Of a stretch of DNA of 43,959 nt, positions 1-43,959 are shown in pieces. Made by a program: the position numbers and the translations under genes. This stretch comes from a bacterium (lineage in GTDB: Bacteria; Hydrothermota; DG-26; JAUXAN01). Under the pieces are notes generated by a model that was not told the origin of the DNA, searched no databases, and saw only the letters and a list, made by a program, of their open reading frames with translations. Within the stretch, counting starts at the first letter, position 1; each line of letters opens with the position of its first letter. The stretch is from positions 1 to 43,959 of the forward strand of contig JAUXAN010000018.1 of the NCBI GenBank assembly GCA_030619885.1, read 5' to 3'.

Positions 1-67
1 TCGCTTAGTATCCGTATGTCTTTCATACTAAAAGGGTTAGCCAAAGTGACGAGTTTTGTGCCAAGGA
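1..67. repeat. 67-bp direct terminal repeat, left copy
   Basis: The first 67 bases are repeated without a mismatch at 43893-43959. An exact overlap of this kind appears when an assembled contig ends inside a repeated element or when the molecule is circular. Together with the flanking inverted repeats (121-152 and 43804-43835) it lies in the middle of one palindromic element of about 241 bp, so the dispersed-repeat reading is favoured. No gene is seen in these bases. Confidence 0.95.
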
Positions 68-120
68 TTGTCGACGGATCTGCACTCACCAAAAACCCCT
101 GCCTTCTTTATGGGAAAAGA

Positions 121-152
121 TTTTTCAACACTCTCATAATGAAAATATAAAC
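121..152. repeat. 32-bp inverted repeat arm, right side of the terminal element
   Basis: The arm begins TTTTTCAACACTCTCATAAT and its reverse complement is at 43804-43835 with one mismatch in 32. A second short complementary pair, CCCCTGCC here and GGCAGGGG at the other end, lies inside the arms. If the window ends are overlapped at the 67-bp repeat, the arms enclose a roughly 241-bp element with no coding capacity. This has the form of a miniature inverted-repeat element. Confidence 0.8.
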
Positions 153-262
153 CGCAGAGTTAACAGAGACATCAGAGAGCACAGTCCATACTGCCCGTAT
201 GGGTGGAAGAGATTCAATTTTATTCTTTTTTCTCCGTGATCTCCGTGTTCTCTGTGGTTAAT
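147..262. repeat. Imperfect inverted repeat of CAGAGA type upstream of the tRNA
   Basis: Two arms, about 150-180 (AACCGCAGAGTTAACAGAGA...) and 229-262 (the reverse complement reads AACCACAGAGAACACGGAGA...), form an imperfect palindrome around an AT-rich loop. Related CGCAGAT-rich sequence recurs at about 38810-38830. The 1-309 stretch otherwise holds only this repeat, the terminal element and the tRNA promoter. Confidence 0.55.
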
Positions 263-268
263 TTTTAC

Positions 269-296
269 TTGACAGAGTTCTTTTTAATCTTAAAAT
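269..296 (+). promoter_or_regulatory. Sigma70-type promoter of tRNA-Ala
   Basis: TTGACA at 269-274, a 16-base spacer, then TAAAAT at 291-296. The -10 box ends 13 bases before the mature tRNA 5' end, which suits transcription of a short-leader tRNA precursor. The TPR lipoprotein gene downstream may be read through from the same promoter. Confidence 0.7.
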
Positions 297-309
297 AGTG
301 ATACTATAC

Positions 310-385
310 GGGGCCGTGGCGCAGCTGGGAGCGCGTTTGACTGGCAGTCAAAAGGTCACGGGTTCGAATCCCGTCGGCTCCACCA
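310..385 (+). tRNA. tRNA-Ala (anticodon GGC), CCA encoded
   Basis: The sequence folds as a full cloverleaf: acceptor GGGGCCG with CGGCTCC, D stem GCGC/GCGC, anticodon stem TTTGA/TCAAA around the loop CTGGCAG (anticodon GGC), T stem ACGGG/CCCGT with loop TTCGAAT, discriminator A at 382 and encoded CCA at 383-385. The third acceptor pair is G-T (G3-U70 in the RNA), the classical identity element for alanyl-tRNA synthetase, which independently confirms alanine. Confidence 0.97.
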
Positions 386-440
386 CAAATTTTCCGTACA
401 GATCCCATACAGGTCTGCGACCGTATGGAAAGGAGGTATG

Positions 441-1598
441 ATGAAAAAAATTGTCTGCGCTATGTTGTGCATTTTGGTTTTAATCTTTCTCATTGGATGT
501 GCTCCAGGAAAGGTAGAGAAAATACCTGAAAAAGAAGAGCCAAGCAGACTTGAAATACAGAAAAGCATCGGATGTGAATATCTAAAAAATAAACAATGGG
601 ACGATGCTATAAGCTGTTTTAAAAGGGCTATAAAACTTGGACCAAAAGATTTTGATAGTTACGCAGGTCTTGCAAATGGATATATGGGTAAAGATCTTCC
701 TGACTCTGCATTGCTTGTATACACAGACTTTGTTAGAAAAATCGACCCTGATTCTCCAGAAGGTCATTATGGTATTGGATATGTGTTGGTATCTATGTAC
801 AATTACGATGAAGCGATTAAAGAGTATAACATCGCTCTCGCCAAAAAGCCCGATTATGTAGAAGCCCTTCAGGGTAAAGGTGTGGCATTCAACAAGAAGT
901 TAGAGCCGGATAGTGCAATTCTCTATCTTGAAAAGGCGAAGGAACTGAAACCTGAAGAACTCTCGATCAGATACGCACTTGGTGAAGCATACATCAACGG
1001 AAAAAGATATACAGACGCAATAAAAGAACTGACAGAAGTGGTGAACAAATATCCCAATGATATCCAGGCACACACATCTCTGGGAGACGCATACTTTGAA
1101 GCAAAAAAGTATGAATCGGCAGTAGAAGAATACAAAAAAGTTCTCGAACTGTGGCCAGCTTACTATACCGTAATGATGAAATTGGGTAAGACATACGAGG
1201 AGATGAAATCCTACACTGAAGCATTGGAATCTTATTTTAAAGCAAAGGAGATATCTTCTCGAGAACCCACTGCTTACTATAACATCGCAGGTATTTATAT
1301 AAAACTAAAAAAGTATAGGGAAGCGGAGTCGATAACAAAAAAGTCTCTGGAACTCGATACTTTAAATGTACTGCCGTATGTGCTTCTCGGCGACATCTAC
1401 AGGGATAAGGGTGACAAAAACAGGAAGTTAAAAAAATGGACTAGCGCACTTAGAGAGTATGGAAAAGCAATAAAAGAATATACGAAAGGAGTCCTCGACC
1501 CCAATTATGGTGACTATGCAAAAAGGAATATAAAGAACTGCGAGAAAAAAATTAAAATAACAATTGAATTAAGAAAAACGGAGTTCGGATATGATTAA
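441..1598 (+). CDS. TPR-repeat lipoprotein
   Basis: The product is 385 residues. An N-terminal signal with hydrophobic core ends in a lipobox (LIGC), predicting a lipid-anchored envelope protein. The remainder is at least eight tetratricopeptide repeats of about 34 residues (for example the AISCFKRAIKLGPKDF and AIKELTEVVNKYPNDI helices), a scaffold for protein-protein contacts. An ATG lies at 438, but AGGAGG at 431-436 leaves only one base before it, so the second ATG at 441 is preferred. It overlaps the next gene by 8 bases and probably heads an operon with the following envelope protein. TPR lipoproteins often serve in outer-membrane or pilus assembly, but the precise partner cannot be told here. 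Confidence 0.85.
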   Translation: MKKIVCAMLCILVLIFLIGCAPGKVEKIPEKEEPSRLEIQKSIGCEYLKNKQWDDAISCFKRAIKLGPKDFDSYAGLANGYMGKDLPDSALLVYTDFVRKIDPDSPEGHYGIGYVLVSMYNYDEAIKEYNIALAKKPDYVEALQGKGVAFNKKLEPDSAILYLEKAKELKPEELSIRYALGEAYINGKRYTDAIKELTEVVNKYPNDIQAHTSLGDAYFEAKKYESAVEEYKKVLELWPAYYTVMMKLGKTYEEMKSYTEALESYFKAKEISSREPTAYYNIAGIYIKLKKYREAESITKKSLELDTLNVLPYVLLGDIYRDKGDKNRKLKKWTSALREYGKAIKEYTKGVLDPNYGDYAKRNIKNCEKKIKITIELRKTEFGYD

Positions 1599-1953
1599 TA
1601 CTAAAGGATTTGGTCTTATCAAGGCTGCAATTGTAATTTTGATATTCGGTGCAGTAATATATGCAGGTTTTAAATTTGCAGGTGTCTACTTTGCCTATTT
1701 TTCAATGAAAGATAGAATGAAACAGACTGCAAAATTCGACTCTCTGGAGCCAGATGAGGTGATAGTTAACAGAGTTATGGAGGATGCAAAAGAACTCAAG
1801 ATATCCCTATTAGAAGAGGATATCCATATTGAAAAATATCCTGGCGATAAGATAATCATCGGTATTACTTATGAAGACAGTATCAAGTTCTCATATTATA
1901 CTCATCGCTTCAAATTTGAACCTGCAGTAGAAGCACCTATGTCTGAGAGATAG
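1591..1953 (+). CDS. Small single-pass membrane protein, DUF4845-like
   Basis: 120 residues. The N-terminus KGFGLIKAAIVILIFGAVIY is a single hydrophobic segment preceded by a short polar stretch, like a prepilin or the DUF4845 family, and is followed by YFAYFSMKDRMKQTA, which resembles the conserved post-membrane segment of DUF4845. The remaining 70 residues are soluble and predicted outside the membrane. The start overlaps the end of the TPR lipoprotein gene and has an in-gene ribosome site (CGGAG), indicating translational coupling. No processing site typical of type IV pilins (Phe after a Gly) is convincing, so a pilin call is not made. Confidence 0.6.
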   Translation: MINTKGFGLIKAAIVILIFGAVIYAGFKFAGVYFAYFSMKDRMKQTAKFDSLEPDEVIVNRVMEDAKELKISLLEEDIHIEKYPGDKIIIGITYEDSIKFSYYTHRFKFEPAVEAPMSER

Positions 1954-1954
1954 T

Positions 1955-2461
1955 ATGCTCAATAGATATGTACTGGTACTTAATCAGAACTATGAGCCTT
2001 TGAGTATCACAAAGGCAAAAAGAGCTATCATACTTCTCTATCTTGGCAAAGCGGAGATGATTGAGAGATATGATGGGTGTGCAGTCCGTTCTGTCTCTCA
2101 AATTCTTCCCCTTCCAAGTGTCGTTCGTCTCATATATTACATAAAAGCACCAAGAAAGGCTGTTGCCCTTACAAGGAAGAATATCATAAAAAGAGACCGC
2201 CATATATGTCAATATTGTGGAACTAAAAAAGGCCCGATGACGACAGATCACGTAATTCCCAAAAAGTTCGGTGGAAAAGATTCGTGGGAGAACCTCGTCT
2301 GTGCCTGTTTGGAATGCAATAATAAAAAGGGCGACAGGTCTCCAGAAGAAGTGAATATGTTTCTTATTAAAAAACCAAAAAGACCACATTTTTTCTCAAT
2401 AGTCCACTCATTCATGGAAATTCCAGATAGAAGGTGGAAACAGTATCTCTTTTTAGACTGA
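1955..2461 (+). CDS. HNH endonuclease family protein
   Basis: 168 residues. The C-terminal half has the HNH zinc-finger nuclease signature: CQYCG (first Cys pair), then TTDHVIPKKFGG with the conserved Asp-His, ENLVCAC with the Asn, and CLECNNKKG (second Cys pair). The N-terminal part (LVLNQNYEPLSITKAKRAI) matches the common chromosomal HNH protein family whose cellular role is unresolved, rather than a restriction enzyme. It begins one base after the preceding stop and ends one base before the next gene, so it belongs to the same operon. No methyltransferase partner is present. Confidence 0.85.
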   Translation: MLNRYVLVLNQNYEPLSITKAKRAIILLYLGKAEMIERYDGCAVRSVSQILPLPSVVRLIYYIKAPRKAVALTRKNIIKRDRHICQYCGTKKGPMTTDHVIPKKFGGKDSWENLVCACLECNNKKGDRSPEEVNMFLIKKPKRPHFFSIVHSFMEIPDRRWKQYLFLD

Positions 2462-2462
2462 T

Positions 2463-2768
2463 ATGTTCGGTTTTAAAAATATAGAAAATCAACCCATTGA
2501 AATTACTGAGGAGAGAAAGAAAGAACTCATTGAAAAGATAGCAAAGAAAATCGTTGATATGAGACTCACAGTTCCAGCAATTGTATTTTTAGAATCTATG
2601 AAACCACTCAGTTTTATTGGAAGTCAGGCTATGATCTTCTTCGAGCCAATTTTTAAATCGGTCTTCTCTTTTAAAGAATACGATGAGATCGCAAGTATGC
2701 TTGAAGAGAGGGAAAACATAGAAAGACTCTTGTGCGAGATAGAAAGGATTGATGCAGAGAAAGGATAG
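2463..2768 (+). CDS. Conserved 101-residue hypothetical protein
   Basis: I do not recognise a named domain. The protein is soluble and mostly helical, with an acidic and basic C-terminus and a central conserved-looking stretch VPAIVFLESMKPLSFIGSQA. It is sandwiched one base after the HNH gene and 24 bases before the GlmL-like ATPase gene, so it is cotranscribed and may be an accessory of the ATPase. The start ATG directly follows the upstream stop with no strong ribosome site of its own. Confidence 0.65.
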   Translation: MFGFKNIENQPIEITEERKKELIEKIAKKIVDMRLTVPAIVFLESMKPLSFIGSQAMIFFEPIFKSVFSFKEYDEIASMLEERENIERLLCEIERIDAEKG

Positions 2769-2792
2769 AAGGGTTAAAAAATTGGAGGGTTT

Positions 2793-4589
2793 ATGAAGAA
2801 GAAAACAAATTCAATCCTTGCAACAGATTGCGGAAGCACAACAACCAAAGCAATCTTGATAGAGAAAAAAGGTGAGGGGTACAGACTTGTGGTGAGGGGC
2901 GAAGCACCAACTACGGTAGAGGCACCATTTGAAGATGTTACACGGGGTGTACTGAATGCTATTAGAGAAGTAGAAGAACTTTCCAACAGGAAAATACTCG
3001 ATGGAGAAAAGATCATTACACCGCAGAAGAGCAAAAATGAGGGTGTCGATGTGTATGTTTCGACAAGCAGTGCTGGCGGAGGACTTCAGATGATGGTTAC
3101 AGGGGTAGTTCTTACGATGACGGCAGAAAGTGCCCAGCGGGCAGCACTCGGTGCAGGTGCAATAGTTATGGATGCCATAGCCAGTAATGATGGAAGACTT
3201 CCATATCAGAGGATTGAAAGAATCAGAAAACTCCGTCCTGATATGATACTACTATCAGGTGGTGTTGATGGTGGAACAATTTCTCATGTGGTTGAACTGG
3301 CTGAACTGGTGAGGGCAGCAGACCCCAAACCCAGATTTGGTATTGGTTACGACCTTCCCGTAATCTATGCCGGGAACAAAGAAGCATGGGAGATAGTTGA
3401 AAAGACATTAAAAGATAAGGCCGCTTTAGAATCTGTCGAAAATATAAGACCTGTCCTTGAGAGAGAAAACCTTCAGCCTGCCCGCAATAAGATCCACGAC
3501 CTTTTTATGGAACATGTGATGGCACATGCCCCGGGATATAAAAAACTGATGTCATGGACAGATGTTCCAATAATGCCGACACCCGGTGCAGTTGGACTTT
3601 TAATTCAAAAAATTGGCGAAAAACAGAATATAGAGGTTATAGGAGTGGATATCGGTGGAGCCACGACCGATATCTTCTCCTTTTTCCAGAACATTTTCAA
3701 TCGAACAGTGAGTGCCAATCTTGGGATGAGTTATTCTATATCGAATGTGCTCGCAGAATCGGGTATTGAAAATATAATCAGGTGGATACCATTCGAAATA
3801 GACGAAACTGAACTTCGAAATATAATTCGTAATAAGATGATACGACCTACTACAATTCCCCAATCTTTGAAAGAACTTCAGATAGAGCAGGCTATTGCAA
3901 GAGAAGCCTTAAGGCTTGCTTTCAAACAGCACAAATCTATGGCGGTAGGGCTGAAAGGGGTGCAGCAAGAACGTACAATATCAGATGCCTTTGCGCAGAA
4001 AGCAACAGGAGAGACTCTTGTCAACATGATGTCACTCGATCTTTTGGTTGGCTCGGGTGGATCGCTCTCTCATGCACCCAGAAGGGTACAGGCTGCTGCG
4101 ATGCTCATAGATGCCTTCCTGCCAGAAGGTACTACGATGCTCACCGTGGATAGTATATTTATGATGCCGCAGCTGGGAGTCTTATCAACCGTCCACGAAA
4201 AACCTGCTACAGAAGTCTTCGATAAGGACTGTCTGATAAGACTTGGGACTTGTATCGCCCCTGTTGGTACAGGGAAAGAAGGACAAAAATGTGTCAATGT
4301 GAAGTTCATGCAGGATGGGAGAGAGATTGAAACGGGTGTCAATTTTGGTGAGATGAAGTTAGTGGAACTACCAGTTCTAAAAAAAGTGCGGACTGTATTA
4401 GAGCCTGAAAAAAGGTTCGACTGCGGTGCAGGGAAAGGCAAAAAGGTAGAAACAGAAGTCGAAGGCGGCGTGGTTGGAGTCATAATTGATGGACGTGGAA
4501 GACCGTTTGAACTACCAGAGAATAAAGAAGATAGAATTGAGAAACTGAAAAACTGGTCTGCATCATTAAAATTATATCCGCAAAGGTAA
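2793..4589 (+). CDS. glmL: GlmL/MutL-family ASKHA ATPase (mutase-associated)
   Basis: 598 residues. The N-terminus ATDCGSTTTKAILIE is the phosphate-1 loop of the actin/Hsp70/sugar-kinase fold, and VIGVDIGGATTDIFSFF in the middle is the second phosphate loop. Later blocks (LLVGSGGSLSHAPRR) match the GlmL/MutL family encoded beside glutamate mutase and other B12-dependent carbon-skeleton mutases, where it is thought to act as a reactivation or assembly factor. GGAGGG lies 6 bases before the ATG. No mutase subunit (GlmS/E or OraS/E) is visible nearby, so here it stands apart from its usual partner. The gene is full length. Confidence 0.85.
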   Translation: MKKKTNSILATDCGSTTTKAILIEKKGEGYRLVVRGEAPTTVEAPFEDVTRGVLNAIREVEELSNRKILDGEKIITPQKSKNEGVDVYVSTSSAGGGLQMMVTGVVLTMTAESAQRAALGAGAIVMDAIASNDGRLPYQRIERIRKLRPDMILLSGGVDGGTISHVVELAELVRAADPKPRFGIGYDLPVIYAGNKEAWEIVEKTLKDKAALESVENIRPVLERENLQPARNKIHDLFMEHVMAHAPGYKKLMSWTDVPIMPTPGAVGLLIQKIGEKQNIEVIGVDIGGATTDIFSFFQNIFNRTVSANLGMSYSISNVLAESGIENIIRWIPFEIDETELRNIIRNKMIRPTTIPQSLKELQIEQAIAREALRLAFKQHKSMAVGLKGVQQERTISDAFAQKATGETLVNMMSLDLLVGSGGSLSHAPRRVQAAAMLIDAFLPEGTTMLTVDSIFMMPQLGVLSTVHEKPATEVFDKDCLIRLGTCIAPVGTGKEGQKCVNVKFMQDGREIETGVNFGEMKLVELPVLKKVRTVLEPEKRFDCGAGKGKKVETEVEGGVVGVIIDGRGRPFELPENKEDRIEKLKNWSASLKLYPQR

Positions 4590-4629
4590 AGACACCGCAT
4601 CTGTGTAATTCCGTGGGTCAGGAGATTGT

Positions 4630-5646
4630 ATGGAAGTCGTTGAGAGTTTAAGAAGACTTTCTGAATCATTTGGGGTTTCTGGATTTGAAGATGAGGTTAG
4701 AGAAAACCTGATAGGGATACTGAAAGAATATACAGATGGAGTAAAAACGGACAAGATGGGTAATGTCATCGCTTATAAGAAAGGAACAGATTCAACACAC
4801 AAGATACTCATTGCTTCCCACCTTGATGAGATCGGATTGATGATAACGAAAGTTGATGAGGGTGGCTATTTGAAATTCACTGAAGTCGGGGGATTTGACC
4901 CAAGAATTTTGCTGGCACAGGAAGTTATCGTGCACGGGGTGAAAGACCTGTGGGGTGTTGTAGGCGCCAAACCTCCTCACTTGCAGGAAAAGGAAGAAAG
5001 AGATAAAATTGTTAAACGAGAAGATATGTTCATCGATGTAGGTCTCTCTGAGGAAGAAGTAAAAAAGACCGTGAAAGTTGGTGATGTGGTGTCTATGGCA
5101 AGAGAATTCACACCACTCACCAATGATATATACTTATCGAAGGCATTCGATAATCGTGCAAGTGTAGTATCTATGATAGGTGTATTGGAAAATCTCAAAG
5201 GGAGTGTCCACCGTTGGGATGTATATGGGGTTGCAACTGTTCAGGAAGAAGTTACGGGTTTAGGTGCGGTTTCTTCAGCATACGGTATCTATCCAGATAT
5301 TGCACTCGCATTAGATGTCACACATGGTGATATGTCAAAAACAGATGAGAGCGAAACCTATAAACTCAATGGTGGACCTGTAATTGCAGTTGGACCAAAT
5401 ATAAGTAAGAAGGTATTCGATGATTTAAAAAAGACTGCAGAAGATATGGAACTTGCTTATCAAATTGAACCCTGTGCAAGTATTACAGGAACGGATGCAG
5501 ACGACATGCAGATAGTTAAAGAAGGGATACCCACAGGAGTAGTTTCAATTCCTTTAAGATATATGCACTCATCTGTCGAAACTTTATCTATAAAGGATAT
5601 AGAAAGAGTCTCTCGCCTCATATCCGAATACATAAAGAGATTGTAG
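4630..5646 (+). CDS. M42-family metallo-aminopeptidase
   Basis: 338 residues, the usual length for M42 glutamyl aminopeptidase/deblocking aminopeptidases, cytosolic dodecameric enzymes with a di-metal site. Diagnostic pieces are the N-terminal LSESFGVSGFEDEVR, the metal ligands in ASHLDEIGLMI and KAFDNRASV, the catalytic and metal acidic pair in ATVQEEVTGLGA, the Asp in ALDVTHGD, and the terminal His region in IPLRYMHSSVE. A ribosome site AGGAG precedes the ATG. It ends 46 bases from the convergent methyltransferase gene. The substrate is short peptides. The family members are often mislabelled endoglucanase. Confidence 0.92.
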   Translation: MEVVESLRRLSESFGVSGFEDEVRENLIGILKEYTDGVKTDKMGNVIAYKKGTDSTHKILIASHLDEIGLMITKVDEGGYLKFTEVGGFDPRILLAQEVIVHGVKDLWGVVGAKPPHLQEKEERDKIVKREDMFIDVGLSEEEVKKTVKVGDVVSMAREFTPLTNDIYLSKAFDNRASVVSMIGVLENLKGSVHRWDVYGVATVQEEVTGLGAVSSAYGIYPDIALALDVTHGDMSKTDESETYKLNGGPVIAVGPNISKKVFDDLKKTAEDMELAYQIEPCASITGTDADDMQIVKEGIPTGVVSIPLRYMHSSVETLSIKDIERVSRLISEYIKRL

Positions 5647-5692
5647 AATTGTCCAATGGATGAATTTTATTGATATCTCTCCCCATTCATTC

Positions 5693-6385
5693 TCAATAAG
5701 TCGTGGAGGGAGGAAGATGCTTGGTAATTATACAGAGTTCAGTATACCCACTTTTTAGAAAGGATCTTTTGATCACAGGAGAGAATGTAATATTAAACAA
5801 TTTCATTATGAATCCATTGATACTAAAAGGATCAATTCCTACAATTTTTATTACACGAAAATTATTGTTGATAAATAGTAACTCTAATCCACTATAAGTA
5901 TAAGATTTCTCATATCCATGCTTCCACATACCAAAATGAAGCAATTGATAAAGTTTCCATAATGAGTATCTTGCTGGAACAAAAGTAATTAGATACCCGC
6001 TATATTTTAAAATCCTCTTCATTTCTCTCAAAAAAGGTTTTTCCTCTCTAAAGTGTTCCATTAATCCAGCACTAAAGATGAAATCAAACTTGTTATTAGG
6101 AAAAGGCGTGTTTCTACAATCTGACAAAAAAGCATTGGGAATCTCCTTTTTTATCAATTCAATAGCAACACTGCTGTTATCCAAGGCATAACATTCTACA
6201 TCGTTTCTACCTTTCTTTATCAGATTGATATTAGAACCATAACCACATCCTATTTCAATCACCTCTTTTTTTAGTGAATCTATCTTGTCTAAATAAGTGT
6301 TTATCATCTTATCCCTTTCTAAGATTAGCCATCTCTCCGCCTTAGATATTGAATACTTTTCCCAATACTCATCCCATTCGATCAT
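5693..6385 (-). CDS. Class I SAM-dependent methyltransferase
   Basis: About 230 residues. Motif I is VIEIGCGYGSN, motif II is the acidic CYALDNS, and motif post-I/IV is FDFIFSAGLMEHF, followed by FLREMKRILKYSGYLI, the usual layout of a small-molecule methyltransferase (Methyltransf_11/25 type). I place the start at ATG 6385, which has AGGGAAG seven bases upstream. An alternative TTG at 6436 would overlap the stop of the upstream glycosyltransferase by four bases. It follows the glycosyltransferase on the same strand and so probably modifies a glycan or glycolipid, but the acceptor is unknown. Confidence 0.8.
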   Translation of the reverse strand: MIEWDEYWEKYSISKAERWLILERDKMINTYLDKIDSLKKEVIEIGCGYGSNINLIKKGRNDVECYALDNSSVAIELIKKEIPNAFLSDCRNTPFPNNKFDFIFSAGLMEHFREEKPFLREMKRILKYSGYLITFVPARYSLWKLYQLLHFGMWKHGYEKSYTYSGLELLFINNNFRVIKIVGIDPFSINGFIMKLFNITFSPVIKRSFLKSGYTELCIITKHLPPSTTY

Positions 6386-6432
6386 ATTATTCTTCCCTAC
6401 TTTTGAAAAAAATACCAAATTATTTTGGGATG

Positions 6433-7533
6433 TCAATAGAGAATCGACTCAATCAGTTCTTCCGTCTCTAACGCCGAAGTTTCCCATGAAAAATTCTCTG
6501 CCCATTTCGTAGCATTTCTACCCATTATTTTGACTAAATTTCTCTTTTTGATAACCATTTCGATTATATTACTGAGGGAATTTGGGTCACCAAAAGGGTA
6601 AAGAAAACCTGTTTTTTTGTCAATTACAGTCTCTATCAAACCTGGACTGATAGGAACGATAGAAAGTGTTCCTGATGCCTGTGCCTCGAGACTCGTCAAG
6701 CCCCATCCTTCCTTTGGCGATGTATTCACATTTATCCAGGACATAGAAAGTATCCTCGCTTTTTCTTGTTCACTTACATAACCTGTGAATTCAACGAATT
6801 TTTTTATTCCCAGTTTCACCGTGATATTTTTCAGTCTTTCAATATCATCTCCATCGCCTACTATCTTCACCTGAAATTTGTCTAATCTCTGTTTTAGAAT
6901 CTTTACCGCCTGAAGGAGAATATCGAATCTCTTATACCTCTTCAGTCTCCCTATTCCTACGATCAAAGGTTCACGAGATTTCTCCCTTGGTCTAAACTTT
7001 GCGAAGTCAACACCATTGTAAATCACCTTTATATTTTTCATCGGTATGCCCATTTTAACAAGATCCATTTTTGTACTCTCGGAAACGCTTATAAGTGGAA
7101 CATCTCTATAAAAATAGGAAATCGATCTTTCTAATATATAGACATAACTCCCAGAGATAAAATTTGTTTCATAATAGATAAGCTTGCCGAAAAGGTGATG
7201 AACTATACCAATTCTTTTCACAGGAATAAAAAATCTTCCAAAAAAGGGGAGTTTGTTTATATCTTCCATTACGAGATCAAAATTATATTTTTTATCAAGT
7301 TCTGCAAACTCTCTGACGACATAAAAATTGAAATTGTTTCTCTTCCCTACCCGATGAACAAATATCCCATCAATCACCTCCTCCTTGGCTGCACCTTCGA
7401 AACCCGAACAGAGAAGGTGTATTTCGTAACTATTAACAAGACGTTTGAATATTTCAAAAAGATGGACTTCTGCTCCACCCGAGAGAGGATTTTTTATATC
7501 TTCCCAGTTTATTATCAGTATTCTATGCTTCAT
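6433..7533 (-). CDS. Family 4 glycosyltransferase (GT-B fold)
   Basis: About 366 residues. The N-terminal domain has LSGGAEVHLFEI, typical of retaining GT4 enzymes that build surface polysaccharides. The C-terminal domain has IVGIGRLKRYKRFDILLQA and the donor-binding block ASGTLSIVPISPGLIE with the E-x7-E-like segment SPKEGWGLTSLEAQ. The chosen ATG at 7533 lies downstream of a promoter (TTGACA as 7579-7574, TATAAA as 7558-7553). A longer TTG start at 7551 would lie upstream of the predicted transcript start. It is the first gene of a two-gene - strand unit with the methyltransferase. Confidence 0.85.
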   Translation of the reverse strand: MKHRILIINWEDIKNPLSGGAEVHLFEIFKRLVNSYEIHLLCSGFEGAAKEEVIDGIFVHRVGKRNNFNFYVVREFAELDKKYNFDLVMEDINKLPFFGRFFIPVKRIGIVHHLFGKLIYYETNFISGSYVYILERSISYFYRDVPLISVSESTKMDLVKMGIPMKNIKVIYNGVDFAKFRPREKSREPLIVGIGRLKRYKRFDILLQAVKILKQRLDKFQVKIVGDGDDIERLKNITVKLGIKKFVEFTGYVSEQEKARILSMSWINVNTSPKEGWGLTSLEAQASGTLSIVPISPGLIETVIDKKTGFLYPFGDPNSLSNIIEMVIKKRNLVKIMGRNATKWAENFSWETSALETEELIESILY

Positions 7534-7552
7534 CCCTATTTTCGACTTCAAG

Positions 7553-7579
7553 TTTATATATTAAAAAACCATCTGTCAA
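7553..7579 (-). promoter_or_regulatory. Promoter of the glycosyltransferase-methyltransferase pair
   Basis: On the - strand TTGACA (7579-7574) is followed after 15 bases by TATAAA (7558-7553). The predicted transcript start near 7546 leaves a leader of only about a dozen bases before ATG 7533, with no clear Shine-Dalgarno sequence. Confidence 0.5.
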
Positions 7580-7593
7580 GTATCAAATTTTTC

Positions 7594-7770
7594 AACACTG
7601 TGATTCAGACAGCAGACATAGATTTACACTGATGAACCCCGCACCATGATTTGGTGCGGGGTGAACACAGATTGTAAAAAAGATTTAATCAGTTTACCCT
7701 GTTAGATAGTAAACATCTAACAGAGTCAATATCTGTGATAATCAGTGTCTGAATTGCAATTTTTCAGAAA
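7594..7770. repeat. Nested palindromes in the spacer before the histidine kinase
   Basis: The 345-base gap between 7534 and 7879 holds no gene. It has a perfect hairpin ACCCCGCACC (7636-7645) / GGTGCGGGGT (7653-7662), a second perfect 9-bp hairpin CTGTTAGAT/ATCTAACAG (7699-7723), and an outer pair ATTCAGACA near 7602 with its complement TGTCTGAAT near 7746-7754. The arm TGCGGGGTGAA recurs in the palindrome at 43763-43788, so this is a dispersed repeat family. It could also act as a bidirectional terminator. Confidence 0.7.
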
Positions 7771-7844
7771 AACTGATCCAAAATGACGTAACCCGTATGT
7801 GCGTAAGAATTGTGTTTCTAAAATTTTAATCCTCGGACAGCCTC

Positions 7845-7872
7845 TTGACATCTATTATCTGTGTTGTATATT
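7845..7872 (+). promoter_or_regulatory. Promoter of the histidine kinase, predicted leaderless
   Basis: TTGACA at 7845-7850, a 16-base spacer and TATATT at 7867-7872. The -10 box ends seven bases before the ATG at 7880, so transcription would begin at or one base before the start codon. This rules out the longer GTG start at 7799. Confidence 0.65.
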
Positions 7873-7879
7873 TGGAGTT

Positions 7880-9646
7880 ATGGAAAGATACGAATTTCAA
7901 ATAAAATTATCTCTGATACTGTTTATCTTCATCTTCCTTTTAACCGATTTTATTACACTCTACATTATCGCACGTGCCAGAGTAAATTTGACAGAAGAGA
8001 TAAAGAGCAGACTTTTCTTGACTTCAAAGATAATGTATCAAAACATTTCAAAAGCCAACCTCAACTCGATTTCAAAATCGAGCATTAGCAGAAGAGATTA
8101 TGATAAACTCCAGGAATCTATAAGCAATTCTGCATTTCTCTCTTCTGTAGGGAATATCTGTATTATAGATGAAAATAAGAGAATATTTCTTGATTCTAAG
8201 CATAGGAATGCTAATAGAATTGAGATGTATTATGAAAGCATCGAAGATTCTCTTGTTAAAAAAGTAATCAATGGAGAAAATGTATTTTCAAAACCATACG
8301 AGACCAGATTTGGTGATGTACGCCTTGCTTTATTTTCCCCAATAGGAGACAGATTTATCTCCGTTGTGGAAACTTCAGTAGGAGAGGTTTCTCTTATCAG
8401 CAGGGTATCGAAAATAGACTTTGGGTTAAAGATAGCCTTACTCCTTGCCATCTTCGTATTTGGAGTTATCTTCCTCAGATCCATGTTCAAACCCCTTGAA
8501 AGAATGAAACACAAGGCATCTTCTTTAAGGGAAAAGAGGGAAGAAAAGGACATTGATTACATAGTCCATACATTTGAAGAGTCGATTGAAAAATTGAGGA
8601 AAATTGCAGTGGAGGAAGCAAAGAAAAGAGAAAATATAGAAGAGTTCAACAAATATATTCTTAACAGTATGGCATCTGGTGTAATAAGTGTAAACAATGA
8701 AGGAATCGTGACCTGTCTGAATGGGGCAGGTTGTGAGATTCTTTCAGTTTTTGAAGCGGATGCGATAGGAAAAAGATACGATAGAATCTTCGATAAAAAA
8801 ATCTCCGGTTTAATAAGTAAATCTCTGCAGAAAAAACTCGAAGAGAAGATATACGAATTGGATATTAAGAGAAAAGATGGGGAGAATAGATTTTTGTATG
8901 TAAGCCCTGCTGTGATGGAAGATGTGCTGGGAAATAGAATAGGTGTCTCTTTAATATTTTCGGATATGACGGAACTGAAAAAATTACAGGATGAGGTTAT
9001 TTTAAAAGAAAGATTAGCATCTCTTGGTGAACTTTCCGCAGGGATTGCTCATCAGTTCAAAAATTCTCTCAGTTCTATCCTTGGCTATGCAAAGATGCTT
9101 AAAAAGGAGGTTGAGCCAAAGTATATCCATGCGATTACAACAGAATGTGCAGATTTGAACCTTTTAGTAGATGAATTTCTGAAATTTTCAAAACCGCTCA
9201 AACTTTCTACGAGCAAAATTGATATAAACAAATTGATAAAAGAAACGGTAAAACAATTTAAAGACATTTTAAAAGAGAAACAGATAGCTTTGAAGTTGAA
9301 CCTGGGTAGATTTAAAAAGGTGGACGGTGATGGTGTGTGGTTAAGACAGGCATTTTTAAACATATTAAACAATTCAGTTGAAGCGACTGAAGGTGGTGGA
9401 AGCATTACAGTCAGAACTTTTAAAACTTCTTTTGACCGGATATCCATCGAATTCACAGATACAGGTAGGGGAATCCCAAAGAATAATTTAAAGAGGATCT
9501 TTGATCCATTTTTCACCACGAAAGACGAAGGTATAGGATTGGGTCTTTCGATTGCACACAAAATAATTGCAGCCCACAAAGGGAAAATCGAACTAAAAAG
9601 CAAGAAAGGGGAAGGGACAAAAATTTCAATAATCATCCCTCAATAA
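7880..9646 (+). CDS. Orphan sensor histidine kinase with PAS domain
   Basis: 588 residues from the ATG at 7880. The order is: transmembrane segment at about 8-30, an extracytoplasmic sensor domain to about 180, a second transmembrane segment at about 183-203, a charged linker, a PAS domain around 255-370 (SMASGVISVNNEGIVTCLNG), the HisKA dimerisation helix with LGELSAGIAHQFKNSL (phosphoacceptor His391), and an ATPase domain with NILNNSVEA (N box), DTGRGI (G1), FDPFFTTK (F box) and GIGLGLSIAHKI (G2). It resembles NtrB/AtoS-type kinases. No response regulator is adjacent, so the partner is encoded elsewhere. The start is set by the promoter, which leaves no leader. Confidence 0.9.
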   Translation: MERYEFQIKLSLILFIFIFLLTDFITLYIIARARVNLTEEIKSRLFLTSKIMYQNISKANLNSISKSSISRRDYDKLQESISNSAFLSSVGNICIIDENKRIFLDSKHRNANRIEMYYESIEDSLVKKVINGENVFSKPYETRFGDVRLALFSPIGDRFISVVETSVGEVSLISRVSKIDFGLKIALLLAIFVFGVIFLRSMFKPLERMKHKASSLREKREEKDIDYIVHTFEESIEKLRKIAVEEAKKRENIEEFNKYILNSMASGVISVNNEGIVTCLNGAGCEILSVFEADAIGKRYDRIFDKKISGLISKSLQKKLEEKIYELDIKRKDGENRFLYVSPAVMEDVLGNRIGVSLIFSDMTELKKLQDEVILKERLASLGELSAGIAHQFKNSLSSILGYAKMLKKEVEPKYIHAITTECADLNLLVDEFLKFSKPLKLSTSKIDINKLIKETVKQFKDILKEKQIALKLNLGRFKKVDGDGVWLRQAFLNILNNSVEATEGGGSITVRTFKTSFDRISIEFTDTGRGIPKNNLKRIFDPFFTTKDEGIGLGLSIAHKIIAAHKGKIELKSKKGEGTKISIIIPQ

Positions 9647-9898
9647 CGCGTGACTCCATATGAAAGAAACAAAAAGGGAAAGTAGTAACGCAAGTTCAAA
9701 AAATCTTAATCAAAAATGGGGACAGTCACTCGGGAATAAGATTAAACATCTAGGAGAGGCGAATGTTGTAATGTAAGACTTGACCCCATTTGGATTCTCC
9801 GAAAGGAGAAAATGAACCACGTGAGTTAATGGGTAAGCATTTAAAATTATTTTTTTGCAAAACCTGGACTAACTGAATCAAGGAGTGTGGAAAGAAAC
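9647..9898. other. Spacer with dispersed repeats at the left edge of the accessory region
   Basis: No gene is seen. The stretch has a degenerate copy of the GGGGACAGTC repeat (9714-9730), a copy of the GACTTGACCCC repeat (9776-9793) and a short hairpin TTCTCC/GGAGAA (9795-9810). From here to 38.1 kb every gene lies on the + strand and repeats fill the spacers. Confidence 0.6.
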
Positions 9899-11146
9899 AT
9901 GCGATTACTGTTGATAGTACCTCTTTTGCCGGGGGGGGGAGGAGGTTTGGCCCCGAATTTGGGTATCGTTACTTTAGCTGCCTTGACACCCCCAGATATT
10001 GAAGTCTTGGTGATAGATGAGAATGTAGAGGGACTCAATTTTGACGAAGAGATTGACTTGGTTGGAATAACAGTAATGACCCCAACTGCAATTCGGGCAT
10101 ATGAGGTCGCCGATGTATTCAGAAAGAGAGGAACAGCCGTTGTTTTGGGAGGTTTTCATCCTTCCGCAATGCCTGAAGAAGCCATTCAACACAGCGATTC
10201 CATAGTTATAGGAGAAGCGGAGGAAATATGGACGACACTTCTTCATGATTTTGAGTTAGGAAAACTTGGGAAATTCTATCGTCGCAAGGAGCTGGCAAAT
10301 TTAGAAAATCAATCTATTCCCAGAAGGGATTTGCTTAAAGCTAAAGCCTATACAATGTTTAATACTGTAGAAACTGCGAGGGGATGTCCATTCCGTTGCA
10401 GCTTTTGTTCGGTTGCCTCATTTTTTAGCAACACCTACCGATTTCGTCCGGTCAAGGATGTTGTTAAAGAAGTTGAAACTCTCAAAGGTAAATATCTATT
10501 CTTTGTAGATGATAACATTGTTAAAATACCCCGGCGCGCAAAGGAGTTATTTAAAGCAGTAACTCCTTGTAAGAAAAAATGGATAGGTCAAGCATCATTA
10601 ACCTTTGCCAGAGATGAAGAGCTGCTCAAACTGGCTGCCGAAAGTGGATGTATTGGAATGTTTATAGGCTTCGAATCTTTATCACAGGCAAGCTTAAGAG
10701 AAGTGGGCAAATCATTTAATGTTGTTAAGCATTATGAGGAGGCCATTAAGAAAATACACGCGCATGGAATTTCAATCCATGGCGCTTTCATATTCGGGTT
10801 TGATCATGATGACGAGAGCGTTTTTGAGAAAACAGTGGAGTTTGTCAAAAACAATAAACTTGACTCTGTGTCGTTTTCAACCCTAACTCCCTTTCCGGGA
10901 ACACCAATTTACCAGAAATTAATTAAAGAGAACAGAATAGTCACTAAAGACTGGAGTAAGTACGGCGGTGCTGTCTTCAGGCCGAAGTTGATGTCTCGAG
11001 AGGTATTGGACGAGGGTTGCAAATGGGCATGGAAGGAGTGCTATTCATATAAGTCAATCTTTACCAGATTGGGATTACCAAAAGGGAACTGGTTTCTTCG
11101 TCTGTTACTAAATCTGGGGTATAAAAAGGCGATAGGGTGTCTATAA
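9899..11146 (+). CDS. B12-binding domain radical SAM protein
   Basis: About 415 residues. The N-terminal third is a B12-binding Rossmann domain (LAPNLGIVTLAALTPP near the start, DLVGITVMTPTAIRA, then VVLGGFHPSAMPEEA). The radical SAM core follows with C163-PFR-C167-SF-C170 in ARGCPFRCSFCS, the [4Fe-4S] ligand triad, and IGMFIGFESLSQASL and GAFIFGFDHDD as later barrel strands. This is the BchE/HpnR-like class, which methylates or rearranges unactivated carbons. The substrate is unknown. GTG at 9887 is an alternative start, but ATG 9899 has GGAAAG four bases upstream. A run of nine Gs in codons 9-12 is a potential slippage or sequencing-error site. Confidence 0.88.
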   Translation: MRLLLIVPLLPGGGGGLAPNLGIVTLAALTPPDIEVLVIDENVEGLNFDEEIDLVGITVMTPTAIRAYEVADVFRKRGTAVVLGGFHPSAMPEEAIQHSDSIVIGEAEEIWTTLLHDFELGKLGKFYRRKELANLENQSIPRRDLLKAKAYTMFNTVETARGCPFRCSFCSVASFFSNTYRFRPVKDVVKEVETLKGKYLFFVDDNIVKIPRRAKELFKAVTPCKKKWIGQASLTFARDEELLKLAAESGCIGMFIGFESLSQASLREVGKSFNVVKHYEEAIKKIHAHGISIHGAFIFGFDHDDESVFEKTVEFVKNNKLDSVSFSTLTPFPGTPIYQKLIKENRIVTKDWSKYGGAVFRPKLMSREVLDEGCKWAWKECYSYKSIFTRLGLPKGNWFLRLLLNLGYKKAIGCL

Positions 11147-11250
11147 AGTTAGTTTCTGGGACCAGTAACGGCCGGCTGGACATTGGACACATTTCTTGAG
11201 AAATGGAGAAAGGGAGCAGCGGCGGAAGGGTGAAAACAACGAAATACTAT

Positions 11251-11414
11251 GCACTAAACACTTATATTAGTATATTTACATTGACACAATAGTGTAAATA
11301 GGTACAATTCATTAGATAGACACAGATATAAGTTTTAAATAAAAATATAAAATTTGTACATTATAAATTCAGCAGGGAAGGCGGAACCAAACTTCGGATA
11401 TGAATGAGTTAGGC
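11251..11414 (+). repeat. attC-like imperfect inverted repeat, candidate site 1
   Basis: The left arm at 11251-11270 (GCACTAAACACTTATATTAG) pairs imperfectly with the right arm at 11396-11414, which is GGATATGAATGA followed by GTTAGGC. GTTAGGC fits the integron R' core GTTRRRY, but the left core ACTAAAC deviates from RYYYAAC by one base. A further palindrome TATTTACA/TGTAAATA lies inside. The 313-base gap from 11147 to 11459 holds nothing else recognisable. Confidence 0.4.
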
Positions 11415-11459
11415 ACCAGCGTATAGAGATTTAAAGGTGTAAAGAAAGGAGGATGCAAG

Positions 11460-12542
11460 ATGACCAACGACATTTATGAACAGCTTGCTGTGGCTTTGGA
11501 CAGGCTTCCAAATGGTTTTCCCAGAACACCATCGAACGTCGAGATACAACTTCTGAAAAAGATGTTCTCACCAGAGGAGGCTTCGATAGCTATCCAATTG
11601 TGCGGGGACATGGAACCCGTTGATGTAATAGCAAAACGGATTGGACTGCCTGTCAAGGAAGCCATGACAATGTTGTTGAATATGGCCAAGCGAGGATTTG
11701 TATGGTCCGATAAGCAGGCTGGTAAGCTACGGTTCAGACTGGCGCCCTTCATAATAGGCATATTTGAATTTCAATTGGATAATATGGACCACGAGCTTGC
11801 TCATCTCACAGACCATTATATGGCGGATGGAGGTGCTGCAGGTATCATGAGACCACACCCCGCCGTACATCGGGTTGTCCCCGCACAAAATGCAGTGAAA
11901 ACTGAGTGGATACTTCCCTATGACGATGTCCGGAAAATTCTTCTGGCTGCCAAGACGATTCGTGTCGAGGATTGCATCTGTCGAGTGCAGATGGCCCATA
12001 TCGATCGTAGGTGCAACTTTCCTCTCAGAACTTGTCTGAACTATTCTTTAAAGGAGCGTCCTCCAAGACCACATTGTATTTCGCAGGAGGAGGCTCTGGA
12101 CATCCTCGATCAGGCAGAAGAGGTCGGTCTGGTCCATACAGTAAGCAACATCCAGAAGATCCAGACGGGGGCCTTGTGGGTATATGAGATTGGTTACATC
12201 TGTAACTGCTGCGGTTGCTGCTGTGCCATGCTCAGAGGAATCAACGAGTGGGGAATAGAGAATTCGGTAGCCGCTGCCAACTACTACGCGGTCATTGATC
12301 CTGATGAATGCCTGGGATGTGGAACTTGCATAGAACGATGTCAGGTAAATTCGATCTCTGAAAAGGACGGGATTGCTGTTGTTGATCGAAAGAAGTGTAT
12401 CGGATGCGGTTTGTGCGTAACTGGATGTCCCAATGATGTGACAAAACTTCACAGAAAGCCTGATGTCGAAATCGTCCACCCTCCTGCAGATTTTGCAGCC
12501 TGGGAGCATGAGCGCTTGCGAAACCGTGGTTTGATCAAGTAG
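11460..12542 (+). CDS. Cysteine-rich 4Fe-4S dicluster protein with N-terminal winged-helix-like part
   Basis: 360 residues. Residues about 25-90 look like a helix-turn-helix (VDVIAKRIGLPVKEAMTMLL...RGFVW). The middle has extra Cys groups (VEDCICR, RRCNFPLRTCL and the striking CNCCGCCC). The C-terminal part contains two ferredoxin motifs, CLGCGTCIERC and CIGCGLCVTGC, each binding a [4Fe-4S] cluster. This architecture occurs in anaerobes as an uncharacterised redox or electron-transfer protein, and its partner is unknown. AAGGAGG lies seven bases before the ATG. The GC content looks clearly higher than that of neighbouring genes, which suggests transfer. Confidence 0.8.
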   Translation: MTNDIYEQLAVALDRLPNGFPRTPSNVEIQLLKKMFSPEEASIAIQLCGDMEPVDVIAKRIGLPVKEAMTMLLNMAKRGFVWSDKQAGKLRFRLAPFIIGIFEFQLDNMDHELAHLTDHYMADGGAAGIMRPHPAVHRVVPAQNAVKTEWILPYDDVRKILLAAKTIRVEDCICRVQMAHIDRRCNFPLRTCLNYSLKERPPRPHCISQEEALDILDQAEEVGLVHTVSNIQKIQTGALWVYEIGYICNCCGCCCAMLRGINEWGIENSVAAANYYAVIDPDECLGCGTCIERCQVNSISEKDGIAVVDRKKCIGCGLCVTGCPNDVTKLHRKPDVEIVHPPADFAAWEHERLRNRGLIK

Positions 12543-12594
12543 CTGTTCACCAGATTTGGGCTTTGCCGGGAGGCAGGCGTTCAATTGTTCACAA

Positions 12595-13234
12595 ATGAAA
12601 TACGATGAAGCATACAGTAAAATAGAGAACTATTTTGGAACGGAATCTACACTGATACTAAGAAATTACTATCATTTGTTAAACAAGTCCAAGCCAATTT
12701 TAGATGTCGGGGTAGGGCAGGGTCGTAATGCATTATTTTTGGCGAGAAAAGGCTTTTCGGTTGATGCAATTGATCCGTCAAAAGTCGCTATAGATACTGT
12801 ATTATCTATAACCTCGAAAGAAAGGCTATCTATCCGTACATATCAATGTAGTTTTGAAACTTTTACTCAAGTTCGATTTCTACTCTGGAATTCTTATATT
12901 CGGGCTTATTCAAATCTTGTCCTGGGAAGCTATTGAGCTACTACTTGAAAAAGTCAAGAGGTGGACTAATAAAGGAAGTTTAGTATTTGTCACAGGATTC
13001 ACCACAGCAGACCCGTCGTTTTCTCGATATACACAAGAATGGAAAACCATTGGAAGGAACTCGTTTATAAACGAGCACGGTAACATCAAAACTTATTTGG
13101 AAACGGGCGAAATTTTAAATCTATTTAGTGAATTTAATGTAATACATCACTGGGAAGGCATTAGCCCTGAGCACAGGCACGGAGATGGCCCACTTGAGCA
13201 ACATGCTATGGTTGAAGCGGTACTTCAGAAATAG
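12595..13234 (+). pseudogene. Frameshifted SAM-dependent methyltransferase (TehB-like)
   Basis: Two overlapping frames together make one methyltransferase of about 210 residues. The first frame starts MKYDEAYSKIENYFG and has motif I ILDVGVGQGRNALFLARKG and the acidic VDAIDPSKVA. The second frame continues with ILIFGLIQILSWEAIELL and KGSLVFVTGFTT to the natural end. The shift falls near 12865-12890, in the stretch reading aagttcgatttctactctgg. Neither half alone would be functional. No ribosome site is evident before ATG 12595. It could be a true pseudogene or a single-base assembly error. Confidence 0.8.
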
Positions 13235-13239
13235 CATAG

Positions 13240-13336
13240 GGTTAACTACATTTAAAAGCGTTTTTACCGTTTGCTTCGCTAACTCAAACCAAAATGCATT
13301 GAGATAAAAGGGTAGGCGGATATAAACGAGTTAGGC
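13240..13336 (+). repeat. attC-like recombination site, best candidate
   Basis: A 97-base imperfect palindrome. The left core is GGTTAAC at 13240-13246 and the right core GTTAGGC at 13330-13336. The outer left arm (TAACT-A-CATTTAAAAGCG) pairs with CGGATATAAACGAGTTA with an unpaired A, like the extrahelical bases of attC. Next, TACCGTTT (13265-13272) pairs with AAAGGGTA (13307-13314) with one mismatch, then CTCAA (13283-13287) with TTGAG (13299-13303) closes an apical loop. Size, core sequence and architecture match integron attC sites. The left core deviates from RYYYAAC by one base. Confidence 0.55.
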
Positions 13337-13373
13337 AGAATAACTGATAAAGTTATACAAAGGAGGAATAATT

Positions 13374-14306
13374 ATGATGAAGAATAATGAGATGCCATCT
13401 CATCATGGAGTAGAGGAATCTCCTGATGCCAAATACCCAAATCAGACGCTAAAACTGCTGTTTGAGCGTGCCAGTTGCAGAAATTTTTCCGATCAAAAAA
13501 TCGCGCCAGATGTTTTGCAACTTGTTCTTGAGGCAGGAATCCATGCACCTACAGGAGGTAACTTGCAACCTTATTCCATTATAAAAATCGAAAAGGATGA
13601 AACAAAACAAAAATTATCAGAGCTTTGTGGAAGACAGAATTACATAGCTGAGGCTCCTATTAATCTATTGTTTTGCATAGACTGGCATCGTATTGGAAGG
13701 TGGGCACAACTTGAGATTGCTCCTTTTACCGCCACCAGCTCTTTTCGACATTTCTGGATATCTTTTCAAGACACAATTATCTCTGCTCAAAATATTTGTA
13801 CTGCCGCAGACTCATTGGGATTAGGCTCGGTTTATATTGGTACTGTCTTGGAGTGCTTCAGGGAGCTTCGTGATATGTTTCAATTGCCAAATGGAGTATT
13901 TCCGGTCGTACTACTTTGCCTGGGCTGTCCCAAAACCAAGCCCCAACCTCGAAAAAAGCTGGATGTTAATGTAATTGTCCACGATGAAAAATATCATGAA
14001 ATAGAAGATCAAAATCTTAGGGACTCATTTAACGAGAAATACCCTGATTTGAAAGTTCAAATAACTGAAGAACGACTCCAAAAGATTTCGGAAGTTTGTC
14101 GGAAAGTTCACGGAGAAGAATTTGCCAGGAAGTGTATCGAAAGGATTAAAAAGAGTGGATATATAAACCCGGTACAACGGTATTTTGGGCTTCATTATTG
14201 TGCCGATGAGATGCTTGAAGTAAATGATGAATATCTGAAACTTATGGAGGAATTTGGATTCAATTGGTTCAAGAAATATCACCCATTTGAGGATAAAACA
14301 ACATAA
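13374..14306 (+). CDS. Nitroreductase-family FMN protein
   Basis: 310 residues. The N-terminal 190 residues are a nitroreductase fold: LLFERASCRNFSDQKI (FMN phosphate binding, with the family R-S-x-R-x-F-like signature), LEAGIHAPTGGNLQPYSI, and ADSLGLGSVYIGTV...LPNGVFPVVLLCLGCP. The C-terminal 110 residues are a charged helical extension (ERLQKISEVCRKVHGEEFA) absent from standard nitroreductases. AAGGAGG ends seven bases before the ATG. The gene is the first after the attC-like site. The substrate is unknown, and family members reduce nitro, quinone or flavin-type acceptors. Confidence 0.85.
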   Translation: MMKNNEMPSHHGVEESPDAKYPNQTLKLLFERASCRNFSDQKIAPDVLQLVLEAGIHAPTGGNLQPYSIIKIEKDETKQKLSELCGRQNYIAEAPINLLFCIDWHRIGRWAQLEIAPFTATSSFRHFWISFQDTIISAQNICTAADSLGLGSVYIGTVLECFRELRDMFQLPNGVFPVVLLCLGCPKTKPQPRKKLDVNVIVHDEKYHEIEDQNLRDSFNEKYPDLKVQITEERLQKISEVCRKVHGEEFARKCIERIKKSGYINPVQRYFGLHYCADEMLEVNDEYLKLMEEFGFNWFKKYHPFEDKTT

Positions 14307-14355
14307 ATATGAAAGCGTCGAGACCATGTGGGGACTGGCATAAACTTTTAATAAC

Positions 14356-14384
14356 TTGACAGATATGAGATATTTTAATAGAAT
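14356..14384 (+). promoter_or_regulatory. Strong sigma70-type promoter before the small lipoprotein ORF
   Basis: TTGACA at 14356-14361, a 17-base spacer and TAGAAT at 14379-14384. Transcription should begin near 14391, and GGAGG follows just before ATG 14402. It would drive the small lipoprotein ORF and the BPL_N gene together. Confidence 0.65.
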
Positions 14385-14401
14385 GATACGTGGAGGTATA
14401 A

Positions 14402-14512
14402 ATGAGACATCTAATGCAATTTGTTTTACTGTTTGCTGTGGTGGTAGCAATTTTCAATAGCTGTGCTCGTGAAAATTCAGAAGAAGGTGAACCAATAATT
14501 GAGGGGGTGTAG
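14402..14512 (+). CDS. 36-residue lipoprotein-like small ORF
   Basis: The reading frame starts MRHLMQFVLLFAVVVAIFNS, then continues CARENSEEGEPIIEGV. It has a complete signal peptide with a plausible lipobox (IFNSC) and a short acidic tail, preceded by a good ribosome site (GGAGG) and the promoter at 14356. It stops five bases before the next start codon. It is either a genuine small lipopeptide or the truncated front of a lost lipoprotein gene. The following gene also begins with a lipoprotein signal, so a tandem arrangement is possible. Confidence 0.5.
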   Translation: MRHLMQFVLLFAVVVAIFNSCARENSEEGEPIIEGV

Positions 14513-14516
14513 AGAA

Positions 14517-15317
14517 ATGGGGAAATCAATGCAAAGGCTGATGAGCTGGTTATTCATTTTTTTGTCGCTTTTATTTGTCACCCATTGCCAGAACACACAG
14601 GATAAAAGCGGTGATGTAGCTTTATATTCAGACCAGGGCACTTGGGATGAATCTGTCCAAGCCGCTGAGAAGATGTTTCAATGGATGGGTTATACAGTCG
14701 CATTGGTGAATGCAGATTACATTAACAACAGGGGGCTCTACAGTTTTAGTATCCTTTGCATCCCGGGTGGTAACATGTACCAATATGGACAAGATATTTC
14801 TTTAATAGGTAAGGAGAGCATAAAGAATTTTATTCGCAATGGTGGAGGTTACATTGGGATTTGTGGTGGTGCCTATTTTGCCAGTGAAAAGGTCATCTGG
14901 CAAGGGGAACAACTTCCCATGACGCCCTTAGGCATATTTCCAGGCACAGCCGAGGGTCCCATCAAGGAAATTGTTCCCTCTCGTGATTATGGTATGTGCA
15001 AAGTTAATATCGTGAACTCCACTCATCCCATAACACAATCAGAACCAGACTCTGCATGGATGCTTTATTACTGGGGTCCAGCGTTAATGCCGAACGAAAA
15101 TGTTACTATAACCATTTCAGGGAAGTACGACATAGGAAATCAGCCCACGATGTTAGCCTTTGAGTATGATCTCGGCAGGGTTTTCCTCATCGGCACGCAT
15201 CCCGAAATCGAAGAAGACAGCGATCGCGATGGAGTAGACTTTGCCGATAAATTGGATGATAAGGGTTCGGATTGGGAGTTGATGAGAAATGCGGTTCTTT
15301 GGTGCTTGAAGAAATAA
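14517..15317 (+). CDS. BPL_N-domain (GATase1-like) lipoprotein
   Basis: About 266 residues. A signal peptide with lipobox (FVTHC) is followed by a class I glutamine amidotransferase-like domain of the BPL_N type, named from the N-terminus of eukaryotic biotin-protein ligase. Seen motifs are VALYSDQGTWDES, ILCIPGGNMYQY, the nucleophile elbow GGYIGICGGAYFA (Cys in GICGG) and FLIGTHPEIEED with the candidate catalytic His. The Cys-His-Glu order fits an active hydrolase, and its envelope location sets it apart from cytosolic amidotransferases. The start is ATG 14517, with GAGGGGG about nine bases upstream, rather than the upstream TTG. Substrate unknown. Confidence 0.82.
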   Translation: MGKSMQRLMSWLFIFLSLLFVTHCQNTQDKSGDVALYSDQGTWDESVQAAEKMFQWMGYTVALVNADYINNRGLYSFSILCIPGGNMYQYGQDISLIGKESIKNFIRNGGGYIGICGGAYFASEKVIWQGEQLPMTPLGIFPGTAEGPIKEIVPSRDYGMCKVNIVNSTHPITQSEPDSAWMLYYWGPALMPNENVTITISGKYDIGNQPTMLAFEYDLGRVFLIGTHPEIEEDSDRDGVDFADKLDDKGSDWELMRNAVLWCLKK

Positions 15318-15400
15318 ATTTAAAAGGTCTACTTTTTGTTGGGCGCAAGACCTGACTCCATTTGCAGAGGTTTACTAAGAATAATTAAAAAGGAGGTATT

Positions 15401-16765
15401 ATGTTTGAGAAACTACAAGGAATTCTAAAGAAGGTAGATGCTGATTATGGAGATGTTCGGTACGAGATTAAAAAAGATACTGTTATCACCTTTAATGGAA
15501 AGGAATTAACACAGATCGGCTCTAATTCGACCGACGGATATGTAATAAGAGCATTAAAAGACGGTGGAATGGCCTCGGTTGTTTTTACAAAAGAAGGCGA
15601 TGCTGAGAAATCTGTCAGCACCGTAGTGGAAAATGCGCAATTGATCGCAAAAAACATTGAAAAACCGGTAAGGCTGGCTGAGGTAGAAATTGTCAAGGAT
15701 ACTTTTATCCCGGCATTGAAAGAAAACCCGAGAAAAGTTTCCATGGTTGAGAAACTTGAACTTGTTCGGAAGTATAACGATATTCCGCTTGGATATGAAA
15801 AAATAGTTACAACGTCTATCAGTTATCAAGAAATAATTAGAGAAAAATACTTTATTAGCACCGAAGGAACTGAAATACGAGAAGACCTTGTAACAACAAG
15901 ATTGTTCGGCGAGATCATAAGTAAGGACGGAAATTTGGTCCAAAATGTAAGGGTCCGTGCAGGAGGAAGTAATGGATTCTCAACTGTACGAAATCAGGAG
16001 AAAAATTTTGAAGAGCGCACTGCTATTGCACTTGATCTTTTAAAAGCGAAACCTGTTGAAGGTGGGGTTTATAATTGTATTTTAAATCCGAATATGGCAG
16101 GTGTATTTACGCATGAAGCATTCGGGCATTTTTCCGAAGCGGATATAATAGAAACTCTTCCGTCTATGCGCGAAAAGATGAAGATGGGAAACAAACTGGG
16201 CAATAATGTGTTGAATATAGTCGATAATGCCACACTTCCGGACCAGCTTGGGTTTTACAGATATGATGATGAAGGTGTAAAAGTTAGGCCTACTCAGCTT
16301 ATGAAGAATGGAGTTTTAACAGGTAGGATGCATTCAAGAAGAACTGCTTCCGAGTTCGGAGAGTCCATCTCCGGTCACTGTATTGCTGAGGATTATCGTT
16401 ATGCACCTATAATCAGGATGGGAACTATTTTCATCGAGCCAGGTGTACATAGTTTTGAAGAACTTATAACTATGCTTGGAGATGGATTGTATATTCTGGA
16501 TGCTAAAGGCGGACAAACGGCAGGAGAAAATTTTAGTTTCGGTGCGCAGTACGGTTATGTGGTAAAAAACGGAAAAGTGAGCGAAATGGTCCGTGATATA
16601 AATATTTCAGGTAATTTATATAAAACATTAAATGATATTACTGTAGTAGGAAATGACCTTAGCTTATCAAAAGTTGGAGGATGCGGAAAGAGGCAGATGA
16701 ATATCCGTTCCTGTAGTGGAGCTCCACATATACTTGTTAATAACCTGGTAATAGGAGGTGCATAA
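15401..16765 (+). CDS. tldD: TldD metalloprotease subunit
   Basis: 454 residues, the usual TldD size. The zinc-binding motif H238-E-A-F-G-H242 lies in the block GVFTHEAFGHFSEAD, and the C-terminal third holds conserved pieces such as GGQTAGENFSFGAQYGY and IRSCSGAPHILVNNLVIGG. TldD pairs with TldE as a heterodimeric protease that degrades unstructured peptides, as in CcdA antitoxin turnover and microcin B17 leader removal. AAGGAGG lies six bases before the ATG. Its stop overlaps the tldE start (TAATG), indicating coupled translation and stoichiometric expression. Confidence 0.95.
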   Translation: MFEKLQGILKKVDADYGDVRYEIKKDTVITFNGKELTQIGSNSTDGYVIRALKDGGMASVVFTKEGDAEKSVSTVVENAQLIAKNIEKPVRLAEVEIVKDTFIPALKENPRKVSMVEKLELVRKYNDIPLGYEKIVTTSISYQEIIREKYFISTEGTEIREDLVTTRLFGEIISKDGNLVQNVRVRAGGSNGFSTVRNQEKNFEERTAIALDLLKAKPVEGGVYNCILNPNMAGVFTHEAFGHFSEADIIETLPSMREKMKMGNKLGNNVLNIVDNATLPDQLGFYRYDDEGVKVRPTQLMKNGVLTGRMHSRRTASEFGESISGHCIAEDYRYAPIIRMGTIFIEPGVHSFEELITMLGDGLYILDAKGGQTAGENFSFGAQYGYVVKNGKVSEMVRDINISGNLYKTLNDITVVGNDLSLSKVGGCGKRQMNIRSCSGAPHILVNNLVIGGA

Positions 16766-18075
16766 TGGAAAAATTACTTGAAATGGCAAAAAAAGTTTTT
16801 GACAAAGCAGAAGTTTATTCGGTTGAATATACGAACAATTCAGTTGCCTTTGAAAATGCCAAACTTCATGATATAGATAGCAAATTTCAATCAGGGATTA
16901 GCCTGCGAATAATCAAAGACGGTAAACTTGGATTTGCCTATACCAGAAACCTTATAAATCGCGAGGAGCTTGTGCAGAATGCTCTTGATTCTCTAAAAGG
17001 GGGAGTGGAGGCGAATTATGATTTCCCGCTTACTAAAGAGCTTCCTCAGCTCGATAAGTATGATTCATCCCTTGAAGCTCTGTCGAGTAAAGAAATGGTG
17101 GAAGAATGTGCCAGAGTCTGTGATTATTTGAAGTCTAAAACAGATGGTGAAATTGAAATGACTTCACTTACCTCCATTGACCAAATTCGCATTATAAATA
17201 GTGAAGGAACGGATGTCTCCAGCAAAGGTACCATTTACAGTGGATTTGGAGGCGTAATGTATCCGGGATCCAGTACGGGCATCTGGCGAGTTTTTCGCAG
17301 TAAAAAGTTTGAAAAAATATCAGATGATGTTGTAAAAGAAATGATTGATCTCTACAGATTATCATCCAAGGTTGTGGAACCAAAAGGCGGGAAGATGAAA
17401 GTAATGTTTATGCCCAATAGTATGATTACACTCAACTGGAGAGTTTTCAGTGGAACAAGTTCGAAGAGCATTTATGAGAAAACCTCACCGATTGCTGATA
17501 AACTTGAAGAAAAAATATTTGATAAAAAAATAACGATCTATGATGATCCGTTAAAGGATAAATATCCCGGAGCACGGGCTTTCGATGATGAAGGTGTCGC
17601 ATGCAAACCATTGACACTTGTTGAAAATGGGGTGTTGAAGAATTTCTACTATGATCTGAATTATGCGAATAAATTGAATGCCAAAACTACCGGACATGGA
17701 TACAGAACTACCCAATGGGGAGGAGATCCGATCACATTGAAACCTGTGCCTGCACTTACTCATATGAGCATAAAATCTGGGAATAAATCCTTTTCGGAAA
17801 TGATAAAGTCAATCGGTAGAGGTATAATCCTCGAGGGTACACTTGGGGCTCATAGCGGCAATATTCCTAATGGAGATTATTCTGTCGGTGTTAGTCCCGG
17901 ATTATATGTAGAGAACGGCGAAATAATAGGTCGGGTAAAAGATGCAATGGTGGCAGGTAATATTTATGAAACATTGAAACACACAGTAGATGTCAGCGAT
18001 ACACTATATCCTTGCTTTGGGGGATGGATGCCAGCAATATTATTTGATGATGTAAGTGTTGCAACGAAGAAATAG
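16765..18075 (+). CDS. tldE: TldE/PmbA subunit
   Basis: 436 residues. It is homologous in layout to TldD but lacks the HExxxH motif, as expected for the inactive partner TldE (PmbA). Recognisable blocks are SGISLRIIKDGKLGFAYTRN near the N-terminus, ARAFDDEGVACKPLTLVENG in the middle and GIILEGTLGAHSGNIPNGDYSVGVSPG near the C-terminus. It overlaps tldD by one base and precedes a radical SAM gene by 82 bases. Together the pair should form the soluble TldD-TldE protease. Confidence 0.94.
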   Translation: MEKLLEMAKKVFDKAEVYSVEYTNNSVAFENAKLHDIDSKFQSGISLRIIKDGKLGFAYTRNLINREELVQNALDSLKGGVEANYDFPLTKELPQLDKYDSSLEALSSKEMVEECARVCDYLKSKTDGEIEMTSLTSIDQIRIINSEGTDVSSKGTIYSGFGGVMYPGSSTGIWRVFRSKKFEKISDDVVKEMIDLYRLSSKVVEPKGGKMKVMFMPNSMITLNWRVFSGTSSKSIYEKTSPIADKLEEKIFDKKITIYDDPLKDKYPGARAFDDEGVACKPLTLVENGVLKNFYYDLNYANKLNAKTTGHGYRTTQWGGDPITLKPVPALTHMSIKSGNKSFSEMIKSIGRGIILEGTLGAHSGNIPNGDYSVGVSPGLYVENGEIIGRVKDAMVAGNIYETLKHTVDVSDTLYPCFGGWMPAILFDDVSVATKK

Positions 18076-18123
18076 CTCGTACAATTAAAGATGCTATGAA
18101 AGAAAACCAGCGGGTCGAAAAAC

Positions 18124-18151
18124 TTAACATAACACAGCGGGTGAATAAAAT
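18124..18151 (+). promoter_or_regulatory. Promoter of the radical SAM gene, predicted leaderless
   Basis: TTAACA at 18124-18129, a 16-base spacer and TAAAAT at 18146-18151. Six bases separate the -10 box from ATG 18158, and no Shine-Dalgarno sequence is present, so the transcript should begin at the start codon. Confidence 0.55.
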
Positions 18152-18157
18152 AGTGCA

Positions 18158-19117
18158 ATGCAGGTAAAAGGTGTTGATTTTCTTCTGACGTTTAAATGCC
18201 CCTCAAAATGTAGACATTGCAGCTACAAAGCCGGGCCAGAAAGAATCGGTTTTATGGATTTAACAGATACAGAAAAGTGGTTAACAGAACTGACTGACAC
18301 TCAGCCGTTTCAATCTCTTACGGTACATGGAGGCGAACCTTTCCTCTACTTTGAAGTTCTGAAGGAAATCATGAAAAAGGCAAAGGAGTTGAAGGTTCCG
18401 CAAAGATGGATTATAACAAACGGCTATTGGGCGAAAACCAAGGCAATAGCCGAAAAGAAACTTGATGAACTAAAAAAATCAGGATTATCGTGCATCACAT
18501 TCAGTGCGGACGCTTTTCATCAGGAATATATCCCTTTGGAAACCATGAGAACCGGCATAGAAGCTGCGACACGGATTGGCTTTGACATGATAGCCGTGGA
18601 CAGCTACTTATTGGGATCCGAAGACGCAGACAATGTATACAATACTTTGACTAAGAAGATAAGTGAAGGTTTGGGAGAATTACCTAATGTTCAATTCTCC
18701 ATGTTTCCAGCTGATTTTGAAGGAAGAGCTACAGACCTTCTAATCGAGTATGTCGAACCAAGAGCGGAGATACCGACGGGCAGATGCGAACTTCCATATT
18801 GGCTGGGTGGGGATCTCGAAAATCCCGAGGGGATAGAGATTGACTTTGAAGGAAACGTAACGCTTTGCCCTGGTATCTGCATTGGCAACGCCATTAACCA
18901 ATCTTTACCCGAGGTACTTAAAAGCTATGATTATCGCGATCACCCCATCATACGCATTATTGCAGAAGAAGGTCCGATAGGACTTCTGAGACTAGCGACA
19001 GCAAAGGGCTACAAAGAAGATCGAAAGTTTGTAGATGAATGCCACCTCTGCTATGAGATGAGAAAATTTCTAAGGCGCTATTATACTCGATATCTATCTC
19101 CTGAGAACTGCTATTAG
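18158..19117 (+). CDS. Radical SAM protein with C-terminal Cys cluster
   Basis: 319 residues. The radical SAM triad is C14-PSK-C18-RH-C21, followed by SLTVHGGEPFLYFE (the GGE motif for SAM binding). The C-terminal part has more Cys (CPGICIGN, CHLCYE), like an abbreviated SPASM or twitch auxiliary cluster, which is typical of peptide-modifying enzymes such as sactisynthase or PQQ-type proteins. It follows tldD-tldE directly, a protease pair known to trim leader peptides, which makes a peptide substrate attractive but unproven. A 23-codon frame at 18096-18167 overlaps the start, but nothing supports it as a precursor. Confidence 0.85.
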   Translation: MQVKGVDFLLTFKCPSKCRHCSYKAGPERIGFMDLTDTEKWLTELTDTQPFQSLTVHGGEPFLYFEVLKEIMKKAKELKVPQRWIITNGYWAKTKAIAEKKLDELKKSGLSCITFSADAFHQEYIPLETMRTGIEAATRIGFDMIAVDSYLLGSEDADNVYNTLTKKISEGLGELPNVQFSMFPADFEGRATDLLIEYVEPRAEIPTGRCELPYWLGGDLENPEGIEIDFEGNVTLCPGICIGNAINQSLPEVLKSYDYRDHPIIRIIAEEGPIGLLRLATAKGYKEDRKFVDECHLCYEMRKFLRRYYTRYLSPENCY

Positions 19118-19247
19118 ATTAATGGGAGTGAACCAGGAAATGTATCTATTGATTTCGCTAAACTTGTGCCAGGGTGGCAGGTCTTGACAATCTACAATTT
19201 CTGTATAGGTTAAATTGAAATTCCTTTTATCGTTTTGATCTATAATT

Positions 19248-19266
19248 AAAGTATAAACACGAATGT
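19248..19266. repeat. 19-bp repeat also present at the window end
   Basis: AAAGTATAAACACGAATGT here is the exact reverse complement of a stretch covering the outer edge of the terminal inverted-repeat element (about 43796-43814). A match of this length is not expected by chance in 44 kb, so this is a fragment or relative of the same dispersed element. Confidence 0.75.
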
Positions 19267-19285
19267 GATTCGTGGTTCTTTTTTC

Positions 19286-19313
19286 TTGACATAGCAGTAT
19301 AGTTGGATAAAAT
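19286..19313 (+). promoter_or_regulatory. Promoter of the prolyl oligopeptidase gene
   Basis: TTGACA at 19286-19291, a 16-base spacer and TAAAAT at 19308-19313. The transcript would start near 19320 with a leader of about 87 bases that contains the GGATATGAACGA repeat motif and ends in AAGGAGG before ATG 19407. Confidence 0.6.
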
Positions 19314-19406
19314 AAAAAGATAGTTACGGATATGAACGAGTTTGCAGACATTACCCAAAAATTGTATCTGAATAAATGTTCGACATAATTAAAAGGAGGT
19401 TGAGAG

Positions 19407-21584
19407 ATGTTACCTAATAGAAGATTTATTGCTTCGCTATCGCTCTTTGTTTTATTCAATCTTATCCTTTTATGTATCTCTGGTTGTGGAGTTTCAGAGT
19501 TCCGTGCAAGGTCCTCCCACACTACATTCATAGATGAACAAATTGTAACTCCTCCTGTCGCTAAAGTAATACCTAAAGCTGACACTCTACATGGGGATGT
19601 TCGCATCGATAATTATTATTGGTTAAGAGATAGATCTAATCTGGATGTGATCGAATATATTGAGGCAGAAAATGAATATACTGAAGCAATGATAAAACAT
19701 ACCGAAGAATTTCAGGAACAATTGTACAAAGAACTTTTGGGTAGAATTAAAGAAACAGATCTTTCCGTGCCGGAAAAAATAGATGATTATTACTACTATA
19801 CACGCACAGAAGAAGGAAAACAATATAAAATTTACTGCAGAAAAAAGGGAGGTCTTGATTCCGAAGAAGAGATATTGCTTGACCAGAATGAACTTGCAAT
19901 TGGACATAAATATTTAGACGTTGGTGCTTATAAAGTCAGTCCCCATCACAGACTTCTTGCATATTCTGTGGACACAACAGGTTCGGAGAGATACACTCTT
20001 TATATTAAGGATTTAGATAAGAATGAACTGTCCAAGGAAGAAATTTCGAATACCAGTTATAGTGTAGCATGGGCCAATGACAATAAGACCATTTTTTATG
20101 TCACTTTAGATGATGCAAAACGTCCTTTTAAGCTTTACAGACATACATTGGGGACTGACCCAAATGAGGATATACTTATCTACCATGAAAAGGATGATGC
20201 ATTCTGGCTCTATATATCAAGGACAAAAAGTAAAGAATATTTAATAATGGATTTAGGAAGTCATATCACTTCAGAGGTCCATTACTTAAAGGCTGATCGC
20301 CCAACCGATAATTTTAAATTGATACACCCCCGTCAACACGAAATGGAGTATTATATTGACCACCATGGCGATAAATTCTATGTCATGACCAATGATAATG
20401 CAAAGAATTTCAAGTTGATGGAAGTATCTGTTCAGAATCCTTCAAAAAAGAATTGGAAGGAAGTGATTCCCCACCGCGATTCAGTTAAAATAGATGGTTT
20501 TGATGTCTTTAAAGAGCATCTGGTAGTTTACGAAAGAGAGAATGGACTGAAAAAGATCCGTATAATGAATCTTGTGAATTACGAGATTCACTATGTTGAT
20601 TTTCCTGAACCGGTTTATACATTCTGGCCAAGCCGAAACCCAGATTTTAACATCAACATACTTCGCTTTACTTACACATCGTTGGTTACGCCAAAATCTG
20701 TTTTTGATTACAATATGGTCCTTCGGACTCGTGAATTGAAGAAACAGTATCAAGTCCTTGGTAGGTATGAGCCATCCCTTTATCAATCAGAGAGAATTTT
20801 TGCGAGAGATTCGGATGGCACTATGGTTCCCATATCATTGGTTTACAAGAAAGGAATGGTTAAGGATGGTGATAATCCTATGTTATTGATTGGCTATGGT
20901 GCATATGGTCACAGTTTTGAGCCTTATTTTTCCTCGAACCGGTTGAGTCTTTTGGATCGTGGTTTCATATATGCAATTGGACATGTCCGTGGTGGTGGTG
21001 AAATGGGGAGATACTGGTATGAACAGGGTAAATTTTTGAACAAGATGAATACCTTTACTGACTTTATTGAGAGTGCCGAACACTTGATTGCTGAAAAATA
21101 TACTTCCAGCGATAAATTAGTCATCAACGGGGAAAGTGCCGGTGGATTGCTTATGGGAGCTGTAACCAACCTACGACCGGATCTCTTTAAAGCTGTTATC
21201 GCTGATGTTCCTTTTGTGGACCTTCTCAACACTATGCTGGATCCATCCATACCGTTGACTGTTGTAGAGTATGGAGAATTGGGAAACCCCAACGAGAAGG
21301 AATATTACGATTACATGAAATCTTATTCTCCATACGATAATGTTGAAGCCAAGAAGTATCCCAACATACTTATTACGGCCGGCCTGAATGATCCACGGGT
21401 GCAATATTGGGAGCCGGCCAAATGGACAGCGAAATTAAGAACCTTAAAAGTAGATGACAACCTTTTACTGCTCAAAACAAATATGGGAGCTGGACATGGC
21501 GGCTCGTCCGGTCGGTATGACTACCTGAAGGAAATTGCTTTTGAATTTGCTTTTATTTTTGATTTGTTTGAGATAGAAAAATAA
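19407..21584 (+). CDS. S9A prolyl oligopeptidase/oligopeptidase B-like lipoprotein
   Basis: 725 residues. A signal peptide with lipobox (CISGC) anchors it in the envelope. Residues about 50-440 are the seven-bladed propeller domain (IDNYYWLRDR is the family N-terminal signature), and the rest is an alpha/beta hydrolase. The catalytic Ser577 is in NGESAGG, the Asp is in GLNDPRVQYWEP and the His is in GAGHGGSSGRYDY. GGGEMGRYWYEQGK is the usual S9A block. It cleaves short peptides after proline or basic residues, and the GHVRGGGEMG-type active site resembles oligopeptidase B. The gene has its own promoter, a good ribosome site and no adjacent partner. Confidence 0.92.
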   Translation: MLPNRRFIASLSLFVLFNLILLCISGCGVSEFRARSSHTTFIDEQIVTPPVAKVIPKADTLHGDVRIDNYYWLRDRSNLDVIEYIEAENEYTEAMIKHTEEFQEQLYKELLGRIKETDLSVPEKIDDYYYYTRTEEGKQYKIYCRKKGGLDSEEEILLDQNELAIGHKYLDVGAYKVSPHHRLLAYSVDTTGSERYTLYIKDLDKNELSKEEISNTSYSVAWANDNKTIFYVTLDDAKRPFKLYRHTLGTDPNEDILIYHEKDDAFWLYISRTKSKEYLIMDLGSHITSEVHYLKADRPTDNFKLIHPRQHEMEYYIDHHGDKFYVMTNDNAKNFKLMEVSVQNPSKKNWKEVIPHRDSVKIDGFDVFKEHLVVYERENGLKKIRIMNLVNYEIHYVDFPEPVYTFWPSRNPDFNINILRFTYTSLVTPKSVFDYNMVLRTRELKKQYQVLGRYEPSLYQSERIFARDSDGTMVPISLVYKKGMVKDGDNPMLLIGYGAYGHSFEPYFSSNRLSLLDRGFIYAIGHVRGGGEMGRYWYEQGKFLNKMNTFTDFIESAEHLIAEKYTSSDKLVINGESAGGLLMGAVTNLRPDLFKAVIADVPFVDLLNTMLDPSIPLTVVEYGELGNPNEKEYYDYMKSYSPYDNVEAKKYPNILITAGLNDPRVQYWEPAKWTAKLRTLKVDDNLLLLKTNMGAGHGGSSGRYDYLKEIAFEFAFIFDLFEIEK

Positions 21585-21673
21585 GAAGACCTGCGAATGT
21601 CAAATTCAAATTCGAGGTACACTACATTGTTGAAGAAAATAGGTTTGGAAGACTGATGTAGTTTAATGTAACC

Positions 21674-22522
21674 ATGAAACTTATAATTTTAGGTTCTGGT
21701 GGAAGCGTATCAATCCCAAGACCTTTCTGTAATTGCGAAAATTGTTCTAAAGCGAGAAAAAAAGGAATTCCATGGGCAAGAACAGGCCCATCAATCTTCA
21801 TGGAAGAGGAATCAATACTTTTCGATACCCCAGAAGAAATAAGAATGCAAATTGAAAGGGAGAAAATCAAAAAGATAAAGCATGTATTCTACACGCATTG
21901 GCACCCAGACCATACCCAGGGCCTCCGAATTTTTGAACATATTTATTTCTCTCATCCAGACAAACCTAAGAAAGAACTCGTGAATGTTTATATACCAGAA
22001 AATGCTTTTTCAGATTTTGAGAAATTTTGTTCTTCAATTTTCTTTCCTGAAAAAAAGGGGTATATAAAAATAAACAAAATTCAAGATAGAGTTCCTATAA
22101 AAATTGGAACAACCTCGATAACTCCTTTAGATTTCAAAAGAAAGGATAGAGTTAGATATGGATATTTAATAGAACAAAACGGGATAAGAACCGTTTACGC
22201 CCCTTGCTCAGTGTTTGACATATCCCTGGATGAATACTATCAAAATTTGGATTTAGTTTTAATGGAAATTGGCTGGTTTGGAAACACAAAAGAAAGAAGA
22301 GCAAAATTGCCAAAAGGTCATGCGTGGCACGACCATATAAGCTTTGAAGAAAACTTGGAAATTATAAAAAAAATAAGACCCCAAAGAACAATTTTGGTGC
22401 ATATTGATGGAACAAGACACCTCAACAGTGATGCAAATCACGATTTTTTATTAAAACAGGCTAAGAAATATAAAGGTTTCAATATAGATATTGCCTATGA
22501 TGGAATGAAAATTGAATTATAA
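21674..22522 (+). CDS. PhnP-like metallo-beta-lactamase fold hydrolase
   Basis: 282 residues. The metal-binding motif is THWHPDH, followed by distal ligands in EIGWFGN and ILVHIDGTRH. The N-terminal GSGGSVSIPRPFCNCENC...GPSIFM, with its CNCENC structural zinc site, is characteristic of the PhnP branch, phosphodiesterases acting on cyclic phosphates, rather than of true lactamases. No phn genes are near, so the substrate is open. A TTTAAT box at 21662-21667 ends six bases before the ATG and no ribosome site is present, which hints at a leaderless mRNA. Confidence 0.82.
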   Translation: MKLIILGSGGSVSIPRPFCNCENCSKARKKGIPWARTGPSIFMEEESILFDTPEEIRMQIEREKIKKIKHVFYTHWHPDHTQGLRIFEHIYFSHPDKPKKELVNVYIPENAFSDFEKFCSSIFFPEKKGYIKINKIQDRVPIKIGTTSITPLDFKRKDRVRYGYLIEQNGIRTVYAPCSVFDISLDEYYQNLDLVLMEIGWFGNTKERRAKLPKGHAWHDHISFEENLEIIKKIRPQRTILVHIDGTRHLNSDANHDFLLKQAKKYKGFNIDIAYDGMKIEL

Positions 22523-22610
22523 AAATTTCATGCAAGAGTGAGAACTTACAGAATGGAAGAAAAAAACAAGATTAGTCTTTCACCCATAAGAATGTATATA
22601 CACAATGGTG

Positions 22611-22671
22611 CAGATATACCCTCAAATCGGGAAGATATCTGTAGTAGTTGGGATATAAACGAATTGTAAGC
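22611..22671 (+). repeat. Hairpin plus attC-like end, degenerate candidate
   Basis: A hairpin CAGATATACCC/GGGAAGATATCTG occupies 22611-22641. It is followed by GGATATAAACGA at 22651-22662, the motif shared with three other spacers, and then ATTGTAAGC where a core GTTAGGC would be expected. A CTTACA upstream (about 22545) can pair with TGTAAG. The core is not canonical. The rest of the 22523-22781 gap holds no gene. Confidence 0.35.
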
Positions 22672-22781
22672 TGGCAGAAATCAAGAATATCGGGCATCCC
22701 TAAAAATGTTGAATAATCATATGTTGAATAATCTATTAGAAATTTTTAAGGAATCTTAAAGAGATAATAATGGAGGAAGAA

Positions 22782-24596
22782 ATGAATTTAATATTTCGAT
22801 TTCCGTTTATTATTTTTATGTTTGCATTCACCTTAGTGCTAATGGCAGAGGAAGGAGTAATTATGAGTAGCGAAACAGTTTCAGAATTTGGAAAGTACGA
22901 GGGATATTCAAAACCCATCTATGACGAATGGGTTCGAAAATCACAGTATCTTGAAATGTCAGATGGTGTGAAGCTGGCGATGGATATCATACGACCGGCA
23001 AAAGGAGGAAAGCCAGTGGAGGAACCGTTGCCCGTGGTGTGGAACTATTATCGATATCATCGAGCACGTGAGGAAGATGGGAAAATACTTTCAATGGTAG
23101 ATCGATCGACATCGTTGCAAACTCTGGTTAAACATAGTTATGTTATTGTAGTAGTGGATGCTCGGGGGACCGGGGCTTCATACGGAACCGAGGACAGGGG
23201 TCCAAACACTGAACAAGAAGCCCAGCATACCTACGAAATCACAGAATGGCTGGCTACTCAGCTGTGGTGTGATGGTAATGTAGGCATGTTTGGGCATTCC
23301 TACTCTGGCAATATTCAGTTCCGCGCTGCTGGCGAGTCTCCTCCGCATCTTAAGGCAATTTTCCCGTCTATGGCAACGTTTGATTTTTACGAAATATTTT
23401 ATCGGGGAGGTGTATTTGGTGATAAAAGTGCACAGGGCTTGAGGCGCGCTTTAAATTATTGGGACATTGAGACTCCAGCACCGAGAGTGGATGAAGACTC
23501 TACTGGTGAGATGCTAAGAGAAGCAATGGCAGAGCATCAAAAAAATGTAGACCCTTACACTTTTTTAAAAATGTATACTTACCGTAATACACGAAAAAAT
23601 GATTTGACACTTTGGATTGAAAATAATCCAATGACTTATTTTAAGGGAGTAAATGAATCTGGTATCCCGGTATATCAATGGGCTGGCTGGTTCGATTTTA
23701 TTAGACGCGACGCGTTTCAGTGGTTTGCGAATTTAAAGAATCCACAGAAGCTGACAATTGGGCCATGGTCACATGGTTCGCATGATTGGTATGACCTGCT
23801 TGCAGTTGAACAATTACGCTGGTTTGACTACTGGCTTAAGGGCATTGACAATCGTATTATAGACGAGCCAATAATCCATTATGCTATAATTCAAAAGCCA
23901 GATGTATTCACATGGCATACTGCAAAAACATGGCCCTTACCTGAGTCTAAGCAAGTCCGCTACTATTTCGGAGCTGGACCGTCTGGCAGTGTCCAATCGG
24001 TGAATGATGGAATATTGTCCACAGAAGAGCCAACAAGTGACAAAGGACATGACTCATACGTTGTTGATTACAGTACCACATCCGAAGAGGAAGATATGAG
24101 TGTCAATGATGCGAAAGGGCTTACCTATACTACAGTGCCTCTTAAAAAAGATATTACTGTCATAGGACATCCAGTTGTAACTCTCTATATTGCATCTTCG
24201 GCTGAAGATGGTGATTTCTATGTGTATTTGGAGGAGGTAGATACAGATGGTGTATCACGCCGTATCACAGATGGGATTCTTCGAACCTCACATCGAGCTC
24301 TGTCAGAGCCAGCTTTTAACAATCTGGGTCTTCCATATCATCGTCATTTCAAAGAGGATGTAAAGCCATTACCGAAAGGAGAACCAGTGGAACTAATATT
24401 TGACCTCTTACCCATTTCCAAAGTGTTCAAGGCTGGCAATCGCATCAGGGTAACCGTCATCTGCGCAGATGCAAGCTACACTGAGGAGGGTAAGTTAGAA
24501 CCTCCACCAACAGTAACACTGCATCGTAATCGTCAATATGCTTCAAAAATCACTTTGCCTATTGTTATGAAAAAAGATGGCAGAAAACAGAAATAG
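22782..24596 (+). CDS. CocE/NonD-family S15 hydrolase (X-Pro dipeptidyl-peptidase-like), exported
   Basis: About 604 residues. An N-terminal hydrophobic stretch suggests a signal peptide or anchor. The alpha/beta hydrolase domain has VVVDARGTGASYGTED, the nucleophile motif GHSYSGN and GWFDFIRRDAFQW followed by TIGPWSHGSHDWYD with the catalytic His. The C-terminal part from about 410 is a jelly-roll domain (PVVTLYIASSAEDGDFYVYL, SKVFKAGNRIRVTV), as in cocaine esterase and X-Pro dipeptidyl-peptidases. It is either a peptidase or an ester hydrolase, which the sequence cannot separate. GGAGG lies five to six bases before ATG 22782. It is ten bases from the threonine aldolase gene. Confidence 0.88.
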   Translation: MNLIFRFPFIIFMFAFTLVLMAEEGVIMSSETVSEFGKYEGYSKPIYDEWVRKSQYLEMSDGVKLAMDIIRPAKGGKPVEEPLPVVWNYYRYHRAREEDGKILSMVDRSTSLQTLVKHSYVIVVVDARGTGASYGTEDRGPNTEQEAQHTYEITEWLATQLWCDGNVGMFGHSYSGNIQFRAAGESPPHLKAIFPSMATFDFYEIFYRGGVFGDKSAQGLRRALNYWDIETPAPRVDEDSTGEMLREAMAEHQKNVDPYTFLKMYTYRNTRKNDLTLWIENNPMTYFKGVNESGIPVYQWAGWFDFIRRDAFQWFANLKNPQKLTIGPWSHGSHDWYDLLAVEQLRWFDYWLKGIDNRIIDEPIIHYAIIQKPDVFTWHTAKTWPLPESKQVRYYFGAGPSGSVQSVNDGILSTEEPTSDKGHDSYVVDYSTTSEEEDMSVNDAKGLTYTTVPLKKDITVIGHPVVTLYIASSAEDGDFYVYLEEVDTDGVSRRITDGILRTSHRALSEPAFNNLGLPYHRHFKEDVKPLPKGEPVELIFDLLPISKVFKAGNRIRVTVICADASYTEEGKLEPPPTVTLHRNRQYASKITLPIVMKKDGRKQK

Positions 24597-24606
24597 GAGG
24601 TAGCCG

Positions 24607-25647
24607 ATGAAGATTATCGACTTACGTAGTGATACCGTTACTTTGCCAACGCAGGAGATGCGCGAGGCTATTTATCGAGCTGATTTGGGCGATGACGTGT
24701 TCGGCGAGGACCCGACAACAAACCGACTTGAGAAAATGGCTGCCGAACTGATAGGAAAGGAGGCGTCGCTACTCGTACCCAGCGGGACGATGGGTAACCT
24801 GGTGTGTGTACTTACTCATTGTGCCCGTGGAGAGGAAGTAATCCTTGGCGATCAATCGCATACATTTCTTAACGAAGCCGGAGGCATGTCAACCCTGGGT
24901 GGAATACACCCCCATATTTTACCTAATCAGCCTGATGGCACAATACGATTGGAAGAGATTGCAGCTGCCATTCGCGGCGATAATGTTCATTTTCCGCGCA
25001 CCCGCCTGATTTGCCTGGAGAACACACATAACCGTTGTTATGGTTCTCCCCTAACTCCTGAATACATTGACGGAGTTGCAGAACTTGCCAGGCGCCACAG
25101 TCTCTCGGTGCATCTCGACGGTGCTCGGATATTCAATGCCGCAGTAGCCCTGGGAGTAAACGTCAAAGAATTGACTCGTAGTGTCGATTCGCTTATCTTC
25201 TGTTTGTCTAAAGGACTTTCTGCCCCGGTGGGTTCAATGGTCTGTGGTACTTCTGAGTTTATCGCCGAGGCGCGGCGAACCCGAAAAGTCTTGGGTGGTG
25301 GCATGCGCCAGACTGGGATTATCGCGGGAGCGGGTATTATAGCTCTGGAAAAGATGATGGAGCGGCTGAAGGAAGATCATCTGAATGCCCGTCGTCTGGC
25401 AGAAGGAATAACCAAAATTCCAGGGTTATCGATTGACATAGAAAGAATTAAAACAAATATAATTTATTTTGATCTTACCAGTGACCGACTTAAGCCAGCA
25501 GAGTTCATAACACAACTTGGGAAAAAAGGAATCAAGTTATTGGGTACAGGTCCATCTCGCTTTCGTGTGGTGACTCACTATGGGATCGGTTCTGAGGATG
25601 TCGACGCGACCTTGTTAGCCTTGAATCAAGTAATGGAGGAGGCGTAG
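24607..25647 (+). CDS. ltaE: Low-specificity L-threonine aldolase
   Basis: 346 residues, normal family length. A PLP enzyme of fold type I that splits threonine into glycine and acetaldehyde. Diagnostic segments are IDLRSDTVTLPTQEMREA at the start, GDDVFGEDPTTNRLE, LVPSGTMGNLV, LENTHNRCYGSPL, VHLDGARIFNAAVALG (Asp to the PLP nitrogen) and FCLSKGLSAPVGS with Schiff-base Lys202. AGGAGG lies six bases before the ATG. Its high GC (about half) contrasts with the AT-rich neighbours, a sign of transfer. Confidence 0.95.
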   Translation: MKIIDLRSDTVTLPTQEMREAIYRADLGDDVFGEDPTTNRLEKMAAELIGKEASLLVPSGTMGNLVCVLTHCARGEEVILGDQSHTFLNEAGGMSTLGGIHPHILPNQPDGTIRLEEIAAAIRGDNVHFPRTRLICLENTHNRCYGSPLTPEYIDGVAELARRHSLSVHLDGARIFNAAVALGVNVKELTRSVDSLIFCLSKGLSAPVGSMVCGTSEFIAEARRTRKVLGGGMRQTGIIAGAGIIALEKMMERLKEDHLNARRLAEGITKIPGLSIDIERIKTNIIYFDLTSDRLKPAEFITQLGKKGIKLLGTGPSRFRVVTHYGIGSEDVDATLLALNQVMEEA

Positions 25648-25698
25648 TTAAGACCCTAACATATTACGCTGTCCCTATTTTTATTAAAAGATGAAATC

Positions 25699-26133
25699 AT
25701 GGAAGAATTCACGATAAGAAAAGCAGTTGTCGAAAATGCTGACCAGATTGCTGTTTTGCTCGGAGGACTTGGGTATCCTAACACACCAGCATTTGCCAAG
25801 TCAAAGATAGTTAAGTTATCCAAGAGCAGCAGTGATTCGGTGTTTGTTGCAGAAGCAGACAATCGAGTTGTCGCTGTAGCTCATCTGCATATTGCAGAGT
25901 TACTGCATGAGCCTGGTCGGCTTGCGCGGATAATTGCTGTAGTCGTAACGAATAATTACTTGCGGCGTGGCGTCGGAAGAAAGTTCGTGGCTTTGCTTGA
26001 AACCATATCGCGAGATACCGGTTGCACCAAGATGGAACTAACAAATTCAATTCACCGGAAGGGTGCACATGCATTTTATAAGAGTCTTGGATACATTGAA
26101 GAACCAAAGCGGTTTGTGAAGGTATTAGAATGA
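25699..26133 (+). CDS. GNAT-family N-acetyltransferase
   Basis: 144 residues, a complete GNAT domain. FTIRKAVVENADQIAVLLGGLGYP is the N-terminal beta1-alpha1 region, VAHLHIAELLHEPGRLARIIAVVV leads into the acetyl-CoA pyrophosphate loop NNYLRRGVGRKFV (Q/R-x-x-G-x-G/A), and the C-terminus GAHAFYKSLGYIEEPKRFVKVL is the usual alpha4-beta7 end. The acceptor is unknown. A GTCCCTATTTTT dispersed repeat (25669-25690) fills the short spacer upstream, and no clear ribosome site is present. Confidence 0.88.
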   Translation: MEEFTIRKAVVENADQIAVLLGGLGYPNTPAFAKSKIVKLSKSSSDSVFVAEADNRVVAVAHLHIAELLHEPGRLARIIAVVVTNNYLRRGVGRKFVALLETISRDTGCTKMELTNSIHRKGAHAFYKSLGYIEEPKRFVKVLE

Positions 26134-26239
26134 AAACCACTTCAGCTATCAGCGTATATCTAGTTCGACCCAACGCCTTCGCCCAAATCGTCTTCCTAAA
26201 CAAAAGGGGTGGGCATTCACATTACACTTTACTGAAAAA

Positions 26240-26848
26240 ATGTGTTTTTTCTTGTTTACTATCTTTCTGTTTGCTTTTCTGAGTTGAGGCTTTTTCGATT
26301 CTTCGGAAAAGAACCTAAGACCGATAGAAGGTAACATCATATTTAGTTTCCATGAGGGATATGAGAATCATGACTCAATTAGTGAGCCAAGCGTAATGCT
26401 ATCAATGGCTACAGAAGAAATATATCCCTGTTGTAACTGGTCTATAAAATCTGAGATAGCAGTGCAGGGCAATAAAATTTCAATTGATTTTTTAGGTATA
26501 TATGTTCCTGAAATTTGTCTCACAGCTTTGGGACCTGCAACATCTACATCGTTTTTAGATATCTCTAATAGGGAATATTCACTCTATTTTTCCTACAGGA
26601 ATATTATAGATAAGTATGTTCTTACCGTAACTGATTCTTCTAATAAAATTACTGAGGATGTATCACAATTTACCAAGCCTAAGTTTAAACTATTCTGGCG
26701 TTATCCACCCAATTCATTCGCTTATCTATGTGGAACAACCACTGAGACTTCCTGGATACGCGAGGATTTTCTGGACACTTTATTAAATGAAATTGACCTT
26801 GAAGAATTTCAATTTCCTGACTCTGGTGAAATTTGCTATCCATGTTAA
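26240..26848 (+). pseudogene. Lipoprotein gene interrupted by TGA at the lipobox cysteine
   Basis: A frame opens at ATG 26240 with a hydrophobic leader (MCFFLFTIFLFAFLS), meets TGA at 26285-26287 and continues GFFDSSEKNLRPIEG to a TAA at 26846-26848. The TGA falls exactly where the lipobox Cys (TGC/TGT) of a lipoprotein would be. The downstream part (about 187 residues, with TATEEIYPCCNWSIKSE and KLFWRYPPNS) reads as ordinary protein of unknown family. ATG 26396 would be the first start after the stop. A one-base nonsense change in an old lipoprotein gene is the simplest reading. Confidence 0.6.
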
Positions 26849-26869
26849 AGTACGGGTCATTATTATGAT

Positions 26870-27034
26870 ATGCCAGCTAAATATTTCTTTTATTGAAATG
26901 AAGAAGATTTCGATAAAGCAGGTGATATATTGGAATCTTATACTCACGAGGTATTGGTCCAGTATTCAGGTGTTTCAATTTCATTGATAAGTTGGAAGAA
27001 TAAGAAGTATCGTTCTTGGCTATTTGATAATTAA
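26870..27034 (+). pseudogene. Decayed short ORF with internal TGA
   Basis: In the same frame as the interrupted lipoprotein gene, ATG 26870 gives MPAKYFFY, a TGA at 26894-26896, then NEEDFDKAGDILESYTHEVL and on to a TAA at 27032. The residue pattern looks coding on both sides of the TGA. It is either a second decayed small gene or the tail of the preceding one, separated by TAA 26846. I do not recognise the family. Confidence 0.4.
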
Positions 27035-27209
27035 GAATGGAATTGTGTAATGGCAAAGATAGATAGGAAAGCGATTTCGGCTAACACGCTATTTGTGGCT
27101 TAAAAGAAATAATGGGGACAGTCCTTATTTTTAGAACGAGTATGTCGGCTGGATTCCAGAGATGCTCAGCGGTTAAGTGACATTGCCTTGTATAGAAAAA
27201 GGAGTAACC

Positions 27210-27863
27210 ATGAAACTTGAGGAGTATCTTTCAAAATTTGTGGGATTAAAAACCTTATATGAGGAAGTAGAGCAGAATTTTCTCACCAAGGGACTCGTGC
27301 ATCATAACCGGAACCATATACTCAGGGATTTAGCGAGAGGCATTATAATAGGCGCGGAAGAAGGAGCAAATATGAAAGTTGTTTTAGCAGGCGTTTTACT
27401 GCATGACATTGGCAGACTTTATCCCGAGTCCGGTAAAGATCACTACTCAGTAGGAGGGGAAGTAGCACCTAAATATCTAAAACACGCTGGCTTCACCGAA
27501 GAAGAAATTGAGGAAGTAGTGCATTGCATAAGGTGTCATGGTCCAAGGGGATTAGAAGAGCCAAGAACCTTAGAGGCAAAGGTCTGCTATGATGTAGATG
27601 TTCTCTCCTGTTCGGTAGGTTATATTGGGGTTGCGAGGGTCTTCGACTACTTCATGAGGGAAGAGGGAATGAATGTAAAGCAGATGGTGGGATTTCCGAG
27701 TGGAAGAAAAGGACTAAGAAAGAATTTTTATACCGAAACTGGTAGAAAACTTGGTGAAGGAGGGCTTAAAAAGGCAAAGAAATTTTGGGGGGAGTTAAAT
27801 CAAGAGTTTGCTAAAGAAGAGAAATGTATAAGGAAAATTATTCCAGATTATGAAGGAGATTAG
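27210..27863 (+). CDS. HD-domain phosphohydrolase
   Basis: 217 residues. The HD superfamily metal site is seen as HHNRNHILRDLARG, then VLLHDIGRLYPESGKDHY (the HD pair) and VVHCIRCHGPRG, with a later conserved Asp in CYDVDVLSCSVGYIG. These are divalent-metal phosphohydrolases acting on nucleotides or related substrates. The specificity is not readable. AAAAAGGAG lies six bases before ATG 27210, so the longer frame from 27177 is not used. A GGGGACAGTCC repeat (27111-27133) occupies the spacer upstream. Confidence 0.85.
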   Translation: MKLEEYLSKFVGLKTLYEEVEQNFLTKGLVHHNRNHILRDLARGIIIGAEEGANMKVVLAGVLLHDIGRLYPESGKDHYSVGGEVAPKYLKHAGFTEEEIEEVVHCIRCHGPRGLEEPRTLEAKVCYDVDVLSCSVGYIGVARVFDYFMREEGMNVKQMVGFPSGRKGLRKNFYTETGRKLGEGGLKKAKKFWGELNQEFAKEEKCIRKIIPDYEGD

Positions 27864-28325
27864 AAGTACATGAACATCGTCAATATGTGGATGGTAACAT
27901 CACCTAAACAAAGTGTATCTGGCTTCGTGCCTTCCTACGAACCGTATGGTCGGCACTCACCCCAAATCCAGCCTGTCGGCTGGACTTCAGCCACGTTCGG
28001 GGTCATAAATAGGGTCAAGTCTACACTTTTCACTTGACATTTTTGCAGAGTGGGTCTATCCTCTCGAAGATGGCCAGACGCAAAAAATGAGTACAGTCCC
28101 AAGACAGCGTTGTTTACTTCTACGCTTCGTGCACATCACTATCGCCAACACCGAACACGTTGTGGGTAATGTTTTTGACAATCTGGAAGCCAGCAAGAAA
28201 GGAAATGAATAATGAAATAAAAGAGGTAAAGAGAGGAGCATCTCTTTATAAACAACGATGAGTTTTCCTATATTTTTGATATATTATCTCAGTTCGGGCC
28301 TCAATCGCCAGGTCAAGGGGAAAAA
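27864..28325. other. Spacer with hairpin, dispersed repeat and possible gene fragment
   Basis: This 462-base gap has a perfect hairpin TCCAGCC/GGCTGGA (27967-27984) nested inside ACCCC/GGGGT arms, a GGGTCAAGTCTACAC-type repeat at about 28009-28040, and a frame ending in TAA at 28212. That frame reads WVYPLEDGQTQKMSTVPRQR, then CLLLRFVHITIANTEHVVGN, and is open from 28009 without a usable start. It may be the tail of a lost gene, but I do not recognise it. No RNA gene is seen. Confidence 0.45.
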
Positions 28326-29207
28326 ATGAACTTAAGAGAGTCAGAAGATAGTCTGAGCGTCATGTTGGAATACTACACCACTCAAGGCATAATGACCGAT
28401 CCGGGGGAATATGCTTATTTATACAAAGATCTTCCGTCCGATGTGCCGGAACTCTGTAAGGTAGTACAGGGTGTAATGATACATATTTTTCATGCCCACC
28501 TATATGGAGTTAAACTCTCCGAAGGAAGAAAACAGGAGGTTCAGATACGAAAGGTGGAGGATATGTTAGCGCGAATCAAAGAAATGGATGATCGCTCTAT
28601 TGATTTCATACGAGATCCCGACAGGCGTTTGGTGGGAAATTTCAGAGATTTTTCCGTATTTATTTGTTCTTTATTGAGACATAAAGGTATACCGGCACGA
28701 GCGAGATGCGGTTTTGCAACTTATTTTACCCCGGGGAAATATAAGGACCATTGGATTTGTGAGTATTGGAGTTCGAGTGAGCAGCGGTGGGTACAAATTG
28801 ATGCGCAGTTGGATAGTGTTCAAACGCAGGCGATGCATATTGAATTTAACTCCCTTGATTTACCTGCAGGCAAATTCTTACCCGCTGGCAGAACTTGGAA
28901 ATTATGCCGAACCGGAAAACTTGACCCCGATCTCTGCGGTATCTTTGATCTAAAAGGGTTATGGTTTGTCAGGGATAATGTACTACGCGATTTCATGGCG
29001 CTCAACAAATTAGAAATTCTTCCAAGGGATGGCAATGAACTCATGAATCCTGGGATGAAACTGAATGAGGTGGAATATGGTTTATTGGATAAGGTATTGG
29101 ATAAGGTAGCCGAATTAACCACGGCAGGCGATATTTCTTTTTCAGTAGTCAGATCTCTATATAAATCCAATCTGGCATTACGTATGCCAGCAGACTGGGA
29201 GCCATGA
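28326..29207 (+). CDS. Transglutaminase-like protein, catalytic Cys apparently lost
   Basis: 293 residues. The core RDFSVFICSLLRHKGIPARARCGFATYF...DHWICEYWSSSEQRWVQIDAQLD is the transglutaminase-like fold (Cys helix, then His strand, then Asp strand). The His in DHWICEYW and the Asp in QIDAQLD are present. From family pattern the position before RDF should be Cys (GNCRDF), but here it is Phe (GNFRDF), a one-base change from TGC to TTC. The enzyme may be inactive or non-catalytic. AAGGGG lies seven bases upstream of the ATG. Neighbours give no clue to its role. Confidence 0.8.
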   Translation: MNLRESEDSLSVMLEYYTTQGIMTDPGEYAYLYKDLPSDVPELCKVVQGVMIHIFHAHLYGVKLSEGRKQEVQIRKVEDMLARIKEMDDRSIDFIRDPDRRLVGNFRDFSVFICSLLRHKGIPARARCGFATYFTPGKYKDHWICEYWSSSEQRWVQIDAQLDSVQTQAMHIEFNSLDLPAGKFLPAGRTWKLCRTGKLDPDLCGIFDLKGLWFVRDNVLRDFMALNKLEILPRDGNELMNPGMKLNEVEYGLLDKVLDKVAELTTAGDISFSVVRSLYKSNLALRMPADWEP

Positions 29208-29281
29208 CAGTGGGAGGTGTATAATGCGCGGCTTCGCAAACACGCCTTTAGGCGAAAGTACACAAGAGAGGGAGGATTTTT

Positions 29282-29938
29282 ATGGAAGCATATGTAACAC
29301 CAGAATCTCTCGAAGAAAAGGCACAACTCTGGCTTGAAAAGATCGAGCCTTTCAACCAGCATCGGATGCAACTCAATAAAGAGAAGTCAGCACTCCTTGT
29401 TATTGATATGCAGCGGTTCTTCTTGGAGCCCGATTCTTCTACTTTCACTTGTGGGGGGCTTGCAATTCTTCCAACACTGAAACGACTCATTGCTGTTTTT
29501 CGAGAAGCGGGTCGTCCAGTAATTTTTATACGGCACGTCCATCACCCCGATCGTCTTGACGCCGGTATTATGGGGTGGTGGTGGGAAGGGATGTGTCTTG
29601 AAGGAAGTCCAGAAAGCGAGGTGCATCATGACATTGCCCCTCTCCCTAAAGAGAAAGTCATTCTCAAACATCGCTATTCGGCATTCTACAATACGGATTT
29701 GGAGACTATTCTACGATGTCTCAAAATAGAAGACCTTGTCGTTTCTGGCATTATGACTAATATGTGCTGCGAATCCACAGTTCGCGATGCTTATTACCGG
29801 GATTACAAAGTATTCTTTCTTGCCGATGGCACGGGAAGCATCAATGAGGAAATGCATCTGGCAAGTTTGCTCAATCTCGCCTTCGGGTTTGCGTTCGTGA
29901 CTACGGCAAACAGGATCATACAAGAGTTACAGAAGTAG
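29282..29938 (+). CDS. Isochorismatase-family cysteine hydrolase
   Basis: 218 residues. The catalytic triad can be placed: Asp42 in LLVIDMQRFF, Lys129 in VILKHRYSAF and Cys162 in SGIMTNMCCEST, the usual order for this family of amidases and nicotinamidase-like enzymes. A second Cys directly follows the nucleophile. AGGGAGG precedes the ATG. The family is broad (nicotinamidase, biuret or ureidoacrylate hydrolases), and the substrate cannot be chosen from sequence alone. The upstream 74-base spacer has an inverted ACGCCTTTAGGCGA motif. Confidence 0.9.
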   Translation: MEAYVTPESLEEKAQLWLEKIEPFNQHRMQLNKEKSALLVIDMQRFFLEPDSSTFTCGGLAILPTLKRLIAVFREAGRPVIFIRHVHHPDRLDAGIMGWWWEGMCLEGSPESEVHHDIAPLPKEKVILKHRYSAFYNTDLETILRCLKIEDLVVSGIMTNMCCESTVRDAYYRDYKVFFLADGTGSINEEMHLASLLNLAFGFAFVTTANRIIQELQK

Positions 29939-29989
29939 ATGAGAACAAGCAATTGAAGATGTATTCAATAACATAGAGGGAGAGCAAAA

Positions 29990-30646
29990 GTGGTGGTCTT
30001 TGTTCTTCTCTTCGCACTTAGCTCATTCATAGGGGAGAATCTTAGATACGATATTCGGTATCTCCTGATAATTAGAGGAACCCTTGAGGCAGAAGTGGTG
30101 GGAGTGAGAGAGGTGGACGAAGTTGAGGTTATTTATTTAAAATATAAAACGAGGTTATTAGGCAACTTCTTTCGTTCAGATGCCGATGTCTACTGCAGAC
30201 TCGAGGACTTTTGTCCCATTCTCATAAGGACAGGATATGGAAGGGGAAACGAAACGATAAAGGGGGAACAGAGGTATTATCCAGAGGAGAAGCGAGCTGT
30301 CTTCTCAAGGACAAAAAATGGAAAAACGGAGTCAAAGGAGTATAAGAGAAAAAATCCTGTGCAGGACATAACCACTGTTTTCCTTTACCTTCGGACCCTC
30401 GACTTAAAAGAAGGGATGGAGATTCCGTTAAGTCTGAGAGAAGGTGAGTATATCGCAAGGGTAAAGGGAATTGAGAAAATATCTGTTCCATATATGAAGA
30501 GTAAGGTCTTTCTCTTAGAATCAGACCCTCCAGCCCTCAAGTTCTGGATATCTGCAGATGAGAAGAAACTGCCGCTCAAGTTTGAACTGAAGAAATTCAT
30601 AGGCAGTGTAAAGATGTCACTTGTGGACTACAAACCACCAGACTGA
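29990..30646 (+). CDS. DUF3108 domain protein
   Basis: 218 residues from a GTG start with AGAGGGAGAG upstream. A short hydrophobic N-terminus (VVFVLLFALSSFIG) is probably a signal or anchor. Then GENLRYDIRYLLIIRGTLEAEV and a beta-rich body (TTVFLYLRTLDLKEGMEIPL, LKFWISADEKKLPLKFELKK) match the DUF3108 pattern, a periplasmic beta-sandwich family of unknown role. Base composition resembles the core genes more than the transferred ones. Confidence 0.75.
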   Translation: MVVFVLLFALSSFIGENLRYDIRYLLIIRGTLEAEVVGVREVDEVEVIYLKYKTRLLGNFFRSDADVYCRLEDFCPILIRTGYGRGNETIKGEQRYYPEEKRAVFSRTKNGKTESKEYKRKNPVQDITTVFLYLRTLDLKEGMEIPLSLREGEYIARVKGIEKISVPYMKSKVFLLESDPPALKFWISADEKKLPLKFELKKFIGSVKMSLVDYKPPD

Positions 30647-30658
30647 TATTAATGAAAA

Positions 30659-30684
30659 AATGGGGACAGTCCCTATTTTTATTA
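30659..30684. repeat. GGGGACAGTCCC dispersed repeat, intact copy
   Basis: The sequence is AATGGGGACAGTCCCTATTT followed by TT and an AT-rich tail. Related copies are at 9714-9730, 25669-25690, 27111-27133, 33531-33555, 33566-33589, 35234-35258, 35640-35664 and 35722-35742. The core GGGACAGTCCC is palindromic. All sit in spacers of the accessory region, one inside the end of a gene. Confidence 0.9.
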
Positions 30685-30700
30685 GAAAAAGTAATAAAAG

Positions 30701-31123
30701 ATGAAGTATAAAAAGATAAATGATTCATGGGTAATAGTCCTTAGAAAGGGCGATAGGATAATAGAGAAGTTGACAGAGTTCGTCAAAACAGAAAATATAA
30801 AATCAGGTTTTTTTAACGCCATAGGTGCTGTTAGTTCTGTTGAACTGGCTCATTATAATCTCGAAAAAAAGAGATACAGCTCAAAATTAATCAACAAACC
30901 ATTAGAAGTCGTCAGCCTTATGGGAAATGTTGCCGTTAAAGAAAAGGAAATAATTGTTCATGCTCACATTGTTGTTGGAACAAATAAGATGGAGTTATAT
31001 GGTGGGCATCTGAAAGAAGCAACAGTTGCAGCAACTCTTGAAGTAATATTCATCGAGTTCAAAGAAATGATAAGTAAGAAATATGATGAAGATACTGGAC
31101 TAAATCTAATGGAGTTGGAATGA
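30701..31123 (+). CDS. PPC-domain (DUF296) protein
   Basis: 140 residues, a single plant-and-prokaryote conserved domain. Signature parts are VIVLRKGDRIIEKLTEF, the SGFFNAIGAVSSVELAHYN turn, and the His-rich VHAHIVVGTNKMELYGGHLKEATV, which forms the metal site in the trimeric prokaryotic proteins. These are often annotated as DNA-binding by analogy with plant AT-hook proteins, but the bacterial role is unproven. A GGGGACAGTCCC repeat lies directly upstream and there is no obvious ribosome site. Confidence 0.88.
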   Translation: MKYKKINDSWVIVLRKGDRIIEKLTEFVKTENIKSGFFNAIGAVSSVELAHYNLEKKRYSSKLINKPLEVVSLMGNVAVKEKEIIVHAHIVVGTNKMELYGGHLKEATVAATLEVIFIEFKEMISKKYDEDTGLNLMELE

Positions 31124-31160
31124 ATCATTTAAATTTAGTAAAAGAAGTAGAGAAAAAGAA

Positions 31161-32330
31161 ATGAAGACTTGCATGGTAATACCCACTTACTGGGAAAGGT
31201 CTGTTCCAAAGAGAGGTGATCTAATATATGATCACCCAACCCCACTTAAGGAGAAAAGTACACTTACTCGCCTTCTCGAAAGTTTTAAGATTTTAAAGGA
31301 TAAGGACTTCGATACTTGCATAATTAGCGTTCCCACATCTCCAGAGATAGGGAAAAAGGTCAAAAATAAGGTAGAGGAGATACTTGAGCCTTTCAAAAAT
31401 AGTTATAAAATATACCATTTCTCCCAACCAGACCTGGACGAATTCAAAAAAAGGTGGAACCATGTAATTCCGCACTACATACCTTATTTTAGCCTGAGGG
31501 GTTATTCCAATGTAAGAAATATGTGTGTAATCATACCTCATATTCTTGGTGCAGAAGTGGCAATTCTCATCGATGACGATGAGGTTTTTGAAGACTCCCA
31601 TTTTATTTACAAAGCCAGAGAGTTTATAGGCAAAGATGAGTTGTATGGAATTGGAGGATGTTATATCCAACCTTACGGGGGTTATAAATTTCGTGGGAAG
31701 AAGGAATGGTGGAAGCTATTTTGGGATAATACGGGAGCGATGAACAAAATATTCTCACTAATTGACGAACCAGGAAGGTTCAAAGAAACTTCCTTTGCAG
31801 GAGCCGGTAATATGGTAATACACAGGGAGTTATTCACGAAAGTACCATTTGACCCCTATATCACAAGAGGAGAAGATGCGGATTTTCTCCATAATGCCAA
31901 GATAGAAGGTTTCAAGTTTCTCCTTGATGCAGAACTCTCCATTCGGCATTTACCGCCGAAGGGAAGAAATCCACTTTCTTTTAAGCTCAAAGAAGATATC
32001 AAAAGATTTGTGTATATGAGAGAAAAATTAAAAGAAGAGGGATTCCCAATTGAGAAGACAATGCCTTATCCAGGATATTTCTTGAGAAGTGACCTATATT
32101 TTAGAATTCTTTTTACAAATACACTCCTCGCAAAACTTTCGCTACTTAAGTTTAACTTTAAAGAAGCGTTCAACTTTCTTGCGAATATTAAAGTTGCAAG
32201 CCAGGCTAAAAGAGATGCCTTATCCAACTATAAAAAGTTTCAAAGACTCAAAAATCTATGGAAAGGACTTATGGATTGGGTAGGCGAGAACCGCTCTGCC
32301 ATCAAAGAGACAATTTGGACCCAAGAATGA
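31161..32330 (+). CDS. GT2-like glycosyltransferase
   Basis: 389 residues. The N-terminal domain has a GT-A nucleotide-sugar binding layout: MVIPTYWERSV, then LGAEVAILIDDDEVFED with an Asp cluster as metal/UDP ligand, GIGGCYIQPYGG and the acceptor-side ITRGEDADFLHNAKIEGF with the ED motif of family 2 enzymes. The C-terminal part is helical. It overlaps the next glycosyltransferase by four bases (ATGA), so the two work in the same glycan or compatible-solute glycoside pathway. Confidence 0.82.
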   Translation: MKTCMVIPTYWERSVPKRGDLIYDHPTPLKEKSTLTRLLESFKILKDKDFDTCIISVPTSPEIGKKVKNKVEEILEPFKNSYKIYHFSQPDLDEFKKRWNHVIPHYIPYFSLRGYSNVRNMCVIIPHILGAEVAILIDDDEVFEDSHFIYKAREFIGKDELYGIGGCYIQPYGGYKFRGKKEWWKLFWDNTGAMNKIFSLIDEPGRFKETSFAGAGNMVIHRELFTKVPFDPYITRGEDADFLHNAKIEGFKFLLDAELSIRHLPPKGRNPLSFKLKEDIKRFVYMREKLKEEGFPIEKTMPYPGYFLRSDLYFRILFTNTLLAKLSLLKFNFKEAFNFLANIKVASQAKRDALSNYKKFQRLKNLWKGLMDWVGENRSAIKETIWTQE

Positions 32331-33523
32331 AAATCCTTTTCTTATGTAAGCAAATTCCCCACGAGAAAGTAATTGGTGGACCCATAATCGTTTACAATAG
32401 AATAAAATACCTTTCAAAGAGACATGAGGTATCCCTAATGTCTTTCCTGAGAGAAGAAAAAGAGAGAGAATTCCTTCCCACAATCACAAAATTCTGTAAA
32501 GAATCAGCTTTCCCCCCACTCAAAGAAAGAAGACCCTTTATAAATAGTGCCTTTCAATTTCTCTTCAGCGACATACCACCCTATTTCCTCACAACTTATG
32601 TGCCAGAATTCAAAGAGAAACTCCAGAATATAGCTCCACATTATGATGTGATAATTGCCGAATATTCAGTGATGGGACAGTATCTTTATAAGAACAGGAG
32701 ATTGCCTAAAAGAGTGAAAAGGGTTATATCCTGTCACGAATGTTATTTTACTGCAAGACTCACTGCATTCAAGGAAGGATTCCCAAAGATAGAAGGAATT
32801 GAAGCTCTTACACACCTGAAAGGACTCAAGAAGTATGAATTTAATATGTACAGAGATGCAGATATGGTCTTCACACTCGCAGAAGAAGATAAGATACGAC
32901 TTTTGGATTTTGCTCCGGATATTAACATTTCTGTCATCCCCCATGGTGTAGACACTCAGTATTTCTCGCCCTTTGAACGAAGTGAGCCTGAACCTGCATG
33001 TATGTTCCTCGGCAATTATCCCCATCTTCCAAACAGAGACGCCGTGTTATATTTTTATAATGATATCCTTCCTCTTATAAGAAAAAAGATACCCCACATT
33101 AAATTCTATATAGTAGGACGAAATCCGCAAGATGACCTTAAAGCCATTAGCAAGAATGACCCGGATGTCATAGTAACAGGTACAGTTCCGGATGTAAGGG
33201 AGTACTTTAAGATGGCATCTGTTTTCGTTTGCTCTGTAAGGTTAGGTGGGGGGTTTAGAGGGAAAATGCTTGAGGCTCTTGCCTGTGGGATCCCGGTAGT
33301 CTCTACTTCCATAGGAGCCGCGGGAATGCCTGTGAGAAATGGAGAAAATATGCTTATTGCCGATGAGCCAGAAGATTTTGCTTTTAAAGTCCTTTCGATT
33401 TTTAAAGACAAAGATATAAAGGATAGACTATCTACGCAGGGCAGAAAACTTGCAGAAGAATTCGCATGGCAGAGAGGGGTAGAAAAACTCGAAAAAGTAC
33501 TTGAGGAATTAATAATAAGATAA
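32327..33523 (+). CDS. Family 4 glycosyltransferase (GT-B fold)
   Basis: About 398 residues from ATG 32327, which overlaps the upstream stop as ATGA. The longer frame from 32258 is ignored because it would lie inside the previous gene. The N-terminal domain begins MKILFLCKQIPHEKVIGGPI. The C-terminal donor domain has CMFLGNYPHLPNRDAVLYFY, HIKFYIVGRNPQDDL, VFVCSVRLGGGFRGKMLEAL and ACGIPVVSTSIGAAGM, typical of GT4 enzymes. It is translationally coupled to the GT2-like enzyme, and likely acts in surface polysaccharide synthesis. Confidence 0.88.
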   Translation: MKILFLCKQIPHEKVIGGPIIVYNRIKYLSKRHEVSLMSFLREEKEREFLPTITKFCKESAFPPLKERRPFINSAFQFLFSDIPPYFLTTYVPEFKEKLQNIAPHYDVIIAEYSVMGQYLYKNRRLPKRVKRVISCHECYFTARLTAFKEGFPKIEGIEALTHLKGLKKYEFNMYRDADMVFTLAEEDKIRLLDFAPDINISVIPHGVDTQYFSPFERSEPEPACMFLGNYPHLPNRDAVLYFYNDILPLIRKKIPHIKFYIVGRNPQDDLKAISKNDPDVIVTGTVPDVREYFKMASVFVCSVRLGGGFRGKMLEALACGIPVVSTSIGAAGMPVRNGENMLIADEPEDFAFKVLSIFKDKDIKDRLSTQGRKLAEEFAWQRGVEKLEKVLEELIIR

Positions 33524-33530
33524 ATGGGGA

Positions 33531-33589
33531 AAAATGGGGACAGCCCCTATTTTTACTCATTGAAAAACGGGGACAGTCCCTAATTTTAC
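33531..33589. repeat. Two tandem GGGGACAG repeat copies
   Basis: Two copies stand side by side: GGGGACAGCCCCTATTTTTAC at about 33537-33556 and GGGGACAGTCCCTAATTTTAC at about 33569-33589. They fill the spacer between the glycosyltransferase gene and the STAND-like gene. Confidence 0.85.
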
Positions 33590-33655
33590 TGTTTTTCTGG
33601 GGAATTTGAAAATAAACGATTCATTTCTGTCCTTAGTTGACATTTCTTGAAAAAT

Positions 33656-35263
33656 ATGTTAATAATGCGAGAAGTTATTTTGAATCTTCTAAGTCTCTTT
33701 TCCGCTGATACAACAATGGAATCAGGAGCATTATCTTCGACAAGGCAGTTTACATTGTCTTCTTGGGCTCGGAATATTTTAATAGCATTACTTATATTCC
33801 TTATCGAAGAGTTCATTCGGCGTGTAATCATTCCAAAAATTTTCCCAAGACATTTTGAAGGAATTGTTAAAAAGATAAATAAAATTACGCCGGATGATTT
33901 TGATGTTAGAAAGCCAAGAGACTTGGATATTTCTGAGGAAGAATATATTCAGTCTTTCATACTCAGACCTGCAGACCAAAAAATTAAAGAGATGATTGAG
34001 AAAAGAAGGAATGTTTTGATTCTCGGTCCGTCAATGCAAGGTAAATCAAGAGAAGCCTTTCAAATTCTCTATGAGATGAAAGAAAAACTAGGAGGTTTTT
34101 CGTTCTTACGACCATTGATAAAACAATATATAAAAGACATCCCAAAGAAAAAGAAAGTCATCATCTTTCTAAATGACTTGGACAAGTATGCTAACGAGAA
34201 TTTTGCTTTGTCAGAGTTTCTGCGTAATTTCCAAAATGAGACAATAATTGTTGCAACCTGTCGCACCGGAGATGAATATGATAATGCCTGTAAAAAATAT
34301 TCTTACGAAATCGAGACTTTCGAAAAGATCAATCTTGAATACATTGATGAAAGATCTGCTGAAGAATTGGCGCGTAAAACTGGAAGACCTGTGGATGATT
34401 TTGATGGAACTCCAGGAAGTATCCTTTTAGGTCTTGGGAGAATTGAACAGAAAATCCACGAACTTCCAAAAGAATCAAAAGCTTTGCTCAGAGCAATGAA
34501 ACTTTTGGCCATCTCCTACATATATTCCCCAAAGGTTAAGGTGTTGAAAGGTGTGAGTGAAGATATCTTTCTAACTCCAGGGATTCAATTTGAGGATAAT
34601 CTAAGGCTATTGATTGAGACTGGCTTAATTATGGAATACAAAAACATTCTCAGGATTTGGCATGATAAGTATTTTGATTTTATTGATTATCATTTTGATA
34701 TAGAGCATCTTCATAAACTAAGTCAAACCCTTTTCAGGCTGAAAGAAATAGAAGGATTGATATATCTCAGTAGTTGGTATGGAAACAACAGATTGTATAA
34801 TGAAGTCATAGAAACTTGTAACATAGCACTTGAACTTGGCCCGAAATATACCGGGGCTTTTAACAATCGAGGACTTGCTTATTATTATAAAGGCGAATTA
34901 GATAAGGCGATAGAGAATTGTGATATGGCGATAAAATTTGGCCCGAAATATGCCGGGACTTTTAACAATCGAGGGCTTGCTTATACAGATAAAGGCGAAT
35001 TAGATAAAGCGATAGAGGATTATAATGAAGCGATAAGACTTGACCCGAAAGACGCTGTGGCTTTTAACAATCGAGGGAATGTTTATATCAAGAGAGGCGA
35101 GTTAGATAAAGCAATAAAGGATTGTAATAAGGCGATAAAACTTAACCCGAAGTACGCGGGGGCTTTTAACAACCGAGGGCTTGCTTATTATTATAAAGGC
35201 AAATTAAATAAAGCAATAGATGATTATAATGAAGGGAAAATAGGGACGGTTCTCTTTGTGTGA
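33656..35263 (+). CDS. Membrane-anchored STAND-like P-loop NTPase with C-terminal TPR repeats
   Basis: About 535 residues. A transmembrane segment (ILIALLIFLIEEFI) lies near residues 41-54. The NTPase part has Walker A GPSMQGKS (about 123-130), Walker B KKVIIFLNDLDKY and a sensor-type ATCRTGDEY, followed by a winged-helix-like stretch (LLIETGLIMEYKNILRIWHD), an arrangement of STAND/AAA signalling ATPases. From about 365 come TPRs, four of them in near-identical 102-bp units. The last TPR runs into a dispersed GGGACGGTTCTC repeat, giving the odd end EGKIGTVLFV. The start is uncertain (33665 or 33716 are alternatives). Possible conflict or defence protein; no effector domain is visible. Confidence 0.72.
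   Translation: MLIMREVILNLLSLFSADTTMESGALSSTRQFTLSSWARNILIALLIFLIEEFIRRVIIPKIFPRHFEGIVKKINKITPDDFDVRKPRDLDISEEEYIQSFILRPADQKIKEMIEKRRNVLILGPSMQGKSREAFQILYEMKEKLGGFSFLRPLIKQYIKDIPKKKKVIIFLNDLDKYANENFALSEFLRNFQNETIIVATCRTGDEYDNACKKYSYEIETFEKINLEYIDERSAEELARKTGRPVDDFDGTPGSILLGLGRIEQKIHELPKESKALLRAMKLLAISYIYSPKVKVLKGVSEDIFLTPGIQFEDNLRLLIETGLIMEYKNILRIWHDKYFDFIDYHFDIEHLHKLSQTLFRLKEIEGLIYLSSWYGNNRLYNEVIETCNIALELGPKYTGAFNNRGLAYYYKGELDKAIENCDMAIKFGPKYAGTFNNRGLAYTDKGELDKAIEDYNEAIRLDPKDAVAFNNRGNVYIKRGELDKAIKDCNKAIKLNPKYAGAFNNRGLAYYYKGKLNKAIDDYNEGKIGTVLFV
34859..35233 (+). repeat. Four 102-bp tandem TPR-coding repeats
   Basis: TTTAACAATCGAGG-type units begin at 34859, 34961, 35063 and 35165, exactly 102 bases apart, each coding one 34-residue TPR (for example AFNNRGLAYYYKGELDKAIE). 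DNA identity is high enough for copy number change by slippage or recombination, so the array is probably young. Confidence 0.9.
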
Positions 35264-35483
35264 GTTTAACGAACCAGAGATTAGAATTAAATATTAAAAA
35301 ATAACCATTTAGGGAGAATGGAACTTTATCAAAATGACTTTTTCTAATCATGAAAATGGTGTCAGGTCTGATTTTTCTTTAATTGTGAAAAAACTTTTAT
35401 AATTAAAAGACAGTGAAACCATTAAACCATACAGACCACCTTGGTTCTATAAGACTGGCAACTGATCAGAATAATGCAGATTT

Positions 35484-35510
35484 AATCCCACCCCTGGGGT
35501 GGGATTTTGG
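35484..35510 (+). terminator. Strong GC hairpin with T-rich tail
   Basis: AATCCCACCCC and TGGGGTGGGATT are perfectly complementary (11 pairs) and are followed by TTGGTTT. It has the form of a Rho-independent terminator, although the T tract is short. It could end transcription from the STAND-like gene. Confidence 0.5.
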
Positions 35511-35741
35511 TTTAATTGATAAGGATGGGAATTGCTATTCAAAACCTTAAATTGGTGGTAAAAAGATGAAGGTTCACTATACAAGTGGTGGACCGAATCA
35601 GAAAAGAAAATAGTGTCAGGTCTGATTTATACCGTGAAGAATGAGGACAGCCCCTATTTTTTATTGACAAAATAAAACTTGTAAGATAAGATTAATTTAC
35701 TATGTCAAGGATAGCAAGAGTTGTCGCTGTCTCTATTTTTT

Positions 35742-35796
35742 ATGGTTAAAAATGACCGTGATTGTAATTTTATTAGTACAGATAAACCTAGGTTAG
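35742..35796 (+). repeat. 55-bp direct repeat, left copy
   Basis: This segment matches 36761-36815 at 50 of 55 positions. It starts at an ATG and ends in GTTAG. It codes MVKNDRDCNFISTDK in frame, and the frame runs on to 35840. The two copies bracket the alpha/beta hydrolase gene. It contains the palindrome AACCTAGGTT near its end. Confidence 0.85.
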
Positions 35797-35841
35797 CGCT
35801 TAATTTATTTCTACCAATTAAACTTGTCATACGAGGTTAAA

Positions 35842-36666
35842 ATGAAAGGTGATGAAAAGACATGGAAATATGATTATGCCGAGGTGAACGGTACGAAGCT
35901 TTATTATGGTCTTGCCGGCTCCGGTGATGCCATTGTCTTTATTCATGGGGGGTATTGCGATCTCCGGCAATGGGATGATCAGGGTGTTCCCTTCACCAAG
36001 CACTACAAAGTCCTTCGCTATGATTTAAGAGGGTATGGGAAATCAGCAGTACCTATTCCAAATCAGCGCTATACCCATCATGATGACCTTAAATTTTTGT
36101 TTGAATACCTTGGAATTTCTAAAGCGCATCTTTGCGGAGCCTCATTTGGAAGTGCTGTTGCCGTGGATTTCGCCCTTTCTTATCCAGAGATGTGCCTTTC
36201 TCTTATTCCTGTGGGTCCCTATGCATTCGGATATCGTTCTCCTTCGACCGAGAAGCTTTCTTCCATACTTGGAAGGATAGATTCAGTCTTTGTAAAGCAA
36301 GGGAAAACAGCAGCAATAAATTATATTTGTGAGAATCCTTTTTTCCAGATGGAACCACACACAGCGAAACGTTGTAAAGAAATAGGCTATGACTATTCCT
36401 TCTGGCATCATCAGAATGAAGATCCAGCAGATTATGTTTTTCCTCGTGCCATGAAACAAATTGATAAGATCAATTTACCTACACTCATCATAACCGCTAA
36501 TAACGACATTGAAGTCTGCCAGGAGATTGCCGATGTGATGGCACAAAAAATTCCGGGTTCGCAAAAGATCATCATTGCCGATGGAGGTCATGACATTAAT
36601 ATGAATCAACCTGCAGAATTTAATAAAACAGTACTAGATTTTTTAAACACGATGAACAAAAATTGA
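35842..36666 (+). CDS. Alpha/beta hydrolase
   Basis: 274 residues. IVFIHGGYCDLRQWDDQ is the oxyanion-hole block, YDLRGYGKS the following strand, LCGASFGSAVAVDFA the nucleophile elbow (Ser in GASFGS), LIITANNDIEVC holds the acid, and IIADGGHDINMNQP the catalytic His. This is a complete and probably active serine hydrolase of unknown substrate (esterase or haloperoxidase-like). I start at ATG 35842 with GAGG a few bases upstream rather than TTG 35824. The gene lies between two 55-bp direct repeats, like a mobile cassette. Confidence 0.88.
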   Translation: MKGDEKTWKYDYAEVNGTKLYYGLAGSGDAIVFIHGGYCDLRQWDDQGVPFTKHYKVLRYDLRGYGKSAVPIPNQRYTHHDDLKFLFEYLGISKAHLCGASFGSAVAVDFALSYPEMCLSLIPVGPYAFGYRSPSTEKLSSILGRIDSVFVKQGKTAAINYICENPFFQMEPHTAKRCKEIGYDYSFWHHQNEDPADYVFPRAMKQIDKINLPTLIITANNDIEVCQEIADVMAQKIPGSQKIIIADGGHDINMNQPAEFNKTVLDFLNTMNKN

Positions 36667-36760
36667 TTAGTTCGTGCGGTGCTTGACTTTTGACATTTTG
36701 TCATTTTAATGTAAATAAAGTGAATAAGCGAACAAAAAATAAATAAAAAAGGAGGTTTAT

Positions 36761-36815
36761 ATGGTTAAAAATAGCCGCGATTGTAATTTTATTAGTACAG
36801 ATAAACTTACGTTAG
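36761..36815 (+). repeat. 55-bp direct repeat, right copy
   Basis: Partner of 35742-35796, 1019 bases apart, with five mismatches in 55. It ends in GTTAG followed by GC. The pair flanks the alpha/beta hydrolase gene in direct orientation, which would allow excision by recombination. Confidence 0.85.
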
Positions 36816-36856
36816 GCAGCTTCGAGCTTATGGCTTACATATGCATTTCTCTTTAG
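36761..36856 (+). CDS. Small ORF on the right 55-bp repeat, 31 codons
   Basis: ATG 36761 has a perfect AAAAAGGAGG ribosome site six bases upstream and encodes MVKNSRDCNFISTDKLTLGS plus FELMAYICISL. Its first 15 codons duplicate the left copy at 35742. The strong ribosome site supports translation, but the peptide resembles no known family and may be the truncated front of a lost gene. The repeat ends in GTTAGGC (36811-36817), the same core seen at the attC-like sites. Confidence 0.4.
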   Translation: MVKNSRDCNFISTDKLTLGSFELMAYICISL

Positions 36857-36955
36857 TATCCGCAAAGGAAAAAGGGTGGCCTTGTTTATGACAATTTATT
36901 AGGAAACTGCCTCTTTATCCTTTAAATAATGGTTGAGTTTAGTTGGAGGCTAGAG

Positions 36956-37978
36956 ATGAATCAAAGATTATCAAATATTGACCCTCAAAAGATAGAGAAT
37001 TTAACGATGTCGGCCTACCCCTTCTTTGCTATGTTAGCAGGAATGCAGATCAATCTATTCACTGCTCTTAGGGATCGCTCCATGACATCAAAACAGATCG
37101 CTGACTCAATAGACGTCAATGCTAAAAAACTAACCCCGCTTCTCTATGCTCTTGTTGCAGCGGGTTTGTTGACTCTAGAGAGAAATCTGTTCTCCAATTC
37201 AAACGAGGCGAATCATTTCTTGGTTCCAGGTAGTCCGAACTACATGGTTGACCATGCATGCTTCAATGTAGATCCAATCTTCATGAGTTGGGTTGTAACT
37301 GCAGCCCAAAAGACTTCCGATACTATCCGTTCGGGAATACCTCAATGTAAATATGATTTCTCAACGATGTCTGAAGAGCAACTAGAGAAGGGATTCCGTG
37401 CAACACTTCCAATTGCAGTTAGAGCAGGTCACGAATTGGTTGCAAAGTATGATTTTACCCCGCACCATCACCTTCTTGATGTTGCGGGAGGTGCAGGTGG
37501 CCTTTCAATTGCGGTTACTGAGGATTGCCCTCATATGAGAGCAACAGTAGTAGATCTTGAACATGTTGCACCGATAGCCCAAAAGATAGTTGATGAGACC
37601 GGTGATACTGATCGGGTAAATGTCATGTCCGCTGATGTAGCTCAAGGTCCCTTATCGGGATCGTATGATGTGGCGGTACTACGTGCGATTATTCAAGTGC
37701 TTCCGCCTAATGAAGTTCCACTTGTGCTCGAGAATGTTAGCGCTGCCGTTGAAGCAGGCGGTATGATCTACATTCTTGGCCATATCCTTGATAATTCAAA
37801 GACTTCACCTATCGAAGAGGTATGGTACAGCTTACTCAATATAAATTTTTACGATATTCCCGGGTCCTATACTGAGGGTGAATATAGGGATTGGCTCTCT
37901 GGTGCTGGTTTTGACCCGTTAGAGTGTGATAGGCTTTTAAACGGAGATTCTGTAATAGTAGCTAGAAAACCCAAATAA
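36956..37978 (+). CDS. O-methyltransferase of acetylserotonin/caffeate type
   Basis: About 340 residues. The N-terminal dimerisation and winged-helix part (INLFTALRDRSMTSKQIADSI...LTPLLYALVAAGLL) is followed by the SAM domain: LLDVAGGAGGLSIAV (motif I), ATVVDLEHVAPIAQKIV, VNVMSADVAQGPL, YDVAVLRAIIQVLP and AGGMIYILGHILDN. This is the class II O-methyltransferase layout used on phenolic or polyketide substrates. TTGGAGG lies eight bases before ATG 36956. No biosynthetic partner is adjacent. It is the last gene of the + strand accessory region. Confidence 0.87.
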   Translation: MNQRLSNIDPQKIENLTMSAYPFFAMLAGMQINLFTALRDRSMTSKQIADSIDVNAKKLTPLLYALVAAGLLTLERNLFSNSNEANHFLVPGSPNYMVDHACFNVDPIFMSWVVTAAQKTSDTIRSGIPQCKYDFSTMSEEQLEKGFRATLPIAVRAGHELVAKYDFTPHHHLLDVAGGAGGLSIAVTEDCPHMRATVVDLEHVAPIAQKIVDETGDTDRVNVMSADVAQGPLSGSYDVAVLRAIIQVLPPNEVPLVLENVSAAVEAGGMIYILGHILDNSKTSPIEEVWYSLLNINFYDIPGSYTEGEYRDWLSGAGFDPLECDRLLNGDSVIVARKPK

Positions 37979-38097
37979 AGGGCTGTTTGTCTCGAATTCG
38001 CATTGGGGGTCAGATCTTGACATAGAGACATAAGAAAAGATTCGCAATTTTTAGGGTCGGATTTGAATATGTGGAAAGGGTGAGACACAGACAACAT

Positions 38098-38850
38098 CTA
38101 CGCTACAGCGGCAGTCAAACAGTATACCTCATCAGCCCCGCCTCGCAAAAGGGCATCACTGCAAGCGTTGAGCGTTGAACCCGTCGTCATCACATCATCC
38201 ACCAGTAAAACTTTCTTGCCTTCCATCTCTTTTTTATCTTTGACTACAAAAGCATCTTCAACATTCTTCAATCTCTGCTCCGGGTCCAACTTTATCTGGG
38301 ACTTCGTTGCGCGTTTCCTTACTAATACTTTTTTGAATACTGGAATTTTAGAAGACTCTGACAATGAATCCGAGAGGCAATCGCACTGATTGTAACCCCG
38401 TTCTCGTAATCTGGTCTGATGAAGTGGAACCGGCACTATCATATCTGCTCCCTTTAACACATCATCTGTGTGCAAAACAAGGTTCATCATCCTTCCCAGC
38501 CGTTTTGCCAGTGATAGTTTTCTGTTGTATTTTAATAGATGAATTATTTCGCGAAGGTTGCCATCGTAAACTCCAAGTGCCCTCGCTTTTTTGAATACAA
38601 ATTTATTTGACCTGCAATTTTCGCACCGAACCTTCAGAAGCGGCTTGCCGCATTTTTTGCAGAATGGCGGTTCTACAAATTTAATGTTCTGAAAACAACT
38701 TTCACATACAACTTTCTCGTTCTCTTTTAAAGTGGAATTACAGATTGCACAAAAGGGGGGGAAGATAAAATCAATTATGTTTTTCCATAAAATTTTAATA
38801 GGACGCAGATTTCCGCAGATAACCGCAGATGACTCAAAGATATAATTCAT
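38098..38850 (-). CDS. comF: ComF-family phosphoribosyltransferase-like protein
   Basis: 250 residues. The N-terminal zinc ribbon has four Cys pairs (CAIC, CESC, CKKC, CENC), followed by LLKYNRKLSLAKRLG and the phosphoribosyltransferase signature KVLLVDDVMTTGSTL. ComF is needed for DNA uptake during natural transformation in several bacteria and is otherwise of unknown activity. The first ~18 residues (to RPIKIL) come from a CGCAGAT repeat, so the true start may be a non-ATG codon slightly downstream. It is the last gene of the - strand operon. Confidence 0.9.
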   Translation of the reverse strand: MNYIFESSAVICGNLRPIKILWKNIIDFIFPPFCAICNSTLKENEKVVCESCFQNIKFVEPPFCKKCGKPLLKVRCENCRSNKFVFKKARALGVYDGNLREIIHLLKYNRKLSLAKRLGRMMNLVLHTDDVLKGADMIVPVPLHQTRLRERGYNQCDCLSDSLSESSKIPVFKKVLVRKRATKSQIKLDPEQRLKNVEDAFVVKDKKEMEGKKVLLVDDVMTTGSTLNACSDALLRGGADEVYCLTAAVA

Positions 38851-39005
38851 TTACAGTCATTCGTTTACGTTAATCGGTTACGATGCCCGTTTCGTCATTC
38901 GGTGAGGGAGTCCGTACATCCGTAACCCTTAACCGCTCCACGATACGGGCTTCGTTGCCGTTAAACTTTCAACGACTCCGAATCTATGTATATCTGCGTT
39001 CAAAT

Positions 39006-40721
39006 TTATCCTATCGCATCCTTTGGACATACCTGAGCGCAGAGGGTGCATCCGGTGCAGAGTGTTTCATCTACTATCGCTTTCTCCTCCTGTAGGCTGA
39101 TGGCCGGACATCCAAGACGGAGACATAACTTACAGCCAGTACAGGTTTCCTCATCCACTTTTAATGGTTTCCTCTTCTTCTTTGAAAGAAGGATACACTC
39201 CCTCTTTGAAATTATGACAGACGGTGCGTTCCTTTTCACCTCTCTCGAAATCACCCTCTTCGTCTCGGCAAGGTCATAGGGGTCTATCGTGTAAGTATGT
39301 TTGACACCGATACCCTTGCACACATCCACCAAATCTAAGGCGACTGTCTTCTCACCCATAAGTGTCTTTCCTGTTCCCGGATGCTCTTGATGTCCTGTCA
39401 TCGCCGTCGTCCTGTTATCTAAAATCAAAACGGTGGTCTTACCCTTATTATACACTACATCTATGAGTGGTGGTATGCCTGTATGGAAAAAGGTAGAATC
39501 GCCTATTACAGCAACCAGTCTATCTTTGATTTCACTGCCCAGCGCCTTTTCCAGTCCAAATGCGTTTCCGATACTTGCACCCATACAGACACAACTGTCC
39601 ATTGCATTCAGAGGTGGAAGCCCACCGAGCGTATAGCATCCGATGTCTCCTGTTGCAACCAATTTTAATTTATTTATGGTATAGAAGACACCCGTATGTG
39701 GACATCCAGGACAGAGGACAGGTGGTCTTGGAGGTATTTTAAATGTGGTTTTTTTTTTCGCTTTTTGTAAGCCGAAACTTACAGCGACTTTGGTAGGATT
39801 CAACTCACCAACTAAGGGAATTTTCTCCTTGCCCGTGCACTTGATCCCCTCTATTTTCAGATTCTCCTCTATAAATGGGTCGTTCTCCTCAATGACATAG
39901 ACCTTCTTGCACCTCTTTGCAAATCTGCGGCAGAGTTCGGATGGAAAGGGATAACTCATAGCGAGTTTCAATATAGATGCAGTTGGGAATACTTCCTTCG
40001 TATAGTTATAGGAAACTCCGGATGTGATCACCCCCACGGAAGTATCAATATCTTCAATCTTGTTGAATTCGAAGTTTTCGCTGAAATCTTTTAACTCTTT
40101 CAATCTATTCTCAACGACTCTGTGTCGGACCCTTGCATTAGCGGGGAGGATTACCCGTTTCTTAAAGTCTTTCACATATCCCTTCGGGGTATGTTCATTC
40201 CTATCTCCCAATTCAACGATACCTTTTGAATGTGAAATTCTCGTTGTCAGTCGTAAAAGGACAGGGGTATCGAATTTTTCTGAAATCTCTACTGCAATCT
40301 TAACAAAATCCTTCGCCTCCTGTGATGAGGATGGTTCTAAAAGTGGTACTTTTGCTGCGCGTGCGTAATGTCTATTATCCTGCTCATTCTGGGACGAGTG
40401 CATTTCAGGATCATCACAGGAGACCACCACGAATCCACCGGTTGCGCCTATATATGACATTGAGAAGAATGAGTCTGCACAGACATTGAGGCCGACATGC
40501 TTCATAGCCACCAGCACCCTCGCACCACCAAAAGATGCACCACTGCAGAAGTCAAAGGCTGTCTTCTCATTAGGTGACCAGGTGGAATAAATCTCTGGAT
40601 ACTTCGCTATAGCCTCAAGGATTTCTGTACTCGGTGTGCCAGGGTAGGCGGATGCGACATTTATCCCCGCCTCATAAGCTCCCCTTGCGACCGCCTCGTC
40701 ACCTGAAAGGAATGCCTTCAT
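39006..40721 (-). CDS. iorA: Indolepyruvate ferredoxin oxidoreductase, alpha subunit
   Basis: 571 residues. The N-terminal pyruvate-ferredoxin oxidoreductase-type domain begins MKAFLSGDEAVARGAYEAG and includes ASAYPGTPSTEILEAI. The thiamine diphosphate site is in GDIGCYTLGGLPPLNAMDS and AVIGDSTFFHTGIPPL, and the C-terminus has two [4Fe-4S] motifs, CTGCKLCLRLGC and CTGCTLCAQVC. The enzyme oxidatively decarboxylates aryl pyruvates to aryl-acetyl-CoA with ferredoxin, in anaerobic aromatic amino acid degradation. It overlaps trpB2 by four bases. No beta subunit (IorB) gene is next to it. Confidence 0.95.
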   Translation of the reverse strand: MKAFLSGDEAVARGAYEAGINVASAYPGTPSTEILEAIAKYPEIYSTWSPNEKTAFDFCSGASFGGARVLVAMKHVGLNVCADSFFSMSYIGATGGFVVVSCDDPEMHSSQNEQDNRHYARAAKVPLLEPSSSQEAKDFVKIAVEISEKFDTPVLLRLTTRISHSKGIVELGDRNEHTPKGYVKDFKKRVILPANARVRHRVVENRLKELKDFSENFEFNKIEDIDTSVGVITSGVSYNYTKEVFPTASILKLAMSYPFPSELCRRFAKRCKKVYVIEENDPFIEENLKIEGIKCTGKEKIPLVGELNPTKVAVSFGLQKAKKKTTFKIPPRPPVLCPGCPHTGVFYTINKLKLVATGDIGCYTLGGLPPLNAMDSCVCMGASIGNAFGLEKALGSEIKDRLVAVIGDSTFFHTGIPPLIDVVYNKGKTTVLILDNRTTAMTGHQEHPGTGKTLMGEKTVALDLVDVCKGIGVKHTYTIDPYDLAETKRVISREVKRNAPSVIISKRECILLSKKKRKPLKVDEETCTGCKLCLRLGCPAISLQEEKAIVDETLCTGCTLCAQVCPKDAIG

Positions 40722-42016
40722 TTCATCTCCAGCACTTCACGATACCCGGGTATATCCATAAATCCGTGTCCTGATACATTGAACGCTATCGTTTTCTTCT
40801 CACCCGACTCCTTACATTTAAGCGCCTCTTCTATTGCACAGCATATCGAATAGGCAGACTCAGGAGCAGGCAACCAACCCTCCGTATTTATGAATAACTT
40901 CGACTTTTCAAATACATATTTCTCATCCCTTTCATAAGCGATGGTATCTATATACCCTAAATTTCTTAAAAGAGATATGATTGGTGAACAGCCGTGGTAT
41001 CTCAATCCATCCCCTCTAATAGGCGCCATATCAATCTTATGTCCTAAGGTATACATCTTGAGCAGTGGTGTAATCTCTGCATAGTCAGCAAAATCGTATT
41101 TATATTCTCCCTGCAAATTTGGAGCTACCTTACTCTGGGCAGCGATGAATTTAATCTTCTTTCCTTTGGTGAGCACATCACCCACAAATGGTAATACGAA
41201 CCCACCAAAATTGGAACCGCCGCCCAAACAGGATATCATAATATCAGGATAGTCGTCGAATATTTCAAACTGGTGTTTTGTCTCCAAGCCGATGATAGTC
41301 TGATGCATCAGCACATGGTTCAAGACTGAGCCGAGACAGTAGACGGCATCGGGTGATTTTGAAGAATCCTCCAACCCTTCAGAAATAGCAATCCCCAAAG
41401 AGCCGGGATGCTTCTTATCCTTCTCCAACAGTTTCCTTCCAAAGTCGGTCTTGGGACTGGGTGAGGCATTCACCTCTGCACCTAAAAGTTCCATAAATGT
41501 GCGTCTATCCTGCTTCCACTCATAGACCGCCCTGACCCAGTAAATGGTACATTCAAGACCGGCGAGACTCGCACCATAGGAAAGTGCGGTTCCCCACTGC
41601 CCTGCACCTGTCTCCGTAGTAACCCTTTTGAACCCTTGTTTTTTTGCATAATAACACTGGGCGATGGCGGTGTTCACCTTATGACTTCCTGTCGGGCTGA
41701 AGAATTCACTTTTATAGTAGAGTTTTGCCGGAGTGTCCAGTTTCTTTTCTAAATTTGTAGCACGGAAAAGTGGTCTGGGTCTACCAGCATGTGCATAAAG
41801 CTGCACAAGTTCTTCTGGTATATCAATCCAGTTTTCTTTGGAGAACTCCTGATTCAGACATTCCCCAATCATTAAATTTGGCAAATTCTTGATCCTCGAT
41901 TCACCCTCTTCAGGGTCTTTTGGTGGTGGTAATGGTTCTGGTAGATCTGGAATTATATTATACCACTGCTTCGGTATATCATCTGTGGTGAGATTCACCT
42001 GTATTCTATCACCCAT
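40718..42016 (-). CDS. trpB2: Tryptophan synthase beta-like protein, TrpB2 type
   Basis: 432 residues, longer at the N-terminus than TrpB1 (DDIPKQWYNIIPDLPEPLPP), which marks the TrpB2 group. PLP Lys is in FFSPTGSHKVNTAI, then RVTTETGAGQWGTALSYGA and CLGGGSNFGGFVLP (phosphate loop). TrpB2 enzymes join indole with serine or phosphoserine without a bound alpha subunit. The start has GGAGG upstream and overlaps the DUF2330 gene by eight bases. The stop overlaps iorA, so the two are coupled. The pairing of trpB2 with iorA is, from memory, recurrent in archaea and anaerobic bacteria. Confidence 0.95.
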   Translation of the reverse strand: MGDRIQVNLTTDDIPKQWYNIIPDLPEPLPPPKDPEEGESRIKNLPNLMIGECLNQEFSKENWIDIPEELVQLYAHAGRPRPLFRATNLEKKLDTPAKLYYKSEFFSPTGSHKVNTAIAQCYYAKKQGFKRVTTETGAGQWGTALSYGASLAGLECTIYWVRAVYEWKQDRRTFMELLGAEVNASPSPKTDFGRKLLEKDKKHPGSLGIAISEGLEDSSKSPDAVYCLGSVLNHVLMHQTIIGLETKHQFEIFDDYPDIMISCLGGGSNFGGFVLPFVGDVLTKGKKIKFIAAQSKVAPNLQGEYKYDFADYAEITPLLKMYTLGHKIDMAPIRGDGLRYHGCSPIISLLRNLGYIDTIAYERDEKYVFEKSKLFINTEGWLPAPESAYSICCAIEEALKCKESGEKKTIAFNVSGHGFMDIPGYREVLEMK

Positions 42017-43010
42017 TTTTCCTCCTTTTTCTTCTCCTTACTAAATAGACTGGAATAATAAATGCAAAGAACAGAGTATCGAGCGGTATGCCTGAATAGA
42101 AAATGACTTCTCGGTATTCCTCATTATCGGATGCTTGCTCAATACTGATATCATCCAACTCATCCTTTGAGAAATGTCTTGCAAGTTTTGTAAGAAAACA
42201 TCCCTCATCGATAAACTCGGCAATGGCTGGAAAGTATTCATTTATCTCTCCAACATCTGGTATCTTCTTTGCAAATTTCAATTTTGCATCGGTGAAGGTC
42301 GCTTTATAAGGGAGGAAACTATACAATGTCACATCTCCCCCTTCATAACTTAAAGATGTAATTTTCAAAGGATAGACTGGCGTAGATGTGGTAAATGTGA
42401 ACTTGATGCCGAGATATCCGTAGTAATAACCATTGCTTCCATTCACTAAGGAGGTATCCACCCGTGAGCAGAAGAAATATTTCCAGTCTTTGCTTATATA
42501 ATAGTTGAATATAGAAGTCGCACCTGAAGGGTACTCATACCCATGCTCGGTCAGATAATCGGCAAGTGCAGATGGATCGTCAGCAAGCAAAATCAGATAT
42601 TCGAGAACACCAACAGTTCCAGAACCCACCTCCTCCACACCATCATTGAATGTTCCTTCATCGTCATCGTATCTTCCCCATTCGAATATGTAACGATCAT
42701 TATCACATCCTGCACCCCTTCTCTTGTAGAGCGGTCTTGAGTAATCCCTTAGTTGATAGAATATGTCGATGGATACCGAATCCACTGTGGGTTCTGCTGG
42801 TAGTGGAACGATCCATGCGAAATCGTTCACATCTCCGTGAAATTCCACACGCAGAATGAGTTCTTCAGTAGAGTTGGACCATTTAACAATTCCAATCTGA
42901 TCCCCCTCATAGACATAATGTGAAGGTGAAGGAATGAGACCACCATCGGCAGAGATATTGTTTAAACTGGCTACAGAGAAACAGAGAAAAAAACAAGAAA
43001 AAATTTTCAT
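42009..43010 (-). CDS. DUF2330 membrane-anchored envelope protein
   Basis: 333 residues from ATG 43010, which has AGGAGGG five bases upstream (the longer frame from TTG 43025 is rejected). A signal peptide (KIFSCFFLCFSVASLNNISA) is followed by DGGLIPSPSHYVYEGDQIGI and FAWIVPLPAEPTVDSV, the DUF2330 hallmarks. A C-terminal hydrophobic segment with positive tail (DTLFFAFIIPVYLVRRRKRR) anchors it. The large domain lies outside the cytoplasmic membrane. Function unknown. It lies eight bases after the beta-barrel gene and overlaps trpB2, which is unusual company for an amino acid enzyme. Confidence 0.82.
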   Translation of the reverse strand: MKIFSCFFLCFSVASLNNISADGGLIPSPSHYVYEGDQIGIVKWSNSTEELILRVEFHGDVNDFAWIVPLPAEPTVDSVSIDIFYQLRDYSRPLYKRRGAGCDNDRYIFEWGRYDDDEGTFNDGVEEVGSGTVGVLEYLILLADDPSALADYLTEHGYEYPSGATSIFNYYISKDWKYFFCSRVDTSLVNGSNGYYYGYLGIKFTFTTSTPVYPLKITSLSYEGGDVTLYSFLPYKATFTDAKLKFAKKIPDVGEINEYFPAIAEFIDEGCFLTKLARHFSKDELDDISIEQASDNEEYREVIFYSGIPLDTLFFAFIIPVYLVRRRKRRKNG

Positions 43011-43018
43011 ATGCCCTC

Positions 43019-43645
43019 CTACCAATAAAAACTAATGCAGGGTGCCAGACTGATACCTGTCATGTCTATGTAATAATTATATTCATATCCCCAGTAATCG
43101 GGTGGTGACTTCCGGGTCAGTCTGACCGCAAGAGCTTGTAACCTACTTTCAAAACCAACTGAAATAGTTCTCTTTACAAAGAATTCGTATTGAAAGAAGA
43201 TAAAAGCACCTTCTGAAAAACCACTGTTATAGTCTTTCAGACTCTCAGTAGCCCATGCGAGGATAATCCCCCCACCTACAGAGACCCTTCTTCTGTTGAC
43301 GACTTTCGTCTTGAACTCACCGCCTGCCTCTACACAGAAGACTTTCAAGGTCGTCTCAACATCTATAGGACGCTGTGAATATCCATCCCACCAGATATAA
43401 TAATAATCTGTAAAAACGCCTTTATTGTAAGCATAGGAAAGGGAAACGACAACGCTTTTGCTGTGGTCGATGTTAAATTTTCCCCCGAGTCTAAAGAAAG
43501 GTATCACACCGTAGCCGTCCTGCATATCCTCTGCATGTGAGTGAAAAAAGGGAACACTGAAAGAAATCCCATCTTCTGGAATATAAGCCAGACTATCGTT
43601 TTGTGAGGTAGATATTAAGCATAAGACAAGACATAACGATAACAT
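43019..43645 (-). CDS. Predicted outer-membrane beta-barrel protein
   Basis: 208 residues. A signal peptide (MLSLCLVLCLIST...SLA) precedes alternating amphipathic strands (SVVVSLSYAYNKGVFTDYYY, AGGEFKTKVVNRRRVSVGGG, ISVGFESRLQALAVRLTR), and the protein ends in an aromatic residue after alternating hydrophobics (SLAPCISFYW), the recognition pattern for barrel insertion. Size suggests about eight strands. It is the first gene of the - strand operon and lacks a Shine-Dalgarno site. Its ATG coincides with the predicted transcript start. Confidence 0.75.
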   Translation of the reverse strand: MLSLCLVLCLISTSQNDSLAYIPEDGISFSVPFFHSHAEDMQDGYGVIPFFRLGGKFNIDHSKSVVVSLSYAYNKGVFTDYYYIWWDGYSQRPIDVETTLKVFCVEAGGEFKTKVVNRRRVSVGGGIILAWATESLKDYNSGFSEGAFIFFQYEFFVKRTISVGFESRLQALAVRLTRKSPPDYWGYEYNYYIDMTGISLAPCISFYW

Positions 43646-43651
43646 AGTTTG

Positions 43652-43679
43652 AATATAAAATATTTCAGCATGTTGTCAA
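43652..43679 (-). promoter_or_regulatory. Promoter of the - strand operon, predicted leaderless
   Basis: On the - strand TTGACA (43679-43674), a 16-base spacer and TATATT (43657-43652). Six bases separate the -10 box from ATG 43645, so the message should start at the codon. It would drive barrel protein, DUF2330, trpB2, iorA and comF. Confidence 0.65.
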
Positions 43680-43762
43680 GCAAAAAGAAACCACGGATCA
43701 CACGAATACTATAAAAAATTCTCAAAAAGTATAAAAGAAATTCGTACAATTTGTCTAACCCG

Positions 43763-43788
43763 CCCCGAACTTATGCATAAGTGCGGGG
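43763..43788. repeat. GC-capped palindrome
   Basis: CCCCG-A-ACTTATGCATAAGT-G-CGGGG is a near-perfect 26-base palindrome whose centre is self-complementary. Its right part TGCGGGGTGAA also occurs at 7656-7666 in the palindrome before the histidine kinase. The 43646-43959 stretch contains no gene apart from this and the terminal repeat element. Confidence 0.75.
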
Positions 43789-43803
43789 TGAATGAACATT
43801 CGT

Positions 43804-43835
43804 GTTTATACTTTCATTATGAGAGTGTTGAAAAA
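43804..43835. repeat. 32-bp inverted repeat arm, left side of the terminal element
   Basis: GTTTATACTTTCATTATGAG followed by AGTGTTGAAAAA is the reverse complement of 121-152 with one mismatch. With the 67-bp overlap of the two window ends the arms bound an element of about 241 bp. Confidence 0.8.
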
Positions 43836-43892
43836 ACCATCAATGAGTTTCGGCAGGGGTATTTGGTTCCCTTGCTCCTAACTTTACGAATG

Positions 43893-43959
43893 TCGCTTAG
43901 TATCCGTATGTCTTTCATACTAAAAGGGTTAGCCAAAGTGACGAGTTTTGTGCCAAGGA
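43893..43959. repeat. 67-bp direct terminal repeat, right copy
   Basis: Identical to 1-67. It sits in the centre of the palindromic element defined by the 32-bp arms. No gene is seen in these bases. Confidence 0.95.

Follow-up and report, generated by a model that had tools for sequence, protein, structure and literature searches.

Start-adjacent promoters in the window

The window, a 43,959-nt stretch of a genome of the phylum Hydrothermota with a GC content of about 39%, contains a histidine kinase gene, a radical SAM/SPASM protein gene, an MBL-fold gene and a gene for a putative β-barrel envelope protein, each with a −10-like hexamer close to its start codon (Table 1). Promoters were scored in bits with a −35/−10 weight model allowing spacers of 15–19 nt. 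All motifs named in an earlier sequence-only reading, which predicted leaderless transcription for these genes, lie at the positions it gave, and the complete two-box arrangement that it described was recovered for the histidine kinase, radical SAM and β-barrel genes. Among the 1,641 ATG codons on both strands of the window, four have a promoter at 5–9 nt scoring at least 9, and 19 have one scoring at least 7.

Table 1. Promoter elements and genes of the predicted leaderless candidates in the window
Feature	Position	Strand	Details
Histidine kinase −35 box, TTGACA	7845–7850	+	16-nt spacer to −10 box
Histidine kinase −10 box, TATATT	7867–7872	+	Ends 7 nt 5′ of ATG 7880; promoter score 10.7 bits
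GGAG	7874–7877	+	2 nt from histidine kinase ATG; too close for a Shine-Dalgarno sequence
Histidine kinase gene (PAS, HisKA, HATPase_c), predicted leaderless	7880–9646	+	Start from coding potential alone
Radical SAM −35-like box, TTAACA	18124–18129	+	16 nt to −10 box; TTGACA in the G033 ortholog
Radical SAM −10 box, TAAAAT	18146–18151	+	6 nt 5′ of ATG 18158; promoter score 7.3 bits
Radical SAM/SPASM protein gene	18158–19117	+	Promoter-to-start arrangement supported
TTTAAT	21662–21667	+	6 nt 5′ of MBL-fold gene ATG 21674; score 0.1 bits
β-barrel gene −35 box, TTGACA	43674–43679	−	16 nt to −10 box
β-barrel gene −10 box, TATATT	43652–43657	−	6 nt 5′ of ATG 43645; promoter score 10.7 bits
Putative β-barrel envelope protein gene, predicted leaderless	43019–43645	−	Label from the sequence-only reading

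The claim made for the MBL-fold gene stands in part: the hexamer and its gap to the start codon are present, but no −35 box precedes it and the score is at chance level. The gene was ruled out as a leaderless example on these grounds. The further claim that most of these genes lack a Shine-Dalgarno (SD) sequence holds in effect, although the histidine kinase has GGAG and the radical SAM gene has GGTGA, ending 13 nt 5′ of its ATG and too far upstream for an SD. Both are misplaced. The GGAG offers no usable SD because of its proximity to the ATG, and it would be absent from the transcript if transcription starts at that codon.

The predicted start codons of the three remaining genes are sound. 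Alignments of the histidine kinase with its orthologs in two same-class genomes begin at residues 3–5. ATG 18158 is the sole start codon that keeps the radical SAM CxxxCxxC cluster motif (CPSKCRHC), and an in-frame TAA stop sits inside the −10 box of this gene. The β-barrel reading frame opens within TTGACA, and no start codon lies between the upstream in-frame stop and ATG 43645; the encoded protein has no Pfam match. Start-adjacent promoters are well supported as predictions for all three genes.

Divergent from the histidine kinase, a glycosyltransferase gene (6433–7533, minus strand) is preceded by TTGACA (7579–7574), a 17-nt spacer and TAAACT (7556–7551), giving a predicted leader about 10 nt long before ATG 7533. 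A leaderless TTG start at 7551 was considered for this gene and dropped, as the short leader to ATG 7533 reads better. Apparently, the intergenic region holds a short-leader promoter in one direction and the predicted leaderless promoter of the histidine kinase in the other. Two histidine kinase paralogs elsewhere in the genome (G000:C38:59171-60262 and G000:C80:24003-25043) carry an in-frame stop (TGA and TAA) and would be either pseudogenes or products of assembly errors.

Promoter position across the genome

The window's genome (G000; 2.46 Mb, 86 contigs) was analyzed at position resolution in sampled stretches totalling 1.08 Mb, window included. Gene and start calling relied solely on hexamer coding potential and start-codon type and was therefore blind to upstream signals. 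The sample comprises 884 genes with at least 100 nt upstream, 433 of them first in a likely transcription unit. Among first genes without an SD, promoters scoring at least 8 number 12, 10 and 9 at 6, 7 and 8 nt from the start codon, against 0–3 at each distance beyond 11 nt. At a score of at least 7, 54 of 246 such genes have a promoter at 4–10 nt, compared with 6–8 in each of six equal-width windows further upstream. No pile-up at 4–10 nt is present in SD-led first genes (8 of 187; 4–13 at other positions) or operon-internal genes (5 of 328; 1–5 at other positions); within the sampled 1.08 Mb, the excess is confined to first genes that lack an SD.

The −10 boxes at 5–8 nt are accompanied by a good −35 box in 70% of cases, versus 16% for −10 boxes elsewhere (Mann-Whitney p = 1e-5). 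The spacer in the 54 candidates is predominantly 16 nt (32) or 17 nt (16). Their start codons (49 ATG, 4 GTG and 1 TTG) are compatible with initiation at a 5′-terminal AUG, and no more than compatible. Twenty further genes without an SD have such a promoter before another in-frame ATG, compared with five at a control distance.

The strongest rival to leaderless transcription is a short leader of ~5–15 nt, with AT-rich sequence or ribosomal protein S1 aiding initiation, which we consider unlikely. A multi-S1-domain protein (520-aa frame) is encoded in the genome, S1 binding may lie behind the AT-rich bias upstream of genes (PMC5397173), and the distances of 9–10 nt found in 10 of the 54 candidates would leave room for a leader of a few nucleotides. 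With the peak at 6–8 nt, however, transcripts would usually begin right on the ATG, and S1 binding leaves unexplained the matched −35 box 16–17 nt further upstream.

Mis-called starts, in which the true starts would be SD-led codons further downstream and the promoters would yield ordinary leaders, are very improbable. Calling by coding potential is indeed imperfect and missed two of the window's three starts (18158 and 43645). Mis-calling would nevertheless scatter the promoter-to-start distance, which is locked at 6–8 nt, and a later start would cost the radical SAM protein its cluster motif. The aspartate kinase start is likewise conserved in 30 genomes, and an NCBIfam model for this enzyme aligns from residue 1.

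TAnnnT alone is common near start codons, with 42 occurrences versus 26.7 in shuffles (z 3.4) in the first sample and a weak 15 versus 11.6 (z 1.1) in the hold-out sample. In single-nucleotide composition profiles of genes without an SD, a −10 peak is not visible. A single hexamer is unconvincing in AT-rich DNA, so a two-box model is needed; it was run on both samples pooled, with independent replication provided by the relatives. For first genes without an SD, dinucleotide shuffles give 4.3 promoters scoring at least 7 at 4–10 nt (at most 10 in 40 shuffles), and 0.7 scoring at least 9, for which 40 were observed. The check proposed in the sequence-only reading, a genome-wide scan for −10 boxes against shuffled upstream sequences, thus yields strong enrichment with the two-box model. 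Chance occurrence of −10-like hexamers near start codons in AT-rich intergenic DNA, although the best account of the MBL-fold example with its missing −35 box, is refuted at the level of the whole genome and is the least probable of the rivals, given the more than 10-fold excess of full promoters over shuffles at either threshold, the ~7-fold excess over other positions and the negative outcome in the gene classes expected to be negative.

The 54 candidates include genes for threonyl-tRNA synthetase, aspartate kinase, an IMP dehydrogenase domain, a DNA polymerase A domain and a V-type ATPase subunit. Pfam scans of the 54 leaderless candidates and 54 SD-led first genes reveal no standout shared family. 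Separately, one strong promoter, TTGACAaaATGcTATTTTTATTGgTATAATATTAAAGCAT, is present in four near-identical copies (G000 C1:24351, C11:81479, C14:35849 and C75:21743) and is perhaps part of a repeated element or a multicopy RNA gene.

Conservation in relatives and orthologous upstream regions

The whole genome contains 152 occurrences of the exact pattern TTGACA-N15-18-TANNNT-N5-8-ATG, compared with 53 for a control placing the ATG at N25-28 and 31 for a control with CAT in place of ATG. Across 147 genomes of the phylum, 11,304 occurrences lie at the leaderless distance and 4,045 at the control distance. The leaderless distance exceeds the control in 132 of the 147 genomes, 71 of which pass a Bonferroni-corrected binomial test. 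Ratios by family span 0.7 to 16 and understate the effect, since the control distance also contains real leadered promoters; the counts themselves drop with GC because an exact −35 string is required.

The full blind test reproduces the start-adjacent excess in three relatives (27 of 64 in G032, 18 of 39 in G009 and 8 of 23 in G011, with 0–3 in control windows) and is weak in the same-class genome G001 (3 of 46). The exact pattern shows no excess in the two same-class relatives (29 vs 35 in G001 and 26 vs 21 in G002). With a strong signal in the window's genome and little or none in these two, the trait changes between families.

The radical SAM ortholog of G033 (66% identical, from another family) is preceded by TTGACA, 16 nt, TAAAAT, 6 nt and ATG; boxes and spacings are those of the window, but most of the intervening and following letters differ. 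Two other orthologs (L267 and L268) are without the arrangement. The protein is 62–66% identical to proteins of two other families of the phylum and has matches in only 16 of the 147 genomes, and its gene may have been transferred horizontally between families. Because such high cross-family identity may mean horizontal transfer, the G033 match counts as a single, shallow comparison.

Aspartate kinase has the same start at the 30 loci (relatives 43–50% identical), of which about 14 have a promoter scoring above 7 that ends 5–8 nt before the start, with no SD. The positives belong mainly to families f10 and f36 and the window's own genome, and the ~14 cases are not independent events because most of the relatives come from one family. 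In the same-class relatives, the histidine kinase orthologs follow immediately on another gene and have no promoter of this kind. The prediction of leaderless transcription is supported by positional enrichment, negative gene-class controls and replication in relatives and orthologous upstream regions.

Predicted initiation and comparison with known systems

The promoters match the sigma-70 type (TTGACA, 16–18 nt, TATAAT). Ordinary housekeeping-sigma promoters (TTGACA, 16–17 nt, TAtaaT) with the −10 box ending 6–8 nt 5′ of the start codon would direct RNA polymerase to start at the A of the ATG or a few bases off, producing an mRNA without a 5′ leader. By sequence, a leader of 1–5 nt looks the same as none. 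Translation would proceed by direct binding of the 5′-terminal AUG without SD/anti-SD contact, by analogy with leaderless mRNAs of other bacteria (PMC3160421, PMC5397173). We regard leaderless transcription from start-adjacent housekeeping promoters in this genome as highly probable.

Much of the remaining genome would be served by SD-led initiation. The 16S rRNA 3′ end, CACCTCCTTT, carries the anti-SD CCTCC (GGATCACCTCCTTTCT), and the share of genes with an SD core is 43% among first genes and 55% among the others. The coexistence of two initiation modes, anticipated from the window, is supported by these SD cores and the normal anti-SD. IF3 is encoded as well, and together with the anti-SD and the multi-S1-domain protein it gives the translation machinery an ordinary appearance in these respects. 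Leaderless and SD-led genes would share a promoter type and differ in its distance to the start codon: in SD-led genes the same promoter type is scattered 15–60 nt from the start, a likeness that is partly by construction, both sets having been picked by one model.

The leaderless architecture could be an ancestral trait of the phylum, conserved gene by gene: core genes such as aspartate kinase would have retained it across families, and several families would have lost it or strongly reduced it; we hold this tentatively, with doubt slightly outweighing belief. If true, the phylum would form a natural series in which to study the switching of genes between leaderless and SD-led initiation. Ortholog pairs with and without leaders provide material for studying a change of initiation mode. 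Gene finders that rely on SD sequences alone misplace the starts of leaderless genes, and a lineage mixing both modes calls for annotation correction across the 147 genomes.

A literature search made without the lineage name found no paper on the lineage. Leaderless genes are widespread, with 207 of 953 genomes in one survey (PMC3160421), and in a set with 4,769 bacteria, leaderless transcription is predicted for 21.6% of the bacterial species (Lomsadze et al. 2018, as cited in PMC9581028). The genes described here resemble the TA-led genes of Actinobacteria and Deinococcus-Thermus (Zheng et al. 2011, PMC3160421; Zhong et al. 2025, PMC12340547) in a −10 box ~10 bp upstream, the lack of an SD and the presence of SD-led genes alongside. 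Those high-GC groups have a bare TAnnnT, whereas a near-perfect TTGAC(A) −35 box is also present here, in part through selection by score. The leaderless share is reported as ~20–40% in those groups (PMC3160421, PMC12340547) and here is lower, probably ~12–14% of sampled first genes, or 6–7% of all sampled genes. Low- and medium-GC Firmicutes, Aquificae and Chloroflexi (PMC3160421) likewise have a TAtaaT-type −10 box at a fixed distance from the start codon; the relatives in this phylum differ from them in varying by family, from no excess to 16-fold. Each sequence feature tested places the genome in the leaderless class of Lomsadze et al. 2018 (as cited in PMC9581028), with no categorical difference. 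The leaderless arrangement is known in other bacteria, and what is new here is its test in this lineage.

Follow-up and report, generated by a model that had tools for sequence, protein, structure and literature searches.

Gene content and layout of the region

The window, that is, the whole stretch of 43,959 nucleotides analysed here, is one complete contig (C55) of a 2.46-Mb bin. All likely genes read from its open reading frames between 7799 and 37978 lie on the + strand, as an earlier note on this DNA had described, and are flanked by - strand genes at 5693-7551 and from 38098 onward. The note interpreted this region, which it considered of mixed base composition, as an integron-type cassette array devoid of integrase. 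No integrase was found within the window, and the GC content before, inside and after the region is 0.381, 0.400 and 0.428, respectively, values that differ but make composition a weak regional signal. The genes include TldD/TldE, an ordinary pair conserved across many relatives. The closest relatives of TldD carry the labels Zixibacteria, Stahlbacteria and WOR-3, and "WOR-3-like" is used below as a mere label taken from these names.

Four exact copies of the 12-mer GGATATRAAYGA, at 11396, 13318, 19328 and 22651, are all on the + strand and end 44-107 bp ahead of the next start codon, in agreement with the note. They are followed by GTTAGGC (11396 and 13318), GTTTGC (19328) and ATTGTAA (22651). 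The additional GTTAGGC at 36811, reported to end a repeat, indeed terminates one copy of a 60-nt repeat present at 35737 and 36756 (90% identity). This leader-type repeat is a short reading frame, mostly with a ribosome-binding site ahead, that ends in GTT[AG]; since all of its six genome copies diverge at or just past GTT[AG], it may represent another type of platform with a putative site of its own. The features of the region are listed in Table 1, where R1 denotes a covariance model of the two-hairpin site described below and R2 a model of attC.

Table 1. Putative recombination sites and associated features of the window
Feature	Position	Strand	Evidence	Context
Decayed attI-like site	11334..11421	+	motif; R1 16.2 bits, E 0.2	before 11460-12542 (4Fe-4S protein)
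Conserved 3' part of this site, TTCGGATATGAATGAGTTAGGC	11393-11414	+		within 11334..11421
Decayed attI-like site	13251..13343	+	motif; R1 15.8 bits, E 0.25	before 13374-14306 (nitroreductase)
Conserved 3' part of this site, CGGATATAAACGAGTTAGGC	13317-13336	+		within 13251..13343
Decayed attI-like site	19250..19353	+	motif; R1 21.4 bits, E 0.015	before 19407-21584 (prolyl oligopeptidase)
Complete two-hairpin attI-like site	22583..22674	+	R1 71.3 bits, E 1e-13 (sequence also part of the R1 alignment; first spotted through the motif of the earlier note)	before 22770-24596 (X-Pro dipeptidyl-peptidase, S15)
Possible attC remnant	27077..27179	+	R'' half TCGGCTAACACGC, broken by a GGGGACAG repeat; R2 13.1 bits, E 0.5, suggestive only
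HD-domain gene	27177..27863	+	Pfam HD, 9e-9	between the two possible attC remnants
Degraded attC	27900..28009	+	R2 17.7 bits, E 0.03 (window) or 1.8 (genome)	directly 3' of the HD-domain gene
Leader-type repeat, ATGGTTAAAAATGACCGTGATTGTAATTTTATTAGTACAGATAAAC, ending at GTTA	35737..35796	+		before 35824-36666 (alpha/beta hydrolase)
Leader-type repeat, second copy, ending in GTTAGGC	36756..36815	+		before 36929-37978 (O-methyltransferase)

Other repeats were observed in the contig. Its ends (1-67 and 43893-43959) are identical over 67 bp and enclose inverted arms (121-152 and 43804-43835). A circular molecule could explain this, but the more probable cause is a MITE-like repeat of ~240 bp that interrupted the assembly; a partial copy of this repeat occurs at 19242-19266. 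Spacer repeats of the GGGGACAGTCCCTATTTTTA type were located at 25671, 27099, 30647, 33521, 33554 and 35628, one of which breaks the possible attC remnant. A gene encoding a TPR protein (33647-35263) contains three repeats spaced 102 bp (34800-35207) and a STAND-NTPase-like stretch.

The motif and its two-hairpin site

The motif recurs in the genome (9 exact copies in 2.46 Mb vs 1 for the reversed pattern), and six of the nine directly precede a codirectional gene; the other three (C40, C41 and C51) occur in unrelated contexts. In the 147 genomes of the phylum the 16-mer GGATATRAACGAGTTA produced 21 matches against none for the reversed control. Within the window, the 12-mer alone with up to two mismatches (32 matches vs 18.6 expected) was barely above chance. 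Based on a multi-genome alignment, the motif is the predicted 3' arm and crossover end of a two-hairpin attI-like site of ~94 bp. This site contains hairpin 1, CCAAATTGG, and hairpin 2 with the 3' arm (T)TCGGATATA, followed by AACGAGTTAnnYGAAATT, and the aligned copies form a palindromic element.

The letters that follow GTTA vary among the copies, and GTTAGGC is therefore not the conserved part; of the GTTRRRY core proposed in the note, the crossover inside GTTA was retained while GTTAGGC as such was not. For the same reason, and because a complete attC fold is missing from the spacers, the reading of the motif plus GTTRRRY as the R' end of an attC, the 3' recombination site of a cassette, was rejected.

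Within the window, the decayed sites at 11.4, 13.3 and 19.3 kb retain mainly the 3' part, and in the last of these a promoter of the TTGACA/TAAAAT type was read by eye 5' of GGATATGAACGAGTTT. The HD-domain gene flanked by the two possible attC remnants is the best candidate for an old cassette. Most spacers of the region contain no recognised site, and in place of an attC after each gene R2 gave two weak matches in 28 kb. It is very unlikely that the region is an undamaged array of some two dozen cassettes, lacking an integrase, in which the motif serves as attC: the single orientation, the motif in the spacers and GTTAGGC agree with this, but the motif is not attC, most spacers are siteless and many relatives keep TldD/TldE as a pair. 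The R1 and R2 results in the window mostly refute this reading. Given the siteless spacers and the presence of ordinary genes such as TldD/TldE, the window is a decayed, mixed region with worn remnants. What persists of the integron proposal is that the motif belongs to an integron recombination site.

Position of the site and junction evidence

The models R1 and R2 matched 65 and 72 of the 147 genomes of the phylum, respectively, counts that include some of the sequences used for model building. At two loci (L031 and L042) the two-hairpin site is immediately preceded by the C-terminal end of a tyrosine recombinase gene, and in nearly all close integrase copies inspected this site occurs within tens of bp 3' of the gene and is followed by differing genes; two more distant members of the subfamily (L059 and L061) have a transposase-like neighbour gene instead of the site. 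It was designated attI-like on the basis of its position after the integrase gene and its direction. Among 117 sites in fetched regions, 110 have a gene within 400 bp downstream, which is codirectional in 103 cases (median distance, 31 bp). Neither the named relatives of TldD nor the viral contigs gave an R1 match, suggesting that the attI sequence is lineage-specific.

The comparison of loci with each other revealed where exchange would have occurred. In 101 locus pairs with a common upstream part (>=120 nt) similarity breaks off at the site, with the final base of GTTA as the most frequent end point, and relatives carry different genes after the same site, as the note had proposed to examine. 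Reciprocally, the same cassette was found behind different sites in four pairs, three of which include the genome studied here: C11/G014 (88.9% over 549 bp), C70/G139, C44/G069 (85.6%) and G128/G124 (92%), the data being mostly metagenome bins in which misbinning or common contigs can mimic transfer. Similarity of these common cassettes begins within GAGTTA, which places the crossover, to within a few bases, between the G and the TT of the R' box; several of them have an eroded 3' end, and no intact attC was found there. These junction patterns are the apparent marks of cassette exchange between the G and the TTA, which is the integron crossover, and the codirectional cassettes differ among the genomes of the relatives.

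A cis-regulatory element of the 5'-UTR, or part of a promoter, could also produce a motif with hairpins nearly always directly 5' of a codirectional gene, often with sigma-70-like promoters upstream. This possibility is contradicted by the junction data, since homologous cassettes begin at GTTA behind different sites. Besides, the downstream genes are unrelated, the site follows the integrase gene, and Rfam scans of the window and 18 motif loci retrieved nothing relevant, so that a purely regulatory role is extremely unlikely.

attC hairpins and array order

Some partner loci display a different upstream structure, e.g., TCGCCTAACACCGGACATACGG...CGTATGTCCGCAGCCGTTATCTG, which is the classical form of an attC. 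In an alignment of twelve of these, compensatory changes were present in 15 of the 18 pairs of the stem; for the attC hairpins as a whole, both sides have changed at 17 of 18 pairs. Considering 95 attC matches, 87% of the stem cells were paired and double changes amounted to 435, compared to 144 in shuffled and 45-96 in slid structures. The consensus ends, RYMTAAC (R'') and GTTAKRY (R'), are mutually complementary and wider than the textbook RYYYAAC/GTTRRRY, of which the strict forms were found in 24/75 and 28/77 cases, respectively. The attC search with R2 gave a weak result in the window and a clear one in the phylum, where hairpins with R''/R' ends separate the cassettes of the relatives.

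Neighbouring sites (<=4 kb apart) were on the same strand in all 106 pairs and on opposite strands in none, in the order attI-attC (51), attC-attC (32), attC-attI (15) and attI-attI (8). Regular arrays (L192, L193, L169 and L156) contain mostly one to three genes per interval, and the cassette genes scanned encode, among others, a SnoaL-like protein, an acetyltransferase, a nitronate monooxygenase and unknown proteins. The order of the arrays in relatives is int-attI-gene-attC, with the integrase gene adjoining attI outside the window.

It could be argued that these sites are the trace of a mobile element (promoter, integrase and end-site) that inserts before resident genes, which stay put, the short copies being internally deleted, MITE-like derivatives. 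Such an element would account for the many sites that carry the promoter of the integrase together with the two ends of its deleted gene, and for the sharp loss of upstream similarity at the site. However, the common genes lose similarity soon after the gene and lie in unrelated neighbourhoods, separate attC hairpins bound the cassettes, all 106 pairs of neighbouring sites are on one strand, and free insertion is not expected to fall nearly always ~30 bp before a codirectional start. The mobile element is a quite unlikely source of these observations.

An integrase without the IntI insertion

A search with the recombinase delineated a subfamily whose members reach 77% identity between different families. 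The best sequence match of the integrase in PDB was IntI4 of Vibrio cholerae (7e-45), which was likewise the best match of its predicted fold (mean pLDDT 84), and the phmmer alignment was interrupted where IntI4 has about 42 additional residues. Alignment against IntI1 evidenced that all subfamily members examined lack the ~41-residue IntI insertion near patch III (I2), and two conserved boxes are spaced 59 residues here vs 99-101 in four IntIs. Consistently, with the IntI profile TIGR02249 the integrases scored below the cutoff (207-228 vs 265 bits) with the match split into two stretches, and the WOR-3-like enzymes surpassed that of the XerA-type profile NF040815 (224-244 vs 220 bits). Most copies contain an N-terminal GHRWxPxxKxWxFP stretch, and the gene is oriented towards its cassettes.

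In a tree of 32 proteins, which included XerC/XerD and not XerA, the integrases grouped with Rufibacter, TnpF and IS91-linked enzymes (90/81) beside the four IntIs (100/99), both separate from Xer (100/100). The IS91-linked recombinases thus belong to the same clade as the integrases, and this clade is placed, with moderate support, as the sister of IntI. A TnpF gene (L366, 2043-2708) was observed beside ISVsa3 and tet(X3) in an Acinetobacter plasmid.

In the genome studied here the sole integrase copy of the close subfamily carries an in-frame deletion of 142 aa and is located on C70, in the order int fragment, attI, SnoaL-like gene and good attC; no intact integrase of the family was found in this genome. 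Other deleted forms were noticed in relatives. In L035 (G074:C92) the N-terminal stretch of an integrase gene runs straight into the conserved CGGATATAAACGAGTTA end, likely a deletion junction, and in L153 and L154 each array has several attI-like copies, every one with the promoter of the integrase and the two ends of a gene that lacks its interior, which suggests that the platform itself was repeatedly captured or duplicated.

Occurrence outside the phylum

The finished plasmid NZ_CP012644 of Rufibacter tibetensis, a cultured isolate of the Bacteroidota, encodes at 102.7-110 kb (L367/L373) an I2-less integrase followed by small codirectional genes in a cassette-like array. Some hairpins in the spacers end in CGTTAG or CGTTG, and several of them bear CCAAC, CACAAC or CCTAAC opposite; these attC-like sites were identified visually, one of them also by a hairpin scan, and R2 had no match in the Rufibacter stretch or in R388. 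A search of the IMG/VR database with the integrase retrieved contigs that are classed there as viral; an exact 21-mer scan of the database gave no match. One of these contigs (L285) has three attC matches downstream of the integrase, and three (L298, L300 and L311) have several upstream of the gene on the opposite strand, which is the canonical integron layout. Most of the encoded enzymes have a length of about 265-279 aa, which leaves no room for the insertion, the box spacing having been measured in some.

A rival explanation is that a conventional IntI, provided in trans or missing from the bins, builds the arrays while the I2-less recombinase merely adjoins the site. IntI1 acts on foreign attC, including archaeal ones (PMC9668308), and I2 is held in the literature to be necessary for cassette capture (PMC7790495). 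On the other hand, no IntI was found at E<=1e-40 (TIGR02249) in any of the 147 genomes, a search in which no control match occurred and for which IntI1 of plasmid R388, run later as positive control, scored 507 bits; the I2-less gene adjoins attI in nearly all copies; and the same pairing exists on the finished Rufibacter plasmid, where no IntI was above the TIGR02249 cutoff. The participation of an undetected IntI is accordingly unlikely.

Proposed mechanism

Based on the available evidence, it is probable that the motif supplies the 3' arm, with the crossover end, of an attI-like site belonging to an integron lineage that is scattered across this candidate phylum. In this lineage the platform would consist of promoter, integrase gene and attI, all in one direction, and the integrase, a sister of IntI devoid of the I2 region, would insert circular gene cassettes by joining attI (ending in CGAG) to the TTAnnn end of the attC hairpin of the cassette. 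Repeated insertion would build int-attI-gene-attC-gene-attC arrays. From the position of these enzymes, their co-occurrence with the sites and the lack of any other above-cutoff IntI, we infer that they catalyse the attI x attC reaction. In the genome studied here the single integrase copy found has lost an internal stretch, and the window retains worn attI-like remnants and probable captured genes, which would have arrived as cassettes, next to ordinary ones.

A broader proposition, less firm and still fairly likely, is that a widespread I2-less lineage sister to IntI runs true attC-array integrons in at least two phyla (the candidate phylum and Bacteroidota) and in viral-classed contigs; I2 would then not be generally needed for capture, and detection that requires the IntI domain would miss these systems.

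Comparison with known systems

I2 has been described as unique to IntI and necessary for cassette capture, and its deletion kills IntI1 (PMC4792948; PMC7790495), so that its role in the origin of integrons has not been directly testable. Natural I2-less enzymes in attI/attC arrays would provide the missing comparison and make this question testable. Searches of the IntegronFinder type demand the IntI-specific domain (PMC9668308), and platforms such as these would consequently be filed as integrase-less attC clusters or missed. In a literature search of mostly titles and abstracts that covered a minority of subscription papers and no preprints, no description of I2-less integrases with attC arrays and no paper combining "integron" and "WOR-3" was found.

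Earlier work has already documented integrons, codirectional intI and attI-type sites within arrays; what is new is that enzymes devoid of the insertion are repeatedly paired with attI/attC arrays. With IntI integrons (class 1 and Vibrio types) the platforms share an attI beside the integrase gene, R''/R' attC hairpins, the crossover after the G of GTTA and codirectional cassettes, and differ from them in the insertion-less integrase, its orientation along the cassettes and the many platform copies per genome. In Treponema denticola-type integrons the integrase gene is also transcribed towards attI, along the cassettes (PMC3607928); that enzyme was reported as intI, and the likeness is one of orientation. 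The attI-type sites between genes resemble the Delta-attI gene cassettes of mobile integrons, which are handled by IntI1 in clinical arrays (PMC12901181). As for the enzymes, the insertion was held essential for integron function when an "integron-like" subgroup of simple tyrosine recombinases was described (PMC8138268), whereas here insertion-less enzymes adjoin attI/attC arrays. They pass the cutoff of the XerA-type profile, yet cassette arrays are foreign to chromosome-dimer resolution and the tree separates them from XerC/XerD. The TnpF adjacent to IS91/ISVsa3 is ~51% identical to the integrases of the lineage and also lacks the insertion; it is tied to an IS91 transposase, with no attC array seen.
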